Of a stretch of DNA of 64,000 nt, positions 1 through 64,000 are shown piece by piece. The position numbers and the translations under genes are program-made. The notes under the pieces were generated by a model that saw only the letters and a list, made by a program, of their open reading frames with translations, was not told where the DNA came from and ran no database searches. How positions within the stretch are numbered: the first letter of the stretch is position 1; the number at the start of each line of letters is the position of its first letter. The stretch comes from Terriglobia bacterium (lineage in GTDB: Bacteria; Acidobacteriota; Terriglobia; Terriglobales; Acidobacteriaceae): positions 1 to 64,000 of the forward strand of contig JAIQGK010000018.1 of NCBI GenBank assembly GCA_020072645.1. Direction: 5' to 3'.

Positions 1-324
1 TAACTGCTCTCGACGGATAAAGGTAAGTCGTGCATTCTTATGAATGTCCATTCGGGCCTCCAGATTTGAGTTGACTGCTCATCACAATCAGCTTCTCTGG
101 TTTTGCTCGAATGGACAACCTCTTGAAATGTCACAGCTAACCTGTCGTCGCGCCTAACGGCGCTTCATTGTCCCAGCAACAGTATTGTCGTTTGCCTTTG
201 GGGGCAAGTTGGGTGGTCATGGCCGTCTCGTAGTTCGAAAGAATAAAGGGTTAGAGTTTCGAGTTCCCTCCTTCACAAAACCAAGAGAGCGAATGATTAG
301 CCGCCGCCCGATGGTTTTGGTTTC

Positions 325-675
325 CTTCAGAGCAGCGGAGCAGTTCCCTCGCCTACGCACTCTAGCTCGTGGATACTGCAAGGCGTTTTTCCTGTGCTGC
401 GGCTCGGGATAGCATGTCGCCAGGGACGCATTTTTTGCATTGGATTCTTTGTAGCTCGGGGACGCGGAATGCGTTGGTGTGCTGCAGTAGATTGTTCTGC
501 GCAGGCGAGGGCGCCTGCGATCCACAGTTTGTCGATTTGACGATTTGTAGGGAGAACGCCTTGATGCGGCCTGGTATAGGACAGACCATCGGGGTCCTTC
601 CACTCGCCCTAACTCCTCTTCGCTTCGCTCAAGGTCGCTCGGACTCGGTCAGGATGACAGGGTTTGAGGGTTTTC
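325..675. repeat. intergenic repeat element, copy 1
   Basis: Copy 1 of a unit repeated about 455 bp further on. Matching blocks are 325-445, 467-540 and 602-675. Within it an arm CCCTCGCCTACGCAC (346-360) is nearly the inverse of the segment at 498-511, so the first 190 bp could fold into a long-range stem. No transposase-like frame lies inside, so this looks like a non-autonomous or REP-like element. Confidence 0.75.
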
Positions 676-779
676 AAAAATCCCTACGCAGAACCGAGGC
701 CGTTTTCATTCTCTGGGTTCTGAGGTAGAGGCCGAAAAATTCAGTTCCAACGGTTTGGCAGTAAACGATTTCGGTAACC

Positions 780-1176
780 CTTCAGAGCAGCGGAGCAGTT
801 CCCTCGCCTACGCACTCTAGCTCGTGGACTGCAAGGCGTTTTTCCTGTGCTGCGGCTCGGGATGGCATGTCGATGGGGATGGTTTTTCTTGTGGGTTTGG
901 ATTTTTTGTCGAGCGGAGCGGAATGCGTTGGTGTCGTTGAAGCACAATTTTAGTGCGCAGGCGAGGGCGCCTGCGGTCCACAGCTTTTCGTGGGTTTGTC
1001 GTTAGAACGCCGTGCCGCTCCATGGGAGAGGAGAGAAGCGTCGGGATCCTGCGGAGGCTCCCTCGGCTTCGCTCGGGATTTCGCCTGCGGACTCGAACGT
1101 CCTCAGAACGACTCAACTTCTACTCGCCTTCGCTCCGGGTCGGTCGGACTCAGTCAGGATGACAGGGTTTGGGCGG
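780..1176. repeat. intergenic repeat element, copy 2
   Basis: Second copy of the element at 325-675. Left arm CCCTCGCCTACGCAC is at 801-815 and its inverse at 953-967. The segment 1120-1175 repeats the 3' block (CAGGATGACAGGGTTT) of copy 1. The copies differ by point changes and small indels, so the duplication is not recent. Confidence 0.75.
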
Positions 1177-1220
1177 AATCGGTGAAGACGAACGTGTCGA
1201 GGGAATTTCATTGAATCTCA

Positions 1221-1242
1221 AGCAAGAATACTCTTGCTTTTT
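1221..1242 (+). terminator. possible Rho-independent terminator
   Basis: Seven-bp perfect stem AGCAAGA (1221-1227) with TCTTGCT (1232-1238), a four-base loop and a run of T. The stem is short and AT-rich, and no gene ends just upstream in this window, so its role is uncertain. Confidence 0.4.
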
Positions 1243-1371
1243 AAGACCACAAATGCTAGTATAAGTTGTTTATTTACAGCATTTTACACCTTTATCAGAC
1301 ATAGCGAGCGACTGGCATAAAGGATCGAGAAACCCCGAAACTTACCACTGATAAGTACGGGCCGAAATCTT

Positions 1372-1395
1372 GTGATCGCGCGTGATCGGGTGATC
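1372..1395. repeat. GATC-rich dispersed word, copy 1
   Basis: Three GATC tetramers in 24 bp (GTGATCGCGCGTGATC followed by GGGTGATC). The same words recur at 8183-8206 (opposite strand, different order) and 8830-8853. All three copies are intergenic. Confidence 0.6.
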
Positions 1396-1569
1396 GAAAG
1401 ACCAAGCCTTCGAAGCACTGAGGAACAAAGGAAGCAGAGGGGATTAGAGGGGCCGCAGGATCCGGACATCGCCAGAACCGCCACAGGGGCCAGCCTCATC
1501 CAATATGTTAGGCTTGAATTTGAGTAACTTTGTCCTCACAACCGAGTAACTTCTAAGGGAACACCACAC

Positions 1570-4500
1570 TTGATAGGAAAAACATTAGCCAAGGTTTTTG
1601 GCACCAGTAACGAACGCGAGATCAAGCGGATGCGTCCGCAGATTGACCAGATCAATGCGCTTGAGGCGCAGATGAAGCAACTCACCGACGAGCAGCTTCG
1701 CGCCAAGACGGCGGAGTTCCAGGCGCGCATAAAAGAGCGGACGCAGGAAGCGGACACCGAGATTGCCCGGCTGAGCGCGGAGATGAAGACTGCTCCCGAC
1801 CAGGACATCCGCGGCCAGATTGAAGAATGGACCAAGCGGCGGATTGAGGCGCGGAACCAGGCGCTGGACGAGATATTGCCGGAAGCATTTGCGGTGGCCC
1901 GCGAAGGCGGCCGGCGCGTGCTGAACATGCGCCACTTTGACGTTCAGTTGATTGGCGGCATGGTGCTGCACCAGGGCAAGATTGCCGAGATGAAAACCGG
2001 TGAAGGCAAAACGCTGGTGGCGACGCTGCCGGTTTACCTGAATGCCTTGAGCGGCGACGGCGTTCACGTGGTCACTGTGAACGATTACCTAGCCAAGCGC
2101 GACTCTGAGTGGATGGGAAAGCTTTACCGCTTCCTGGGGCTGAGCGTTGGCGTGATTGTGCATGACCTGGACGATGACGAGCGCCGAGAAGCTTATGCCG
2201 CCGACGTGACCTACGGCACAAACAACGAATTTGGTTTTGATTACCTGCGCGACAACATGAAATTTGACCTGGCCGAGTGTGTGCAGCGTGGACACAACTT
2301 TGGCATTGTGGATGAAGTTGACTCAATCCTGATTGATGAAGCCAGAACGCCATTGATCATCAGCGGCCAGAGTGATGAGTCGACCGATAAATATGAGAAG
2401 GCGAACCGCGTTGTGCCTAACCTGGTGAAGGGTGAGGAAATAGAAAAACCGCCGGGAGAGCCCAAGGAATATACCGGTGACTTCGTTGTGGATGAAAAGC
2501 ACAAGAACACGATGATCACCGATGAGGGCTGGGACAAGGTGGAACGCCTGCTGGGGATCGATAACATTTCCGATCCGGAAAACTGGGCGATGAAGCACCA
2601 CGTGGAAACAGCGGTGAAGGCCCACGCCATGTATCGCAAGGACGTTGAGTACGTGGTGAAAGAGGGCGAAGTCTTGATTGTGGACGAGTTCACCGGCCGA
2701 TTGATGCCGGGACGGCGCTGGTCTGATGGTCTGCATCAGGCGATTGAAGCCAAAGAAGGCGTGAAGGTTGAGCGAGAATCGCAGACGCTGGCCACAATCA
2801 CCTTCCAGAATTATTTTCGCATGTACAAAAAGCTGGCCGGCATGACCGGAACAGCCGAGACGGAAGCTTCAGAGTTCGACAACATTTACAAGCTGCAGGT
2901 GGTGGTGATTCCCACCAACCGCGCTTTGCTGCGCAAAGAGAATCCGGATGTTGTCTATCGCACGGAGAAAGAAAAATATTACGCCGTGGCAGACGAGATC
3001 CAGAAGATTGCGGTGGAAGGCAGACCGGTGCTGGTGGGAACTACGTCGATTGAAAAGTCTGAGCGCATCTCTGACCTGCTGAAAAAGAAAAACGTGAAGC
3101 ATGTGGTGTTGAATGCCAAGTTTCACGAGAAAGAAGCTGAGATTGTGGCGCAAGCGGGCCGCATGAACCAGGTAACGATTGCCACGAACATGGCGGGCCG
3201 CGGCACCGATATTCTGCTGGGCGGCAATGCCGAATTTATGGCGCGCCAGGAGATGGTGAAAAAAGGCATTGCGCAGCAACTGCGCACCGCCGGCGGCGAA
3301 GTTGTGCTGGAGCAGGACACGGCTGAAAATATTGTCTTCTATTACAACGGGCAGGAATATAAGTGTCCGGCGGACAAGTGGAACGAAACTTTTAACAAGT
3401 ACAAAAAAGAAACTGACGCGGAGCATGACAAAGTAGTGAGCGTTGGCGGGTTGCATATTCTGGGCACGGAACGCCACGAGGCGCGGCGCATTGATAACCA
3501 GCTGCGCGGGCGCGCGGGACGCCAGGGCGATCCGGGGTCGTCGCGATTTTACCTGTCACTGGAAGACGATCTGATGCGCATCTTTGCCAAGCAGTGGGTC
3601 TCAACGCTGCTGCAGCGCCTGGGCATGGAAGAAGGTGTGCCGATTGAATCGAAGATGATTTCCAAGCGCATTGAAGCGGCGCAAAAAGCGGTGGAAGCGC
3701 AGAATTTTGAGTCGCGCAAACACGTGCTGGAATATGACGACGTGATGAACAAACAGCGCGTGGCCGTGTATGGCCTGCGCAAGGAATTGCTGTCCGGCAT
3801 CGACCAGAAAGACCTGATTCTGGAAGATTACGTTGCCGCGATGGTGGGCGAAGCGCTGGATAAGTTTGCGCCGCGCAATGTTCATGCCGATCAGTGGGAC
3901 GTGGAAGGGCTGAACAAATATTTGATCGAGCAGTTTGGCCTGGAGATGGAGAAACAAGGCATTGACGCCGGGCAGCTGAATCGTCAGGAACTGGGCGACC
4001 AGATTTTTGAGAAGCTGAAAGAACTGTACGACGCCAAGGAAAAAACAATTGGCGCCGACGCGATGCGATATCACGAACGCATGATCATGCTGAGCGTGCT
4101 GGACACGCTGTGGAAAGACCATTTGCTCAACATGGACCATTTGAAAGAAGGAATCGGGCTGCGAGGTTATGGACAGCACGATCCGCTGGTGGAGTACAAG
4201 CGCGAATCGTTCGACATGTTTGAAGAGATGATGCAGAAGTCGCAGCAGGACGCGGTGCGGTACCTCTTCCACATGCAGATCATGGATGCGCCCACGACGC
4301 AGGCAGCGGTGGCGGTGGATGAGTCGAACGGCGATCAGCCGCAGCAGCAATTGCCTCCGCCGCCGAGGAAACGCGCGTCGACATCGATGGATGATCTGGA
4401 AGCACAGTTCCAACGTCGCAAGAAGAAAGAGCTGGAGCAGGCACGCATGGCAGGATCAAACGGATCAACCGCGCCGCAGCAAGTCGTGCGCGGGCAAGCG

Positions 4501-4581
4501 AAGGTCGGCAGGAATGATCCTTGCCCGTGTGGGTCAGGCAAGAAATACAAGAAGTGTCACGGAGCAGGAACGACGGCGTAA
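1570..4581 (+). CDS. secA: preprotein translocase ATPase SecA
   Basis: Motor ATPase that drives unfolded preproteins through SecYEG at the inner membrane. The frame gives 1003 residues. Walker A is GEGKT at 144-148, the DEVD Walker B box at 248-251, followed by the preprotein-binding region, second nucleotide-binding fold, helical scaffold and wing. The C-terminal SEC-C zinc motif is Cys985-x-Cys987...Cys996-His997, the usual SecB/ribosome contact. The start is a TTG with AAGGGA nine bases upstream. Compared with E. coli SecA the Walker A sits about 40 residues later because of a charged helical insert around residues 52-100, and there is further extra sequence near residues 270-320. The gene stands alone and converges on pnp. 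Confidence 0.97.
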
Positions 4582-4589
4582 GTTGAGAT

Positions 4590-4865
4590 TTAGATTAGCT
4601 GTGCGAATTGTGTTAGCGGCGCAACTTTTGCTATCGGCGGAAAATTGTTGAGCTGCGCGAGTAGTGTTATCGGCGGAAAATTGTTGAGCTGTGCCGACAT
4701 CCCTGAAGGCCGAGGCGGAGCGCTTGGACGCTCCGGGCGGCTAGACTTGGCGCATCCGTATAACAGGCCGACGATTACCAGAGCAAGAAATGCGGTCAAA
4801 GAAATGGCTACAAAAAAATTTCGATTGAATTGACCGGTTTGTTCTGAATCACTACGCTCTTTCAT
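4590..4865 (-). CDS. possible small lipoprotein/membrane protein
   Basis: A 91-residue frame with a charged N-terminus, one hydrophobic segment (about residues 17-37) ending in a lipobox-like LLYGC, then a Pro/Ser/Arg-rich stretch. The tail contains the peptide AQLNNFPPI twice, because the DNA carries a direct repeat (GGCGGAAAATTGTTGAGCTG at about 4634 and 4674). I see no ribosome binding site and do not recognise a family. It could equally be a chance frame in the 410-bp secA-pnp gap. Confidence 0.3.
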   Translation of the reverse strand: MKERSDSEQTGQFNRNFFVAISLTAFLALVIVGLLYGCAKSSRPERPSAPPRPSGMSAQLNNFPPITLLAQLNNFPPIAKVAPLTQFAQLI

Positions 4866-4940
4866 GCATTATTAGATGCGGCACAGGAGAAATGAGAAAG
4901 CTGCTGGTGCGCTGCTCACAGCCAGCGGCAGACTTCTTCA

Positions 4941-4972
4941 CAAAAAAAGAAGTGCAAGCCCATGCTTGCACC
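4941..4972 (-). terminator. Rho-independent terminator of pnp
   Basis: Perfect 8-bp stem GTGCAAGC (4952-4959) with GCTTGCAC (4964-4971) and a CCAT loop. Read on the minus strand it is followed by TTCTTTTTTT. It lies about 20 bp after the pnp stop codon. Confidence 0.85.
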
Positions 4973-4992
4973 TCTTTCTAGATTTGAACTCT

Positions 4993-7482
4993 TTAGCGAT
5001 TGCCGCGATCTCCACCGCCGCCACGGGGACCGCGATCGCCCCCGCCTCTCGGCCCCCGGCCACCGCCAGAACCTCCCCTACGGTGCCGGCCACCACGCCC
5101 TCCACGATCCCCGCCTCCACCGTGCGGACGATCGCCTCTTGGACGTTCCGGCCTTCCCGCAGCAACGGTTTCACGGTTTGCGTCTTCGCGATTAAAGTTC
5201 GGCTCGCCGCCTTCATCGTCGTTGAAGTCGCCGCCGCCTTCGAAGGTAATAGTCTCTTCACCTTCGCCGCGTGGCTGAGCAGGCGGACGCTCACTGCGTC
5301 TCCCACCTTCTCCGCCCGAACCCTCACCTGACGGCCCGCCTTCTCCGCCCGAACCTTCACCTGATGCTCCGCCCTCACCGCCGCCCATCTTTGCGCGCTG
5401 CTCGCGAAGGATCGCCTTGCGGCTCAGCTTGATGCGATTGCCTTCAATCCCTAGGACTTTGACCAGCACCTGGTCACCTTCCTTGAGTTCGTCTTTCACT
5501 TCCTTTACTCGATGTTCAGCAATTTCGCTGATATGCAGCAGACCATCGGTTCCGGGAATGATTTCGACGAACGCGCCAAACTCGGCGAGCCGCACGACTT
5601 TGCCCAGGTACGTCTTGCCGACTTCCGGCACTGCCGTGAGATCGTTGATGCGCTGGATCGCGCGCTGCGCACTCGGTCCGTCATTCGACGCGACATTCAC
5701 TCTGCCGCTATCGTCAACGTCAATCTTCACGCCGGTCTCTTCAATAATGCTGCGGATCATCTTTCCGCCCGGCCCAATCAGGTCGCGAATCTTGTCCACT
5801 GGAATCTGCAGCGTGTAAATGCGCGGCGCAAAGCTGGAAATATTTTCGCGTCCAGTGGTGATGGTGCCTTCCATCTTGTCCAGGATGTACAAGCGCCCGC
5901 GCTTTGCCTGCTCCAGCGCCTCATGCATGATCTTGGACGTAATGCCCATGACCTTAATGTCCATCTGCAGCGCAGTAATTCCCTTGCGTGTTCCGGCGAC
6001 TTTGAAATCCATATCGCCGTAATGGTCTTCTGCGCCGGCAATGTCCGTCAGGATGGCATAGGAGTCTTCTTCCTTCACCAATCCCATGGCCACGCCCGCC
6101 ACAGCCGACGATAGCGGCACTCCAGCATCCATCAATGAGAGCGAAGCGCCGCAAACCGTCGCCATTGACGATGATCCGTTCGATTCCAGAATGTCTGAAA
6201 CCACGCGCATCGTGTAAGGCCAGTTTTCGACGTCAGGCAGCACGGCAAGAAGCGCGCGCTCTGCCAGCGCTCCGTGGCCAATTTCACGACGGCCAACACC
6301 CGTCATGCGGCCCACTTCACCCACTGAAAAAGGCGGGAAGTTGTAATGCAGCATAAAGCGCTTTTTGGTCTCGCCTTCAAAGCGCTCAATGCGTTGTGCG
6401 TCGTCCGGCGTGCCCAGCGTGGTCGTCACCAGCGCCTGCGTTTCACCGCGGGTAAACACGGCTGAACCGTGTGTGCGTGGCAGCACGCCAACTTCAATCC
6501 AGATGTCGCGGATCTGATCAAACGCGCGTGAATCCGGACGCTTGCGGTCTTTCGTGACCTGCTCGCGGAAAATGCGCTCGCGCAGCGCTTCATAATATTT
6601 TGAAAGTTTTGCTGCGGCTTCTTTATCGTCTTCCGGCAGCTCGGCTTTCAGCGCCTTCTTGATCTCGCGGACTTTTTCGTAGCTCTCATGCTTCGGGTGT
6701 TTCGCAGTATCCAGTGCGTCCGTCAGTTCTTTGCCGACCTTTTTCATGAGCTGGTCGTAATATTTCTGATCAAACTCAGGCGCAGTAACTTCCAGCTTTT
6801 TCTTGCCGTTCTTCGCGGCCAGATCAGTCAGCGCGGCGCAGATTTTCTTGATCTGCTCATGCGCAAACTCAATGGCGTTCAGCACCTGCTCTTCAGAAAC
6901 TTCCTTGGCGCCGGATTCCACCATCACAATGCCTTCAGCCGTTCCCACCACCATAATGTTGAGCAGGCTGTCGCGCATTTCTTCGTACGTAGGATTCACG
7001 ATCATCTGGTCGTTCACAAGGCCAATGCGCACCGCGCCCACGGGACCGTGGAACGGGATCTCAGAAAGCGTCAGCGCCGCGGAAGCAGCGTTAATGGCCA
7101 GCACGTCAGGATCGTTTTCCGTATCGGCGGAAAGCACCAGGGCAATCACCTGTGTCTCATTGCGGAAGCCCTCCGGAAACAGCGGGCGGATGGGGCGATC
7201 AATCTGGCGGGCGGTCAGCGTCTCGCGTTCCTGCGGACGGCCTTCACGCTTGATAAAGCCGCCGGGGATGCGTCCTCCGGCGTATGTGTATTCGCGGTAA
7301 TCAACCGTAAGGGGGAAGAAATCTATGCCTTCGCGGGGGTCGGGCGAGGCGCATGCCGTGCCCAGTACAACGTTATCTCCCTGGCGCACAATGGCGGAGC
7401 CTTGCGCCTGTTTTGCTAGATGTCCGGTTTCAATCTGGAGGGTTTTGCCGCCTGCAAGTTCAACAGTGGCTGTCTGCTTCAT
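4993..7482 (-). CDS. pnp: polyribonucleotide nucleotidyltransferase (PNPase) with RGG tail
   Basis: 3'-5' phosphorolytic exoribonuclease of the RNA degradosome. 829 residues: two RNase PH-like domains separated by the all-alpha linker, a KH domain (GPGGKMIRSIIEETG), and an S1 domain (GKVVRLAEFGAFVEI). About 120 residues follow that are absent from typical ~700-residue PNPases. They contain two tandem copies of a GGEGG-(A/P)-SGEGS unit, an acidic stretch, and an Arg/Gly-rich end with several RGG boxes. Such tails usually bind RNA or partner proteins. The ATG has AGAGGAAC just upstream. It lies 127 bp downstream of rpsO on the same strand, the classical rpsO-pnp order, and ends at a strong terminator. 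Confidence 0.97.
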   Translation of the reverse strand: MKQTATVELAGGKTLQIETGHLAKQAQGSAIVRQGDNVVLGTACASPDPREGIDFFPLTVDYREYTYAGGRIPGGFIKREGRPQERETLTARQIDRPIRPLFPEGFRNETQVIALVLSADTENDPDVLAINAASAALTLSEIPFHGPVGAVRIGLVNDQMIVNPTYEEMRDSLLNIMVVGTAEGIVMVESGAKEVSEEQVLNAIEFAHEQIKKICAALTDLAAKNGKKKLEVTAPEFDQKYYDQLMKKVGKELTDALDTAKHPKHESYEKVREIKKALKAELPEDDKEAAAKLSKYYEALRERIFREQVTKDRKRPDSRAFDQIRDIWIEVGVLPRTHGSAVFTRGETQALVTTTLGTPDDAQRIERFEGETKKRFMLHYNFPPFSVGEVGRMTGVGRREIGHGALAERALLAVLPDVENWPYTMRVVSDILESNGSSSMATVCGASLSLMDAGVPLSSAVAGVAMGLVKEEDSYAILTDIAGAEDHYGDMDFKVAGTRKGITALQMDIKVMGITSKIMHEALEQAKRGRLYILDKMEGTITTGRENISSFAPRIYTLQIPVDKIRDLIGPGGKMIRSIIEETGVKIDVDDSGRVNVASNDGPSAQRAIQRINDLTAVPEVGKTYLGKVVRLAEFGAFVEIIPGTDGLLHISEIAEHRVKEVKDELKEGDQVLVKVLGIEGNRIKLSRKAILREQRAKMGGGEGGASGEGSGGEGGPSGEGSGGEGGRRSERPPAQPRGEGEETITFEGGGDFNDDEGGEPNFNREDANRETVAAGRPERPRGDRPHGGGGDRGGRGGRHRRGGSGGGRGPRGGGDRGPRGGGGDRGNR

Positions 7483-7609
7483 CAGTTCCTCTTTTCCAGG
7501 AGGACCAGCAGTCTGAATTCAAAAAGAGAGCAATCTGAGCAGCGGAGGCGGGAGAACACACGTTTCCCACCGGCGCTAGACGACCGTTTTTCCGTTCGAT
7601 CTCGATCGA

Positions 7610-7876
7610 TTATTTACGGATTCCAAGTTTCTGAATGACGTCTTTGTAACGCTCAGTATCGTACGTTTTCAGATAGTCCAGCAGGCGGCGGCGCTTGCTG
7701 ACCATCATCAAGAGACCTCGCCGGGAGGCGTGGTCCTTTTTATGGCTCTTGAAGTGCTCCGTCAGCTCGCCGATACGCTCACTGAGAATGGCAATCTGGA
7801 CTTCCGGGCTGCCCGTATCAGATTGATGCGTACGGAAGCGGTTGATGACGTCGGCCTTGCGCTCTCTCGCTAACAC
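7610..7876 (-). CDS. rpsO: 30S ribosomal protein S15
   Basis: 88 residues, the normal S15 length. Conserved DTGSPEVQ near residues 20-27, [12 protein letters not shown] and the RRRLLDYLK helix identify it. It binds the central domain of 16S rRNA during 30S assembly. The start is a GTG; AGGAG lies about 13 bases upstream, which is long but no better start exists. In many bacteria S15 represses its own mRNA through the leader, and the 127-bp spacer to pnp has hairpin potential, but I cannot assign a specific regulatory fold. Confidence 0.96.
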
Positions 7877-7979
7877 TGAATTCTGGTCGACTCCTATATC
7901 TAAATCTTGTCCTGTAAGTGACTTAAACAGAGTAACACGCGGGGGCGAAAACTGTAAAGCCGCAGCCCGCCGCCAGCAG

Positions 7980-8179
7980 AAAGCAGACCTTACCGCTGAT
8001 AACGCAGATGACGCTGATTCAAAAGGGACTGCAGCTCACGATTTTTCTCTGTCTCTGTTGGCTCCCCTCTGGAAATATGCTGCGGTAGGACCAGTTCAGA
8101 TCACGTGCGATCACTCGTATCTCGTTCTTATCCGTGTTAATCCGTGTTATCCGTGAAATCAGCGGTAAGGTTTTGCTTT
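7980..8179. repeat. inverted-pair intergenic element (CRCRRAK family)
   Basis: Perfect 14-bp inverted repeat ACCTTACCGCTGAT at 7987-8000 and its inverse at 8158-8171. It extends outward imperfectly into GAAAGCAG on the left and TTTTGCTTTT on the right. Inside the arms, words such as CGCAGAT and (inverse) ATCCGTG recur at about 10-bp steps. It lies in the 420-bp gap between the divergent rpsO and the gene at 8300, so it may affect either promoter region. No reading frame inside looks real. Confidence 0.75.
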
Positions 8180-8182
8180 TCC

Positions 8183-8206
8183 GGTCACGCGCGATCACCC
8201 GATCAC
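8183..8206. repeat. GATC-rich dispersed word, copy 2
   Basis: GGTCACGCGCGATCACCC followed by GATCAC; the same words as 1372-1395 on the opposite strand. It directly abuts the inverted-pair element ending at 8179. Confidence 0.6.
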
Positions 8207-8299
8207 GGCGATCACCCGATCTTTCCGGGGGGTAAGACAACCTCCTGTCCCGTAACCGCTTCGGAATTATCAAGCCACCTGTCGTACTGGAGGGAACCT

Positions 8300-8725
8300 A
8301 TGATGAAAGTTTTAAAAATCGCCGCGTTTATGCTGCTCTGCGTCTGCTTTGTTGCAATGCAGACTCCCGCAACCGCTCAGACCCCAACCGCTGCCCAGCA
8401 AGCCGGCACTCAGGTTGAAAAGCCTATGCTGGAATTTGCCAACGCCAACTCCGCCAAAGTCGCCTGGACCTCAAAAGCCGGCCAAGACTTGGTTCTGCAG
8501 TTCAGCACCACTCCCGACTTTGGGTCCAACCCCCAGGCGGTGGATGCCATCGAGCACACGGGCGGCGACAATCACCGCGCGACTCTCACTAGCCTGCAAC
8601 CTAACACCACCTATTACATACGGATGGTAGACAAATCAGGACAGCCGGTTGGTTCGGTCTTCACATTCAAGACCCCGGCCCACGGCCAGCCACCGCTCCG
8701 CGAGCAGCCTTTGCAAGCAAAGTAA
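8300..8725 (+). CDS. secreted fibronectin type III-like protein
   Basis: 141 residues from the first of two adjacent ATGs, with GGAGGGAA ideally placed upstream. A longer frame runs in from 8144 but its extra residues come from repeat DNA. A hydrophobic signal peptide spans about residues 5-27 and ends in an Ala-rich cleavage region. The rest has the pattern of one fibronectin III domain: alternating strands, the NTTYYIRMVDKSG hallmark of the F strand, and GSVFTFKT at the end. Probably periplasmic or exported. It has no operon partner, and a terminator follows at 8895. The binding target is unknown. Confidence 0.75.
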   Translation: MMKVLKIAAFMLLCVCFVAMQTPATAQTPTAAQQAGTQVEKPMLEFANANSAKVAWTSKAGQDLVLQFSTTPDFGSNPQAVDAIEHTGGDNHRATLTSLQPNTTYYIRMVDKSGQPVGSVFTFKTPAHGQPPLREQPLQAK

Positions 8726-8745
8726 CTGGGCCGTTTACCTGCTTT

Positions 8746-8770
8746 CACCCTGCCAGCCAATGGCAGGGTG
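8746..8770. other. perfect 10-bp hairpin
   Basis: CACCCTGCCA (8746-8755) pairs perfectly with TGGCAGGGTG (8761-8770) across a five-base loop, 20 bp after the gene at 8300. No T run follows on either strand, so it may protect the mRNA 3' end or help the T-tailed terminator at 8895. Confidence 0.5.
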
Positions 8771-8829
8771 GAGGAGGGGTTTCAGTTAGCCTTCTTGTAA
8801 ATACCGATAATGCCAGTGAGATTGCGGGT

Positions 8830-8853
8830 GGTCGCGCGTGATCAGGTGATCGG
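8830..8853. repeat. GATC-rich dispersed word, copy 3
   Basis: GGTCGCGCGTGATCAGGT followed by GATCGG, in the same order as the copy at 1372-1395 with two substitutions. Confidence 0.55.
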
Positions 8854-8894
8854 CTGCTGCCGACGGTAAGGATTTATTGCCAATAATGCCAAAG

Positions 8895-8919
8895 ATCGCC
8901 CCAAAAATGGCGATTTTTT
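8895..8919 (+). terminator. Rho-independent terminator
   Basis: Stem ATCGCC (8895-8900) with GGCGAT (8909-8914) followed by six T on the plus strand. It would end transcripts of the fibronectin-like gene, just before the convergent gene at 8945. Confidence 0.6.
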
Positions 8920-8944
8920 CGATCATTATTATGACCCGGTGCCT

Positions 8945-10258
8945 CTACGTTTTAGGTCCCATCAATCGCGCAGTGCGGATTGCAGCAATCTTCTCCGGAA
9001 TCTGAAACGGGTGCTCGCTCAATCCATGTACAAATTTTTCGATATCATCCAACATACTATTGGTGAAATCAGGGTAGCGATAGCGAAGCAAGCCATTGAG
9101 CAACATGAGCGTATTGCTCAATCCGAACACCTTTATTTCTCCTTGTGGGAGCTCGGCTTTAGCCCTTTCAAGTGCTTCTTGCAAGTGTCCAACCTTCCAT
9201 AAAACGCAGACAATGAAGTAGCTCACGCGCAGATAGTCCTTTCCATCTAGGCGCGCGATCAGCGCCTTCACGAACTGATCCTGTTCATGAGGAGTCACCA
9301 GCCGATCATAGAAAACCAACAATGCTTCCAAATTGTCCGACCGAAGCTGGGAAGCATTAGGATCGTTGGAGATACTCTGGTTTTTGGGAGAATTGGGATT
9401 CCATGAATCGTTCCCGACACCCGTCATCTCGCGCCCATTGACAATCAAGTGAATACTTCCCAAGCCCCCGGCGATGCGCCCGCATTTGTCGTAGCGCGCT
9501 AGCTCCGATTGCAGAACAGCAGCAATCTCTCTTTCGATGGGATTTGGGATTGAAGAAACGACTTCAAGAGATGGGACTGCCGCTGTGGCTTGAGAAGCAG
9601 ATATCACACGCACATTAACGTTTGCACGTTGCTCGTGGCCTTCGTCGTCCCTCACACCGATGGTAACGCGGACTTCTTTACCAACTTTCTTCCGGGGTAC
9701 CCCCCTGATCATGATAGTTACACTGGCCGGCAACGATGTGTTTGGCGGGATGACATGCCCGGAATGGACAGCACTGCCGTAGATATTCCGATCTACAGCC
9801 CGAAGAGAAACATCGTCGTGCAAGATTTCCCCCCGAATGCGCGGGCTGATTAGTCTCGTATTCACCAAAGCGAGGGGATTCGCAGTGCGATTTTTTACGA
9901 GAAAACGTATAGCTACCTGCGTTACGATCGAGTCATCGGCCTGTTTCGAACTTGACCAGTGGCTCTGTTGCGGAATTGCTATAAGATGAAATCTCCGACG
10001 TGCCTCAGCGGAAGCCTTCCATGCGGGTATCTCATGGATCAAGATTCCGATCCCCCGAGCCACCGCGAGCGCGGCGAACACCACTCCACCCACAATAATC
10101 CACGGGCGAGCGGTTGCTGGCACCGACGCTGCAATGCCGGGAAAAAGGAGCAGTGCGCCTGCAGATATCGCCAAACCAAAGAGCAACCAGAGCGGCAGAT
10201 CCTTAAGTATCTCTAGTATCTTCGCCGTTGTTCCAGCACTTTCCTCTACTCCTGCCAT
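8945..10258 (-). CDS. unknown two-helix membrane protein with soluble C-terminal regions
   Basis: 437 residues, family not recognised. Two hydrophobic helices near the N-terminus (about 22-45 and 52-74) follow a short amphipathic segment. Residues about 90-220 look like a beta-rich, Ig-like soluble domain (many alternating Val/Ile/Arg strands). Residues about 240-430 look helical. The paired N-terminal helices recall membrane proteins such as SieB-type superinfection exclusion proteins, but that is only a resemblance of layout. The ATG has an AGGA about ten bases upstream. Base composition seems less GC-rich than the flanking housekeeping genes, and it sits among repeats and a 520-bp gene-poor stretch, so recent acquisition is plausible. 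Confidence 0.75.
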   Translation of the reverse strand: MAGVEESAGTTAKILEILKDLPLWLLFGLAISAGALLLFPGIAASVPATARPWIIVGGVVFAALAVARGIGILIHEIPAWKASAEARRRFHLIAIPQQSHWSSSKQADDSIVTQVAIRFLVKNRTANPLALVNTRLISPRIRGEILHDDVSLRAVDRNIYGSAVHSGHVIPPNTSLPASVTIMIRGVPRKKVGKEVRVTIGVRDDEGHEQRANVNVRVISASQATAAVPSLEVVSSIPNPIEREIAAVLQSELARYDKCGRIAGGLGSIHLIVNGREMTGVGNDSWNPNSPKNQSISNDPNASQLRSDNLEALLVFYDRLVTPHEQDQFVKALIARLDGKDYLRVSYFIVCVLWKVGHLQEALERAKAELPQGEIKVFGLSNTLMLLNGLLRYRYPDFTNSMLDDIEKFVHGLSEHPFQIPEKIAAIRTARLMGPKT

Positions 10259-10781
10259 CGCTTAAATTCCTACTCTAGCTCTCTAACTGCAACTCTGATA
10301 GGACTATAGCAGGATGTTCATTCGAACCGAACCCATTCCTAGCCTCGAGGACCGCTTTAGCCTCTCTGCTCAGGCCGGGCGGAGGACTCAGCCTCCTTGT
10401 TTCCTCTGGAACGGCTTCGGGAACCAAGCCAAATGATGGCGAGACGTGCCACGCGATTTTAGGATGAGATATTGTCTTATTTCATATTGATCCGTAGGCG
10501 AACAAAAGGTAGAATAGCAGCATTTAGCAGCTAGCAATTGGCAATTGCCAAACCGCAAGAACCAAGGGCCGAAGACGGGGCGGGATCGATGAAAACACGC
10601 AGGTTTAACGCGTTTTTCAGGTCAGTTTGACGGGATTCGGGATCGATTGAACGCGAAATTTCTCGGGTGGAACGGAATAAACCCTTTGGAATCATAGTCG
10701 AGGCCAAGGGGGGTGGGCTGTTCAAAAAAACAAGATTGCCAAAATTGCCATAATTTGTAATCGCCGGAATTGGAAAACGTG
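10259..10781. other. gene-poor, AT-richer intergenic region
   Basis: About 520 bp without a supportable gene. It contains AT-rich sequence around 10455-10520 and a short self-complementary run (CAATTGGCAATTGCC near 10533). A second ATTGCC-rich patch lies near 10735-10760, just before the Cys/His protein gene. I see no tRNA, riboswitch or terminator. Confidence 0.6.
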
Positions 10782-11288
10782 ATGATGGATGATCGATACA
10801 GTCAGGAACGCCCGAAGGAGAGCCGAAAAGCGCCAGAGGCGCGCTACGCGTATTACCGGCGGTGCCAGGTGTTCCGGCGGAATGGCGTGCAGTGCAAGGC
10901 ACCGGCGGAAACTGGCTCGCAGATTTGCCACGCGCATGCTGGACAACTGGCGATGGCGGTGCGTCGCGAACGGGAACGCAGGGCGGTGCTGGCGGAGGCG
11001 GTAGCGGAGATGCGCAAACGGGGCCGGCCGGAATGCGAAATGGCCGACCTGTTTACTAGCTTCAAAGGCATTCAAGTGACGACAGCAGTGATGGCACGAG
11101 CAGTGATCTCCGGCAGGATTGACTGCAAGACTGCGGGACAGATGGTGGTGCATTTGCAGGCGATGTCAAAACTGCTGTGGGTTTACCACAGAGCTCACAG
11201 AGGAGCACAGAGAGAAAAAGCTTTAACCACGAAGGACACGAAGAAGCACGAAGGGTTGCCGCAGATTTGCGCAGATGAGCGCAGATGA
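10782..11288 (+). CDS. small Cys/His (zinc-knuckle-like) protein with repeat-encoded C-terminus
   Basis: 168 residues from the ATG at 10782 (TTG at 10770 and GTG at 10779 are alternatives). The N-terminal third has Cys-x8-Cys-x9-Cys-x-His-x-His (RRCQVFRRNGVQCKAP...ICHAHA), a likely metal site. I recall such proteins as a common multi-copy family in acidobacterial genomes, without known function. A basic helix and a helical domain (about 88-140) follow. From about residue 135 the sequence (HRAHRGAQ, KDTKKHEG, CADERR) is translated from the intergenic repeat at 11183-11298, so the native C-terminus has been replaced or extended by repeat DNA. Confidence 0.6.
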   Translation: MMDDRYSQERPKESRKAPEARYAYYRRCQVFRRNGVQCKAPAETGSQICHAHAGQLAMAVRRERERRAVLAEAVAEMRKRGRPECEMADLFTSFKGIQVTTAVMARAVISGRIDCKTAGQMVVHLQAMSKLLWVYHRAHRGAQREKALTTKDTKKHEGLPQICADERR

Positions 11289-11298
11289 GCGCAGAATG
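11183..11298. repeat. tandem CRCRRAK-family repeat ends
   Basis: Three different word arrays in series, all in the same orientation: CACAGAG three times (steps of 9 and 10 bp), CACGAAG three times (9 and 10 bp), and GCAGAT four times at about 10-bp steps. Each opens with an ACCAC- or GCCGC-type end. The array forms the 3' end of the upstream gene. No inverted partner is seen nearby. Confidence 0.75.
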
Positions 11299-11460
11299 AG
11301 CAAACCAGAAGAAATGATGCCTGTGCCCGTCGCTGTGTCAAATGATGTTTCTCTGGGACGTGTAGCTGAGCGCGGAGGCGCGGAGGTTTTGCAGTTTGCA
11401 GCGATGGCTCTTGGAGATGGAAGCCCCGCGCATAGGCCGCCGGAATTGAAAGCAGCATGA
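11296..11460 (+). CDS. possible small protein downstream of the Cys/His gene
   Basis: 54 residues from ATG at 11296 (MSKPEEMMPVPVAV...). There is no clear ribosome binding site beyond a purine-rich stretch inside the repeat. It includes ERGGAEV, which resembles translated repeat. Its stop overlaps an ATG (ATGA at 11457) opening a 27-codon frame that ends near 11540. These may be degraded remnants; I do not recognise a family. Confidence 0.25.
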   Translation: MSKPEEMMPVPVAVSNDVSLGRVAERGGAEVLQFAAMALGDGSPAHRPPELKAA

Positions 11461-11946
11461 GTGAAGTTTACGAGTTTGAATGCTTCCGCGCTGGAAGCTG
11501 CTGGCTGTTATACGTCAGCAAAAGATCTTTGACAAATTGAATAATCATTTAGGAGATGCGGTTGGGGATTTACTGTCCTTGCGCCGCAGGCCCGCGCGCA
11601 GCTGCTCCCAGCAAGCCCGCTTTTGGCTGCTGGGACGCAATGCAGCGGAGCGCGCAAAAAATCCGCGCCGCGGCTTGCCGGGGATAGGCATCGGTACTCG
11701 CGCCGATAATCCAAGTGCTTGTCCCTGATCCTTATCTATCTGGCGCGTGCGTACGGCGTCCAACCCACGAGTCTCCACGGGCCAAAAGGTTACAACTTTT
11801 TAGTACACGTCCTGGCATGCTCCATTTCCGGAAACGAAACACAGAATCGGAACCATGATTCTTGTAGACCCCAGAAACTATAGTGCTCCAGTTCGGATCC
11901 TCGGCAGAATCTCAATCCGTTTCCGCAAATCTTTGGAGGCCAAGCA
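11461..11946. other. intergenic region before the cupredoxin gene
   Basis: Nearly 490 bp with no convincing gene. Short frames on both strands at 11480-11778 mirror one another and lack ribosome binding sites. The promoter of the gene at 11947 should lie in the AT-richer part around 11790-11880, but I cannot define boxes. Confidence 0.6.
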
Positions 11947-13788
11947 ATGCACAGCAAGAAACTGCACCGTGGTTTGCCGCCGACGCTGACAGCGATATTG
12001 GCGCTGGCGATCATGATTACCCTGCTGCCCATAACTGCCGCAGCCGATGACAATACCGTCACGTTCCTGCGCACCGACCAGCCGGGAAGCTGGTTTCAGA
12101 ACGTTGCCGGTCCTATCGCCGGCACGCAATCGCTGGCCGTGGCGGCGCCTGGCGTTCAAGTCAGATTCAAAGGCAAGTCGAACGCCGTCCATACCGTTAC
12201 CAGCTTGATTTTTCCCACGGGCGCGCAGGGCATGCCCTTTGATTCCGGGACCTTGCAGAACGATGACCAGGTAAGAGTCACGCTTAAGACTCCCGGCCTG
12301 TATGTTTTTACCTGCAAAATTCACCCCTATATGTTTGCGGCAGTCATCGTTGATGATCCGGCGACACAGGGACTTGATCTGGGTGACAGCATCAGCCTGG
12401 TGAATGGGATTACAGTCCCGACGAGCAGCGACCTGGCCACGCGCCTGCTGCGGACTTTCTTCATCGCCACCAACCCAGCCAACTGGCAGGACCACAGCCT
12501 GAGCGCGTGGCATATCACTTATCCCAACGTTGACGTAAGAATCACCGGCGGCGCGGTGGTGAATCTGCCCGCGGTGCTGAACGCGCGTTATGGCAATGAC
12601 ACACCGATGGCGGCGCCTTTCAACCCCGCGACGCCCGGCGTGGGCGAAGTCTGGGTGGACACGCAATTTGAACTGACGCGGCAAAAAGACAAGCCCGGGA
12701 CCGCGACCAACGTGAACGCAACTTCATGGAAGCCGGTGCGCAAAGTGGCGTTGCCGCAAATCGACATGAACAATCCACACAACATGTGGACGGACAAAGA
12801 CCAGAAATTCATCTATCAGACGCAGTGGTTTGATTTCCGCATGACCACGTTCAACCGCACCACGGGAAAGCTGCTGCATGACGTCGAGGTGGGGCCGGAT
12901 CCTTCTCACGTGATGACGCGCACGGATACGGACCATCTGCATGTGGCGCTGGATGGCGAAGACAGCGCGTTTGCCGTGGTCCAACTGATGCCCGGCGGCG
13001 GCAGCATTGAGCGGCTCATCAACATTGATGAAGGCCATCCTCACGCCCATTGGATGGGCCATGACGGCAAGACCATGGTCACGCCCAATACGTTCAGTGA
13101 TACCTCGACCATCTTTGATTTCAATACCGATTCAGTGCGGGCCCTGGTCCATACCACCGGAGCTCTTCCCATCGCCACGGGCATGATGCCTGACGACAGC
13201 AAATACTACGTCGATAATTTCCTCGACAGCACGATTGATGTAGTCAACACCAGCACGGGAGCAATCAGCAAGACGATCAATCTCCTGGCGAACTATGATC
13301 CGATCTCGGGGGCCATCAGCGGCCCGGTTGGAGCGTTGCCCATTCAGACGCCCGTAAGCCCCGATGGAAAAGTCATGGTCACAGCCAATATTCTCACAGA
13401 CACAATCACGCTCATCGACACACAGTCTGACACTCTGGTGGCAATGCTGCTGTGCGATGCCGGCTGCCACGGCGTGCAATGGGGCGCCAAGCAAGGCGGA
13501 GGATACTACGCCTACGTCAGCAGCCAGTTCTCCAACACGCTGGAAGTAGTCGATCCAAATCCCGACGGTAGCGGCGACCTGACGCACGCCCGCGTGGTGG
13601 GCAGGATCCTGTTGAAGACCTTGCCAACCACCGCGGTCGATGACAAAAACGTCGGCCTCGACGGAATGGGTGGGCAAGGCGTGCTTCCGATTCCCTTGGT
13701 CTACAACGGCTGGGTGCAGAACCTGCCTGCCGCGTTCAAGCAGCAGCTCACGCCTGCTCAGCTGAATCCTTTTCCGCCGAAACCCTAG
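11947..13788 (+). CDS. secreted cupredoxin / beta-propeller fusion protein
   Basis: 613 residues with GGAGG nine bases before the ATG. A signal peptide occupies about residues 10-33. Residues 35-136 form a plastocyanin-like domain with a complete type-1 copper set: His82, Cys123, His126 and Met129. The C-x2-H-x2-M loop (CKIHPYM) is the short amicyanin-type loop. From about residue 260 to 590 the sequence shows repeated propeller-like strands with D-G/H-T motifs (WMGHDGKTMVTPN, TPVSPDGKVMVTAN), as in YVTN/NHL-type surface proteins. Probably a periplasmic copper electron-transfer or sensor/enzyme protein. The domain order is the reverse of nitrous oxide reductase, and no CuZ-type His set is evident. 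Monocistronic, ended by a strong terminator. The substrate is unknown. Confidence 0.8.
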   Translation: MHSKKLHRGLPPTLTAILALAIMITLLPITAAADDNTVTFLRTDQPGSWFQNVAGPIAGTQSLAVAAPGVQVRFKGKSNAVHTVTSLIFPTGAQGMPFDSGTLQNDDQVRVTLKTPGLYVFTCKIHPYMFAAVIVDDPATQGLDLGDSISLVNGITVPTSSDLATRLLRTFFIATNPANWQDHSLSAWHITYPNVDVRITGGAVVNLPAVLNARYGNDTPMAAPFNPATPGVGEVWVDTQFELTRQKDKPGTATNVNATSWKPVRKVALPQIDMNNPHNMWTDKDQKFIYQTQWFDFRMTTFNRTTGKLLHDVEVGPDPSHVMTRTDTDHLHVALDGEDSAFAVVQLMPGGGSIERLINIDEGHPHAHWMGHDGKTMVTPNTFSDTSTIFDFNTDSVRALVHTTGALPIATGMMPDDSKYYVDNFLDSTIDVVNTSTGAISKTINLLANYDPISGAISGPVGALPIQTPVSPDGKVMVTANILTDTITLIDTQSDTLVAMLLCDAGCHGVQWGAKQGGGYYAYVSSQFSNTLEVVDPNPDGSGDLTHARVVGRILLKTLPTTAVDDKNVGLDGMGGQGVLPIPLVYNGWVQNLPAAFKQQLTPAQLNPFPPKP

Positions 13789-13822
13789 CCCTTGCCCATG
13801 GCAAGTTCATCGATCACTCAAG

Positions 13823-13861
13823 CAAAGTGGCTGGCCTAAGTTGGCCGGCCACTTTGTTTTT
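13823..13861 (+). terminator. strong Rho-independent terminator
   Basis: Fourteen-bp stem, CAAAGTGGCTGGCC (13823-13836) with GGCCGGCCACTTTG (13842-13855), one G-T wobble, a TAAGT loop, followed by TTTTTT. It lies 35 bp after the cupredoxin-propeller gene. Confidence 0.9.
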
Positions 13862-13977
13862 GCTATCGTAGCCGGCATCTCCCGATTTCCAATTTGAAAC
13901 ATCATCAATTTTTTTGTCCGCGGCACCGCGCTTCATAGACTGCCAGAGGAACTACAATAGCCGCGAGGGAAAGAGCG

Positions 13978-14505
13978 ATGGAAAATCAGAAACGGCTGTG
14001 GATAGCGATGGTGTTCATGGGTGCGTTGGCGCGGTTACTGCCGCATCCGTGGAATTTCACTCCGATGATGGCGATTGGGTTGTTTGCGGGATATCAGGCG
14101 CGAAAGGCCACCACGGGTATTTTGGCCACTCTGCTTGCGCTCGCCCTAAGTGACGCCGTGATGGGCTTTTATCCCGGCTTCTGGTACGTTTACGCGGCAA
14201 CGCTGGTTCCGGTGATGCTCGGCTGGCTGATTCGTAACCGAAGTGGCGCGAGTGCAATTGCTGTGGCGGCGCTTGCTTCCAGTGTGTCGTTCTTCCTGAT
14301 CACGAATTTCATGTTCTGGGCTGCCAGCGGATGGTATCCGCACACGATGGCGGGCCTTGCGGCAAGTTATGTGGCGGGAATACCGTTCTACCAGAACCAG
14401 TTCCTGGGAGACGCGTTTTACACCGTGGCGATATTCGGCGGCTATGCTGCCCTGAGCCAGGTTTCCCTGAGCAAGGTTTGGCAGCCGGTGCGGAATGCAG
14501 CCTGA
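13978..14505 (+). CDS. DUF6580-type integral membrane protein
   Basis: 175 residues, five or six hydrophobic helices and short loops. The N-terminal FTPMMAIGLFAGYQAR and following SDAVMGFYPGFWYVY match what I recall of the DUF6580 family. Layout and size resemble S components of ECF vitamin transporters, but this is inference. Start ATG with GAGGGA upstream. Its last 11 bp overlap the BtuF-like gene, so the two are probably translated together. That supports a role in cobalamin or related vitamin uptake. No cobalamin riboswitch is recognisable in the 120-bp leader. Confidence 0.75.
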   Translation: MENQKRLWIAMVFMGALARLLPHPWNFTPMMAIGLFAGYQARKATTGILATLLALALSDAVMGFYPGFWYVYAATLVPVMLGWLIRNRSGASAIAVAALASSVSFFLITNFMFWAASGWYPHTMAGLAASYVAGIPFYQNQFLGDAFYTVAIFGGYAALSQVSLSKVWQPVRNAA

Positions 14506-15421
14506 AAAGCGCATTGTTTCTCTGCTGGCCAGCGCCACGGAAATCGTCTGTGCCCTGGGCGCCGGCAAAATGCTGGTAGGGCGCTCCCATGAGTGCGATA
14601 ACCCGGACTGGGTGCGGCAACTCCCATCCTGTACTGAACCTGCTTTTGATGTGTCCACCTCAAGTATGGAAATCGATGCGGAAGTTCGACGGCGAATCCG
14701 CGCGGGCGAACCGCTGTATCACGTTGACGGTGACTTGATCCGCGATATGCGCCCTGATTTGCTGATCACACAAGCGCATTGTGAAGTGTGCGCCGTAACT
14801 CCCGGCGACATAGAACGAAGCAGCGCCTGTACACTCACGGCGCGGCAAATTGCGCTGTCCGCTTCAACTTTGGATGACATATTCAAAAGCATCCGGGAGA
14901 TATCACAAGCGCTGGGCCTGCAGGAGCAGGGTGAGGAGCTTGTCCGTCGTGAACAACAACGCCTGGATGTGGTACGGGAAAAAGCTGCGCGTTTCCGCAG
15001 GCCAACCGTGGTGATGTTGGAATGGACAGACCCATTATTCGCCATGGGAAACTGGGGTCCGGAGCTGGTGGAAATCGCAAACGGGGAGCTGCTGCTGGGA
15101 AAAAAAGGCGAGTACTCTGCCGCCATTCCTGCTGAGCAGCTTCGCGATGCTGATCCGGAGTACTTGATTGTCGCGCCCTGCGGATTCAACCTGGAGCGGA
15201 GCCTGCAGGAACAAGCTGTACTAGAGCGGTATCCGTGGTGGCCGGAGCTGCAAGCGGTACGCAAGGGAAACCTGGTGTTTGCGGATGGCAATCTCTTCTT
15301 CAATCGCTCTGGAATGACGATCTCGCAAACGGCAGAGATCATCGCGGAAATTCTTCACGGCATCTCATTTGGTGGGACGAGCAACACGCATTGGCGGCGG
15401 CTGGAGACGGCCCGGGCGTAA
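14495..15421 (+). CDS. BtuF-like cobalamin-binding protein without signal peptide
   Basis: 308 residues of the class III periplasmic-binding fold: RIVSLLASATEIVCALGAG at the start, HECDNPDWV, the ITQAHCEVCAV segment, a linking helix around 130-165, and the second lobe (DADPEYLIVAPCGFNLERS). This is the cobalamin/iron-siderophore type (Peripla_BP_2, BtuF-like). The family normally acts in the periplasm, but the protein starts directly with strand 1 and has no signal peptide. It overlaps the DUF6580 membrane gene by 11 bp; no BtuC/BtuD genes lie nearby. Either it works in the cytosol with the membrane partner, or it has another ligand. Confidence 0.8.
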   Translation: MQPEKRIVSLLASATEIVCALGAGKMLVGRSHECDNPDWVRQLPSCTEPAFDVSTSSMEIDAEVRRRIRAGEPLYHVDGDLIRDMRPDLLITQAHCEVCAVTPGDIERSSACTLTARQIALSASTLDDIFKSIREISQALGLQEQGEELVRREQQRLDVVREKAARFRRPTVVMLEWTDPLFAMGNWGPELVEIANGELLLGKKGEYSAAIPAEQLRDADPEYLIVAPCGFNLERSLQEQAVLERYPWWPELQAVRKGNLVFADGNLFFNRSGMTISQTAEIIAEILHGISFGGTSNTHWRRLETARA

Positions 15422-15430
15422 GAACATGAA

Positions 15431-16822
15431 TTACTTTGGTTGCGATTTGGACAGGCTCGCAACTATCTCTTTAAACCCTTGTTCCTCGCGTATCCGGTCG
15501 AATGCGGCATCATCCAGCGCTTTGGCGCTTGTCATTCCCTTCTCCAGGGCTTTCTTCAGCTCCTGGAGCGCCGGCTTTTTCTCGCCCAATTGAGCGCATG
15601 CCGTGGCTGAGAGATAGCTGGCCCATGCGCTCTCCGGCTGGATGATTTCACCGGCCTGAAACATGCTTTTAGCTGAGATGAAATCTTTCTTCAGCATGGC
15701 CTGCTGGCCAGTCTCAGCGGCATAAGCAAAGGCTGAAGCCAGACCGCGCTCAATGGCCTGCCGCCGCGCAGGATTGGAGCTTTCTTGTTTGTCGCGATAA
15801 GCATCATTGACTGCCGATTCAAGTTGAGAGAAAAAATCATTCCGCTGATCTGCCCCCTGGTTGATCCCCGCAACCAGATTGCCGATCTTTTTGGTGACTT
15901 CATCCTGCAGCTCAAGCGCCGCTTTCTCATTCTTCTTGGCTTTGTGGAACTCCGCAGATTCAGCCAGAGACTTTGCCAACGCCAGTTGCGGCTTCACGTC
16001 GCGAAACGTGCTGAAGTCCTGCGCAATCTCACGATAAGCTCGCTCAGCGGCCAGAACGTCACCGGATTTCTGCTCTGCCAGCGCTTCCGCCATACGGCTC
16101 TCAAACTGCTGCGTGACAAATTCTTTATCGAGCGGCGCGATGCCTTTCACCATCGCGCGCAACTGGAGCCACGCCAAGGCGCGCTCGGCAAATCCCTTGG
16201 GCATCCAGTTGTGCGGGCCATCGTAAACCACAAACCGGCTCACCACCTTGCGCGCATCGAACGACTCTTTCAGGTGCAACTGCTCGGGATAATTAAAGTC
16301 GGTTGTGCCCGCCACCAGAAACCAGTCGCTCACATCGGGTCCGGGCAGCGTAGCGCCGTTGGGCAAGCCCGCGGAATTGGCGATCACTCCTGCAATGCAG
16401 TTCCGGCACGCCAGCGCCACGGTGGACGCTACGCGCGCGCCGCCAGAGAGGCCCGCCGTATAAATGCGTCGTGGATCGATGGCGTAGCGCTCCTTCACGT
16501 CAGCCCACAGCACGCGGATGGCGGCCGAGGGATCTTCAAAATTTCTGGAGTTATTGCTGCCCACAACAATGAATCCATACTTCTCCGCCGCCTCATGGAA
16601 CAGCTTGACGGAAACTTCTCCGCGCGCAAACGGATCAAACACCAGCAGCAGCGGCCATCTCTTTGCCGGCGAATAAGCCGAGGGGAGATAGAGAGCGTAG
16701 CTGTTCGTGGCGTCGGCAAGTGTAGCAACAGACGCGTGTACCGTGCCGGGCGCTGGCGTTTGCGCTTGAGCAACAAGGCTCAGGGCGCCAGCAAGAATCA
16801 ATATCGGGAGGAACCTTGGCAT
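15431..16822 (-). CDS. secreted alpha/beta hydrolase with C-terminal TPR-like region
   Basis: 463 residues. Signal peptide at about 1-21 (ends AQAQ). Residues 25-235 are an esterase-like alpha/beta hydrolase: nucleophile Ser126 in GLSGG, likely Asp175 (GTTDFNYP) and His204 (DGPHNWMP). Residues about 245-455 are helical with TPR-like repeats, ending in a pattern (ALDDAAFDRIREEQGFKEIV) often seen at the end of acidobacterial TPR proteins. It may hydrolyse an ester in the periplasm. No ribosome binding site is obvious before the ATG. It converges with the BtuF-like gene (9-bp gap). Confidence 0.85.
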   Translation of the reverse strand: MPRFLPILILAGALSLVAQAQTPAPGTVHASVATLADATNSYALYLPSAYSPAKRWPLLLVFDPFARGEVSVKLFHEAAEKYGFIVVGSNNSRNFEDPSAAIRVLWADVKERYAIDPRRIYTAGLSGGARVASTVALACRNCIAGVIANSAGLPNGATLPGPDVSDWFLVAGTTDFNYPEQLHLKESFDARKVVSRFVVYDGPHNWMPKGFAERALAWLQLRAMVKGIAPLDKEFVTQQFESRMAEALAEQKSGDVLAAERAYREIAQDFSTFRDVKPQLALAKSLAESAEFHKAKKNEKAALELQDEVTKKIGNLVAGINQGADQRNDFFSQLESAVNDAYRDKQESSNPARRQAIERGLASAFAYAAETGQQAMLKKDFISAKSMFQAGEIIQPESAWASYLSATACAQLGEKKPALQELKKALEKGMTSAKALDDAAFDRIREEQGFKEIVASLSKSQPK

Positions 16823-16981
16823 CTATTTATTCTGACTGACAGAATGGCAAAACGTTATCCCGCCTTACGCAAGTCCAGTGCGTCTAAGTGAACGGCTGAG
16901 TGAGTGGCTGGCTGCATCCAAAGGTATAATTTGCTATCGACTCCCCCACCAGCAGGCTCGTTTCTTTGAAGGAGATTTTTA

Positions 16982-17899
16982 ATGCTAAAGCGGCGCGACA
17001 TCCATGCGGTTTTACTTTTGCTTCTGGCTTTTTTGGGTGCAGCCCACGCACAGCAAGCCGCGCCGGCGCAACCAAAACCACGCCGTTTCCTGATGTGGAA
17101 GGCCGCGTCGCCCACTGCAACGGTGTATCTCGTCGGGTCTATTCACCTGGGCGACAGCAGCATGTACCCGCTGCCCAAAGAAGTTGAGTCTGCCTTTGCC
17201 GCCGCGAAGGCCTTGGCTGTGGAGATCAATATCAAGAACGCTGACCAGGCCAAAATGATCGGCCTGATTCAGAAATACGGTCTCTATACCCCTGACGATT
17301 CGCTGACCAAGCATCTCCCCAAAGAGACCCAGGCCGCGCTGGACGATTTCTGCACTCGCCACAACGTGCCTCGCCAGGGAATGGAACAGCTGAAACCGTG
17401 GGTAGTTGCCGTCACCATCGCTGCAATGGCATGGCAGCAGGCAGGTGAAGATCCGTCCTTTGGGATAGATATGCACTTCCTCGACGAAAGCAAGCCGCCG
17501 CAGCGGATTGACGAACTGGAAACCATGGAATCGCAGCTTGCAATCTTTGCTGAAGCCACAGAAGAAGAGCAGCAAAGCATGCTGGCCGCCACCCTGAAAC
17601 AGGGCGACAAGACCAAAGACATCATTAAGCGCACGCAGGCAGCATATGTTGCGGGCGATCCCGATGCCTTGCAAAAAGTGATGGACGAGCAGGACGACCT
17701 GGGATCAAAGAGCTTGGAGAAAAAACTTCTGGACGATCGTAACGTGGCCATGACTGGCAAGATGGAGGAATACCTCAAAGGCAAAGAGCAGATTTTTGTG
17801 GTCGTGGGCGCGGCGCACATCATCGGCCAGAAAGGCATTGCCAAACAACTGCGCGACAAGGGCTACAAAGTTGATCAAGTAGTGCTGGAAGCGAAGTAA
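16982..17899 (+). CDS. TraB/GumN (Tiki-like) family protein
   Basis: 305 residues, signal peptide about 1-24, then the TraB/GumN fold. The hallmark GSIHLGD (His55) and a C-terminal GAAHIIGQKG are the two His motifs of this putative metalloprotease family related to animal Tiki. A Glu-rich helical middle (ELETMESQLAIFAE) is typical. AGGAG eight bases before the ATG confirms the start. Monocistronic, divergent from the hydrolase gene at 15431. Substrate unknown; probably periplasmic. Confidence 0.88.
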   Translation: MLKRRDIHAVLLLLLAFLGAAHAQQAAPAQPKPRRFLMWKAASPTATVYLVGSIHLGDSSMYPLPKEVESAFAAAKALAVEINIKNADQAKMIGLIQKYGLYTPDDSLTKHLPKETQAALDDFCTRHNVPRQGMEQLKPWVVAVTIAAMAWQQAGEDPSFGIDMHFLDESKPPQRIDELETMESQLAIFAEATEEEQQSMLAATLKQGDKTKDIIKRTQAAYVAGDPDALQKVMDEQDDLGSKSLEKKLLDDRNVAMTGKMEEYLKGKEQIFVVVGAAHIIGQKGIAKQLRDKGYKVDQVVLEAK

Positions 17900-17932
17900 A
17901 ATCTGCTTCCTCCGATCGCCGCAACCCTCGCT

Positions 17933-17995
17933 GGGTGGAGCAAGCATTTGTGCCTGCGATAAGAGCAATTAAAAAACCGGCTTCAGCCGCTGAGA
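17933..17995. repeat. GGTGGAGC dispersed repeat, eroded copy
   Basis: Opens GGGTGGAGCAAGC, then GTGCCTGCG, a short A run and GGCTTCAGCCGCTGAG. It matches the better copy at 33886-33955 block by block; the two hairpins of that copy are weakened here. It lies between convergent genes and may act as a processing or termination hairpin. Confidence 0.6.
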
Positions 17996-18029
17996 TAATT
18001 CCTGCTGGGATGCAAAAATCAGCACCCTT

Positions 18030-18743
18030 CTAAAACAACATTCCCGTTTCCGGTTGCTGGGCAGCGGGCACAATTTCTTTGATGATCTCCGGATCATCAT
18101 TATCCGCATTGCCCACGCGCGTGCTCACCGGATACTTCCTCATCAATCGCGCATCAAAGGGCTTGAGCAGATCAGCCACACCTGCAGGATCATTCATCCC
18201 AGGATCAAGCCACAGGTCGTACTCTTCAGGCTTCACAATCACCGGCATGCGGTCATGGATGCCTGAGACCAGTGAGTTCGCATCGGTCGTGAGAATAGTA
18301 AAGCTATTCAGCGGAGTGCCCGCCGGATCGCTCCAGCGCTCCCACAGTCCGGCAAACGCAAACAGTGAATCGTCCGCCATGCCGATGTTATACGGTTGCT
18401 TCTCTTTCTTACTAAGCTTCTGCCACTCATAAAAGCCGTCGGCTGGAACCAGGCAGCGGCGCTTGCGCATGGCTTCGCGGAAAGCAGCTTTCTCCGCTGC
18501 CGTTTCGCACATCGCATTGATCGTTTTGAATCCAATGGAAATATCTTTGGCCCATGACGGAACCAGTCCCCAGCGCATCAGTGAAAACTTCCGCTTCGGC
18601 TGCTTCCTGTCCTGGCGGACAATCGCGGCCTCCTGCGTCGGCGCAATGTTGTAACGCGGAGTCCAATGCACTTCGCTCTCTTCCAGATCAAAGTGCTCAG
18701 CAATGTATCGTTCTTTTGAGGTGAGGCGGTAGCGTCCACACAT
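18030..18743 (-). CDS. yedK: SRAP-domain DNA-protein crosslink protein (YedK/HMCES)
   Basis: 237 residues, normal length. All catalytic residues are present: Cys2 directly after the start Met, Asn32 (YNIAPTQ), Glu106 (GFYEW) and His163 (GIHDRMP). The family shields abasic sites in single-stranded DNA by forming a thiazolidine crosslink through Cys2. That requirement fixes the start at this ATG, even though no good ribosome binding site is seen. Neighbours are unrelated. No SOS box was recognisable in the 80-bp gap to the next gene. Confidence 0.95.
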   Translation of the reverse strand: MCGRYRLTSKERYIAEHFDLEESEVHWTPRYNIAPTQEAAIVRQDRKQPKRKFSLMRWGLVPSWAKDISIGFKTINAMCETAAEKAAFREAMRKRRCLVPADGFYEWQKLSKKEKQPYNIGMADDSLFAFAGLWERWSDPAGTPLNSFTILTTDANSLVSGIHDRMPVIVKPEEYDLWLDPGMNDPAGVADLLKPFDARLMRKYPVSTRVGNADNDDPEIIKEIVPAAQQPETGMLF

Positions 18744-18823
18744 ACAGAATTAGCTTCGGACGGAACAACATCTACAATCATTCCGCCCACAGAAGATCGA
18801 AGATTGAAGACCGACGTACCGAT

Positions 18824-20884
18824 TTACTTGCGTCTCTGCTTTTCCATCCCAACTCCAGACGGCATCGATTCCCTGCCGTTGGGCTCGTACTCAACAATGT
18901 ATCCCGCCACGGCGCTCGCGGCCACCGTATATGGACTGGCTAGATACATCAGTCCTGGGCCGCTGCGGCCGGGGAAATTGCGGTTCTGCGCGCTGATCAC
19001 CACTTGGTCCGGCCGCGTGGAAACTCCCGGCCCGGCATTGATGCACGCGCCACAACTCGGCTCAATCACAATGGCGCCCACGCGCTTGAAAATATCGAGA
19101 TAGCCTTTGCGCACGCAATACTCGCGCGTCTCCTGCGAGCCAAACTGGATATAGAACTTGCAGCTCTCCGCCACGCGCTTGCCTTGTTGCAGCGCGTCAG
19201 AAAGTACCTGAGCATACATATCCATGTCGGCGTTCTTGCCCGCTGTGCACGTTCCGCCGTAGGCGATCTCCACTGGAACAGGCGTATTCAGGTCGCGAAT
19301 AAACTTGCCGTTGCCCGGATCACCAGGCGTGGCGACCATCGGCGTAATGTCGTCGGCGTTCAGTTCAATCACATGCGCGTACTGCGCATCAGTATCGCTG
19401 AAGAGACCTTCGCAATACTTCTCCGCTTCCGCACGCGACATGCCGCGCCGTTCCATCAGGAACTCCACGGTCTTCTGGTCGGGCGCAACAATGCCGGTAA
19501 AGCCGCCAATTTCCGCCGCCATGTTCGTCATAGTAGCGCGTTCGTCCACGCTCAGCGCTTCAATGGCCTCGCCGGAATATTCCATAACCTTGGCCAGCGC
19601 CTTGCCGCTGCGTATGTACTCCATGCTCAGCAGCAGCAAAATGTAATCCTTCGCGGTCACGTTGGGCTTGCGCTTGCCGCGAACAATGACCTTCACCGAC
19701 TCCGGAACTTTCACGCGAACGTCTTTCGTGATCCATGAATTAAAAACGTCCGTGGTACCGATGCCGAACGCAATGCAGCCCACCGCGCCCACATGCGGCG
19801 TGTGCGAGTCGGACCCGACGTTCAACTGGCCCGGCAGCGCATAAGTCTCCGCCACAATCGAATGGCAGATTCCCTCTGAACCCTTGCGGTCTTTCAACTC
19901 GCCGTGCAGCCGGATGCCCTGCTTGGCGGCAAAATCTTCCTGCTTGTATTTGAGCTGCCCTGCCAGATCAAGCAAACCCATCTTTTTCTTTTCTTCAGAA
20001 ATTACTTCGTCCAGAAAAGTCAGATGGTCGCGGAAAAACAGGATCGTCGCCGGATCGTTGACCTTCGCATCCTTGCCCACAAAATGCTCAAAGAAAATCG
20101 CCGACATAGGCGTCACATACTCATGGCTGAAGCGCAGATCAGTGCGGGCAAAGCCTGAATCGCCCGGCTTCACAGATCCCACGCCCTGCTCATTTTCGGC
20201 ATTCAGCATGTGCCGCGCAAAAATCTTTTCTGCAATCGTCATCGGCCGCTTCGCGGTCGTAATCGGCGGCAGGAAGACCTTCTTCTGCATGCGAGCCACG
20301 TTAAATGGGAACAGTCCGCCGTACTCAATGATCTGGCGCGTAATGTCGTCTTCGCCTTCAGTGAATCTGTTCAGAGGAATCACTTCTCCGGCGCGCACCT
20401 TATCAATCAAACTGAAATCCGTGGACGTAAGCACGCCCAGGTTCTGGCAATTCTGTTTGTAAATGCGCTCAATGTTTTCCGCGATCACCAGCTTGATTCC
20501 TGCGCACAGCTCCGCATACGGTGACTGTTCGCGGCTCGATCCCTTGCCGCGGCGCTTCCCACTCACGGCCGCCACAAAGCCGCCCTTCTTCACGTCGCCG
20601 CGCTTGATCGGGACTTCACTACCGCACTTCAGGCCGGTATAAGGCCATTCGCCCAGCTTCTCATCAAAAAAGAAGCAGATATGCGCAGGCGTAATCTCGT
20701 CCGTGGAGATGTCGTCGCGCAGCTTGGGATTGTTCTGCGGGTTCTTCGTGTCCCACGGCAGGTCTTCCCCGGCCAATTGGCGGCGAATCAGCTCAGGATC
20801 TTCGGTCAGAAACAGGATGCGTCCCTCAAATTTGCATGTATCAGGGCGCTTCTGGATGGTGCGGGTAAGTAAAGAAGGTTCCAC
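18824..20884 (-). CDS. aconitase-family hydratase with N-terminal swivel domain
   Basis: 686 residues. The N-terminal 60-205 is the swivel (LeuD-like) domain: DDISTDEITPAHI, KRRGKGSSREQSPYAE and GVLTSTDFSLI. From about 230 the LeuC-like [4Fe-4S] catalytic domain follows: GSDSHTPHVGAVGC, YGGTCTAGKNAD and EPSCGACINAGPGV, which provide the three cluster cysteines. Canonical aconitase A and bacterial IPM isomerase have the catalytic part first or on a separate chain; swivel-first order is known in AcnB. The TCTAGK motif replaces the usual SCTN, so the substrate (citrate, isopropylmalate, homologue) cannot be read off. GTG start, no clear ribosome binding site. Divergent from the rhomboid gene. 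Confidence 0.85.
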   Translation of the reverse strand: MEPSLLTRTIQKRPDTCKFEGRILFLTEDPELIRRQLAGEDLPWDTKNPQNNPKLRDDISTDEITPAHICFFFDEKLGEWPYTGLKCGSEVPIKRGDVKKGGFVAAVSGKRRGKGSSREQSPYAELCAGIKLVIAENIERIYKQNCQNLGVLTSTDFSLIDKVRAGEVIPLNRFTEGEDDITRQIIEYGGLFPFNVARMQKKVFLPPITTAKRPMTIAEKIFARHMLNAENEQGVGSVKPGDSGFARTDLRFSHEYVTPMSAIFFEHFVGKDAKVNDPATILFFRDHLTFLDEVISEEKKKMGLLDLAGQLKYKQEDFAAKQGIRLHGELKDRKGSEGICHSIVAETYALPGQLNVGSDSHTPHVGAVGCIAFGIGTTDVFNSWITKDVRVKVPESVKVIVRGKRKPNVTAKDYILLLLSMEYIRSGKALAKVMEYSGEAIEALSVDERATMTNMAAEIGGFTGIVAPDQKTVEFLMERRGMSRAEAEKYCEGLFSDTDAQYAHVIELNADDITPMVATPGDPGNGKFIRDLNTPVPVEIAYGGTCTAGKNADMDMYAQVLSDALQQGKRVAESCKFYIQFGSQETREYCVRKGYLDIFKRVGAIVIEPSCGACINAGPGVSTRPDQVVISAQNRNFPGRSGPGLMYLASPYTVAASAVAGYIVEYEPNGRESMPSGVGMEKQRRK

Positions 20885-20976
20885 GCTAAAATTCTAACAA
20901 GATTAGCGGCTCTTTGCAGGGCGCATTGCGGTTAGAATAGGCAACAATTCACCCCGGAAAGCTGAAGGACTCCAAA

Positions 20977-22335
20977 TTGGCAAACTGTCGCCAGTGTGGC
21001 GCGGAATTACCGTCGTTTTCTTTTGGCGAGCCGTCGCCTTACTGCAAGACCTGCCGCTCCCACATCCCTGCTCAACCCGAGCCCTTGTCGGTTCAAGAGC
21101 CGGGCTTGCCGGCCCAACCGGTCGTTAGATCCAGACCACCGATAGCAACAATTGCGCTGCTCGCCATCAACATTGGCATTTTTGTCATTATGGTGGCTTC
21201 CGGAATCTCATGGATAACCCCGCAGACAGATCAGGTCCTGCGCTGGGGCGCCGATTACGGTCCCTATACTCTCTCTGGACAATATTGGCGGCTGATTACA
21301 TCAATGTTTCTGCACTTTGGCATCATCCATATTTTTGGCAATATGTGGTGCTTGTGGTCGCTGGGACAGTTAACAGAAAAGTTGATTGACTCTGTCTCTT
21401 TATTAGGGCTGTACCTGGTAACGGGAATCGGCGCTGCCCTGTTAAGTTTGAGCTGGGACCCCATGCGCGTAAGCGCTGGCGCGTCCGGCGCAATATTCGG
21501 CATCGCCGGCGCGTTGATCAGCGTGCTGTACTTTGGCAGGCTTGGCCTACAGCCCGCGAGCGTGCGAAAGCTGCTCGGCTATGTTGTCCGGTTCGCTTTC
21601 CTGAATCTTATTTTTGGATTGCAAGGCCACATTGATAATATGGCGCATCTAGGCGGCCTCGTCACTGGATTGGTGGCGGGACTTTTCCTCGCCCGGACCT
21701 TTAACGCCGCTCCTGAAGAACAATCGGCCCGGCGAAGAGTCGTGTTGGCGATCAGCGCTGTCCTGGTCATATTGCTTTTTGTCCCGGTGATCCGGGCCAA
21801 GCAATACGCCGTGGAATTTGCCCAGGGCGAGGCTGCTCTTGACCATAACGATCTCAATGCCGCTATCTCCCATCTTCAAAAGTACGTTGCCGCCCGTCCC
21901 GATGATGCTATTGGCCACGCGCTACTGGGTTCCGCGTTTCAGCAAGCTGAACGCTTCAATGAGGCAGCAAAGGAATTCGAGCGCAGTCTGGAGATTGAAC
22001 CGGATTACCCGTACGCTCAGGTGGGCCTTGCCAGGATTTATGCCTACCAGAAAAAGACTGACAAGGCGCTGGAGTTATTCGCAAAAGGAATGCCCCGCAT
22101 CGAACCAGACGCCCCGACCCTTTACATGTACGCGGTCGCGCTTAAGGACGCCGGCAAGCTGCCTGAAGCGGAGAGCCAGGTCCGTCGCGCCATTCAACTC
22201 GATCCAAAGGACGTTGATGCGCACAAACTGCTGGCGGAAATCCTGACTATGGAAGGTAAGAAAGATGAGGCCGTTGCCGAAGAGAAACGCATTCAGGATC
22301 TCGGCGCAGATGCCGTGGTTCATCCTTTGAAGTGA
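20977..22335 (+). CDS. rhomboid protease with zinc ribbon and TPR tail (first of two)
   Basis: 452 residues. A small zinc ribbon opens the protein (Cys4, Cys7, Cys23, Cys26). Six or so membrane helices follow at about 55-250 with the rhomboid motifs: WRLITSMFLHFG, HIFGNMWCLW, catalytic Ser170 in GASGAIFG and His224 in NMAHLGGLVTG. Residues about 285-450 are TPR repeats. It should cleave transmembrane helices within the inner membrane, with the TPR part on one face recruiting substrate. TTG start, with AAGGA eight bases upstream. A paralogue follows 56 bp downstream. Confidence 0.92.
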   Translation: MANCRQCGAELPSFSFGEPSPYCKTCRSHIPAQPEPLSVQEPGLPAQPVVRSRPPIATIALLAINIGIFVIMVASGISWITPQTDQVLRWGADYGPYTLSGQYWRLITSMFLHFGIIHIFGNMWCLWSLGQLTEKLIDSVSLLGLYLVTGIGAALLSLSWDPMRVSAGASGAIFGIAGALISVLYFGRLGLQPASVRKLLGYVVRFAFLNLIFGLQGHIDNMAHLGGLVTGLVAGLFLARTFNAAPEEQSARRRVVLAISAVLVILLFVPVIRAKQYAVEFAQGEAALDHNDLNAAISHLQKYVAARPDDAIGHALLGSAFQQAERFNEAAKEFERSLEIEPDYPYAQVGLARIYAYQKKTDKALELFAKGMPRIEPDAPTLYMYAVALKDAGKLPEAESQVRRAIQLDPKDVDAHKLLAEILTMEGKKDEAVAEEKRIQDLGADAVVHPLK

Positions 22336-22391
22336 GCCGTAATATCACGCCCAATACCTGATTTTGACTTCCTTGTTATCCTGTTAGCACC

Positions 22392-23423
22392 ATGCCTAGC
22401 TGCCTGAAATGCGGTACCGCCCTGGCGGTAAATGAAGAAGGAGTCGCGCCCGTTCTGTGTGACCGTTGCGCCGGTGTGGCCACGGGCCGCGCACGTCGCT
22501 CCATGGCCATGGGCGGTCTGGGCACTTACCCCGCGACTACCCTGCTGATGGCCATCAGCATCATTGCTTACATTGCAGACTTCGTTCCCGGCGTCGATCT
22601 CAAGTCCTTGGGCGCAAATATTGGCCCGCTTACACTCAGTGGTGAATACTGGCGTCTATTTACTGCGGGTTTTCTGCATGCGAACATCTTCCACATCGGC
22701 TTCAACATGTGGTGCCTCTGGAGCCTGGGCCGGCTCTCAGAGCGTCTCTTTGGTAAATGGCAGACATTCGCAATCTATATGATCACCGGCGTTGGCGGCG
22801 CGCTTCTTAGTATCGCGTCCAATCACCAACGCTCTGAACTTGGGGCGTCCGGCGCCATCTTCGGTATTGTTGGCGCCGTAATGGCCGGAGTGAAATTTGA
22901 CGATCTTACCATCTCCGCCGGTGAGAAGAAAGCCATTTTTAGCAGTGTTGTCTTTTTTGCCATTTTCAACTTCATGTTTGGCATGTACGGCAACACTGAC
23001 AACATCTGCCACCTGGGCGGCTTTGTCACCGGATTGCTGGTGGGATTGCCGTTGAGCGCTTTTGCCCGGCACAACAAATTATTGCAAGTGGGAACTCTGG
23101 TCGTCACTTCCATGGTCGTTGCCGCCGGAGCAAGTGAGCTGGTCCAGCAGGAAGGACCGCCAGCCAAGAAAACCGCCGCCGCAATTGCATGGCACCAGAG
23201 AAATTACCCAAAAGCTGTACATTTGCTGGAACAGTACACAGTAGCAAGGCCTCAGGATGATGATGGGCTCGTCTTTCTGGGTACCGCTTATTGGAATAAC
23301 AATGAACCGGAAAAGGCGATCGGGGCTTTCGAACAGGCTCTCCGCGTCAACCCAAACTCTGAAGATGCAAAACAGGATCTTGAAGAACTCCGCAGCCGCC
23401 TTGCTCCTGAGGAAAAGAAATAA
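22392..23423 (+). CDS. rhomboid protease with zinc ribbon and short TPR tail (second of two)
   Basis: 343 residues, same plan as its upstream neighbour: Cys4/Cys7/Cys23/Cys26 ribbon, rhomboid core with WRLFTAGFLHAN, Ser153 (GASGAIFG) and His207 (NICHLGGFVTG), then about two TPR units instead of five. The pair surely arose by tandem duplication, but the sequences have diverged clearly outside the catalytic motifs. Both are probably co-transcribed, given the 56-bp gap. Confidence 0.92.
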   Translation: MPSCLKCGTALAVNEEGVAPVLCDRCAGVATGRARRSMAMGGLGTYPATTLLMAISIIAYIADFVPGVDLKSLGANIGPLTLSGEYWRLFTAGFLHANIFHIGFNMWCLWSLGRLSERLFGKWQTFAIYMITGVGGALLSIASNHQRSELGASGAIFGIVGAVMAGVKFDDLTISAGEKKAIFSSVVFFAIFNFMFGMYGNTDNICHLGGFVTGLLVGLPLSAFARHNKLLQVGTLVVTSMVVAAGASELVQQEGPPAKKTAAAIAWHQRNYPKAVHLLEQYTVARPQDDDGLVFLGTAYWNNNEPEKAIGAFEQALRVNPNSEDAKQDLEELRSRLAPEEKK

Positions 23424-23553
23424 CCGGCCTGGGCATTACGGCCCGGCCATGCAAGAGTCTTGTCCTGATGGGATATCGCGAACTCCGGACTGCATCCCGG
23501 ACCGCCATTAAACATTAAGTGCTTAGGGCGCGATATTTACGCAGCCTTTTCCC

Positions 23554-24249
23554 TTAGTCTTCCGGTTCGTCATCGTCTTCATTAGGTCCAAACTCATACC
23601 CTACGCCCCGTACCGTACGGATCAATTTTACTTTTTCGCCCTCGTCAATCTTTTTGCGCAGGTAATTTACGTAAACGTCAACCACATTGGTCATGGTGTC
23701 TGGTGAAAGCTTCCAGACATGCTCAATGATCATGTTGCGGGTTATATGCTGGCCAGGATTGCGCATAAAATATTCCAGCAGGCCAAATTCCTTGGGCGTC
23801 AATTCAATTACACGTTCCCCGCGCTGCACCGTCCTCTGCATGTAATCCAATTCCAGGTCGGCCACTTTAAGATATGCCTGTCCCGGATGGTTCTTGCGCC
23901 GCAGCACCGCGCGTATGCGTGCAGAAAGCTCTGAGAATGAGAACGGCTTCGTCAGGTAATCGTCGGCGCCGGCGTCCAGGCAAGCTACCCGTTCCGCCAC
24001 CTCGTCCGTTGCCGTCAGAATCAGGATAGGAATGTCCCGGTTCTCGCTTCTGACTTTGTGAAGCACTTCACTGCCTGAAATGACAGGAAGGTTTAAATCA
24101 AGAATGAGAAAATCAAATTCTTCGTTTTGCATGCGCTGCAGCGCATCATCGCCTGCAGGGGCGACCTCGGTCACATGGTCTTCAGACTTAAATGCCTGGG
24201 CGATGACCGTCGCAAGCGGAGCATCATCTTCTGCGATCAGGATGCGCAT
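23554..24249 (-). CDS. OmpR/PhoB-type response regulator (orphan)
   Basis: 231 residues. Receiver domain 1-120 with acidic Asp8/Asp9, phosphoacceptor Asp51 (LILDLNLP), Thr79 region and Lys101 (LTKPFSF). Winged-helix DNA-binding domain about 128-222 with the ELTPKEFGLLEYFMRNPG and TNVVDVYVNYLRKKID signatures. The end is unusually acidic (EDDDEPED). No histidine kinase gene adjoins; the only kinase in the window (37509) is of the LytS type, which normally pairs with LytTR regulators. Partner and regulon unknown. Confidence 0.93.
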   Translation of the reverse strand: MRILIAEDDAPLATVIAQAFKSEDHVTEVAPAGDDALQRMQNEEFDFLILDLNLPVISGSEVLHKVRSENRDIPILILTATDEVAERVACLDAGADDYLTKPFSFSELSARIRAVLRRKNHPGQAYLKVADLELDYMQRTVQRGERVIELTPKEFGLLEYFMRNPGQHITRNMIIEHVWKLSPDTMTNVVDVYVNYLRKKIDEGEKVKLIRTVRGVGYEFGPNEDDDEPED

Positions 24250-24546
24250 CCGGAATTCTTCTCCAACGATCTAAGGGGGCGACGATGTGCCTCATCACAG
24301 TGAGGCCATTCTAAATCAGCTGGTAACAATTACAACTGTATACTCAATCAAAAACCATAAGAAATGTCTTATAGTAGGTTGCGCTGCCTCGCCCCATCCT
24401 TTCTGGGTGTGCTGCACCTTATATTTAGATGGACTAGCCCGCACTAGATAAGCAATAGAACTTCTCTTGGCGCCCTAAAGAACATGCTCCTCTTTGCGAC
24501 TTAGGCCTTCTAAAGGGAAATCGCCGCCCAGTTAAAACAAATTTTC
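24250..24546. other. intergenic region between response regulator and ackA
   Basis: About 300 bp. It likely contains the regulator's promoter near 24330-24370 (AT-rich on both strands) and the 3' end of ackA transcripts. I see no hairpin strong enough to call a terminator, and no riboswitch. Confidence 0.5.
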
Positions 24547-25710
24547 TCAACTGTTGAGGCTTACAGCGCGGGTATGGCGCGCGATCATCAAGTCTTCATC
24601 GGTTTGGACTACCCGCACGGCGCACTGGCTGTTTGGCGGGCTTATTACTTCCGCGTTTCTGGCATTGGCCTGCGTATCCAGCGCGACCCCTAGATATTCT
24701 AGGCCAAAACATATCTTAATCCGAATTTCTGCGGCCCGCTCGCCGATGCCGCCGGTAAACACCAGCGTGTCCAGTCCATTCAGCACAGCCGCATAAGCGC
24801 CGATGAACTTACGCACTTGATAGGCAAACATTTGCACAGCCATGCGAGCGGCGCTATCTGTCTGGCTTTCCTGCAAAAGGGTCTTCATGTCGCTGGTCTG
24901 CCCGGATACGCCAAGCAATCCAGCCTCTTGGTCCACTAGTGCTTCCAGCCGGTCAGCGGGGTAACCTTCTTTCAGCAGGTGTATAAGTACTCCGGGATCA
25001 AGGTCGCCGCTCCGCGTTCCCATCATGAATCCGCCGGAAGGGGTCATGCCCATGCTGGTATCCACGGGCAAGCCGTCTTTCAGCGCCACCATGCTGGCAC
25101 CGTTTCCCAGATGCGCAATGATGGCGCGCCGTCCCAATTCCCGTCCTAGCTTGCCAACAACGTATTCATAAGAGAGGCCGTGAAAACCATAGCGCCTGAT
25201 TCCCTGTTCCCAGAGCTTCTGCGGCAACGCAAACCGCTGCGCCACTTCCGGCATTCGGCTGTGAAACGCCGTATCAAAGCAAGCCACCTGCGGCAGATCG
25301 GGAAAATGCGCCGCCACCGCTTCGATCATCGCCACCTGGCTCGGTAGATGCAGCGGCGCAAAAGGAATTAGCTCCTTCAGCGCCTGCGTGAGCTGGGCAT
25401 CAATCAGCTGTGGCGCGGTGAACTTTGGCCCGCCATGCACAATCCGATGCCCTGCCGCCGCCAGCTTCTCAACTCCTTGCTCGCGCAGCACGGCAAACAT
25501 TCTCTTCATGGCTGCTGTGTGATCGGGAAATTTACCGCTCTCTTCTTGCAGCGTTTTGTCTCCGCTGCGCAGCCATACCTTGCCTCCGGGCTGCCCGATG
25601 GCTTCAACAGCGCCGGAAAAAACTCTCTCTTCCGCCGCATCGCCCAGGCGATACACCGCAAACTTCAGCGACGAAGAGCCGCCGTTCAGGCACAGAAAAG
25701 TCTGTTCCAT
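24547..25710 (-). CDS. ackA: acetate kinase
   Basis: 387 residues, usual length about 400. ASKHA-fold kinase that converts acetyl phosphate and ADP to acetate and ATP. Motifs: N-terminal CLNGGSSSLKF (Gly where most have Ala in NAGSSS), AAGHRIVHGG, ACFDTAFH, RRYGFHGLSYEYV, HLGNGAS, and TGGIGERA near the end. It lies 29 bp downstream of phosphoketolase on the same strand, so the two form an operon in which the phosphoketolase product is used for substrate-level ATP formation. Confidence 0.96.
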   Translation of the reverse strand: MEQTFLCLNGGSSSLKFAVYRLGDAAEERVFSGAVEAIGQPGGKVWLRSGDKTLQEESGKFPDHTAAMKRMFAVLREQGVEKLAAAGHRIVHGGPKFTAPQLIDAQLTQALKELIPFAPLHLPSQVAMIEAVAAHFPDLPQVACFDTAFHSRMPEVAQRFALPQKLWEQGIRRYGFHGLSYEYVVGKLGRELGRRAIIAHLGNGASMVALKDGLPVDTSMGMTPSGGFMMGTRSGDLDPGVLIHLLKEGYPADRLEALVDQEAGLLGVSGQTSDMKTLLQESQTDSAARMAVQMFAYQVRKFIGAYAAVLNGLDTLVFTGGIGERAAEIRIKICFGLEYLGVALDTQANARNAEVISPPNSQCAVRVVQTDEDLMIARHTRAVSLNS

Positions 25711-25739
25711 GGATTAGCTTCCCAGCTTTGGCAATGATC

Positions 25740-28124
25740 TCAGCTCCAGCGCCAATTCTGCACTTCAGGCATGTCTTCGCCGTGCGACGCAACATATTTC
25801 TTGTGCTCTGCCAGCTTGCTTTGGAAAAACGCAACTGCCTCATCGGCTTTTAGGCCCGGGATTCGGTGAATGGTGTCAATGGCAAGCTGAAAGCGGTCCA
25901 TGTTGTTCCGCACCACCATATCAAAAGGAGTCGTGGTAGTTCCCTCTTCTTTATAGCCGCGGACGTGCATGTTGTCGTGGTTTCGCCGGCGATAGCACAG
26001 CCGGTGAATCAGCCAGGGATAGCCGTGGTATGCAAAGATCACCGGCTTGTTCGTGGTAAACAGCGCGTCAAAAGCCTCGTCCGTCAGGCTATGCGGATGC
26101 TCGCCGGGTGCCTGCAACGTCATGAGATCAACTACGTTCACCACCCTGATCTTCAAGCTGGGCACATGCTTCCGCAGCAGTGAAACCGCAGCCAAAACTT
26201 CCAAAGTCGGGACGTCGCCCGCGCACGCCAGCACGGCGTCGGGCTCGTCGCCATCATCATTGCTCGCCCAATTCCACTTGCCGATTCCCGCCGTGCAGTG
26301 CTTGACCGCCGCGTCCATATCCAGCCACTGCAATTCCGGCTGCTTCCCGGCAACAATAATGTTCACGTAATTTCTGCTACGCAGGCAGTGGTCCGCCACA
26401 GAGAGCAGCGTGTTCGCGTCCGGCGGAAAGTACGCGCGCACAACTTCCGGCTTCTTGTTGACCGCATTGTCCAGAAATCCCGGGTCCTGATGGCTAAAGC
26501 CGTTATGGTCCTGCCGCCACACATGGGACGTAAGCAAATAGTTGAGTGACGCAATCGGCTTACGCCAGGGAATATGACGCACCGCTTCCAGCCACTTTGA
26601 GTGCTGGTTGTACATCGACGTCACAATATGGATGAACGCTTCATAGCACGAGAAAAATCCATGTCGTCCCGTGAGCAAATAACCTTCCAGCCACCCCTGG
26701 CACATGTGCTCGCTCAGCACTTCCATCACCCGCCCGTCACGGCCCACATGCACGTCATTGGGAAGAATTTCGGCCATAGAAACGCGGTCCGTGACTTCAA
26801 AAATTGCCGACAGCCGATTTGAATCCGTTTCATCCGGCCCCATCACGCGGAAATTCGCGCTTTCCAGATTCAGCTTCATCACGTCGCGCAGGAATTTTCC
26901 GAGTATCCGTGTCGACTCGTCAAATTCACTGCCCGGCTGCGTTACCTTCACTGCATATTGCCGGAAGTCAGGCATCTTCAGGTCTTTCAGCAGCAGGCCG
27001 CCATTCGCGTGCGGGTTCGCTCCCATACGCCGATTTCCGCTGGGCGCCAGCGCCGCCAGTTCCGGTATTAACTTCCCATTTTTATCGAATAGTTCTTCCG
27101 GCTTGTAGCTCTGCATCCATTGCTCAAGGATCCTGAGATGTCCCGGCTTGTCCAGGTCCGTCACCGGGACCTGATGCGAGCGAAACGTTCCTTCAATCTG
27201 TACGCCATCGACGGTCTTCGGCCCGGTCCACCCTTTGGGACTGCGCAAAATAATCATCGGCCACTGCGGGCGCGGCGCATCCGCATTCCTGCGTGCTTCA
27301 CTCTGAATGTCTTTGATCTCGGCACTCACTTTATCCAGTGTTGACGCCATCAACTGATGCATCAGCGGCGGATCATCGCCTTCCACAAAATAGGGCTTGT
27401 AACCGTAGCCGACAAACAGATCAATCAATTCTTCTTTCGGTATGCGCGCCAGCACCGTTGGCCCGGCGATTTTGTATCCATTCAGGTGCAGCACCGGCAG
27501 CACTGCACCGTCGTGTGCTGGATTTAAAAACTTGTTCGAGTGCCAGCTTGTAGCCAGCGCGCCGGTCTCTGCTTCGCCATCGCCCACCACGCAGCACACC
27601 AGCAGGTCAGGATTATCAAACGCCGCTCCGTAAGCATGCAGCAATGAATATCCCAGCTCTCCACCTTCGTTGATTGATCCTGGCGTGTCCGGCGACGCAT
27701 GGCTGGGAATCCCTCCGGGCCATGAGAATTGCTGGAACAACCTCTGCATGCCCGCCTCATCCTGCGTGATCTTCGGATACAGCTCCGTATACGAACCTTC
27801 CAGATAAGTATTGGCCACAATGCCTGGCCCGCCATGCCCCGGCCCAGTCACATAAATCGCGTTAAGGTCATTCTTCCGGATCACCCGATTCATGTGCGCA
27901 TAAATAAAATTCAGCCCCGGCGTTGTTCCAAAATGCCCCAGCAGCCGAGGCTTGGTGTGCTGGAGCTTCAGGGGCTCGCGCAGCAGCGCATTATCGCGAA
28001 GATAGATCTGTCCAACCGATAGATAATTCGCCGCCCGCCAGTAACGATCAATCTTGCGCAACTCGTCCTGGCTCAGGGGACCGGCATTAGTAATTAAATC
28101 TTCGTGGGTAAGGGTCTTGGGCAT
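25740..28124 (-). CDS. xfp: xylulose-5-phosphate/fructose-6-phosphate phosphoketolase
   Basis: 794 residues, normal family length. Thiamin diphosphate enzyme that splits xylulose 5-phosphate (and often fructose 6-phosphate) with phosphate to acetyl phosphate plus a shorter sugar phosphate. Signatures: [27 protein letters not shown], the [20 protein letters not shown] block and the VGDGEAETG ThDP-binding motif. Start ATG with GGAG eight bases upstream. First gene of the xfp-ackA operon; no transcription factor adjoins. Confidence 0.97.
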
Positions 28125-28208
28125 TGCACAGCTCCATCCGTCATTACAAAGTATCTATAAATTGTAGTCTTTTGCCGCAGCACTGGTTTCACACCCCAGC
28201 CACAAACC

Positions 28209-28325
28209 TCCGTCTCTCTGTGTCCTCTGTGGTAAATGAGCCTTCGCAGCTTTCAGATCCGTTCAATCCGTGTTCATCCGTGGTAAAGGTTTTGATCTTT
28301 CTCCCCGCTCCGCGGTGAAAATCGG
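28209..28325. repeat. tandem CRCRRAK-family repeat ends
   Basis: Three right-hand ends in series: CTCTGTGTCCTCTGTGGTAAA (28215-28235 region), ATCCGTGTTCATCCGTGG with TAAAGGTTTTGAT, and CTCCGCGGTGAAAATC. Each uses another 7-mer word but the same GTGGTRAA/GCGGTRAA closing. It fills the gap between xfp and the DinB gene. Confidence 0.75.
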
Positions 28326-28335
28326 CTCGATCCGA

Positions 28336-28890
28336 CTAAGGCGCGCTATGCCCACTACACTTCAGCACGCCCAGAAACGCGCTCCACGGCCCCACGGCTT
28401 CACGATACTGGTAGGCCATCACCCGCGAAAGCTGATGCAGATGCGTAAGATCGTGCACTGCCCATGTTGCCAGCAGTTCAGATAGCGTTACCGGTCCCAG
28501 CGCCGGATGTTTACCGCGCCGCGCCAGGTCAGATGATTGCAGGTCCAGCGCTTCCAGCGCGGCCAAGTTCTCGCTTCTCAACCGCGTGAAAGCATCCAGA
28601 AGCTGCTCCAGGGATTTGCCTTCGCTCTCTCTCATCTGCGCAAAGCGGTCAAATGGCTCGAATGGCCTTGCCTCTCCATGCTCCATGATCATCCTGACGC
28701 GCGGCATCCAGTCAGTGCGGTCCGCAACAATCAGGTGGCCCACAATATCAAAGGCGCTCCACGTATCTTGCCCTTCGTTGCTATGCGCCCAGATGTCGGG
28801 CAGTCCGCGCAAAAGCGCGTTCAGTGTTGCTGGAGTTCGTGTGAGAAGCGCAATCGCTTCCGCCATGCTGAATTTGTTTGAGGTCGGCAT
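28336..28890 (-). CDS. DinB-superfamily protein
   Basis: 184 residues from the ATG at 28890; a TTG at 28926 would add 12 residues, and a further ATG lies eight codons in, with no ribosome binding site to decide. Four-helix bundle of the DinB/YfiT type with the metal-site histidines: His in DIVGHLIVADRTDW and the paired His in WAVHDLTHLHQL. Members are metal-dependent, often thiol-transferases or detoxification enzymes. BshA in this window makes bacillithiol, a known cofactor of some DinB-like transferases, so a link is possible but unproven. Confidence 0.8.
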   Translation of the reverse strand: MPTSNKFSMAEAIALLTRTPATLNALLRGLPDIWAHSNEGQDTWSAFDIVGHLIVADRTDWMPRVRMIMEHGEARPFEPFDRFAQMRESEGKSLEQLLDAFTRLRSENLAALEALDLQSSDLARRGKHPALGPVTLSELLATWAVHDLTHLHQLSRVMAYQYREAVGPWSAFLGVLKCSGHSAP

Positions 28891-29148
28891 GTGCAAATAG
28901 ATGCATGCCCCGCGCTTTCGACTCAATCAGCAGAGCGCGCGCACCCTCAGTCGCAACCATTACTCTTGTAACGTTTTTGAAAAAACCAAACAGTAGGATT
29001 TTCAGCAACGCTCGATATAGTGTTACTTCCGCTGGTTATTTCAACCGTGCAACCAGAGGGAATCCGCCCTTTGGTCGCCATTTCATCTGTTTACGATTCA
29101 CAACAGGGACCAATCTGGCTTGTATTGGTCTGCAAGGAGCGAGTTTTG

Positions 29149-30657
29149 ATGAAAGTAAGGAACGCTGGTTTGTTTGCTGCGGTTCTGTTGATAAGTTTGT
29201 CCGGGCTTGCCCAAATGCCTCCCAACCCAACTACGCTGAGTTCTGCGCTGCCCGCGGATGCCCCTCCCAAACCGAATTTATCCACCACAGGAAATTTTGC
29301 CGTTATCCAACGGAAGTTCGATATCTTTGCCTGGCAGGAATTTGTTGCGCTCAACTGGCCTCCGGGCAAGCCAGGTCAGCCCGGCCCAGGCACTATTGGC
29401 AAATCCGCAAGCGGTGACAACTCTACCGTATGGGAAAGCTACATGGCCGCTTCGCAAGTGTTTCAACCGGGCGCCGCCACTCCTGCGCCGTGGGGAACAA
29501 CGCAGCCCATTCCTTCTTACTGTCCTGCCGCTCCCGCCGCGCTGCAAGGAAAAGTCGCCAAGGTGCTGCCCCTTATCGCCAAGGGTGACGTACAGGATGA
29601 ATTTACTGAGGCGTTCACGCTCTCGCCCCTGATTGATGTCGCCGGGAAATATACTCGCTATGAAGTCCGGATCAACGAAGTTGAGTTCAATAAGATTCTG
29701 CAAGGCTCAGCCAATCCGCCGGCGCCCGCCAAGCCCTGGTACATACCCGCGAACCAGGTTGCTCCTATAAATTTCCCAGCCGGTGTTTACAACACAAATC
29801 AGATCGGATCAGTGGAAGTAAAAGCCGCGTGGCGTCAGATCGCGTCGAGCCAGGCGGGCCGATACCACACCGCATGGGCCTACATCACTTATGCGCCAGA
29901 TCCAAAGACGCACTTGAATACCAAGTGTGCGGGACCGCTCCTGATGGGATTGGTCGGGCTGCACATTGCCCACAAGACGGCCAGCGGGCCGCAATGGCTT
30001 TGGGCAACTTTTGAGCACCTCGATAATGCTCCCTCATCGCCTCTCGCCGGCCATTACAGCTATTACAACAATCCCAAATGCACATTCTCACCGGCTTGCG
30101 CTAACCTGGAACCCAAAGCTCCGTCAGGCGGTTGGGATGGCGATCCCACAAAGACCAACACTCCTGTACAAGTCATCCGTGCCACGCCGATTCCGGCTGC
30201 AAAGAACAGTCCAACATCAGGCATCAATCCGGTTTTTCAAAAGCTGCTGCGGGCCGTGTATCCAAAATCCGTGTGGCAGTATTACCAACTGGTGGATACG
30301 CAATGGTCGCAGCATCCCGGCACCGTTGCCAACCCGCAACAGTGCTTTCACGATCCCAAAAACCCAGCCAATCCTTACAACTTCAAATGCAACGGACCCG
30401 GCATTGACGTAGGCCCATTGCCCGTACCTCCAACGCTCGCCAACACTACACTCGAAACCTATTTTCAGCAGACGCCGGGAAATAAGCAGGCCTTCATGGG
30501 AAGCTGCATGGGCTGCCACAGCAATGCACAAGTGGCCGCGACAGGTTCCACGCTGTTCAGTGATTTTAGTTTTCTGCTGGGCGATGCGCAGCCTCCTTCA
30601 ACTTCAGCCAATCCGCCCAGAGTATTGCGGCGGGAGAGAAAAGCCGGAAAGCCGTAA
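29149..30657 (+). CDS. secreted c-type cytochrome-like protein
   Basis: 502 residues. AAGGAG lies nine bases before the ATG at 29149; a longer frame from 29020 is not supported. Signal peptide about 1-21. The body is rich in Trp, Pro and paired Cys (KCAGP, PKCTFSPACANL, QQCFH, FKCNGPG) and opens with IFAWQEFVALNWP. One heme-binding motif, CMGCH, lies at 453-457 near the C-terminus, which ends in a basic tail. Probably a periplasmic single-heme protein; I recall similar uncharacterised proteins in Acidobacteria and Proteobacteria. No oxidase genes adjoin. Confidence 0.8.
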   Translation: MKVRNAGLFAAVLLISLSGLAQMPPNPTTLSSALPADAPPKPNLSTTGNFAVIQRKFDIFAWQEFVALNWPPGKPGQPGPGTIGKSASGDNSTVWESYMAASQVFQPGAATPAPWGTTQPIPSYCPAAPAALQGKVAKVLPLIAKGDVQDEFTEAFTLSPLIDVAGKYTRYEVRINEVEFNKILQGSANPPAPAKPWYIPANQVAPINFPAGVYNTNQIGSVEVKAAWRQIASSQAGRYHTAWAYITYAPDPKTHLNTKCAGPLLMGLVGLHIAHKTASGPQWLWATFEHLDNAPSSPLAGHYSYYNNPKCTFSPACANLEPKAPSGGWDGDPTKTNTPVQVIRATPIPAAKNSPTSGINPVFQKLLRAVYPKSVWQYYQLVDTQWSQHPGTVANPQQCFHDPKNPANPYNFKCNGPGIDVGPLPVPPTLANTTLETYFQQTPGNKQAFMGSCMGCHSNAQVAATGSTLFSDFSFLLGDAQPPSTSANPPRVLRRERKAGKP

Positions 30658-30686
30658 GGCGTTTTTTCTATGCGGCGTGTCCGCAG

Positions 30687-31694
30687 TTATTGCGGCACGC
30701 CGTTTGGAAACAGCTTCTGTAGAAATTCTTTGTCAGAGGCCATGGGCTTGAAGCGATCAAAATCCACGTCTTCTTTCCATTGCTTGTCGAAATTTTTGGA
30801 ATCAATTGCCCTGGCCTTGGCAAATTCATCCAGCGATGCCGTCTTGTCGCCGAGTACGTAGTCCAGAAACGCCAGCCGCATGTGGCTGCCAAAGCTGTTC
30901 GGCGCATAACGCAGCGCCTGTTGCGCCGCGGCGCGCGCCTTCTCAATGTTGCCTGCGTCCAGCGCTTTGAACGTCTGGTCGCCATAGTTGTACGCCAGAT
31001 TCAAATCAAGCAGCCGCCGCAATTCCGTAAACGGATCAGGATTATCGTCAACATTGATATAAATGTAGCGATCATTATTAATGTTGCGTCCCTGGCCCTT
31101 GCTCACCACCAGCATGGACGCGGACTGCCGTCCACGAGCATCGCCCCCGGCGGCATCACCGGCCTTGAGCGCCGCAAAAAGTTTTTCTGCCAGCTCACCT
31201 TGTGAAGCGTCAAAAGCTTTGCCCATGGCTTCCGGCACCTGCGGCCCCACCAGGATATTTCCTTGTGCCGACCACGTCTTGCCTTGCCGATCGCCCGCCC
31301 ACTTGGGCGCGTTCGGTCCGGTGTAAGCCGCCACATTTCCTTTCGCGTCGACGATCGCCACCTGGCGTCCGTCCTTGCCTGGAAACTTGTCATCGGCCAG
31401 AATTTTCTTCAGGACTTCCGGGGCCGTCAGTCCTTGACGCAATAAATCCAGCGCCTGCTGCCCGTAGCCGACGTTGACATTCGCCTGCGTGGCCACTGCG
31501 CCCACGTCCGCCATGGCCCATGGCACCACCGATCCCACAGAGAAATATCTTGAAGCCACGGCCACGCCCATCTCACCCGTTCGCGGATCAATGGCGACGA
31601 TGGAAAATGTAGAGACCGGCGGCAGCGGCGATGCAACAGCAGCTCCGCTCACAGCAAAAACCATGATCAATAAAAGCAGCAAATAGTTCTTCAT
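30687..31694 (-). CDS. secreted DUF1028 family protein (Ntn-hydrolase-like)
   Basis: 335 residues from the ATG at 31694, which has GGAG eight bases upstream; a longer frame from 31967 runs through repeat DNA and is not real. Signal peptide about 1-22, then TFSIVAIDPRTGEMGVAVAS, the DUF1028 hallmark with a candidate N-terminal nucleophile near the mature end. The Ntn-like domain extends to about 225; residues about 235-330 are helical and TPR-like. Family function is not established; some members sit with peptidases or amidases. Confidence 0.88.
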   Translation of the reverse strand: MKNYLLLLLIMVFAVSGAAVASPLPPVSTFSIVAIDPRTGEMGVAVASRYFSVGSVVPWAMADVGAVATQANVNVGYGQQALDLLRQGLTAPEVLKKILADDKFPGKDGRQVAIVDAKGNVAAYTGPNAPKWAGDRQGKTWSAQGNILVGPQVPEAMGKAFDASQGELAEKLFAALKAGDAAGGDARGRQSASMLVVSKGQGRNINNDRYIYINVDDNPDPFTELRRLLDLNLAYNYGDQTFKALDAGNIEKARAAAQQALRYAPNSFGSHMRLAFLDYVLGDKTASLDEFAKARAIDSKNFDKQWKEDVDFDRFKPMASDKEFLQKLFPNGVPQ

Positions 31695-31758
31695 CAACCC
31701 ACTCCAATAAGTCCTGAGAATTCGACAAACTCCTGCTTCTGCTCTGCTTGGCATTCGA

Positions 31759-31797
31759 TCCTTTGCGTCCTTTGCGACCTTTGCGGTGAAATTCAAG
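31759..31797. repeat. CRCRRAK-family repeat end (CTTTGCG variant)
   Basis: CTTTGCG three times at 9-bp steps, closing GCGGTGAA. It overlaps the last codons of the DUF1634 gene by a few bases, and lies in the leader of the DUF1028 gene. Confidence 0.65.
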
Positions 31798-32080
31798 TTT
31801 GCACCCCCAGCACATATGCAAGCACCACAATTGCCAGCACTCCAAAAGCTACAAGAGCATACTTGAAATCGCGCTCGTGCAGAAATTGCACGCAGGCCGC
31901 AATAATACGCAGCCCGGGAGTGGCCAGCAATACAAACAGTCCGGCAACGGCCACGCGGTTCCCCCACGGTACGACGAGTTGCAGCAGCAATCCCGCCACG
32001 ACCAATACAAAGGCCGTGTACGCGCCAAACTTCAGCGTATGAGACAGCACCCGATCGACGGCAAAATCCTGCCGGCTCAT
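31793..32080 (-). CDS. DUF1634 membrane protein
   Basis: 95 residues from the ATG at 32080, which has GGAGGG well placed. Three hydrophobic helices (about 14-34, 40-60, 72-92). The DUF1634 family is regularly encoded next to TauE/SafE anion exporters, as here: its ATG overlaps the TauE stop by 4 bp (ATGA). Probably an accessory subunit of that exporter. The stop codon lies at the edge of a repeat, which may have trimmed the C-terminus slightly. Confidence 0.85.
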   Translation of the reverse strand: MSRQDFAVDRVLSHTLKFGAYTAFVLVVAGLLLQLVVPWGNRVAVAGLFVLLATPGLRIIAACVQFLHERDFKYALVAFGVLAIVVLAYVLGVQT

Positions 32081-32865
32081 TGGAACCCTCCTGTCAACAG
32101 CTTGTAAATCATCTGTGCCGCAAGCCATCCGGCAATCGTGACCAGCAGCATCAGGATATAAACCGGGCGTATCTTCGGGGAGATGCGCGCGCCCAGCAGC
32201 GATCCCGCAAACACTCCGGCCACCAGCGGCGCGGCAATATCCACGCGTATGTCTCCGCGTCCCCAGTAAATGTAAGCGCTGGTTCCGGCGGTAACACCGA
32301 TCATAAAGTTGCTGGTGGCCGCCGCCACGCGCAACGGGACTTTCATGAACAGCAGCATCACCGGGACTTTGATCGGCCCGCCGCCGATTCCCAATAGCCC
32401 GGAAAATCCGCCCGCAATCAGTGAAGCCGCTAGCCCCACTGGATAATTCTGCGGCGTGTAATCCGGAATAACTTCTTGCCTCTTCGCGTGGCGTGAGTCC
32501 CAGGCTTTCTTGATCATGGAGCCGGCACTGTAAAGCAGAAAGCAGACGAACAGCAATGCCAGTGTGCGCCGGTTCACGTGGTGCGCCACCAGCGCGGCAA
32601 TCAGGGCGCCCACCGTGGTCGCCAGTTCCAGCGTCATGCCCAGGCGGACGTCAGTGACATGCCGTTCAACGTAGAGAGAAGACGTTGCGGTGGAAGTGGC
32701 AATCACACAAAGCAGCGTCACGCCGATGGCCTGGTGCATCGGCAAGCCAAAATAAATGGCCAGCAGCGGCGTAACAATAATGCCGCCGCCCACTCCCGCC
32801 AGCGCGCCAAATCCGCCGGCGAAAAAACCTATTGCGACCAGCAGAAGCATTGCCTCCAGCGTCAT
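32077..32865 (-). CDS. TauE/SafE-type sulfite/anion exporter
   Basis: 262 residues, seven or eight membrane helices. Two inverted-repeat halves each start with the family glycine motif: GALAGVGGGIIVTPLL (about 20-35) and GFSGLLGIGGGPIKVP (about 154-169). It should move a small sulfur-containing or organic anion across the inner membrane. Overlaps the gene before and the gene after by 4 bp each, so the three are one translationally coupled operon. Substrate not predictable. Confidence 0.92.
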   Translation of the reverse strand: MTLEAMLLLVAIGFFAGGFGALAGVGGGIIVTPLLAIYFGLPMHQAIGVTLLCVIATSTATSSLYVERHVTDVRLGMTLELATTVGALIAALVAHHVNRRTLALLFVCFLLYSAGSMIKKAWDSRHAKRQEVIPDYTPQNYPVGLAASLIAGGFSGLLGIGGGPIKVPVMLLFMKVPLRVAAATSNFMIGVTAGTSAYIYWGRGDIRVDIAAPLVAGVFAGSLLGARISPKIRPVYILMLLVTIAGWLAAQMIYKLLTGGFQ

Positions 32866-33803
32866 TGCGCCTTGTTCCGCAGCATCAGTATGTCGTCACC
32901 TTCCGGTTCCTTCTCTTTTTCCGCCATCAGCACAGAGCGCACCGAACCCAGCACCGCGATAATTGCCACCACCATCACCCATGACACAGGTTCGCCATCC
33001 AGCAACCCCGCAATTAATGCCACCAGCGGAATAATCAGGCTGATGGATGAAAGCTGGTACGGTTGCAGCTTTTTCAATAACCAATAGTAAATAACAAACG
33101 CCGCCGCTGACCCAAAGATCGTAAGATACGCCAGCGCAAATATCGCGGTCCTGGTCCATACAGCATGCCGGTGCGCTTCAAGTGCCCACGTTCCCCAGAA
33201 CAATCCAACTGATCCAAGGAACAATTGCAGTCCGGTTGAGACCACTGCGTCAACGTGGTGCAGACGCTGCTTCGCATAGACCACTGACCATGAACTCAGC
33301 AACATTGCGACGAGGACTGCAACGCCACCCATCAGCGCCTGGCGGGTCTTACTTAAATCCTGATAGAAGAGCACCAGCAATCCGCCAAAGGCGATCACCA
33401 TGGCAAAGATCGCCCGGCGCGGGACCTTGTGATGCGTAATGATCGGCGTGAAGAGTGAAACAGCCAGCGGCATTGCGGAGTATAGGACAGCGCTCATTGA
33501 AGAGGTTACATGCTGTTCCGCCCAGAACAGCAACCCATAAGGCACAGCCATAATGGACACGCTCAAAACTATGAGGGCGTTCCACTGCGCTCCATCGGCG
33601 GGCCACGGGCGTCTCTCCGCCACGGCCATTGCCAGCAACAGCACGCCTGCGGCAAGAAAGCGCAGCGCAGCCGCCTCAAGCGGCGGAACATCGCGCACCA
33701 CCCATCGGATCGCCAGCCACGTGCTTCCCCAGATCAGGCAAAGAGCAATGTAACCGGCTAACTGTGCGCGTGTGAAATTTGACTGCTGCGTGCGTTCTGT
33801 CAT
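32862..33803 (-). CDS. EamA/DMT-family transporter
   Basis: 313 residues, ten membrane helices in two EamA repeats (about 15-145 and 155-295). Typical opening CLIWGSTWLAIRWVV and mid-protein PLAVSLFTPI. Drug/metabolite transporter superfamily; usually an exporter of amino acids or metabolites. First gene of the EamA-TauE-DUF1634 operon. Confidence 0.9.
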   Translation of the reverse strand: MTERTQQSNFTRAQLAGYIALCLIWGSTWLAIRWVVRDVPPLEAAALRFLAAGVLLLAMAVAERRPWPADGAQWNALIVLSVSIMAVPYGLLFWAEQHVTSSMSAVLYSAMPLAVSLFTPIITHHKVPRRAIFAMVIAFGGLLVLFYQDLSKTRQALMGGVAVLVAMLLSSWSVVYAKQRLHHVDAVVSTGLQLFLGSVGLFWGTWALEAHRHAVWTRTAIFALAYLTIFGSAAAFVIYYWLLKKLQPYQLSSISLIIPLVALIAGLLDGEPVSWVMVVAIIAVLGSVRSVLMAEKEKEPEGDDILMLRNKAQ

Positions 33804-34154
33804 CAGAAGAATCAGTCTAACTGATCGTTAGACCTGTTTTGGAATCGCCAGGAACAAGGACGATACGCTTGCACTATCCCTCACGGGGTGGAGCAGGCCT
33901 TTTAGGCCTGCGGTATGCCGCTAGAAAAACTTGGGCTTTAGCCCCTGAGGCGAAAAACCACCCTGCAAGAATTCACCACGTTCTCCGCTTAACAAAATAA
34001 ATCCGCCGCTTAACTTTATTCGTTTCTTCAAAACGCTTCGCTTTTTTGTTGCATCCACTTTCGCAGCGCGACTATAAAGAAAAGACAGGCCGCGCCCGTG
34101 TTATCAGCACGAACGCAGCCCTAACCACAAATCACCTTCCGTGAAAGGCAACCT
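33804..34154. other. intergenic region with GGTGGAGC repeat
   Basis: 350 bp between divergent genes. The part near 33880-33960 is the dispersed repeat annotated separately. The rest (33965-34130) is AT-richer and probably holds the promoters, but no boxes stand out. Confidence 0.55.
33886..33955. repeat. GGTGGAGC dispersed repeat, intact copy
   Basis: Contains a perfect hairpin GCAGGCCT-TTT-AGGCCTGC (33893-33911) and a second smaller one GGGCTTTAGCCC (33943-33954 region). The order of blocks matches 17933-17995. Two hairpins on one repeat suggest an RNA-level role. Confidence 0.7.
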
Positions 34155-34493
34155 ATGGCTGCAATTGATGGTACCCAAAAGGCAGAGATATATGAAACTC
34201 TGTCATCTCTCAACATGGCCTTTGCTGGAATCCTCCAGCACCTTCAAACGCTCCAACAAACCGGGCTGTTCAAATCCAAAACAGCCAAACTTTTTCCGAG
34301 TTTCACTCAGGAGCTCCAGGCAGAGTTTAACCAGGAATTTCTTGAAGACCTGCACCAGCTTGAGCTTGACGATTGGGGCCGGTACGGAAAAGTAAGGCAA
34401 CGATGGGAAAAGGAACTCCGCGATCCAGATGACGTGTTCATTCAAGCCGAAGAACGCAAAAAGCAACTTGCAAAACAGCGCAAGAAGCGCTGA
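34155..34493 (+). CDS. conserved-looking hypothetical helical protein
   Basis: 112 residues, soluble, strongly helical and charged, ending in a Lys/Arg-rich tail (KKQLAKQRKKR). AAAGG precedes the ATG by about eight bases. No family recognised. The codon use fits the neighbours, and the frame is clean. It stands alone between two repeat elements. Confidence 0.6.
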   Translation: MAAIDGTQKAEIYETLSSLNMAFAGILQHLQTLQQTGLFKSKTAKLFPSFTQELQAEFNQEFLEDLHQLELDDWGRYGKVRQRWEKELRDPDDVFIQAEERKKQLAKQRKKR

Positions 34494-34552
34494 TTCACGT
34501 GGGCTTTGCACAAAAAGCAGTAGTGATTCAATTCAAACTGGGCCACTACCCA

Positions 34553-34681
34553 AAAAGCAAAATCTCACCACGGATGAACACAGATCGCGCGGATTTATAA
34601 ACTTCAAAACAGTCCTGCTTGAAATTTTTTGATCCGTGTAAATCAGTGGTTATCCGTTTTATCCGTGGTGAGCGTTGCTTT
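34553..34681. repeat. inverted-pair intergenic element (CRCRRAK family)
   Basis: Left arm AAAAGCAAAATC then TCACCACGGAT (to 34575); right arm ATCCGTGGTGAGCGTTGCTTT (34661-34681). The inner 12 bp of each arm are perfect inverses. Words CACGGAT and ATCCGTG recur inside at about 10-bp steps. The element ends exactly at the stop codon of the next gene on the minus strand. Confidence 0.78.
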
Positions 34682-35514
34682 TACTGCGAGCTTGGCGCGT
34701 GGCTCGGCATCTGCGTGGTGGCCACATTCCTGGGCGTTGAGAGATAGCCGGTTACAGTGTTCTTGTCCACGCTGTTCACCACCACTTCAAACAATGCGCG
34801 GTCGCGCCCGGTATAAAACTGCAGCGGCTCGTTGATGGTGCGGTCCTTTTTCTCAATCTTCTTATCTTCCGCCAGCACGTACAGCGTGAACTTGCTCTTC
34901 TTGGGATCAGTCTTCTTGAGCTGCAGGCTCACGATCGAGAGATGCGTTGGCGTCTTGTCCTTTTGCAGCGTGAACTCAAAATAATCGCGGTCGCCGCGAT
35001 GCTTGAGCATCTCCAGTTCGTCATGCGAGGTGGCCATCAATTCGCTGTGCTTGTTCAAATCGCCGATGGCATGGTCCAGCTTTCCCTTCGTCACCGCCAG
35101 ATCGTTTTTGGTATCGGTCACATCGGCGCTCACCTTTACCACTTCACCCTTGACCCCATTCACATCACTCGTCACCGCGCCAATCTGCTGCTTGGTGGTT
35201 TCCTCGTCGGCCTTCAGGCGCGTCGCGGTTTCAAGCTCCTTGGCCTGGAGTTCCTGGGCCTTCTTGCTCAATTCTTTGTGGTTCATTCCCGCGCGGTCCG
35301 CCAGCACGTTGAGTTGGGCCTTCATCTGGGCGTTGGATTCGGTCATCTTCTTCGCCAGTTCCGCCTGCGCCGCAGCCTGCTTTTTTTCCATATCGTTCAT
35401 GCGGCCCTGCGCCATGACCATGAAGATCATCGTGCCGATCAGATATACCACTCCAGCTGCCATCAAAATATTGCGCACTACCGGGCTTCCGCCATCGTGC
35501 GGCACTTCAGACAT
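34681..35514 (-). CDS. membrane-anchored coiled-coil protein
   Basis: 277 residues. One membrane helix at about 14-34, a long coiled coil at about 38-160 (heptads rich in Lys/Glu/Ala), and a C-terminal beta-rich domain at about 175-265 (RDYFEFTLQKD, LHFYTGRD-like strands). I do not recognise the family, though the layout recalls acidobacterial hypothetical proteins. GGAG seven bases before the ATG supports the start. The C-terminal domain probably faces the periplasm. Divergent from the sortase gene. Confidence 0.75.
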   Translation of the reverse strand: MSEVPHDGGSPVVRNILMAAGVVYLIGTMIFMVMAQGRMNDMEKKQAAAQAELAKKMTESNAQMKAQLNVLADRAGMNHKELSKKAQELQAKELETATRLKADEETTKQQIGAVTSDVNGVKGEVVKVSADVTDTKNDLAVTKGKLDHAIGDLNKHSELMATSHDELEMLKHRGDRDYFEFTLQKDKTPTHLSIVSLQLKKTDPKKSKFTLYVLAEDKKIEKKDRTINEPLQFYTGRDRALFEVVVNSVDKNTVTGYLSTPRNVATTQMPSHAPSSQ

Positions 35515-35685
35515 ATTTATCTCCAGTGAAAGGGTTTTGGGCTATGCCGATTGTTGAGCAGAACTGCTGCTCTGTCAATAAAAAGGGCGTTCCGAATGGC
35601 CACTGTACTCGGCAGGACTGGCGCAAATCCGTGTGAATGCAAGCCTTACAGCGCGAGCTCCTGAATTCTGCATCTAATAAAACTG

Positions 35686-36387
35686 ATGTCAATCCGCGAC
35701 CGATATCCCCAAATCATGCAGCACTCCAGGGCTCTGTACGCCAAGGCGCAGCCATTTGTTAATAAAGCTCGGCCTCTGCTCAATCGCCGTGTAATGTCTC
35801 TGGCCCTCGTGGTCATCGGCGTGGTTCTGCTTGGTTATGTCGCGGGACAATATTGGGGAATGTACCGCAGCCAGAAAAATCTTGAAGCTGAATGGCAACG
35901 CCAGGCGGCCACGGTGAGCGTTCCCGGAAAAGCGCCAGTTTCGCCCGACCAACTGCTCACGCGCCTGGAGATTCCCAAGATCCAGATGGACGCAATTGTG
36001 GTGGAAGGCGCTTCCCGGCGCGAACTTTCTGAAGGTCCCGGACATATGAAGCAGACCGCCCAGCCCGGCGAAACTGGAAACGCAGTGATCACCGGCCACC
36101 GCGATACTTTTTTCCGTCACATCTATGAGCTCAACAAGGGCGACCAGATTCAGGTCCGCCGCAGCGGCCGCGTTTTTACTTATCAAGTCACCGGAAAAAG
36201 AATCGTGATGCCGGAAGATATCAGCGTGATCAAGCCGACCAACGATCCGCAACTTACTCTCATCACATGTTATCCCACGTATTACATTGGCCCCGCGCCC
36301 AAGCGGCTGGTGGTGTTTTCCAAACTGGTCGATAGTAACGGCCAGCCCGCGAATCAAGCCGCACAGGCCCACTCCAACGTGCAGTAA
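35686..36387 (+). CDS. sortase (class D/E-like)
   Basis: 233 residues. A basic N-terminus and one membrane helix (about 36-56) precede a sortase domain with the full catalytic set: His138 (ITGHRD), Cys195 (TLITCYP) and Arg207 (PKRLVVF). Sortases join proteins carrying an LPXTG-like C-terminal signal to an amine; in Gram-positives that is the cell wall. Here the host is Gram-negative, and no gene in the window ends in such a signal. Start ATG without a strong ribosome binding site. It precedes the ThiO-like gene by 24 bp but shares no obvious function with it. Confidence 0.92.
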   Translation: MSIRDRYPQIMQHSRALYAKAQPFVNKARPLLNRRVMSLALVVIGVVLLGYVAGQYWGMYRSQKNLEAEWQRQAATVSVPGKAPVSPDQLLTRLEIPKIQMDAIVVEGASRRELSEGPGHMKQTAQPGETGNAVITGHRDTFFRHIYELNKGDQIQVRRSGRVFTYQVTGKRIVMPEDISVIKPTNDPQLTLITCYPTYYIGPAPKRLVVFSKLVDSNGQPANQAAQAHSNVQ

Positions 36388-36411
36388 GTCTCTCCTTATT
36401 ACAATGTCAGT

Positions 36412-37452
36412 GTGAAGTCCTGGGACGTCATCATCGCCGGCGCCGGCATCATCGGCGTGTCACTGGCCCTGGAGTTGCGCCAGCGGAGCGCTAGTGTGCT
36501 GGTGCTCGACCGCGCAGATCCCGGATCGGAAGCGTCTTCCGCCGCCGCCGGCATGTTGGCTCCAGCCGACCCGGAAACCCCTGAAGCTTTGCGCCAGCTG
36601 GCGATGGAAAGCGCGCGGATATTCGCTGCATTCGTGCAAAGGGTTGAGTCCGCAGCGGGCATCCAGGTGGATTTCCGCCGCGTCGGGACCCTTGCCCTTA
36701 TGTCCGAACCCACAGCGCCACGAGAATATCGCGGCCTCTCAGCCGCGGAGCTTCAGCTCCTTGAACCGTCCATCCACCGCTCTGAACATTCTGCGTACTT
36801 CGTGCGCGAAGATAGCGTCGATCCCAATTTACTCACGCGGGCCGCTCTTGCAGCCGCTCAGACGCACGGCGTTGAAGTTCGCGGGCATACGGCAGTCACA
36901 GAGATACGCGCGGGCGGAGACGCAGTGGAAATCCTGACTGGAACAGAAACTCTTTCCGCCGCCTCCGCCGTCGATTGCCGTGGCGCATGGTCAGGAGCGC
37001 CCGTGCGGCCACGCAAGGGACAGATGCTTTATGTCCTGCCGGAAGGCAAGTTGCTACAACATGTGTTACGCGCGCCGGAGGTATACGTTGTCCCCCGCAG
37101 CTCTGGCAAAATCCTCATCGGTGCAACCGTGGAGGATGTGGGCTTTGACAAGTCTGTAGATTCTTCCGCAATCCGACAGCTGCTAAATGCCGCAGCAAAA
37201 TATCTGCCGGCTCTGGCTTCCGCTCCAATCATCCAAAGCTGGGCAGGCTTGCGCCCGGGCACGCCTGACGATCTGCCCATCATCGGGCCGACCGATATAC
37301 CGCGCGTCTTTGCCGCCACGGGCCACTTTCGCAACGGCATCCTCCTGGCGCCGATCACCGCAAAAATCATGGCCGATCTGGTTCAAGGCCGGCCCTCTCC
37401 TCTGGATATCCGTGCCTTCTCGCCGCACCGCTTTCGGAGTACACAAAAGTAA
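36412..37452 (+). CDS. thiO: FAD-dependent glycine oxidase-like protein (ThiO)
   Basis: 346 residues. DAO-type FAD oxidoreductase: dinucleotide motif GAGIIGVSLALEL (10-22), SSAAAGMLAP, and the C-terminal GLRPGTPDDLPIIGPT and ATGHFRNGILLAPITA blocks, which match ThiO. That enzyme oxidises glycine to dehydroglycine for the thiazole of thiamin. GTG start. No other thiamin gene or TPP riboswitch is visible, so a different amino-acid substrate is possible. Confidence 0.85.
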   Translation: MKSWDVIIAGAGIIGVSLALELRQRSASVLVLDRADPGSEASSAAAGMLAPADPETPEALRQLAMESARIFAAFVQRVESAAGIQVDFRRVGTLALMSEPTAPREYRGLSAAELQLLEPSIHRSEHSAYFVREDSVDPNLLTRAALAAAQTHGVEVRGHTAVTEIRAGGDAVEILTGTETLSAASAVDCRGAWSGAPVRPRKGQMLYVLPEGKLLQHVLRAPEVYVVPRSSGKILIGATVEDVGFDKSVDSSAIRQLLNAAAKYLPALASAPIIQSWAGLRPGTPDDLPIIGPTDIPRVFAATGHFRNGILLAPITAKIMADLVQGRPSPLDIRAFSPHRFRSTQK

Positions 37453-37508
37453 AGGCCACGCTGCAAACACGCGTTCTAACCGCGCCTGATCTGTGCAAGA
37501 ATAGCTTT

Positions 37509-38867
37509 GTGGACCTTGAGTATCTGCTTATACAGCTTCTGCTCAAACTGGGCGTAGCCACGGCTGTGGCCAGCGCGCTGGGACGCTCCCATGAGTTCAA
37601 GAAGCTGCTGTTTGCCCGCAGACGCTCCCGCGAACGCAACATCCTCTTTGTTCTCTTTACCTGCATTCCCTTTGCGCTTGGTGTCTATTTTCGCTTTCGC
37701 GTGAAAAACTTCCAGTGCGCCGATCTCGGCTTTGAAGCTGCGATTCTCGTCGGCGTTTTGGGCGGTCGCGTCGCCGGGACTCTGGGCGGGTCCATCATGG
37801 CAATCCCTGCGCTCTTTCACGGTGAATGGCTCACGCTGCCCGTAAATGCGGGTGCAGGAATGCTGGCCGGATCGTTGCGCCACTTCTGCCGCAATGAAGA
37901 AGAGATTTGGACGTTCTCTCCATTCATCGACCTAAGCGTGTACCGATGGGTAAAGCGCAACCTGAGCCGTCCGCGCATCGACTGGCAGACAGCATTTTTC
38001 CTGATGATCATCGCCCTTCAGGCTGCGCGCCTGGAGTTGCATTACGCCTTGCCCAAAGAGATTTGGGCTCTTTCCATTAATAGTCCAGTAGCTTTGCTGG
38101 CAGTCGTTGCCGCCACGGTGGCAACCATCGCCATTCCGATCAAGATCTGGAATTTAACGCGCATTGAGATGAAGCTGGAAGAGCAGGAGCGCCTGCTTCT
38201 TGAAGCACGCCTTGACGCGCTGCAAAGCCAGATCAATCCGCATTTTCTCTTCAACACGCTGAACTCGGTGTCGTCGCTGGTGCGCTTTGATCCCGACCGC
38301 GCGCGCGAACTGATCTTGAAGCTTTCTAAAATACTGCGCCGCCTGCTGGGCAAGCATGATGAATTTGTGCAGCTCCGCGATGAGATTGAATTTGTGGACG
38401 ACTATCTTGATATTGAGGTCGTACGCTTTGGCCGCGACAAGCTTCGCGTCTATAAGCATCTTGATCCTGAAACGCTGGACATTGTGATCCCCGCAATCCT
38501 GTTGCAGCCGCTGGTGGAAAACTGCATTAAGCACGGCCTTGCTCCCAAGGTCGATGGCGGAAGCATCACCATCCGCAGCCGCATTCAGGACAACAAATTG
38601 ATGATCCAGGTGGAAGATGACGGTGTGGGCATGAGCGCGCCGCCGGCGGTGGCCGCAGAACAAATGGGCTCAGGCCGCGGCATCGGCATGGTCAACGTCG
38701 CGGAACGATTGCATGTTTTGTTTGGCGATGAAGGCAAGCTCACCGTGCAAAGCCGCGACGGCCACGGAACCCTCGTGATGCTGGAAATGCCTGTGCTCGA
38801 CACGGAACAGTCCGCTCCGGGCGCTGCCGCCGCAATCTATGCCGCGCGCTCCAACACGCGCTCGTAG
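37509..38867 (+). CDS. LytS-type sensor histidine kinase (orphan)
   Basis: 452 residues. A membrane sensor region with five or six helices (to about 215) resembling the 5TMR-LYT type, a short coiled coil, then the His_kinase domain with phosphoacceptor His245 in QINPHFLFNTLNS, and an HATPase_c domain (LVENCIKHGL, GVGMS, GIGMVNVAERL). Usually paired with a LytTR response regulator, but none adjoins. GTG start. Its 3' end overlaps bshA on the opposite strand by 31 bp, so the two genes share convergent coding ends. Confidence 0.92.
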   Translation: MDLEYLLIQLLLKLGVATAVASALGRSHEFKKLLFARRRSRERNILFVLFTCIPFALGVYFRFRVKNFQCADLGFEAAILVGVLGGRVAGTLGGSIMAIPALFHGEWLTLPVNAGAGMLAGSLRHFCRNEEEIWTFSPFIDLSVYRWVKRNLSRPRIDWQTAFFLMIIALQAARLELHYALPKEIWALSINSPVALLAVVAATVATIAIPIKIWNLTRIEMKLEEQERLLLEARLDALQSQINPHFLFNTLNSVSSLVRFDPDRARELILKLSKILRRLLGKHDEFVQLRDEIEFVDDYLDIEVVRFGRDKLRVYKHLDPETLDIVIPAILLQPLVENCIKHGLAPKVDGGSITIRSRIQDNKLMIQVEDDGVGMSAPPAVAAEQMGSGRGIGMVNVAERLHVLFGDEGKLTVQSRDGHGTLVMLEMPVLDTEQSAPGAAAAIYAARSNTRS

Positions 38868-39985
38868 AACCTTTCATATTCCGGAATGATCTTGGTGGAG
38901 CAGAACCTTGTCTGCGCTTCCCATCGCGCTATCTTTCCCATCTCGCGCAAGCGTTTTTCGTCAGAAAGAATATCAATCGCATAGCGTGACATCGTTTCCA
39001 CATCGCCTACCTCGGCCAGATAGCCGCTGCGCTCATGGTCAACCACTTCCGCAACGCCCCCAACGGAGGTCGCTACAGCAGGAACTTCGCAGGCCATGCC
39101 TTCCAGCGCAGCCAGTCCAAAAGATTCCATCTCGCTGGGCACCAGCATCAGGTCGGCAATGGAGAGCTTTTCATAAACGCGGTCCACCTTGCCCAGAAAC
39201 TCCACGCGATTGCGCAGGCCTTTCTGGTTTACCAGCCACTCCGCGCGTGAGCGCTCCGGTCCATCGCCCATCAGCAGCAGCCGCGAGGGAATTTTCTTGT
39301 GCACGCGATCAAAGATCTCAATCACGTCGCAAATCCGCTTGACTGGCCTGAAATTCGACACGTGCACCAGAATGCGCTCGTCTTTTCCCGCGAATTCAGC
39401 ACGATTCTCAGCCGCCTTGGGATCGCGCGTATAGATGTCACAGTTCACAAAATTGTAGATCACTTCAATCGGATTCTTGATCTCGAATTCCTGCACCGTA
39501 CGCTGCTTCAGGTAATGCGAGATGGCGGTCACGCCGTCGCTCTGCTCAATCGAATAACGCGTCACCGGAAGATAGGAACGGTCAGCGCCCACAATCGTGA
39601 TATCGGTGCCGTGGAGGGTGGTCACAAACGGCAGCTTGCGCGCCTTGCCGTTGGTCTGGGCCGCCAGCATTTGTCGCGCGAGCAATGCACTGACAGAATG
39701 CGGAATCGCATAGTGCACGTGCAGAATATCGAGGTTATAGATTTCCGCCACTTCCGCCATCCGCGTGGCCAGCGCCAAGTCATACGGCGGATATTCAAAC
39801 AGCGGATACTGCGACACCGTGACTTCATGAAAGAACACGCGGGGCTGCTTGGTATTCAGGCGGATGGGCTGCTGGTAAGCGATGAAATGCACTTCATGGC
39901 CACGCTGCGCCAGCTCAATGCCGAGTTCCGTGCCCACAACTCCGCTGCCGCCGTAGGTGGGATAACAAGTTATTCCTATCTTCAT
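38837..39985 (-). CDS. bshA: N-acetyl-alpha-D-glucosaminyl L-malate synthase BshA
   Basis: 382 residues, GT4-type glycosyltransferase. It transfers GlcNAc from UDP-GlcNAc to L-malate, the first step of bacillithiol synthesis. Motifs: N-terminal GITCYPTYGGSGVVGTELG, HVHYAIPHSVSA, TTLHGTDIT, VSNFRPVKR, and the nucleotide-sugar EX7E region PSEMESFGLAALEGMA. The match to BshA, not just GT4, comes from the N-terminal block and the LHGTDITIVG segment. bshB and bshC are not in the window. The gene is converging with the LytS-type kinase. Confidence 0.93.
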   Translation of the reverse strand: MKIGITCYPTYGGSGVVGTELGIELAQRGHEVHFIAYQQPIRLNTKQPRVFFHEVTVSQYPLFEYPPYDLALATRMAEVAEIYNLDILHVHYAIPHSVSALLARQMLAAQTNGKARKLPFVTTLHGTDITIVGADRSYLPVTRYSIEQSDGVTAISHYLKQRTVQEFEIKNPIEVIYNFVNCDIYTRDPKAAENRAEFAGKDERILVHVSNFRPVKRICDVIEIFDRVHKKIPSRLLLMGDGPERSRAEWLVNQKGLRNRVEFLGKVDRVYEKLSIADLMLVPSEMESFGLAALEGMACEVPAVATSVGGVAEVVDHERSGYLAEVGDVETMSRYAIDILSDEKRLREMGKIARWEAQTRFCSTKIIPEYERFYERVLERAA

Positions 39986-40130
39986 TTAGTTATATCGCCC
40001 ATGAATTGATTCAGCTGAAGATAACAGGATTCACAAATGTTTCATCGAACGGACGAAACAAGGCTGAGACGATGGCTCGCACTGCCTATTAATAATGTCC
40101 CACGACACTTATTCAAGCTGTCCGGGCGTT

Positions 40131-40922
40131 TCACGCAGATTGGCTGCCAAGAAATCCCATGATCGCCTTCAACGAAGCTTCCGGCTGATCGGTGACAAAG
40201 ATATGGCTGGCGTGCGGCAGCTTCACCAGTTGCGATCCATTGATCCGCGCGGAAATCAGATCGGCATTGCCAACCGGCACCAGTTGGTCCGTCTCACCGT
40301 GGATGACCAGAGTTGGCGCCACGATTTTGTGCAATCGGCTGTATGCTTCCCATTCGTAAATACCCTGCAACTGCGCCTTGTAAGCCTCTGGTTTGGGAAA
40401 CCATTGGCGGCGGATCGCCAGGTCTTCTTCAATCCGCTCCAGCGGAGTGGAAGAATCATAAACATAAGGCCGCATGGCGCGGGCATGTTCCTCTGGCCCC
40501 AGACCGATGCCCATCAGAATCTCGTTAACGCGCTTCTCTGCCCGTACGGCGTTAGGGCCACCTGGCGCGGTGCATCCCAGAATCAGTGATCGAACGCGCG
40601 CGGGATACTGCAGTACGAACTCCTGCGCAATCATCCCGCCCATCGAAAGGCCAAAGACATGTGCACGCTCGACTCCTGCCGCGTCGAGTGCGGCCGCAGC
40701 GTCGGAAGCCATTAGCGCAATGGAGTATGGTCCCGGAGGCACGTCACTCTGGCCGGTACCGCGATTGTCGAGCGCGATCGTCCGATAGCGTTTCGTCAGC
40801 GTGGGCCGCGTGCGATGCCACAGGTAGGACGGATAGCCAAGCCCCATGATGAGCAAAATGGGATCGCCGCTTCCCTGTTCGTCCCAGTAAATCTTCGCGC
40901 CCTGGTTTTGAAGAAACGCCAT
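40131..40922 (-). CDS. alpha/beta hydrolase (3-oxoadipate enol-lactonase-like)
   Basis: 263 residues, one alpha/beta hydrolase domain. Oxyanion region LIMGLGYP, nucleophile Ser in GLSMGGM, Asp in GETDQLVP and His in PHASHIF form a complete triad. The overall pattern is closest to PcaD-type lactonases, but the true substrate is unknown. It is 11 bp downstream of the FAH-family gene on the same strand. The pair may act in one catabolic route of an aromatic or dicarboxylate compound. Confidence 0.88.
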   Translation of the reverse strand: MAFLQNQGAKIYWDEQGSGDPILLIMGLGYPSYLWHRTRPTLTKRYRTIALDNRGTGQSDVPPGPYSIALMASDAAAALDAAGVERAHVFGLSMGGMIAQEFVLQYPARVRSLILGCTAPGGPNAVRAEKRVNEILMGIGLGPEEHARAMRPYVYDSSTPLERIEEDLAIRRQWFPKPEAYKAQLQGIYEWEAYSRLHKIVAPTLVIHGETDQLVPVGNADLISARINGSQLVKLPHASHIFVTDQPEASLKAIMGFLGSQSA

Positions 40923-40933
40923 TAAGTCTCCTG

Positions 40934-41944
40934 TTACATCAGATCAAACGTCAGTTCGCCCAGCTTCTCCAGACTGCATGCGATTTTATCTCCGGGCTTC
41001 AACCAGACCTGCTGGTCTTTTGGCTTGCCCTGGATCACGCCTTCCGGTGTTCCGGTAAAAATAATGTCGCCCGGGCGCAGCGTGATATAGCGAGAGATAT
41101 AGCTGACCATCTGTCTGCTGTTAAAGATGAAGTCGCTGGTATTGGACGACTGCCGCGTTTCACCGTTGACCCGCGTTTCCAGCTTCAAGTTGTCAGGATT
41201 GATCTGGTCAGCCGTGACCATATACGGCCCGATAGGCGCAAACTGGTCAGGCGTCTTGCCGATCATCCATTGACCGCCGGTCTCAAGTTGCAGGTCGCGG
41301 GCCGTAAAGTCATTGCCGGTGCAGTATCCGGCTACGTAGGAAAGCGCGTCGGCTTCGCTAACGTTTTTCGCTTCCTTGCCGATCACCATCACCAGCTCAC
41401 ACTCGTAATCGAATTTTTTGGCGTACTCCACCGGCAGCTTGACCGTGCCCTTGTGATGATTCAGCGCGACGTTGAACTTATTGAACAGCACAGGCGCTTT
41501 CGGAATCGGCGACCCGATCTCCTGCGCATGCTTGCGGTAATTCAGCCCCACACAAACAATCTTTTCCGGATGCACCACCACCGGTCCATACTCAATGCCA
41601 TCCTCTTTGACGAACGCCGAATGCGCCGAACTGGATTTCAGCGCAGCATCCACCAGCGCATTCAGGCTGGGACCATCTTCATGCTGGAGCAGATCATCAA
41701 CGGTTGCAGGCGCATGCATCTTCAGCAGCTTCGCGGCTTCCGGTACGACCAGAATGCCCTTATCGGTCTTGACCGCCAGCTCATACGCGCCATTACGACG
41801 AAGGTTTAATACAGTGAGCTTCTGCGCCATACCGCGCCTGTGTCCTTCGTCTGCGCTCACGCCAGCATGCGCCATGGTAAAGCCTCCTGTGGCGGCCACG
41901 GCCGCAATTGCACCCGCTCCCTGCAACACTTTTCTGCGCTCCAT
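40934..41944 (-). CDS. fumarylacetoacetate hydrolase family protein with Tat-like leader
   Basis: 336 residues. The C-terminal 215 residues are an FAH domain: VGLNYRKHAQEIG, the metal-binding YECELVMVIGKE, YTTGNDF-like GYCTGNDFTARD, and PGDIIFTGTPEGV. Members hydrolyse or decarboxylate acyl-pyruvates, usually in the cytosol. Unusually, this one starts with MERRKVLQGAGAIAAVAATGG, which looks like a Tat or Sec leader, so it may be exported. About 80 extra residues separate the leader from the core. First gene of a two-gene unit with the hydrolase at 40131. Confidence 0.88.
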   Translation of the reverse strand: MERRKVLQGAGAIAAVAATGGFTMAHAGVSADEGHRRGMAQKLTVLNLRRNGAYELAVKTDKGILVVPEAAKLLKMHAPATVDDLLQHEDGPSLNALVDAALKSSSAHSAFVKEDGIEYGPVVVHPEKIVCVGLNYRKHAQEIGSPIPKAPVLFNKFNVALNHHKGTVKLPVEYAKKFDYECELVMVIGKEAKNVSEADALSYVAGYCTGNDFTARDLQLETGGQWMIGKTPDQFAPIGPYMVTADQINPDNLKLETRVNGETRQSSNTSDFIFNSRQMVSYISRYITLRPGDIIFTGTPEGVIQGKPKDQQVWLKPGDKIACSLEKLGELTFDLM

Positions 41945-42084
41945 AGTTCAACGCTCCCTTCGGGGTGAAAACAATAATACATGTCAGTTCGTCCCAGAGA
42001 CCACCATGTGAGGAAAGTTCGTGAGCCATCAGGCTGACGCTATAATGGCAATCGATTGGTGATTGGTAAGGAGTTCCATTCCTC

Positions 42085-43392
42085 TTGAGGCATTCACGTT
42101 TTGTCCTTGCAGCAATGTTAGCTGTAACCTTGTGCGGTTTAGCTCAGTCAAAGCCTGATCCTGTAGAAATTCTGCAGCGTACCAGGGAGCGGTTGCTAAT
42201 GGATCTTAAACGGATGCCCCGCTACACCTGTGTGCAGACTATTACGCGGACTTACTATGAGGGGAAACACCAGTTTGTTCGGCCATCCTGTTCCTCCCTG
42301 ATTTCAGAGCACAATGCGCGTAAAAAGAAGTTACCAGTAGAAGGTTGGGACCGTTTGCGCCTGGAAGTTGCTCTGGTGGAGGGAAGCAGCGTCTATTCAT
42401 GGGTCGGCGCGCCACGGTTTACCGATGATACGCTGGACAAGCTGGCTGGCTCCGGACCACTGGGCAGCGGAGACTTTGGCGTTTTTCTAAACGGGATCCT
42501 GAACCATGCGGTTCCGGTTTTCCAGGGAGAGCGCGTTGTCAATGGCAGTCTCCTGTTTGAGTACTCATATGAAATGCCCATTGGCCAAAGCAGCTACAGA
42601 GTGAAGGTTCCGGATGGCTGGGCGGTCATCGGTTATGGCGGCACACTTCTGTTGGATCCTCAAGCCAATGATCTGGTACAGCTGGTCGTGCGCACGGATG
42701 AGTTACCTTCAGTGAGCTCCGCCTGCCAGGCGACGAGTGAGGTCACTTACCAGCGTACCCCAATCCACCAACGCATGGTCTTGGTCCCGCAGGAAACGCG
42801 GCTTTTTACCATCAACGCTACCGGTGCTGAGTCAATGAGCCAGACCACCTACGCAAATTGCCGCGAATACGCCAGTACCATAAAGATGATTTTCGGTAAT
42901 GAACCAACTGTTGCAGGTTCGGTCGCGACCACGCCGACGCCGGAGGCTCCCACGGCGCTTCCCGCAGGATTGCGTTTCAACGCCCACGTTACGACGCCCC
43001 TGGAAATTGAAACAGCAGCGGCCGGCGACCCGATCGAAGCAATACTCACAAGTCCCATGCGTGAGAAGAAACAGATAATCGCGCCGGCAGGCGCCCTTCT
43101 GCATGGCCGCTTGCGGACGGTTAAATCCTGGAATGGCCCCTTCGATTCCATCCAAATCGGCGTGCAATTTGAATCGATTGAAATTGGGGGAAGAAAGGTC
43201 CCGCTCAGCGCGATTTTGTACCCTGCCCGCGCTATATATTTGCCTGGATATTCCTATCGAACGAGATTTTTTGAACGTGACTATTCCTTCGTCGGCGGTA
43301 CTTTCTTTTTCAATGAGACCCGCTTGCGTCCCAAGCAGCTCGATGCAGAATGGATTACCGTCGCACCCGACGAGCACAAAGACAAGAAATAA
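42085..43392 (+). CDS. secreted protein with TrbI/VirB10-like C-terminal fold
   Basis: 435 residues. TTG start with AAGGAG eleven bases upstream. Signal peptide about 1-22. The N-terminal half (30-270) begins with a helix and YTCVQTITR, a pattern I recall in acidobacterial secreted proteins. The C-terminal part from about 295 (AGDPIEAILTSP, APAGALLHGRL, IGVQFESIEIGGRKVPL) resembles the beta-barrel core of VirB10/TrbI proteins. There is no secretion-system gene nearby, so a type IV secretion role is unlikely. Function unknown. Confidence 0.75.
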   Translation: MRHSRFVLAAMLAVTLCGLAQSKPDPVEILQRTRERLLMDLKRMPRYTCVQTITRTYYEGKHQFVRPSCSSLISEHNARKKKLPVEGWDRLRLEVALVEGSSVYSWVGAPRFTDDTLDKLAGSGPLGSGDFGVFLNGILNHAVPVFQGERVVNGSLLFEYSYEMPIGQSSYRVKVPDGWAVIGYGGTLLLDPQANDLVQLVVRTDELPSVSSACQATSEVTYQRTPIHQRMVLVPQETRLFTINATGAESMSQTTYANCREYASTIKMIFGNEPTVAGSVATTPTPEAPTALPAGLRFNAHVTTPLEIETAAAGDPIEAILTSPMREKKQIIAPAGALLHGRLRTVKSWNGPFDSIQIGVQFESIEIGGRKVPLSAILYPARAIYLPGYSYRTRFFERDYSFVGGTFFFNETRLRPKQLDAEWITVAPDEHKDKK

Positions 43393-43429
43393 CCCCTGAG
43401 TTCCCAGGGCAGGCCCGGCACACTCTGTT

Positions 43430-44902
43430 TTAGTCCGGCCAGCGGCACGTCACGACCTTGGTTTCCGTATAGAAATTCACGCCGTCTTTGCCCAGCGCAT
43501 GCAGGTCGCCGAAGAATGAGCCTTTCCATCCTGAGAACGGAAAGAATGCCACGGGCGCAGGCACGCCCACGTTGATTCCCACCATTCCGGCAGTAACGTT
43601 CTGCGTGAAATGCCGCGCTGCGCCGCCGGAGCGGGTGAAGACCGATGCGGCATTGCCGTACTCAGACCGGCTCACAACATCGATCGCTTCTTTGAGGTCC
43701 TTCGCACGAATCACTGAAAGCACCGGACCAAAAATTTCTTCTTTGGCCAGGCGCGACTCGGGATTCACTTTGTCCAGAATGGTCGGTCCCACGAAATAGC
43801 CTTTGCCATTGGCGACGGGATCTTTGCGGCCATCGCGCGCCAGCACCGCGCCTTCTTTTTCTCCCAGCTCGATATAACTGAGAATGCGCTTCTTCGATTC
43901 GTCGGTGATCACCGGCCCCATTCCGGTCTTCAGGTCGCAGCCGTTGCCCACGGTCAGGTTGTCAGCGGCGCGAACCAGTTCTTTTACCAGTGGATCGCCG
44001 ATTTCTCCTACGGCAACTACAACGCTCGTCGCAAGGCAGCGTTCGCCCGCGCAACCAAAGCCTGAGCCCATCACGGCCGCAACGGTTGATTTCATATCGG
44101 CATCCGGCAGTACGACGGAATGGTTTTTTGCTCCGCCCAGCGCCTGCACGCGCTTGCCGTTGTTGGCCGCGGTTTCATAAATGTATTTAGCCACCGCGCT
44201 GGAGCCGACGAATGACACAGCCCGCACGCGCGGATCAGTCAGCAACTGGTCAACCGTGCTCTTTGCGCCGTGCACCAGATTCAGCACGCCGGGCGGCATT
44301 CCGGCTTCCTGCGCCAGTTCAACCATGCGCGCGGCCGTGCGCGGAACTTTGTCAGAGGGCTTCAGGACAAAAGTGTTGCCGCAGGCAATGGCCAGCGGAA
44401 ACATCCACAACGGAACCATGATGGGGAAGTTAAACGGCGTAATGCCTACGCACACGCCAATGGGATATCGAGTTGACCAGCTATCGACGGACGTGCCAAC
44501 GCGATCCACCGTATCGCCCATCATGAGAGTTGGCGCGCCGCAGGCAAACTCAATGCATTCAATGCCGCGATCAAACGATCCCTGCGCTTCTTCACGCGTC
44601 TTGCCATTTTCTTCCGTGATCAATCCGACCAGTTCCTGCGCATTCGCCTCCAGCAGCTCGCGAAGCTTAAACAGCACCTTGCAGCGCTGCACCACCGGCG
44701 TTTTGCTCCATGCGGGAAACGCCTTGTGCGCCGCGTCAATGGCGTCGGAGATTTCTTCCGGGGTACAGCGCGGAATCTCAGCCACCGCTTCTCCCGTTGC
44801 GGGATTGTGCTGGATGTCCTTTGGGCCGGTAGAAATCACGGCCTTTCCATTGATGTAGAGCGGACAGGATTTCAGTTCGGTGGCGGTTGCGCTGGGCGTC
44901 AT
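43430..44902 (-). CDS. mmsA: CoA-acylating methylmalonate-semialdehyde dehydrogenase
   Basis: 490 residues from the ATG at 44902, with GAGG six bases upstream; a GTG four codons earlier is possible. ALDH superfamily, MMSDH type: ITPFNFPIMVPLWMFPLAIA, the FVGSSAVAKYIYE block, and the catalytic Cys in GCAGERCLA. The KNHSVVLPDAD segment fits CoA-acylating members, which turn methylmalonate semialdehyde (valine, inositol breakdown) into propionyl-CoA. No other valine-pathway genes adjoin. 28 bp downstream of the saccharopine-dehydrogenase-like gene, possibly co-transcribed. Confidence 0.93.
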   Translation of the reverse strand: MTPSATATELKSCPLYINGKAVISTGPKDIQHNPATGEAVAEIPRCTPEEISDAIDAAHKAFPAWSKTPVVQRCKVLFKLRELLEANAQELVGLITEENGKTREEAQGSFDRGIECIEFACGAPTLMMGDTVDRVGTSVDSWSTRYPIGVCVGITPFNFPIMVPLWMFPLAIACGNTFVLKPSDKVPRTAARMVELAQEAGMPPGVLNLVHGAKSTVDQLLTDPRVRAVSFVGSSAVAKYIYETAANNGKRVQALGGAKNHSVVLPDADMKSTVAAVMGSGFGCAGERCLATSVVVAVGEIGDPLVKELVRAADNLTVGNGCDLKTGMGPVITDESKKRILSYIELGEKEGAVLARDGRKDPVANGKGYFVGPTILDKVNPESRLAKEEIFGPVLSVIRAKDLKEAIDVVSRSEYGNAASVFTRSGGAARHFTQNVTAGMVGINVGVPAPVAFFPFSGWKGSFFGDLHALGKDGVNFYTETKVVTCRWPD

Positions 44903-44930
44903 TAGAAACCTCACTGGATGTATCTAAATT

Positions 44931-46184
44931 TTACACCGCAGCGCCATTGAACGGGCCTTGCTCCGATGTTTCCAGCCGCATACCCGCCTTGCGCAGGCGT
45001 TCGACCAGAACATCGCCCAGTCCCGTGGCAGGTGTAAGTACTCCGCCGCGTTGCTGTCCGCCGGGAAGCTGGTCTGCATTCAACGCCAGGCAGAGCGCCG
45101 ATTCACAAAGAAATTTTACGGTCGCCCGATTGCCGGGGTCGCCCTGATCGGAAACGATTCCAAAAACCTTTCGGCCATCAGCGGCGATTCCCACTAGATC
45201 ACAACGGAAGAAGCCGTTGTCCATTGTTTTTTGCGATGGGCCCTGACCGGGCTTGGGAGCCAGGCGCGTTAAGAATCGTCTCCCAACAGACGATTTCAGC
45301 GTGGCTTGCAGCATGCCCAGAGCCATGAGCATGCCGTACGATTTGAGACGCGGCATTGGGCCGGTGATTTTCTGGTATTCCTGATAATGAAATTCCCGTC
45401 CGTAGGGTTCACGCCATTGCTCAAACAGCCCAGCGCTGCGGCGGACAACCCGTGTATTGGCCACTCCCATGATGAAAGGCGTGTGCCATGCGCCCATCTC
45501 AGCGTCGAAGCGGGCGTCTCGCGGGTCTTGATCAAGCTTGCTTGCTTCTTTGGCGTTTGCTGTCGGCGGATTGAGCAGAAAAGGCTCCTGCATCCGCGCT
45601 GAATGTCCGGAAGCTTGCGCGTTTGAGGCCGAAGCGAACGTTCCGCCATTGAGCCCGCCGCGTATCTGGTAAAAAGACTTCACTTCGCGGCAGTCAACAC
45701 GCAGCTTGCTTTTGATATGGCGCGCCACCAGATATGTCCCGATGTCAGAAGGAATGGAATCGAAGCCGCAGCACGGGATGATCCGCGTTCCATCGGCAGC
45801 AGCGCGAGCGTGATAGCGGTCAATCAGGTCGCGTACCCAGAAGGTTTCTCCGGTGATGTCAACATAGTGCGTCTTGAAGCGCACGCAGGCATCCACGATC
45901 TTGCTTCCATAAAGAGAGAACGGCCCGGCGGTGGTTAGCAGGATGCGCGTCTGCGACACAATGGCGTCCACGGCCTGCTGGTCTTGCGCGTCCGCCACTA
46001 GGATGTCGATCGACTTGGCGTTCTCGCCCGCCTGAGTACGCGCTGCCTCAAGCGTCTGGCGGTTGCGTCCAGCGATGGCCCAGCGGACATCAGACCCGGC
46101 ATTGCGGGCAAAGTATTCCACGGTCTGGCGACCGGTAAAGCCGCTGGCCCCGTAGAGCACAACGTCGTATTTCCGCTCAGGCAT
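44931..46184 (-). CDS. saccharopine dehydrogenase-like NAD(P)-binding protein
   Basis: 417 residues. Rossmann start YDVVLYGASGFTGRQTVEYFA with the GxSGFTG motif, then the family blocks ILLTTAGPFSLYG, THYVDITGE and CCGFDSIPSDIGTYL. This is the branch with mycobacterial trans-acting enoyl reductases and uncharacterised lysine-pathway-like proteins, so lysine metabolism is not implied. Some members act on lipids. Same strand and just upstream of mmsA. Confidence 0.88.
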   Translation of the reverse strand: MPERKYDVVLYGASGFTGRQTVEYFARNAGSDVRWAIAGRNRQTLEAARTQAGENAKSIDILVADAQDQQAVDAIVSQTRILLTTAGPFSLYGSKIVDACVRFKTHYVDITGETFWVRDLIDRYHARAAADGTRIIPCCGFDSIPSDIGTYLVARHIKSKLRVDCREVKSFYQIRGGLNGGTFASASNAQASGHSARMQEPFLLNPPTANAKEASKLDQDPRDARFDAEMGAWHTPFIMGVANTRVVRRSAGLFEQWREPYGREFHYQEYQKITGPMPRLKSYGMLMALGMLQATLKSSVGRRFLTRLAPKPGQGPSQKTMDNGFFRCDLVGIAADGRKVFGIVSDQGDPGNRATVKFLCESALCLALNADQLPGGQQRGGVLTPATGLGDVLVERLRKAGMRLETSEQGPFNGAAV

Positions 46185-46338
46185 AGTGAGTGTCCTTGAT
46201 GGTTAGCTGCAAGGTTTGCGGAACAGCCTATCATCCTGGCGGCGAGTTCACCATTCTGGTTGCGGCCAGACACACTTCATGCACCGGCTTCAGCAGCTAC
46301 TTACCAACCCAAAAGCCAATTCCAGACTCCTATTCATC

Positions 46339-47295
46339 ATGAAGAAAGTCGCTTGGGTGCTACTCATATTGGGCTGTGCGGTTTCCATCGGGATCGGCCA
46401 TGGGCAGGAAAATCCGAATAAATCGCAGGACGGCGGCGCCGTAAAAGTCCAGATGCACAACGTGATGTATCACTTCACTGACCAGATAGCCGTGCACCTG
46501 ATCAATGTTGGCGGCAAGCTGGTGCCCACGTCGGCCGGCCACATACCGGTTTTCGACGACAAGAATTCTTTCGAACTGCAGATTGCGGCCGCTGAAATGA
46601 CGATGGACCCGCAATCACTCGCGAATGTCTTGAACTCACATGTCTTCTCTGCCAAAGACGCGCCGCTCAAAGACATTGCTATCACCGTTGAAAATGGCCG
46701 CCTGAAGGTGAAGGGCAAGCTACACAGGAAAGGCGATATCGGCTTTGAGACGGTAGGCCAGCTCAGCGCCACCGCCGACGGCAAGATCCGTCTGCACGCG
46801 GAAAAGATCAAAGCGCTGCATCTGCCGGTGAAAGGATTGATGGATCTGTTCGGAATTGACATCGCCGACTTGATCAAGAACGGCAAGGTGCGCGGCGTGC
46901 AGGTGGAAAAGGACGACCTGATTCTTGATCCCGGAGAGATTCTTCCTCCTCCAAAGATTTCCGGAAAGATCACTGACATTCATCTGGATGGCAACAACAT
47001 CGTCCAGATTTTTGGCGAGCCCAAAAAATATCCGTGGATCAAGGTCCCGCAGCAGAACTATATGGCGTATCGCGGCAACAAGCTGCAATTTGGAAAGCTG
47101 CTGATGTCAGATACCGATCTTGTGCTGATCGATCCTGCGCCCAAAGACCCATTTGACTTTTACTTGGACCGCTATAAGGACCAGCTTGTGGCCGGGTACA
47201 GCAAGACCACGCCGTCTTTTGGGCTGAATGTTTATATGGTGGATTTCAACAAGCTGAAGATGAAAACCACAGCAAGGAAGGGCTCAAGTAAATAG
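46339..47295 (+). CDS. secreted hypothetical protein, possibly lipid-binding
   Basis: 318 residues from ATG 46339. The longer frame from 46216 is not supported, and no clear ribosome binding site exists. Signal peptide about 1-24. The rest is beta-rich with ITVENGRLKVKGKL and LPVKGLMDLFGID, a pattern reminiscent of DUF2993/LmeA-like lipid-binding folds, but the resemblance is weak. The C-terminal third has aromatic strands (YMAYRGNKLQFGKLLMSDTD). Alone, divergent from the gene at 44931. Confidence 0.65.
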   Translation: MKKVAWVLLILGCAVSIGIGHGQENPNKSQDGGAVKVQMHNVMYHFTDQIAVHLINVGGKLVPTSAGHIPVFDDKNSFELQIAAAEMTMDPQSLANVLNSHVFSAKDAPLKDIAITVENGRLKVKGKLHRKGDIGFETVGQLSATADGKIRLHAEKIKALHLPVKGLMDLFGIDIADLIKNGKVRGVQVEKDDLILDPGEILPPPKISGKITDIHLDGNNIVQIFGEPKKYPWIKVPQQNYMAYRGNKLQFGKLLMSDTDLVLIDPAPKDPFDFYLDRYKDQLVAGYSKTTPSFGLNVYMVDFNKLKMKTTARKGSSK

Positions 47296-47306
47296 CCCAC
47301 CGACCG

Positions 47307-47504
47307 CTAAAACATTCCGCCGGTATTCACCGTCAGGGCACTCAGCGCAAGTTCCAGTTTGGTGATTGCCTCATTCAATTCCGGATGGATTGCGCCGAAC
47401 TTTTCACTCAGCGACGTCAACAGTTGATGAGCGCCTGTAATGTGCTGTATCGGTTCTGAGAGAGGCTGGTCGCCGCCCTTTGGTGCATCGCTTTTAGGTT
47501 CCAT
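47307..47504 (-). CDS. small hypothetical protein
   Basis: 65 residues with a strong ribosome binding site (AAGGAGG, about nine bases before the ATG), which is why I accept it. A polar N-terminus is followed by one amphipathic helix region (ITGAHQLLTSLSEKFG and ELNEAITKLELALSAL). No membrane segment, no cysteine. Family not recognised. It converges with the secreted protein at 46339. Confidence 0.6.
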   Translation of the reverse strand: MEPKSDAPKGGDQPLSEPIQHITGAHQLLTSLSEKFGAIHPELNEAITKLELALSALTVNTGGMF

Positions 47505-47612
47505 TGCAAGTACCTCCTTAACGAACGAGCCGTTGCCAGTTGACTATGGTTGTTACCTTCATTATCCCATGCGCATCGATCCCCACGCGCTTTGATTCGA
47601 AGCCCGAGCGAT

Positions 47613-48485
47613 TCATGCTTTGCCGCTCATCGCGCGAGGCGCATATCCTTTCCAGATGTGGATGGTTGCGTAGCTGCGATACGGACTCCAGCGGCTAAAA
47701 GCCTGCTCCAGCGCCGCATGCGCGATCATGGCTTGGCCATTGCTTAAAGCTTTGCGCAAAATCAGGTCGCCTTCAGGCCAATGGTCATGACCGTTGGCGG
47801 TTCGCATCAGAATATAACCGGCTGTCCACTTCCCTATTCCTTTCAGCGCCAGCAAACGATCTTTTATATCGGCGTGTTCAAGACATTGTTCGCCATATTC
47901 CGAAAAAAATGCAGCCAGCGTTTTCACCGTTTCCATTCGGCTGCCGGGAACTCCCAAACCGCCAAGATTCGATTGCGCTATCTGTTCCGCTGTCGGAAAA
48001 AGCCAGGACGATTCATCCAAACGGGTTCCGGCGGCGCGCACCAAGCGCCCCATCAACGTGGTTGCCGCAGGCACTGAAACCTGCTGGCCCAGTATCGCGC
48101 GCATGGCAATTTCCAAAGCCGACCATCCGCCGGGCACTCGCAATCCGGCCTGCCTTTTTACAAAGCCGCTGAGCCACGCGTCGCAACTAAGGAATTTTTC
48201 GATCGGCACGGCGTCCACATCCGGCTTGAATATCTGCTTTGCGCGGTCAGCGACCGGAATCTGCGCGCTGGCCTCGCCGGAATATGCAACCTGCAAAGCC
48301 GCTGCTTTGGAGTCGTACGTCGCGGAAAAAGTCTGCGCCGCAGCGCCGTCGGTGATTGTCCTGGTATAGGCAGAGTCCGTGACAACTTCCACGCCGGGGG
48401 TCGCGCGCAATCGCAAGAATGCGAGCAAGGATTCCCAGTCAAAGGGCTGTTGGACCGGAAGCAAGAAGCTGTGCGTTGAGGACAT
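47613..48485 (-). CDS. alkA: AlkA-type DNA-3-methyladenine glycosylase
   Basis: 290 residues. N-terminal AlkA_N beta domain (about 5-95), then the HhH-GPD fold: helix-hairpin-helix LLALKGIGKWTAGYI (211-225) and the catalytic Asp240 in PEGDLILRKAL. It removes alkylated purines from DNA. No Ada regulatory domain is fused and no ada/ogt gene adjoins. Start ATG. The neighbouring universal stress protein gene is 104 bp upstream on the same strand. Confidence 0.93.
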   Translation of the reverse strand: MSSTHSFLLPVQQPFDWESLLAFLRLRATPGVEVVTDSAYTRTITDGAAAQTFSATYDSKAAALQVAYSGEASAQIPVADRAKQIFKPDVDAVPIEKFLSCDAWLSGFVKRQAGLRVPGGWSALEIAMRAILGQQVSVPAATTLMGRLVRAAGTRLDESSWLFPTAEQIAQSNLGGLGVPGSRMETVKTLAAFFSEYGEQCLEHADIKDRLLALKGIGKWTAGYILMRTANGHDHWPEGDLILRKALSNGQAMIAHAALEQAFSRWSPYRSYATIHIWKGYAPRAMSGKA

Positions 48486-48589
48486 CTACATTCTTATACA
48501 TGCTCGTATATGCTCGCGGTCTTTCAATCCTACTTCCAGCGTTGCACAGGGTTCGCCGTCCGCCTTCGCACTTTCACCCGCTGGCCGGC

Positions 48590-49054
48590 TTACGCTGCTG
48601 CCTTGCCGGATAACTCTTTTAGTACCAGCACAGAGCAGGGCGCTTTGTGAACGATTCCTTCAGCTACGCTGCGATGAAAGAACTTTGCCACTCCCTTGCG
48701 AGTGTGTGAGGTCACCACGATCAGATCGGCCGCCCATTCTGAAGCCGTATTGAGGATTCCCTCTTTGATTTCGCTCTCAACCACCTGTGAGGTCACCTGG
48801 AACCCCGCTTTGCGGAGGACATCCACTGCAGAATCAACGCTGCGTTTAGCCAGTTCCTTGCGATCTTTCCGTCGGGCCTCCAACTCTGGCTGGTATCCAG
48901 GAGCCATCTGCGGCGGGGCCGTGTAAATAAAAGGCTCTACAACCTGCAGGACCAGCACGTTGGTCTGGTCAGGCTGCATCTTCGTAGATAACGAGTCCAC
49001 CACCAATTCAGAGAGCCCGGTATCGTCGATCGCAACAAGAACTTTATTCGTCAT
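48590..49054 (-). CDS. universal stress protein (UspA family)
   Basis: 154 residues, single Usp domain. Start KVLVAIDDTGLSELVVDSL, C-terminal VVTSHTRKGVAKFFHRSVAEGIVHKAPCSVLVL. The usual ATP motif G-2x-G-9x-G(S/T) appears partly replaced (SHTRKG...HRSVAE), so nucleotide binding is doubtful. AGGAGG precedes the ATG. It is 90 bp downstream of the dienelactone hydrolase/phosphoribosyltransferase pair on the same strand. Confidence 0.9.
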   Translation of the reverse strand: MTNKVLVAIDDTGLSELVVDSLSTKMQPDQTNVLVLQVVEPFIYTAPPQMAPGYQPELEARRKDRKELAKRSVDSAVDVLRKAGFQVTSQVVESEIKEGILNTASEWAADLIVVTSHTRKGVAKFFHRSVAEGIVHKAPCSVLVLKELSGKAAA

Positions 49055-49143
49055 AGTAACCTCCTGCTTTCACAAGTCTCCGCTGATGCCCGCGCCGTCA
49101 CAGTGACGCGGGTCACAGCTATTGGTCCGGGCGGTTTAGCTGG

Positions 49144-49854
49144 CTATTCTCCTGCCGCGCGTTGCCTTCTATTCGAAACTCCGGCGCGCATGTAGCGGGC
49201 GAACCATTGAGAAACCACAGTGACAACCTGCTCAAGTGCTCCGGGCTCTTCAAACAGGTGCGTCGCTCCAGGCACGACGTGCAATTTTGCGACGCAGTGC
49301 ATCTGCGCCATGGCCTTTTTATTCAGGGCAAGAACAGTATTGTCCTCTCCGCCTACGATCAGCAGTGTGGGAGCATCCACTTGCGGCAAAAAATCTTCCG
49401 CCAGATCAGGGCGGCCGCCGCGAGATACCACGGCAGCTACCTGCTGCTTCATCTCAGCAGCCGTAATCAGTGCTGCAGCAGCCCCGGTACTTGCCCCAAA
49501 CAAGCCGATCGGCAAGCGGCTCAGACCGGGCTGGCCATGCACCCACGCAGTTGCCAGAGTTGAACGGCTGGCCAGCAGCGGAATATTGAACCGGAACTCC
49601 ATTGTCTCGGTATCGATTCTGTTTTCTTCTTCTGTTAAAAGGTCCAGCAGCAAGGTGGCAAAGCCTTGTTTGTTGAGTTCCTCAGCCACAAAACGGTTTC
49701 GCGGACTGAACCGGCTGCTGCCGCTGCCATGGACAAAAATGACTACTCCCAGAGGATTCAATGGCAGGTGAAGATCGCCCTGAAGATTCATGTTTTCGAT
49801 TGGGATACAGACTGGCGTATCCGCCTCATGTTGTCCTCGAGTCGTGGTTGTCAT
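49144..49854 (-). CDS. dienelactone hydrolase family protein
   Basis: 236 residues. Alpha/beta hydrolase: FVHGSGSSRFSPRN oxyanion loop, nucleophile Ser in FGASTGAAAA, Asp in GGEDNTVL and His in PGATHLFEEPG. The ATG overlaps the phosphoribosyltransferase stop by 4 bp (ATGA), so the two proteins are made together. In some actinobacteria related domains occur in one polypeptide, which supports a joint function. Substrate unknown. Confidence 0.88.
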   Translation of the reverse strand: MTTTTRGQHEADTPVCIPIENMNLQGDLHLPLNPLGVVIFVHGSGSSRFSPRNRFVAEELNKQGFATLLLDLLTEEENRIDTETMEFRFNIPLLASRSTLATAWVHGQPGLSRLPIGLFGASTGAAAALITAAEMKQQVAAVVSRGGRPDLAEDFLPQVDAPTLLIVGGEDNTVLALNKKAMAQMHCVAKLHVVPGATHLFEEPGALEQVVTVVSQWFARYMRAGVSNRRQRAAGE

Positions 49855-50528
49855 GCGGCGCCTCTTTCTTTTGGCTTACTTGCACCTGAAGGATTTCTGG
49901 CTGAAGTCTCAAGCAATGCTCGAACTTCCAGGTCGTCTACTTGTGAGAAGTCTTTGTAGAACTGGCCAATACCGTAGAACTCCTCAGGCTGGTCCAGGCA
50001 AATGAATTCATCGGCAACACCGCGGAAGTCTGCATCAGCGTGCGTCGGCGCTACCGGCACTGCGACCACGATTTTTTTCGGTCGCAGCGTTCGCAAAGCT
50101 TCAATCCCCGCGAGCATGCTCGATCCCGTGGCGATACCGTCGTCAACAAGAATGATGGTCTTACCCTGGACAGGGACACCGGACCTGACGCCACGGTACA
50201 GCTCCTCTCGCCGTTGCAGCTCAGCTTCCTGATCCGCAATTGTTTCTGCCACCTGGTCTTCAGTAACCCCCAGTTGATAGATCAAGCGCCGATTGAGAAT
50301 GCGGGCCCCGCCACTGGCAATCGCTCCCATGGCGAGCTCTCGTTCGCCCGGAACGCCAAGCTTTCGTACGAGCAGAATGTCCAGCGGTGCACGGATGGCC
50401 TCGGCGACCTTGAATGCCACCGGTACTCCACCTCTTGGAATGCCCAACACCAGCACGTCTTCACGATTTGCATAGCGAGCCAGCTTCGTAGCCAACTGCC
50501 GGCCTGCGTCAACTCTGTTAACAAACAT
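49851..50528 (-). CDS. phosphoribosyltransferase-domain protein
   Basis: 225 residues from the ATG at 50528, which has AGAGG eight bases upstream; a frame 35 codons longer is not supported. Opening FVNRVDAGRQLATKL and LGIPRGGVPVA, then the PRPP-binding motif TIILVDDGIATGSS. This is the ComF/PRTase group often found with dienelactone hydrolase and stress proteins, not a classical purine salvage enzyme. First gene of a PRTase-DLH unit, with the universal stress protein following. Confidence 0.88.
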   Translation of the reverse strand: MFVNRVDAGRQLATKLARYANREDVLVLGIPRGGVPVAFKVAEAIRAPLDILLVRKLGVPGERELAMGAIASGGARILNRRLIYQLGVTEDQVAETIADQEAELQRREELYRGVRSGVPVQGKTIILVDDGIATGSSMLAGIEALRTLRPKKIVVAVPVAPTHADADFRGVADEFICLDQPEEFYGIGQFYKDFSQVDDLEVRALLETSARNPSGASKPKERGAA

Positions 50529-50744
50529 ATATGTGCCTCTTCTAAGACCATGGCATTCAGCAGTCTTGCTGTCTATGACGCAGGTCACATTCTTTGGCAA
50601 AGCAGAATATTGCTGATTTCTCAGAGCGGACAAATGTATTGCAGGGTGCCCCTTATATTGTTCGTCGCAGGAGAATGCAACTTTGGGATGTCAAGCACCC
50701 GTTGTATGCGCGATCTATTGTGAATCGCGAACAGCAGAATTTGG

Positions 50745-51374
50745 TTATCTAAACCAATTCAATCCCAACTGAAACTGAACGGTGTTGATTCCCGGATTCG
50801 GGACCGTCAAACCGGCGTTGGAAATGTGCTCATAGCGAACACCGGCAGTGAAAGCGCGGCGATCATTATTGAAGAACTGAAAGCCCAGAGTCGCGTGCGT
50901 TACAAAGTTTACATGCGACGTATTCACCGGTACCGCGTGATTGCTGAAAAGCACTCCGCCGCCGAGTTCAAGATACGGGACAGTACGCGCGGAACTGGTG
51001 AAGTTCCACTTTAAGTTAAGCGGATTAAACGCGGCAGCATAGACATTTTGAGCTGGCGCTGGCTGCCACAGGTAGTAAAGCGGAATAAGGTCAGCGGACC
51101 ATTCAAAATTCCCGCGCAGGAAGCCGCCGAGATGATCATCAGTCAACACCTTGCCTAGGCGGATGCCTGCGTTGATGGCATGCGTATCTTTTGTTCCACC
51201 CGGGACGCTGAAGCCGCCGCCAGCCCACACGCCGAAGTCCCAGGGTTGGCCATCAAGTGGTTTGGTTTGTGCGCTAGCAATCACCGACGTTGCAATAAAA
51301 CCAAAAAGCAAAATCGCACCGCGGAGGCGCGGAGACGCGGAGAACAGCAATCGCCAGATGACGGTTGAAGGCAT
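50745..51374 (-). CDS. pagL: lipid A 3-O-deacylase (PagL family)
   Basis: 209 residues. AGGAG seven bases before the ATG fixes the start. Signal peptide about 1-36, then a beta barrel rich in alternating aromatic strands. The hallmark is YEHISNAGLTVPNPG with His183 and Ser185, which match the PagL catalytic His and Ser. The acidic residue expected about 14 positions after the His looks like Asn197 here. PagL removes the 3-O acyl chain of lipid A in the outer membrane. Residues about 10-25 of the signal peptide (LFSASPRLRGAILLF) are translated from a dispersed repeat (51304-51346). Confidence 0.85.
   Translation of the reverse strand: MPSTVIWRLLFSASPRLRGAILLFGFIATSVIASAQTKPLDGQPWDFGVWAGGGFSVPGGTKDTHAINAGIRLGKVLTDDHLGGFLRGNFEWSADLIPLYYLWQPAPAQNVYAAAFNPLNLKWNFTSSARTVPYLELGGGVLFSNHAVPVNTSHVNFVTHATLGFQFFNNDRRAFTAGVRYEHISNAGLTVPNPGINTVQFQLGLNWFR
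51304..51346. repeat. CRCRRAK-family repeat end inside the pagL signal peptide
   Basis: AAAAGCAAAATC followed by GCACCGCGGA and CGCGGAG three times at 8-bp steps. The 5' part is nearly identical to the left arm of the element at 34553. Here it lies wholly inside the coding part of pagL, read on the other strand. Confidence 0.75.
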
Positions 51375-51427
51375 AGAAATCTCCTGGGAGCAGGAAAGAG
51401 AGTATCAGGTTGAAGGTAGAGGGTAAA

Positions 51428-54118
51428 ATGGCCATCTCGAATCGAGCAAGATCCCGGAGCTCCGTCCAAATGCCTACCCGCCACATACTACGAAGGATTG
51501 TCCTGTTCATTTTGCTTTTCACTACGGGTGCTATTTCCCAGGCTCCCGTGGGCATCCCCCGCGATCTGGCGAGGCTTCGGGCGCAACAGCTCAAAGATGT
51601 TCGCTACCAGCTCAGCTTCACCATTACGCCGAAGTCGGATTCTGTGAGCGGGCATGAGGAACTGCGGTTTGTACAGAATGCGGACGACCGCGGCATTCTG
51701 CCGGAGTGGCTGGATTTTCGCGAAGGCTCCGTAAGTAGCTTGACCGTAAACGGCCAGCCGGCGTCGACTGAGATACAAAATGGTCACGTTGAGCTGCCGG
51801 CTAAGCTGCTCAAGCTGGATGAGAACGTTGTCGTAATCGACTTCAAAGCGCCGGTCGCGCCGGCGGGCAAGGCCATCACACGGTTTGAAGACAAGGACGA
51901 CGGCAGCGAATACATCTATACGCTCTTTGTCCCGATGGACGCCGAGATGGCGTTTCCGTGCTTTGATCAGCCGGACTTGAAGGCAAAGTTCAAACTAAAA
52001 GTGGACGCACCGGCAGGCTGGGTGGTGATCTCGAACACCTCAGGAGTGATGACAGTCACGGAGGTCACGGACGGACCAGTCGGACCTGATCCGAGTGTGC
52101 CGCAAGGGCACGGCTTTACGCGCACTGAGTTCACCGAGACGCAGCCAATCAGCACTTATCTCTTCGCCTTTGCCGCAGGGCCGTTTCAGAAAGTGCATGA
52201 CACGCCGGGACTGCCGGGGCTTTACGTGCGCAAATCGAAATTGCAGAAAGCTGAAGCTGAAGCTGAAGCCGCTGCTGTTCAACAGATCACGGCGGACGGA
52301 ATCAAATATCTCTCTGACTATTTTGCTCATCCGTTTCCCTTCCCCAAGTACGACATGGTGATGATTCCCGGCTTTGCCTACGGAGGCATGGAGCATGCCG
52401 GCGCAACGTTTCTGCGGGAAGAATCGATTCTCTTCCGCACGGCTCCCACGCACAGCGACCGCCTGAATCGCGACATATTGCTGCTGCACGAGCTTACGCA
52501 CCAGTGGTTCGGCGACCTGGTGACCATGCGCTGGTTTGACGATCTCTGGCTCAAAGAGGGTTTCGCGCAGTACATGGCGTATCACGCATTGAATTCACTC
52601 AAGCCGAACGAAAACGTGTGGAAGCGTTTTTATCAGGCGATCAAGCCCGCGGCCTATGCCATTGATTCAACTCAAGGCACAACGCCGATTTATCAGGACA
52701 TTCCTAACCTGAAAGATGCCAAGTCGGCCTATGGAGCAATCGTCTATTCCAAAGCGCCCGGCGTGATCAAGCAACTGGCGTTTGTTGTGGGCGAGGACCA
52801 GTTCCGCGACGGTCTTCGGCTCTACCTGAAGGAACACGCCTATGCGAATGCGGAATGGAACGATCTGGTGCGGGCGCTTGAGCGAACTTCAAAGAAACCG
52901 CTGGGACCGTGGGCAGATGCGTGGATCAGGCGCAGAGGCATGCCACAGGTAGATGTGGAGTGGGCATGTGGAGTAAAGGGCGATTTGACTGCGACGCGCG
53001 TCACCGTGTCGCAGAAAGACGTGTTGGCCGAAGGCGGCTTGTGGCCCATTGCAACAAAGGTCCTGGTGAATTATGGGAAGACCGAGACGCAAACGCGGAT
53101 TGAATGGAAGACGGCAAAGACAGAATTTATTACCGGAAAAGGCGGAGCGTGTCCGCGTTATGTCTTTGCCAACTATCAGGACGAAGCTTACGGGCGATTC
53201 CTGCTCGATCCTGTCAGCCGCAAAGCGGTAATGGCTGACCTGGGAAGCATGAATGACGTCTTCAAGCGCACGCTGTTCTGGGGGTCGCTGTGGGATTCCG
53301 TCCGCGAAGCGGAGATGGATCCACGAGACTACATCAATCTGGCACTGCGCAATCTCCCAACAGAGAAAGATGAGTCTCTGGCACAAAGCATTATCGGCCG
53401 CACGATTACCGCGCTACATCGCTATGTCTCGACAGAGACGCGCGAGCAGTTGGCGCCGAAGATGGAAGCGTTGGCCGCCGACCAGATGCTCCAATCACCT
53501 TCGCAGGACATGCGGATTACATGGTTTCGCGCGTTGCGCGGCGTGGCGGAGACTGAGAAAGCCCGCGCCCAGCTTAAAGACATGCTGAACGGCAAGCTTA
53601 CCGTCCCGGGCGTTGAGTTGCGGACGCTGGACCGATGGAACATTGTGGAATCCTTAGTCGCACAGAATGATCCTGACGCGCCAGCAGTGCTGGCGGCAGA
53701 AGAAAAGCGCGATCCTTCAGGCGACGGCAAGAAATATGCCTACATGGCGGCTGCGGCGCGCCCAGACGCGGAAACCAAAAAACATTATTTCGATGAATAC
53801 CTGCATGATACGTCGCGTCCGGAAGACTGGATTGAAATAAGCCTGGGCAGCTTCAACTGGTGGAACCAATCTGACCTAACGCTTCCCTACCTCGGTCCGG
53901 CGCTGGATGCCCTGCCGCAGGTAAAGCGGGAGCGAAAAATCTTTTTTATGTTGGCCTGGCTCAATGCTTTCATCGGCGGTCAGCAATCCGCGGCGGCCCA
54001 GAAGCAGGTACATGATCTTCTGGACAAGGCTGAACTGGACAAGGATTTAAGGCTAAAAATACTTGAGGTTGTGGATGAATTGGACCGCACCGTAAAAATC
54101 AGGGCTAAATATAGATAA
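51428..54118 (+). CDS. secreted M1-family aminopeptidase
   Basis: 896 residues from the ATG at 51428 (GAGGGT just upstream; a TTG six codons earlier is possible). Signal peptide about 14-38. M1 fold: N-terminal beta domain, then GGMEHAG (319-325), zinc site His354-Glu355-xx-His358 (HELTHQWFGDLVT) and Glu377, and a helical C-terminal domain. The exopeptidase motif is usually GAMEN or GGMEN; the last residue here is His. Cleaves N-terminal residues of peptides, here probably in the periplasm. Divergent from pagL. Confidence 0.92.
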   Translation: MAISNRARSRSSVQMPTRHILRRIVLFILLFTTGAISQAPVGIPRDLARLRAQQLKDVRYQLSFTITPKSDSVSGHEELRFVQNADDRGILPEWLDFREGSVSSLTVNGQPASTEIQNGHVELPAKLLKLDENVVVIDFKAPVAPAGKAITRFEDKDDGSEYIYTLFVPMDAEMAFPCFDQPDLKAKFKLKVDAPAGWVVISNTSGVMTVTEVTDGPVGPDPSVPQGHGFTRTEFTETQPISTYLFAFAAGPFQKVHDTPGLPGLYVRKSKLQKAEAEAEAAAVQQITADGIKYLSDYFAHPFPFPKYDMVMIPGFAYGGMEHAGATFLREESILFRTAPTHSDRLNRDILLLHELTHQWFGDLVTMRWFDDLWLKEGFAQYMAYHALNSLKPNENVWKRFYQAIKPAAYAIDSTQGTTPIYQDIPNLKDAKSAYGAIVYSKAPGVIKQLAFVVGEDQFRDGLRLYLKEHAYANAEWNDLVRALERTSKKPLGPWADAWIRRRGMPQVDVEWACGVKGDLTATRVTVSQKDVLAEGGLWPIATKVLVNYGKTETQTRIEWKTAKTEFITGKGGACPRYVFANYQDEAYGRFLLDPVSRKAVMADLGSMNDVFKRTLFWGSLWDSVREAEMDPRDYINLALRNLPTEKDESLAQSIIGRTITALHRYVSTETREQLAPKMEALAADQMLQSPSQDMRITWFRALRGVAETEKARAQLKDMLNGKLTVPGVELRTLDRWNIVESLVAQNDPDAPAVLAAEEKRDPSGDGKKYAYMAAAARPDAETKKHYFDEYLHDTSRPEDWIEISLGSFNWWNQSDLTLPYLGPALDALPQVKRERKIFFMLAWLNAFIGGQQSAAAQKQVHDLLDKAELDKDLRLKILEVVDELDRTVKIRAKYR

Positions 54119-54188
54119 TGGGAAGTAATCACCCGGGAAATCCATAATCTTTTCGAGTATTTTCAGGTACTCAACACACAAACAACGG

Positions 54189-55187
54189 ATGTATAATTTT
54201 AATAAAGATATGCCGAAGTTTTCGATCGTAGTCCCATTCCATAACGAGCAGGAAAGCGTGACCGCGCTTTATGACCGGCTAAAAGCGGTCATGGAAGCCA
54301 CGGGAGACACGTTCGAACTGGTATTTGTTGATGATGGCAGCCTAGATCGCACGTACAAGCTGCTGCGTGAGATCGTGACCATTGACAGCCGCGTTGTGGT
54401 GGTCAAGTTGCGCCGCAACTTCGGGCAGACTTCAGCACTGGCGGCGGGATTTGCGCACGCGCAGGGCGAATTTGTAATCGCCATGGATGGCGACCTGCAA
54501 CACGATCCTGAAGATATCCCCAAATTCCTGGAAATGCTGGAACAGGGCTATGACCTGGTGAGCGGCTGGCGCAAAGAGCGTGTGGACAACTTTGTGATGC
54601 GCCGCATCCCATCGCGCATTGCCAACTGGGCCATGTCAAAGTTGAGCGGCGTGCAGATCCACGACTTCGGCACCACGTACAAGGCTTACCGCCGCGAGAT
54701 CATCCAGCAACTTCCCTTGTATGGCGAGCTGCATCGTTTTATTCCCGCGCTGGCCTCGTGGTATGGCGCATCGATCTGCGAAATTCCCATCAAGAACATT
54801 GTGCGGCCTAAGGGCAATTCGCATTACGGCATCTCCCGCACGTTCCGCGTCTTCTTTGACCTGATTACAATCCGCTTTCTGCTGAAATATATGTACCGGC
54901 CGCTGCACCTGTTTGGCACCGTGGGCATGCTTTCACTGCTGGGTGGAATGGGCATCGCTTTCTGGCTGATGCTTTCCAAGTTGATCTGGCACCTAAGCGT
55001 GATGGGAGAGCACGGACCGCTGTTGATTTCCGCCGCAGTCCTGATCGTATTCGGCGGGCAGATGCTGGCGCTGGGACTGCTGGGCGATTTACAGGTAAGG
55101 AATTTCCAGGAACCTCAACGTCGCGTGCCTTATACCGTGGCGCACGTATTGCGATCGCAGAGCCAGGAACAAGCGGTCAACGAGTAA
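54189..55187 (+). CDS. GT2 family membrane glycosyltransferase
   Basis: 332 residues (or 325 from a second ATG at 54210). GT2 catalytic part: FSIVVPFHNEQESV, VFVDDGSLDRT, metal-site MDGDLQHDPED and the acceptor region GTTYKAYRRE. Two C-terminal membrane helices (about 238-262 and 278-300) follow. This is the DPM1/GtrB/ArnC group that loads sugars onto polyprenyl phosphate at the inner membrane. 29 bp before the aminotransferase, same strand. Donor sugar unknown. Confidence 0.9.
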   Translation: MYNFNKDMPKFSIVVPFHNEQESVTALYDRLKAVMEATGDTFELVFVDDGSLDRTYKLLREIVTIDSRVVVVKLRRNFGQTSALAAGFAHAQGEFVIAMDGDLQHDPEDIPKFLEMLEQGYDLVSGWRKERVDNFVMRRIPSRIANWAMSKLSGVQIHDFGTTYKAYRREIIQQLPLYGELHRFIPALASWYGASICEIPIKNIVRPKGNSHYGISRTFRVFFDLITIRFLLKYMYRPLHLFGTVGMLSLLGGMGIAFWLMLSKLIWHLSVMGEHGPLLISAAVLIVFGGQMLALGLLGDLQVRNFQEPQRRVPYTVAHVLRSQSQEQAVNE

Positions 55188-55216
55188 TCTGATTCTTTAA
55201 AACAAAGAGAAAAATA

Positions 55217-56410
55217 ATGACCCCAGTCACTACCCCAACAGAATTGCGGCTGGCCAAACGTATGGCCCGCCTGGGAACTGAAACCGCTTTTGAAACCCTT
55301 GCCAAGGCCCGCGCTCTTGAGGCGCAGGGCAGAAGCATTATCCATCTGGAGATCGGCGAGCCGGATTTTGACACACCGGCAAATGTAATTGAAGCCGGAG
55401 TGGACGCCATCCACAAGGGATACACGCATTACATGCCGTCCGCCGGAATGCCGGCCCTGCGTGAAACCGTGGCAGCGGAAGTTACGCGCACACACGGCGT
55501 GCCGGTAGCCGCGGACGAAGTCGTCATCGTGCCGGGCGGCAAACCGACGATCTACTTTACTTTTACCGCGCTGGTGGAAGAAGGCGATGAGGTCATTTAT
55601 CCCAACCCCGGCTTTCCTATTTATGAGTCGCTGATCAACTTCACCGGCGCCACGCCCGTTCCCTTGCAGATGCGGGAAGAAAAGGATTTCCGGCTAGACC
55701 CCAACGAGTTGGCTGACCTGATCACTGACCGCACCAAGCTGATTGTGCTCAACTCTCCGCACAATCCCACCGGCAGCGTGGTGACAGAGCAGGATGTGAA
55801 AGACATTGCCGCGGCCATAGGCGATCGCGACATCATGGTGCTCTCCGATGAAATTTACAGCCGCCTGATTTTTGAAGGCCGCCATCATTCGCTCATGTCG
55901 CTTCCCGGCTGGAGAGATCGCGTGATCATGCTGGATGGCTGGTCCAAGACCTATGCCATGACCGGTTGGCGCCTGGGCTATGGCGTAATGCGCAAAGATC
56001 TGGCCGCGCAGTTTGGCCGATTGATGACCAACGTGAACTCATGCAGCGCCAGCTTTACTCAAATGGCAGGCATGGAAGCACTCAAGGGTGACCAGGCGTC
56101 CGTGGACAACATGCGTGAACAGTTTCACGCGCGGCGCGATAAGTTCATTACCGGACTCAACAACATCAAGGGCTTCAGCTGCCGATTGCCGCATGGCGCG
56201 TTCTATGCTTTCCCCAACGTGCAGAAGACAGGATGGACATCTAAAAAGCTGGCGGAAGCAATGCTGAATGAAGCTGGCGTGGCATGTCTTGCCGGCACGG
56301 CGTTCGGCAAATTCGGCGAAGGCTATCTGCGCTTCAGCATCGCCAATTCCATGGAAAACCTGGACGAAGCGCTCAAGCGTATTGATGGCTGGGCTAAGAA
56401 GAACCTGTAG
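55217..56410 (+). CDS. class I PLP-dependent aminotransferase
   Basis: 397 residues, fold-type I. EIGEPDFDTPANV, NSPHNPTG, SDEIYSRLIF and the PLP Lys244 in GWSKTYAMTGWRLGYG. Closest to AspC/AlaT-like transaminases. Start ATG, purine-rich AAAGAGAAAAATA leader. Probably co-transcribed with the GT2 gene. Substrate not resolved. Confidence 0.93.
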   Translation: MTPVTTPTELRLAKRMARLGTETAFETLAKARALEAQGRSIIHLEIGEPDFDTPANVIEAGVDAIHKGYTHYMPSAGMPALRETVAAEVTRTHGVPVAADEVVIVPGGKPTIYFTFTALVEEGDEVIYPNPGFPIYESLINFTGATPVPLQMREEKDFRLDPNELADLITDRTKLIVLNSPHNPTGSVVTEQDVKDIAAAIGDRDIMVLSDEIYSRLIFEGRHHSLMSLPGWRDRVIMLDGWSKTYAMTGWRLGYGVMRKDLAAQFGRLMTNVNSCSASFTQMAGMEALKGDQASVDNMREQFHARRDKFITGLNNIKGFSCRLPHGAFYAFPNVQKTGWTSKKLAEAMLNEAGVACLAGTAFGKFGEGYLRFSIANSMENLDEALKRIDGWAKKNL

Positions 56411-56420
56411 CTAAACCCTA

Positions 56421-56607
56421 TCGCCGCAGATTTACGCTGAGCAACGCAGATCAGAATCACAGTTAAACTTGAAATTCATTTTCAATGCGGCAACTTCAAC
56501 GGTTGCCGCACTTGTTTCTGTAGCCACAAGTTGTGATCTATAAGGTCGCTAGACTCGCATCACTGCTTTTGAGCATCCAGAGTTGATCAGCGGTTATCAG
56601 CGGCGAA
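56421..56607. repeat. weak inverted-pair intergenic element
   Basis: Left TCGCCGCAGATTTACGCTGA (56421-56440) with CGCAGAT words; right ATCAGCGGTTATCAGCGGCG (56587-56606), an approximate inverse. It fills the gap between the aminotransferase and the dehydrogenase gene. Weaker than the pairs at 7980 and 34553. Confidence 0.5.
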
Positions 56608-56617
56608 TACTTTTCTC

Positions 56618-57748
56618 ATGTCCAAAACATTTCGCATCTATGCTACCTGTCATATCGGAGGCGCAGCGGAAAACCTGCTACGCGAGCGTGGCTATGACCT
56701 TGAGATTTTTCCCGGCCCGGAAGCACCGCCCAAAAACGTGATCCTGGAAAAAGTCGGCTCTGGCATCGACGGGCTGATCACCACGTTGCGCGATCCCATC
56801 GATGCAGAAGTGTTTGAAGCTGGTAAAGGCACGCTGAAAGTGGTTTCGCAGGTCGCGGTCGGCTTTGACAATATCAATCGCGCTGAAGCCAACCGCTACA
56901 AGGTCCCGTTCACCAATACGGCGGAAGTCCTCAATGACGCGACAGCTGAATTCACCTTCTTAATGATGGGAACACTGTCACGCCGCATGTGGGACAGCGA
57001 GAAGATGGTGCGCGACCAGAAGTGGGGCGCGTGGCACCCGTTTCTTCCCTTCCTGGGAGACGAAATTTCCGGCAAGACGATTGCCGTGATCGGCACCGGA
57101 CGCATTGGCCTGGCGCTGATCAAAAAATGCATTGGCTTTGATATGAACGTGCTTTGCTACGATCCGGTTTATCAAAATCATCTTTTCGCTGCACACGTGC
57201 AGCAGGTGATGGACCTGCGGGCAAAGCTCGGGATGGTAAAGGAAAAGAATTGGATCAAATACGTAAACCTGGAAGAAGCGCTGTCAGAAGCTGATTATGT
57301 GAGCCTGCACGTGCCTCTTGTGCGTGACGGAAAGTCACCCACCTACCACCTGATCAATGAGCGCACGCTGAAGCTCATGCGCAAGGATGCCTACCTGATC
57401 AATGCCGCGCGCGGCCCGGTGGTTGACGAAAAAGCATTGGCCAAAGCGCTTAAAGAACGCTGGATCGCCGGAGCTGCTCTGGACGTATTCGGAAAAGAGC
57501 CGCTGCCGGCAGACTCGCCGCTGCTCGATCCCCAGATTGAAGATCGCTGCCGGCTGTTTCACCACTTTGCCAGCGCCGGTCGGATTACGCGGCTCTCCAC
57601 CGATCCGGGAAAAGGTATGGCTGGACGCTGCATTCAAGGGCTGCTCGACGTGCTGGAAGGAAATTACGGCGGCGACAAAACGCTGATGCCGTACGTGGTG
57701 AACAAAGAAGCGTGGACAGGATCGGGCGCGGACGGTGAAGGGATTTAA
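56618..57748 (+). CDS. D-2-hydroxyacid dehydrogenase
   Basis: 376 residues. Rossmann motif VIGTGRIGLALIKKC (about 157-171), VAVGFDNINRAEAN, catalytic Arg in NAARGPVVDE, Glu in FGKEPLP, and FHHFASAG where the catalytic His lies. The extra residues about 195-220 (VQQVMDLRAKLGMVKEKN) are not in short family members such as GyaR. Likely a glyoxylate/hydroxypyruvate or phosphoglycerate-type reductase. The ATG has no clear ribosome binding site; the 200-bp leader is repeat DNA. Confidence 0.9.
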   Translation: MSKTFRIYATCHIGGAAENLLRERGYDLEIFPGPEAPPKNVILEKVGSGIDGLITTLRDPIDAEVFEAGKGTLKVVSQVAVGFDNINRAEANRYKVPFTNTAEVLNDATAEFTFLMMGTLSRRMWDSEKMVRDQKWGAWHPFLPFLGDEISGKTIAVIGTGRIGLALIKKCIGFDMNVLCYDPVYQNHLFAAHVQQVMDLRAKLGMVKEKNWIKYVNLEEALSEADYVSLHVPLVRDGKSPTYHLINERTLKLMRKDAYLINAARGPVVDEKALAKALKERWIAGAALDVFGKEPLPADSPLLDPQIEDRCRLFHHFASAGRITRLSTDPGKGMAGRCIQGLLDVLEGNYGGDKTLMPYVVNKEAWTGSGADGEGI

Positions 57749-57774
57749 AACGCGATTCATCATCACAAAATTAA

Positions 57775-57796
57775 AGGACGGCATTTCTGCCGTCCT
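57775..57796. terminator. bidirectional terminator hairpin
   Basis: Nine-bp perfect stem AGGACGGCA (57775-57783) with TGCCGTCCT (57788-57796), loop TTTC. Read on the minus strand it is followed by TTAATTTT, so it serves the BON gene best. It also lies 26 bp past the dehydrogenase stop. Confidence 0.75.
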
Positions 57797-57817
57797 CATC
57801 CAAATGGCTAACGCAAT

Positions 57818-58363
57818 TTAAGAAGATCTGCGCTTTGCGCCTTTCACATCCAGCTCATTCACAACCTGTTGGACGTTAGGAACGCTGGCGGCAAGTTTTT
57901 CCACCTGCTGGCGCTGTCCGGCTGTATCAACATCGCCTTTCAACGTGAGCACGCCATTCTTGGCGTCAAAGCGGATGTGCTGTTTTTCCAGTCGGTTCGC
58001 GATGATCACAGCCTTGAAGTCTTTTTCGATCGCGGAATCTATATTGGAATCGATTTTCTTTGCATCGCCTTCCACGCCGTCCGGACGAACGCCGATTTCA
58101 TTTGAAACCACAAACCCGCTGGCCGCGCTCTTGGCCACGTCTTCAGCCTTGTTTTTATCTTCCTGGGTCTTCACGTCGCCGCTGAGAGTGACAAGTTGTT
58201 TGTCATTGTTCGTGGCGACCTTTACATCTTTGTAGCCGGCATTTGCCAGGGCTTTAGAAACCTGGTCTTTCACGTCAGGTGTGTTGGCTTTATTGGATGT
58301 GCAGCCAATCGCCACACAAAGCAGAAATGCGGCAAGAGTTGCCATTAAGTTTTTCACGCGCAT
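57818..58363 (-). CDS. BON-domain lipoprotein
   Basis: 181 residues. Lipobox VAIGC with Cys21 after a hydrophobic leader, so the protein is likely anchored to a membrane by a lipid. Two BON domains follow, about 30-95 and 108-172, each with the V-x-L-x-GDV core ([22 protein letters not shown]). BON proteins bind membranes and help envelope stability under stress. AGGAGG about eleven bases before the ATG. Confidence 0.9.
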
Positions 58364-58457
58364 ACAGAGAGCCTCCTAGTCGGTTGAGTCGTCGGTTAGA
58401 ACCCAGGGGAGGTTCTCTTGATTTGGATGCGGGCTGTGACTCAGAGGAGGGCTGCTG

Positions 58458-59156
58458 TCAGCGCGTAATGACCGGCGCGGTGATCATCGAGCGGAAAATT
58501 TTTGCGCCGTCTGCCGAGCCAAGCAGAGATTCACTGCAGCGGTCGGGATGCGGCATCATGCCAAGAACGTTGCTTCCTTCATTGCAAATGCCGGCAATGT
58601 TATCGAGCGATCCGTTGGGATTGGCTTCCGCAGTGATCTCTCCTTCCGGAGTTGAATAGCGGAAGACGATGCGGTTCTGGCGCTTGAGCGCTTCGAGCGT
58701 CTGAGCGTCGCAATAGTAATTCCCTTCCATGTGGCCGATGGGAATCCTGAGCACCTCGCCTTTTTTGCACGCATTGGTGAACGGCGTTTCAGCATTTTCC
58801 ACGCGCAGATCGACAAACTTGCAGACATATTTCAGTCCCGCATTACGCAAGAGAGCGCCGGGCAGAAGGCCCGCTTCACACAGGATTTGAAAGCCATTGC
58901 AGATGCCGATGACCAAACCGCCGGATGCGGCAAATTTTCGCACCTGGTCCATGATCGGCGCGAATTTGGCAATCGCTCCGGTGCGCAGGTAATCGCCATA
59001 GGCAAAGCCGCCCGGCACAATGATGGCGTCACAATTTTCCAGGTCGTGCGAATCATGCCAGAGCATCGTCGCCTGCTGGCCGGTGGCGGCAATGGCCGCG
59101 TTGTAGCTATCCTGATCGCAATTGGAGCCGGGAAAGATGATGACGCCAAATTTCAT
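58458..59156 (-). CDS. purQ: phosphoribosylformylglycinamidine synthase glutaminase subunit PurQ
   Basis: 232 residues, class I glutamine amidotransferase. Triad Cys86 (GICNGFQ), His203 (MPHPDR) and Glu209. N-terminal [15 protein letters not shown] is typical. It supplies ammonia to PurL in purine synthesis. No purS or purL adjoins. The start lies only ten bases from a repeat end (59166), which therefore occupies the promoter/leader region. Confidence 0.96.
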
Positions 59157-59165
59157 AGTTTTATT

Positions 59166-59589
59166 TTAACCACAGAGGGCACAGAGAAACACAGAGAATT
59201 TGATGAGATTGGTCCTGGTTATCCCCTAACTCCGTGTCCCTCTTACTGTTCGAAACCCTGCCCGCATTGGCTCGCGAACTCGAGCAACTGCTCATTGAAG
59301 CAAACGAGCCAGCTTTGTCAGCACAGGTACGTACGCTGACGATTGTTGATCGGTGCCGGTGTGGCGATGATTTTTGCGCGACGCTTTACACTGAACCACG
59401 TCCTCAGGGATCCTACGGCCCCAATCATCGCAACGTAGAACTCAGCCCAGCCGACGGAATGATCATCCTTGATGTCGTTGGCGCCAAAATAGCGTGTGTC
59501 GAAGTTCTCTATCGCGACGAGATTCGAAAGGCCCTTCATGCTGCGCTTCCTTGAATGGCAACTCTGCGCTCCTCCGTGCCCTCTGTGGT
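59166..59589. repeat. inverted-pair element enclosing a small gene
   Basis: Perfect 14-bp inverted repeat ACCACAGAGGGCAC (59166-59179) and its inverse (59576-59589). Inside the left end, CACAGAG occurs three times at 9- and 10-bp steps. Unlike the other pairs, the 396 bp between the arms hold an open frame (59234-59554). Directly to the right lies a transporter gene missing its N-terminal half. Confidence 0.7.
59234..59554 (+). CDS. small Cys-rich hypothetical protein inside an inverted-repeat pair
   Basis: 106 residues, GTG start without a clear ribosome binding site. A helical N-terminus (ETLPALARELEQLLIEANE) is followed by IVDRCRCGDDFCATLYT, a C-x-C-x4-C cluster that may bind metal, and then beta-like strands (MIILDVVGAKIACVEVLY). 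I recall such single-domain proteins as uncharacterised. Both flanks are inverted repeat ends (59166-59179, 59576-59589), so it may be cargo of that element, or just be bracketed by chance. Confidence 0.55.
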   Translation: MSLLLFETLPALARELEQLLIEANEPALSAQVRTLTIVDRCRCGDDFCATLYTEPRPQGSYGPNHRNVELSPADGMIILDVVGAKIACVEVLYRDEIRKALHAALP

Positions 59590-59593
59590 AAAC

Positions 59594-60085
59594 ATGGTTA
59601 TGGATTGGCGCTCCCACGCACGCACCACCGGCTCGGCGCTCAAGAACTGGTTTATCGCCCAGTGCTATGACTCTCTGGCCGTAGCAGTTCTATGGCTGGT
59701 GGGCTTATGGATCATCGGCATTCCCTGGGCACCGCTGTGGGCCATTCTGGGCGGCGTGCTTCAGTTCATTCCGAACTTCGGCGTGATGCTCTCATTGATC
59801 GGGCCGGCGCTGCTGGGAGCTTTGAATCATGATCATATGCGATTTTTCTATGTGCTGATTCTGTTCGCGGTGATCATGGTCACCGACGGTCTGTTCCTTC
59901 AGCCGTACCTGATGAAGCGCACCGCCAAAGTCCCGTTCTGGGCGGCGTTGATCGCGCCGATTATTTTGGGGATCATTATTCCCTTCTGGGGAGTGTTGCT
60001 GGCCCCGCCGCTGCTGGCGGTGGTCTATGCGTTTCGCAGGAAAGCTGAAACTCCGCCGGATCAGCGTCGGCTGGATGTTCGATAG
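59594..60085 (+). CDS. C-terminal half of an AI-2E family transporter
   Basis: 163 residues from the ATG at 59594 (ATGs at 59555 and 59600 are alternatives; the first lies before repeat DNA). It has the second half of the UPF0118/AI-2E exporter fold: IIGIPWAPLWAILGGVLQFIPN, GALLNHD-like NHDHMRFFYV, and PFWGVLLAPPLLAVVY. Complete proteins are about 350 residues with eight helices, so the N-terminal half is missing. It starts right at the right arm of the inverted pair, which suggests truncation by insertion or recombination. May be non-functional. Confidence 0.6.
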   Translation: MVMDWRSHARTTGSALKNWFIAQCYDSLAVAVLWLVGLWIIGIPWAPLWAILGGVLQFIPNFGVMLSLIGPALLGALNHDHMRFFYVLILFAVIMVTDGLFLQPYLMKRTAKVPFWAALIAPIILGIIIPFWGVLLAPPLLAVVYAFRRKAETPPDQRRLDVR

Positions 60086-60264
60086 CCACGTCTGCGTTTA
60101 GGCGCGGGTGGCTCGGGCGGAAACAGGGCTTTGATAGTCAAAAATAACCAAAACAGGAGCCATACCAATGAAATAACCGACGGTTCCAGGTCCAAGGCGC
60201 GATCTGCATACTTATCCTCGTTAACGAACCTCCCAAAAGAACTGGCGAAAGCTACCGCGCTCAA
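60061..60264 (-). CDS. possible small membrane protein
   Basis: 67 residues, one hydrophobic helix (about 29-47) and a basic, Pro-rich tail. It overlaps the next small frame by 44 bp in another register and the transporter end by 25 bp. No ribosome binding site. Possibly the out-of-frame continuation of its upstream neighbour. Confidence 0.3.
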   Translation of the reverse strand: MSAVAFASSFGRFVNEDKYADRALDLEPSVISLVWLLFWLFLTIKALFPPEPPAPKRRRGYRTSSRR

Positions 60265-60433
60265 AAATCACAAAGAACACAACTATCATCAACAGGCTTA
60301 CTTTCTGTCCTACGCTGAAAACCGCCTTGCCTGACGCAATATTTCTATAGAACCTGCCTTCATTCAGGTTGGTGTCAGGAAACACGTTGCGTTGGCGATT
60401 GATTACGTCTCGCTCCCATTCCTTGAGGCTCAT
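60221..60433 (-). CDS. small single-helix membrane protein
   Basis: 70 residues. Hydrophilic N-terminus (MSLKEWERDVINRQRNVFPD), then one membrane helix at about 43-58 (KVSLLMIVVFFVIFERG). The NRQRNVFPDT...NEGRFYRNI pattern resembles small acidobacterial membrane proteins I recall, without known function. Divergent from yebC. Confidence 0.55.
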   Translation of the reverse strand: MSLKEWERDVINRQRNVFPDTNLNEGRFYRNIASGKAVFSVGQKVSLLMIVVFFVIFERGSFRQFFWEVR

Positions 60434-60548
60434 GGCGCGAAATGATACAACAGCTCGTGCTATAATCTACCTTGTTTTCCTGCGCTTATGGCGCGTGCCG
60501 CCTCTCCTTGTTGGCTGCGTAAATCTTTGATTCTTTGAGGTTATCCAC

Positions 60549-61295
60549 ATGTCCGGCCACTCAAAATGGGCCACAATCAAGCATAAAAAGGGCGCGCTGG
60601 ACGCGAAGCGCGGCAAGATCTTTACCCGTCTGATCAAGGAAATCACCATGGCCGCCAAGAGCGGCGGGGGCGACGTTGAAGGCAATCCGCGCCTGCGCAC
60701 GGCGGTTGCTGCCGCCAAGGCTGAGAACATGCCTGCAGACAACATCAAGAGGGCCATCCAGCGCGGCACCGGCGAACTTGAAGGCGTGAGCTATGAAGAA
60801 ATCACCTTTGAGGGTTATGGTCCCGGCGGCGTGGCCCTGCTGGTGGAAGTCACCACCGACAATCGCAACCGCACGGTAAGCGAAATCCGCCATGCCTTTA
60901 CCAAGGGCGGCGGAAACATGGGTGAAGCCGGCTCCGTCTCGTGGATGTTCCAGAAAAAAGGCTCCATCGTGGTTTCCAAAGCCAAGTCCAAGGAAGATGA
61001 TCTAATGAACATCGTTCTTGAGCAGGGCGGCGATGACCTGAGCGACGATGGCGAGAACTGGGAAATCACCACTGCTCCCAATGCCTTTGAAACCGTCCTG
61101 GAAGCGGTAAAAAAATCCGGCGCTGAGATTGTGCATTCAGAAATCGGCATGATTCCGCAGACTTATATGAAGCTGGAAGGCGCTGCCGCCAACTCCATGA
61201 TCCGCCTGCTGGAAACGCTGGAAGATACCGACGACGTTCAGAACGTTTATTCAAATTTTGACGTTGACCAGAAGACGCTGGAAGAAGTCAGCTAA
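60549..61295 (+). CDS. YebC/PmpR-family protein
   Basis: 248 residues, complete family length. [25 protein letters not shown] start, [18 protein letters not shown] and the [12 protein letters not shown] block are invariant family features. YebC-family proteins act as regulators and, as shown for some members, relieve ribosome stalling at polyproline. GAGG about eight bases before the ATG. In many genomes it adjoins ruvC, but not here. Confidence 0.95.
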
Positions 61296-61357
61296 GCCAG
61301 CACATCAATTGACGTTGTTAAACAACCGCCGGAGAACTCACAAGGCGGTGGTTTACT

Positions 61358-61744
61358 TCACCAGATTCGTCGGACACTGTACGAATCAAACGCCACGTCA
61401 TTGCTAAGGATCGGAACGTTCTCCGCCTGGGCCTGGGCAATCAGCATACGATCAAACGGGTCTTTGTGCGGCCCCGGCAATAAGCCAGCGCGCACAGCGT
61501 GGTCGGTGGAAATAGGCAGACCTTCAAAACGTTCCCGGGCCATGTAGCCAGCAAAGTACGCCAGCAGATCGCCGGCGTCCGGTAGCTTTCCGATCCGGAA
61601 CTTTGTCGCGATCTCCCAGGCCGAAGCGGAGCTTACAAGGACAGTATTGGCTGCTCGTGCAAGGTGCTTCCTCGCCGATGCGGGCAGCGCGGGATCATCC
61701 GTCAGCCACCAGAGAAGCGCGTGCGTGTCAATGAGCAAGCGCAT
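61358..61744 (-). CDS. PIN-domain toxin (VapC-like)
   Basis: 128 residues. Acidic PIN residues Asp6 (LLIDTHALLWW), Glu44 (SAWEIATKFRIGKL), Asp95/Asp98 (HKDPFDRM) and Asp116. The DTHALLWW and PFDRMLIAQA signatures place it with PIN toxins that pair with Phd/YefM antitoxins. Expected to be a metal-dependent ribonuclease. It lies 6 bp after the antitoxin gene. Confidence 0.92.
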   Translation of the reverse strand: MRLLIDTHALLWWLTDDPALPASARKHLARAANTVLVSSASAWEIATKFRIGKLPDAGDLLAYFAGYMARERFEGLPISTDHAVRAGLLPGPHKDPFDRMLIAQAQAENVPILSNDVAFDSYSVRRIW

Positions 61745-61750
61745 TCGCAG

Positions 61751-61981
61751 CTATTCCCAGCGCGCCAGTTCTTCGTCTGCTAGCGGTTCAAAAAACTCCG
61801 GGCCAGCATGTAATTTGCCGCGCAACGCGCCCGGCTGACGACGACCTTTTACATCGGCTATGGGGACAAGGCGGACAACCGGCTCAGGGCCGCGTGCGAT
61901 CACAACCTCTTCCCCCTGGCACGCTTGTTCTATCAACTTCGAGAGGTTGGTTTTAGCTTCATGGATGGTAAAGGTCTTCAT
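61751..61981 (-). CDS. Phd/YefM-type antitoxin
   Basis: 76 residues. N-terminal MKTFTIHEAKTNLSKLIEQA and GEEVVIARGPEPVVRLVP are the DNA-binding Phd fold; the C-terminal part from about 48 (ALRGKLHAGPEFFEPLADEELARWE) should wrap and block the toxin. It is the first gene of the pair and normally represses the operon. A likely operator is at 61986-62009. Confidence 0.92.
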   Translation of the reverse strand: MKTFTIHEAKTNLSKLIEQACQGEEVVIARGPEPVVRLVPIADVKGRRQPGALRGKLHAGPEFFEPLADEELARWE

Positions 61982-61985
61982 AATG

Positions 61986-62009
61986 ATTAGCTAATCTATA
62001 TTAGCTAAT
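61986..62009. promoter_or_regulatory. paired palindromic operator of the toxin-antitoxin operon
   Basis: Palindrome ATTAGCTAAT occurs twice (61986-61995 and 62000-62009), separated by CTAT, so centres are 14 bp apart. It lies 5-28 bases upstream of the antitoxin start. Phd-type antitoxins bind such paired palindromes in cooperation with the toxin. Confidence 0.75.
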
Positions 62010-62077
62010 TGGAGTAGCGGATTGCAAGAGGAATTTATAAAGACGTGCTCTCAAATCGTATTGCTTGGCCCCCACGT

Positions 62078-62108
62078 CTCTCCGCGTCTCCGGTGTGGAT
62101 TTTGCTCT
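62078..62108. repeat. CRCRRAK-family repeat end (TCCGCG variant)
   Basis: CTCTCCGCGTCTCCGGTGT then GGATTTTGCTCTTCC, i.e. the right-hand end with the TTTTGCT tail. It lies 36 bp before mutS, in its leader. Confidence 0.65.
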
Positions 62109-62144
62109 TCCGTTCTAGAGACGCTCTATAATGCACTCACGCCG

Positions 62145-64000
62145 ATGACCGAGCCCTCCACTCCGTTGATGCGGCAATATGCCGCTATCAAAAAGCAGCA
62201 TCCCAACGCGCTGCTCTTTTTCCGTCTGGGAGATTTTTACGAACTGTTTTTTGAAGACGCGGTAGTGGCCGCGCGAGAGCTGCAAATCACGCTGACCTCG
62301 CGCAATAAAGAAAAAGACCACGCCATTCCCATGTGCGGTGTGCCTTATCATGCGGCGGAAAATTATCTTTCCAAGCTGCTGCGCAAGGGCTTTAAGGTTG
62401 CCATCTGTGAGCAGATGGAACTTCCCAGCGCGGCTACAAAACTGGTCCGTCGCGAGGTCACAAGGGTGCTTACGCCCGGGACGGCGATCGATTCCAGCGT
62501 AGGCTCGGAGGAAAACAACTTTCTTGCAGCATTGGCGCGGGCATCCGGCGCGGTGGGGCTGGCGGCACTGGATCTTTCCACCGGCGAATTTCGTGCCACC
62601 GAATTTCGCGGCCCTGACGCAGAGCGCCGGATTGTGGAAGAGCTGCAGCAATTGCGTCCGCGGGAAGTTCTATATCCTTCCGGCCTGCCATTGTTTGACC
62701 AGCCGCCCTTGAACAGCGAGAAAACGAACAGCGCGGAAACTCAGGCCGAGCCTAAAGATCAATCAGCTCAGGCGCAGACGAACCAGTCCGGCACAGGCGC
62801 GGCTTTGCAACAGACCGGCGGCGCCATGCGCTTTACTGAAACGCCGCTGGAAGACTGGGTCTTCAGCCCCGATTATGCCGTGCCTCTGCTGGAAAACAAG
62901 CTGGGCGTGCTGTCGCTTGAGGGCTTTGGCTTGCAGGGTCGTCCGGCGGCGGCCACGGCGGCGGGAGCAATTCTGCATTATGTCCGCTCCACGCAGCGCG
63001 GAACGCTGGAGCACGTGGACCGCATCGGTTTTTATGATCGCCAGGAATATCTGGTGCTCGACGCCGTTACCGTCCGCAATCTCGAGCTAGTCGAGCCACT
63101 GTTTGCCAACACCAGCAGCGAGGTAACTCTGTTCCGCGCGCTCGACGCCACACTCACGCCCATGGGCAAGCGCCTGCTGCGGTCATGGATGCTGCGGCCT
63201 TCGATTGACATTAACGAAATCAATCGCCGCCTCGACGCCGTAGAGGCGGGCGTAAAGGAATTCGTGGCTCGTGAAGAGCTGCGGCGTGCGCTGGAAGGCG
63301 TCCTGGATATCGAGCGGTTGCTGAGCCGTGTGACGCTTGAGACGGCCAACCCGCGCGACGTTCTGGCGCTCTGTGCCAGCCTCAATCGTATTCCAAGAAT
63401 CAAGGTAGCGTTGAACAGATTGGCCGCGACTCGCTTGACAGAATTAAATAATCTGCTGGACGAAATGTCTGACCTGCGCGAACGAATTGAAAAAACTGTG
63501 GTCGCCGAGCCGCCGCTTACGCTGGCGGATGGCGGCGTGATCCAGCCTGAGGTCGATAAAGAGTTAGACGACTTGCGCAACCTCAGCCGCAACTCCAAAC
63601 AGTACATCGCGCAAATTGAAGAGCGTGAGCGCAAACGGACCGGCATCAACTCGCTCAAGGTCAAGTTTAATTCTGTTTTCGGTTATTACATAGAAATCAG
63701 CAAGGCCAACCTGCATCACACACCGCAGGATTATGAGCGCAAACAGACGCTGGTGAACGCCGAGCGCTTCACCACGCCGGAATTGAAAGAGTACGAAGCC
63801 AAGGTACTCGATGCGCAGGAGAAGATTGTCGAGATCGAGCGCAGATTATTCATCGAACTACGCACGGCAATTGCCGCCGAGGCGCGGCGTATACGGCAGA
63901 CGTCACTGGCGCTGGCTGAGGTAGATGTGCTGGGATCAATGGCGTTCATCGCACAAAACCGGGGCTATTGCCGCCCGCAGTTTTCAGCCACGCCCGCAGA
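62145..64000 (+). CDS. mutS: DNA mismatch repair protein MutS, N-terminal two thirds
   Basis: About 618 residues in frame from the ATG at 62145 and open to the window edge. Mismatch-binding domain with [11 protein letters not shown] (Phe-x-Glu), [18 protein letters not shown] and [11 protein letters not shown]; connector and core domains; clamp domain with [17 protein letters not shown]. The ATPase domain with Walker A lies beyond the edge. A Gln/Ser/Thr-rich linker (about residues 195-225) between the first domain and the connector is longer than usual. No ribosome binding site is obvious. Confidence 0.95.

Follow-up and report, generated by a model that had tools for sequence, protein, structure and literature searches.

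The arrays of a degenerate 7-mer found in the window (the whole 64,000-nucleotide stretch of Terriglobia DNA analyzed here) are likely the recognition ends of GxxExxY elements, i.e., of a REPIN/RAYT-like element that uses a different enzyme. A full unit would consist of an inward-facing array of two to four words, one GxxExxY nuclease gene, and an inward-facing array of the same word. The arrays were linked to GxxExxY genes, the two ends around a gene matched, word and protein covaried (a relationship in which shared ancestry has a part), and the gene had decayed at one site. GxxExxY probably reads the word and has spread the repeats through many bacterial phyla. The initial annotation of this DNA had proposed a protein lining up on the arrays or a transposition end, which came close: the arrays come in pairs that face inward from either end of a gene unit, and the unit's own protein is apparently the reader. 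Its statement that no function is accepted agrees with the literature found, where the passages seen hold only a 2009 proposal of regulator sites in one Geobacter genome.

The array family is real and far above chance. A strict detector, which required two or more C[AG]C[AG][AG]A[GT] units at steps of 8-11 bp, found 14 arrays in the window, nine of them with three units, compared to a mean of 1.52 in 50 first-order Markov randomizations (maximum of 9, none with three units). The genome-wide pattern search that had been suggested gave 316 matches to CRCRRAKNNNCRCRRAK (157 + 159), a count in which three-unit arrays may enter twice, vs. 7 (3 + 4) for the pattern read backward. The array pattern exceeded the control in all nine genus genomes examined, and genome G000 contained about 690 two-unit matches in excess of the control. 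Seven of the nine sites listed originally were recovered by the strict detector and an eighth (56421-56607) once position 4 was left free; the ninth (62078-62108) is degenerate and was recognized by eye only. Strict matches at 11371, 38363, and 42852, each of two units and without the closing motif, may be due to chance. Thirteen of the 17 inward-facing pairs in the stretches examined were without GxxExxY, with spans of 51-259 bp, and single arrays were, by eye, direct iterations of one word. The window contained no tRNA and no Rfam family above threshold.

Inward-facing pairs were present at four of the nine sites (7980, 34553, 56421, and 59166); a fifth, loose pairing at 31527-31785 may reflect chance. 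At the 7980 site, a left array of CGCTGAT/CGCAGAT/CGCTGAT (7994..8018, plus strand) is paired with a detector-found right array of CGCTGAT followed by three CACGGAT units (8130..8164, minus strand), with TTACC and a AAAAGCAAAACC tail on its outward side. Three tandem plus-strand arrays occupy the 11183 site, each with three units (CACAGAG, 11187..11212; CACGAAG, 11228..11253; CGCAGAT, 11260..11286), and two minus-strand arrays of two units each occupy the 28209 site (CACAGAG, 28216..28231; CACGGAT, 28266..28282); all five were found by the detector, as was an array of three CGCAAAG units at 31761..31785 (minus strand). At the orthologous place of the latter, similar arrays were seen by eye in G047 and G043 and none in G048. 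A multi-copy, MITE-like repeat (34552..34673, plus strand) carries an array of the CACGGAT class at both ends, the left one detected at 34569..34594 (plus strand) and the right one, degenerate and recognized by eye, at 34632..34667 (minus strand). The detector also found a single array of three CGCGGAG units (51320..51342, plus strand) with an A-rich tail (51303-51319), which lies inside the 5' end of the minus-strand ORF 50745-51374. The left array of the 56421 site (56425..56451, plus strand, CGCAGAT class) is located right past the stop of ORF 55217-56410, and its partner, two CGCTGAT units (56586..56602, minus strand), directly upstream of the start of ORF 56618-57748. At the 59166 site, detected arrays of three CACAGAG units (59171..59196, plus strand) and of CACAGAG/CACGGAG/CGCAGAG (59562..59587, minus strand) enclose a candidate passenger ORF of 106 amino acids (59234..59554, plus strand) without a Pfam or NCBIfam match. 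The two arrays of this site lie about 100 bp apart in G047 and about 25 bp apart in G041, which leaves no room for the ORF. The degenerate array at 62078..62108 (minus strand) is single and of the CGCGGAG class.

The properties first ascribed to the arrays required some revision. The word C-R-C-R-R-A-K was correct in overall form except for a purine at position 4, and C-R-C-N-R-A-K describes it better; the 530 units near GxxExxY genes had A (293), G (149), C (45), or T (43) at this position. The proposed steps of 8 to 10 bp predominated near these genes (9 bp, 136; 8 bp, 106; 10 bp, 74) and steps of 11 bp (23) also occurred, in counts for which the detector admitted only 8-11 bp. The step varied with word class: it was 8 bp in 27 of 37 CACGGAG steps and 9 bp in 15 of 19 CGCCGAG steps. 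Alignment of the units on one DNA face, as it had been put, is not supported, since class-specific steps of often 8 or 9 bp leave one face of 10.5-bp DNA. The closing motif is present, but it belongs to the first unit as its outward boundary, the commonest forms of which read TTYACC, and the AAAAGCAAAAYC tail is the best-formed case of a block rich in A that extends roughly from -18 to -8. This block was visible in the base composition of 47 arrays of this genome, taken from the window and from nine stretches picked because they bore arrays.

Linkage of the arrays to GxxExxY genes was strong. Inward-facing arrays lay within 300 bp on both sides of the gene at 24 of 30 family loci and 49 of 80 prokaryote-wide loci, and on at least one side at 28 and 70 loci, respectively; the number of randomized loci with arrays on both sides was at most 0.1. 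The 80 prokaryote-wide loci cover 15 phylum-level groups, 12 of which had a locus with arrays on both sides. Of the 12 loci among these 110 without a detector array, six had diverged or outward-facing arrays by eye, one had CACGGGG words, two had one-sided or partial arrays, and three had none that was clear. The consensus words to the left and right were identical at 51 of 73 loci compared to 12.6 expected (maximum of 21 in 2000 shuffles), and the mean steps of left and right arrays were correlated (Spearman 0.83). Among family genomes, the median array excess per Mb was 36.7 in the 25 with the gene vs. 8.4 in the 16 without it (p = 1.1e-4), and array excess correlated with the number of GxxExxY gene matches (Spearman 0.76). 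In G000, which had four matches, one of them a fragment, arrays flanked the three full-length genes. Outward-facing arrays adjoined GxxExxY genes as well (prokaryote-wide, upstream at 19, downstream at 21, and on both sides at 8 of 80 loci; in the family, upstream at 5 and downstream at 0 of 30). Three of the 27 genus loci examined (L243, L253, and L257) had no array within 400 bp, and two family genomes (G003 and G032) had many arrays and zero GxxExxY matches.

Genes for four-helix-bundle proteins (TIGR02436) have been associated with such repeats and were considered as the array partner. They occur in 31 of 41 family genomes, yet arrays were present on both sides at 0 of 30 loci and on either side at 1 of 30; TIGR02436 ended up as the negative control. 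CRCTGAT arrays had been predicted beforehand to be abundant in genomes with a nuclease flanked by CRCTGAT and scarce in the rest; this prediction failed (45-147 in predicted-high vs. 20-190 in predicted-low genomes). Phage records had no GxxExxY match, and the gene was found at three loci in viral contigs and in eight plasmid records; as far as the collections searched show, neither phages nor plasmids are its main carriers.

GxxExxY (TIGR04256/PF13366) is a protein of about 125 residues, predicted to be a single-domain, RecB/Cas4-like PD-(D/E)XK nuclease. The genes inside the units are full-length members of the family: L120 scored 150.7 bits with TIGR04256 (cut-off 35) and 145.1 bits with PF13366 (cut-off 22), L014 scored 142.2 and 137.6 bits, and L030 scored 140.7 bits with PF13366. 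In alignments of 26 and 62 sequences, E, D, E-x-K, and Q-x3-Y columns were invariant or at least 90% conserved, of which we take E, D, and E-x-K to be the catalytic PD-(D/E)XK residues. The AF2 model had a pLDDT of 97, and its top Foldseek matches were SSO0001 (a Cas4), LHK-exo, AdnAB, and lambda exo, with E-values of 0.013-0.057, all above 0.001, and TM-scores of about 0.5 or less. A PDB sequence search detected nothing up to E 0.1, and PADLOC gave weak Cas4-like and PDC-M36A similarity and no stronger defense match. The passage seen in the literature found under the family's name says nothing of its role.

Residues in the first helix of GxxExxY varied together with bases of the word. In a table of 115 rows, T at residue 3 went with G at position 5 of the word in 67 of 67 rows and S, C, or A at residue 3 with A5 in 26 of 39; eight gapped rows and one with G at residue 3 lie outside the Fisher table. 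Y11 went with T7 in 12 of 12 rows and other residues in 0 of 102. These rules were derived from 95 loci and then checked on 21 later genus loci, where T3-G5 (13/13), Y11-T7 (9/9), G7 with other residues (12/12), and S/C3-A5 (5/7) recurred; cysteine (two rows) joined the residue-3 class after being seen. A by-eye count for the genus including L014, L030, and L251 gave 15/15 for T3-G5 and 11/11 for Y11-T7. Of 33 genus matches, 24 were entered and 21 used, L014 and L030 being already in the first set; L257, the fragments L246, L254, and L259, and matches without a locus were not entered. The 115-row table leaves out array-less loci, the stop-bearing L009, L081, L126, and L251 (the last from the genus set), and the misaligned L091. 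The residue-base link cannot be fully separated from ancestry. Supported branches yielded four independent pairs, too few for an independent-pair test (on average 2.2 in the expected direction and none opposite), and Y11-T7 came mostly from one clade. Sister contrasts ranked residue 3 first of 118 columns (p = 0.0036, uncorrected). With neighbors capped at 70% identity, word agreement was weak at positions 2 and 4. Residue 90, which had strong raw counts with word position 2, was not among the leading sister-contrast columns.

Comparison of related genomes showed that units change in content. At one orthologous site, the gene is intact in G044, arrays of the CGCAAAG class surround remnants matching the G044 gene in G000 (211 bases) and G043 (107 bases), and both gene and arrays are missing from G047 and G041. 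Pairs without the gene have the appearance of deletion products. The 7980 pair is absent from the closest relative, G047, and is the sole clean presence/absence pair; since tail-like sequence is kept there, loss in G047 is possible. Cargo differed as well: one array site has none in the window genome, G041, G044, and G047, a DUF7674-like gene in G043, and DUF4279 in G045, and a second has an orphan ORF, an RraB-like gene, or none. In the window, all six units of the 59166 site have G5, while in G047 and G041 the units of either end are uniformly A5. Some units look old, with a unit at seemingly the same place in four genera (L001, L003, L005, and L006). Among 73 GxxExxY pairs, none of the 816 offset/length choices revealed a target duplication (best z of 3.0), and the inverted symmetry of the pairs stops 3-6 bp past the first unit.

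We infer that GxxExxY itself binds the word, with several protomers next to one another, spaced 8-10 bp apart, at each end, and that it would cut DNA at the arrays. Breaks at arrays might then be repaired from another array-bearing copy; elements, shortened gene-less pairs, and small, unrelated passenger genes would therefore spread or be swapped at array sites. The gene-less arrays here, including those of the window, could be non-autonomous offspring of GxxExxY units, as REPINs are of RAYTs. Counting against the element reading are the lack of target duplications at GxxExxY pairs, the possible loss at the 7980 site, the old-looking units, the outward-facing arrays, the array-less genus loci, the failed CRCTGAT prediction, and the two array-rich genomes lacking the gene. 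The proposed first-helix code would have T3 specify G5, S/C/A3 allow A5, and Y11 specify T7. In its boldest form, held tentatively and thought somewhat less probable than its negation, the proposal is of an undescribed class of mobile DNA, with two-ended units in 12 phylum-level groups, which combines a RecB-like nuclease, a residue-base code in the first helix, copying by cut and repair, and array sites serving as exchangeable passenger sockets.

Other explanations were weighed against recognition ends of GxxExxY elements. The arrays could instead be selected sites near genes that serve the host, with GxxExxY as a word-specific DNA-binding regulator, a nucleoid protein, or a genome-guard nuclease. 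Arrays lie within about 15 bp of the stop or start of a long ORF at three of the nine window sites (34667/34681; 56410/56425 and 56602/56618; 59156/59171), the 59166 site persists across species while its word changes at both ends together, and regulator sites were the reading proposed in the passages on the Geobacter sites (PMC2700814). However, array presence differs among species of the genus, and nested and tandem arrays exist. We regard a host-serving role as unlikely. Inverted pairs near stop codons could also fold in the transcript as terminators or as processing or stability signals, their link to the gene being incidental; this is very improbable. Some arrays stand alone or follow one another on one strand (11183, 28209, and 51320), and matched words around an identified nuclease gene would be left unexplained.

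The 34552-34673 repeat bears on a further reading, in which ordinary DDE-type MITEs contain the arrays internally and carry GxxExxY as a passenger gene. At least 15 other copies of this repeat exist in the genome, and at least nine in G047. Its outer inverted repeats, GGCTTTGYRCAAAAA, were visible in the alignment, with both ends recognized in 7 of 15 copies, and occurred at 17 genome places (at most one mismatch) vs. 3 for the control. Of the seven two-ended copies, one had an exact 9-bp flanking repeat and another matched at 8 of 9 positions (best z of 2.5). In contrast, pairs around GxxExxY genes have neither such outer repeats nor target duplications, word and residue covary, and the gene-array association holds across phyla. 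The passenger reading is quite improbable. The sub-family of arrays in this repeat may additionally have been incorporated into what looks like an ordinary MITE with terminal inverted repeats.

If arrays are the ends of GxxExxY elements, recurrent and unexplained intergenic repeats (CACAGAG, CACGAAG, CGCAGAT, and kin) gain a candidate enzyme, and an abundant protein family whose role has been obscure gains a candidate DNA target. A true first-helix code would make GxxExxY a compact natural reader of DNA words of about 120 residues, and the movement model, if true, would describe mobile DNA that does without any of the known classes of transposase or recombinase.

GxxExxY resembles Cas4 and the RecB-like lambda exonuclease in predicted fold, motif set, and weak Cas4 profile similarity, and differs from them as a stand-alone domain tied to its own DNA arrays. 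An Fe-S cluster is a feature of Cas4; GxxExxY, with one near-invariant cysteine column (C28), shows no sign of such a cluster. The window repeat at 34552-34673 is like a DDE MITE in being multi-copy with apparent outer inverted repeats, whereas arrays around GxxExxY genes are without long outer inverted repeats or target duplications. In Geobacter, the passages seen describe 21 opposite-strand paired sites at variable distance, with three tandem copies of TCTCCGTS[Y], which were read as regulator sites (PMC2700814). Read on the other strand, this motif (class 2) is a word of the CACGGAG type and, from its legend text, has the same layout, but those passages concern one genome and make no link to a nuclease gene. 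The closest likeness of GxxExxY elements is to REPIN/RAYT systems, with many short, gene-less pairs per genome, few nuclease genes flanked by the same repeats, and repeat classes paired with nuclease classes. RAYTs are HUH (Y1) enzymes that act on REP hairpins. By profile, GxxExxY is instead a PD-(D/E)XK protein with a RecB-like predicted fold, and its ends are iterated 7-mers, a single array being by eye a direct iteration rather than a hairpin.

Arrays of a short 7-mer had been described at nine places in the window by the initial annotation, and all nine could be read as such. Seven were matched directly by a strict detector, an eighth was matched once word position 4 was left free, and the ninth, at 62078, was visible by eye only. 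Here the word is C-R-C-N-R-A-K, an array is two to four copies of it at steps of 8-11 bp, and two arrays facing each other around a gene or spacer are called inward. The strict detector found 14 arrays of at least two units in the window, nine of them with three units; 50 Markov randomisations of the window gave 1.52 arrays on average (maximum 9) and none with three units. A genome-wide search bore the pattern out, with 157 + 159 matches at the 10-bp step in the 6.4-Mb genome vs. 3 + 4 for the reversed pattern, and the array pattern exceeded its control in all nine genomes examined from the genus.

Individual arrays showed further features. The array at 51320-51342 overlaps the opening codons of an ORF (50745-51374, minus strand), where it would code for part of the signal-peptide-like N-terminus; at this position a broken array was seen by eye in G047 and one unit in G043, both genomes of the same genus. 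Short GATC-rich repeats (GATCACCCGATCACGGCGATC and relatives) frequently lay directly outside array tails, in the window at 8183-8221 and at loci L181, L182, and L184. CGCGAAT pairs occurred within or directly behind CGCAGAT arrays (L182:3948-4120, L188:4345-4572, and L147 at the 56421 site), a nested layout that looks as if one word class had inserted into another.

Two small gene families were compared as array partners in the family Acidobacteriaceae: GxxExxY (TIGR04256), a predicted PD-(D/E)XK nuclease present in 25 of 41 genomes, and the four-helix-bundle TIGR02436, present in 31 of 41. Among the 30 loci returned per gene, a subset of all matches, inward arrays within 300 bp were found on both sides of 24 GxxExxY genes vs. 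none of the TIGR02436 genes (randomised loci, 0.0). The TIGR02436 genes (L031-L060) reach 11 copies per genome without these arrays. A predicted nuclease gene lies between matched arrays in many lineages. When one genome per species was scanned with the pattern G[PH]G[LF]LES[AVT]Y, which restricts the set to close GxxExxY relatives, inward arrays flanked the gene on both sides in 49 of the best 80 of 585 loci and on one side or both in 70; randomised versions gave 0.1 for both sides and 1.5 for one side or both. These 80 loci fell into 15 phylum-level groups, of which 12 contained both-sided loci: Pseudomonadota (12/13), Bacteroidota (13/30), Chloroflexota (6/7), Planctomycetota (4/5), Acidobacteriota (3/5), Verrucomicrobiota (3/5), Cyanobacteriota (2/3), Ignavibacteriota (2/4), one each in Electryoneota, Omnitrophota, and Chlamydiota, and one archaeon (Methanobacteriota by NCBI's ranks). 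Hydrogenedentota (0/2), Chlorobiota (0/1), and Fidelibacterota (0/1) had no both-sided locus within this set.

Outward-facing arrays lay upstream of 19, downstream of 21 and on both sides of 8 of these 80 loci, and the corresponding counts for the 30 family loci were 5, 0, and 0. The detector found no array at 12 of the 110 GxxExxY loci. By eye, five of these had diverged arrays (L071, L107, L112, L134, and L136), L072 had outward arrays, L029 had CACGGGG words, L097 and L106 had partial or one-sided arrays, and L021, L098, and L114 had no clear array. CGCCGAG-type GxxExxY units occupied what seems to be the same place on the 3' side of asnS (gene named by eye) in loci from four genera (L001, L003, L005, and L006), which suggests either that the insertion is old or that the site is favoured. 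GxxExxY also appeared in the gene rows of plasmid records (L265, Bacteroides finegoldii, and L266), with radA adjoining in one.

The two ends of a unit match each other. Left and right consensus words were identical in 51 of the 73 both-ended GxxExxY loci, where shuffling expects 12.6 (maximum 21), and the mean steps of the left and right arrays were correlated (Spearman 0.83, n = 73). Array content also follows the gene: among the 41 family genomes, the median excess of two-unit matches per Mb was 36.7 in the 25 with a GxxExxY gene vs. 8.4 in the 16 without (p = 1.1e-4), and array excess per Mb correlated with the number of GxxExxY gene hits (Spearman 0.76). Two genomes, G003 and G032, carried many arrays despite having no GxxExxY gene hit.

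The array words follow two residues of the GxxExxY protein. A column scan of 95 loci singled out residue 3 as the partner of word position 5 and residue 11 as that of position 7. The misaligned row L091 of this first set was then removed and 21 later loci from the genus were added, which gave 115 rows. Threonine at residue 3 occurred with G at position 5 in 67 of 67 rows, and serine, cysteine or alanine there with A in 26 of 39. Tyrosine at residue 11 occurred with T at position 7 in 12 of 12 rows and other residues with T in 0 of 102. The later genus set by itself gave 13 of 13 and 5 of 7 for residue 3, where two cysteine rows joined the class post hoc, once seen, and 9 of 9 and 0 of 12 for residue 11. 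Shared ancestry weakens this covariation. Residue 3 ranked first of 118 columns when 22 sister contrasts were compared with 22 control pairs of comparable identity; it differed in 12 of 17 contrasts vs. 4 of 19 controls (p = 0.0036, uncorrected), and where only one sister had threonine at residue 3, threonine went with G in 11 of 11 pairs. A tree built without residue columns 3 and 11 yielded four independent pairs on supported branches, a mean of 2.2 going the expected way and 0 the opposite, too few for significance. The pairing of tyrosine with T comes mostly from one clade; by eye, L089 is the one case beyond that clade. Helix 1 of the predicted model (residues 2-16 of L120, a betaproteobacterial GxxExxY of the CACAGAG type) contains both residue 3 and residue 11.

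Orthologous sites were compared between the window's genome (G000) and its congeners G041-G048. At 59166, G000, G047, G041, G045, and G043 share the starting point of the left end, after TTTTAAC/ATTTAAC; the contig of G043 ends soon afterwards. Both ends carry words with G at position 5 in the window and with A in G047 and G041, and the ends enclose an orphan ORF in the window, about 100 bp in G047 and about 25 bp in G041. In G045 an RraB-like ORF (Pfam RraB) follows the left array and a matching right array is missing; G048, G044, and G046 have no array at this site, and in G042 the detector finds none, with a right-end-like stretch visible by eye. The CACAAAG/CACGAAG pair at G000:C3:599393 is retained in G041 and G047 (the right array of G047 carries an insert); G044 has mixed words there, G043 a right array with a DUF7674-like ORF under Pfam's cut-off, and G045 a DUF4279 ORF and no array. 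Small ORFs at array sites, all on the minus strand, that match DUF7674 (L198:544-975, below cut-off), DUF4279 (L200:403-837), and RraB (L157:2942-3349) may be passengers. At G000:C3:602971 the gene was lost between kept array ends: GxxExxY is intact in G044 and reduced to remnants of 211 bases in G000 and 107 in G043 between CGCAAAG-class arrays, and G047 and G041 have neither gene nor arrays. At 7980 the flanks are 98 and 92% identical in G047, which is 226 bp shorter and lacks both arrays; in seven other relatives the 400 bp beyond the left anchor hold no array (the G042 contig stops after 136 bp). Because G047 retains short stretches resembling the element's outer tail, loss in G047 is as possible as gain in G000. 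Site 34553 is absent in G043 and G048 (G044, G045, and G046 not assessable), and at 56421 G041 and G046 have paired arrays (as judged by eye), G043 and G048 carry different or additional words (CGCGAAT), and G044 has the right half only.

The 73 GxxExxY pairs had no direct repeats above z = 3.0 over 816 offset/length choices, and their inverted symmetry ends 3-6 bases outside the first unit; the units therefore lack marks of DDE transposition. The window repeat at 34552-34673 is probably a MITE of some IS, with arrays inside: outer inverted repeats GGCTTTGCACAAAAA occurred in 15 copies aligned with the window's, and of seven copies with both ends recognised, one had an exact 9-bp flanking repeat and another 8 of 9. 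A separate dispersed repeat of about 500 bp (33984-34500) has many partial copies in G000 and G047, and its ORF (34155-34493, 112 aa) had no Pfam or NCBIfam match.

The GxxExxY protein probably binds the arrays directly and cuts DNA at them, and units would then spread by repair templated on another copy. A similar picture would result from independent insertions into a favoured site. We favour templated repair because sister species have different words and small genes at the same array site, and because strand joining is not known for PD-(D/E)XK enzymes. GxxExxY and its arrays may possibly serve the host. One prediction made beforehand failed: genomes with a CRCTGAT-flanked nuclease were expected to have many CRCTGAT arrays and the others few, and counts were 147 (G041), 60 (G043), 50 (G045), 45 (G046), and 67 (G047) in the former vs. 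96 (G000), 190 (G042), 66 (G044), and 20 (G048) in the latter. Either these arrays were left by past nucleases, or the protein does not read position 4; the free base choice at that position fits the second option.

The predicted GxxExxY fold (pLDDT 97, pTM 0.88) best matched SSO0001 (a Cas4), LHK exonuclease, AdnAB, and lambda exonuclease in the PDB, none below an E of 0.001, and a sequence search found no solved relative. At the positions expected to form the PD-(D/E)XK and RecB-type motifs, E, D, E-x-K, and Q-x3-Y are invariant or nearly so.

Among open-licence PMC papers, PDDEXK_3 and TIGR04256 had no match by name, and the matches listed for CACAGAG or CCACAGAG repeats held nothing apparently relevant; an earlier description outside these papers is possible. 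An RT classifier encountered a GxxExxY gene (PMC8934634), the Beggiatoaceae heptanucleotide repeats are TAACTGA, another word than the one here (PMC4679880), and the Geobacter metallireducens genome has 21 paired sites of three TCTCCGTS[Y] repeats, predicted to be regulator-binding sites (PMC2700814).
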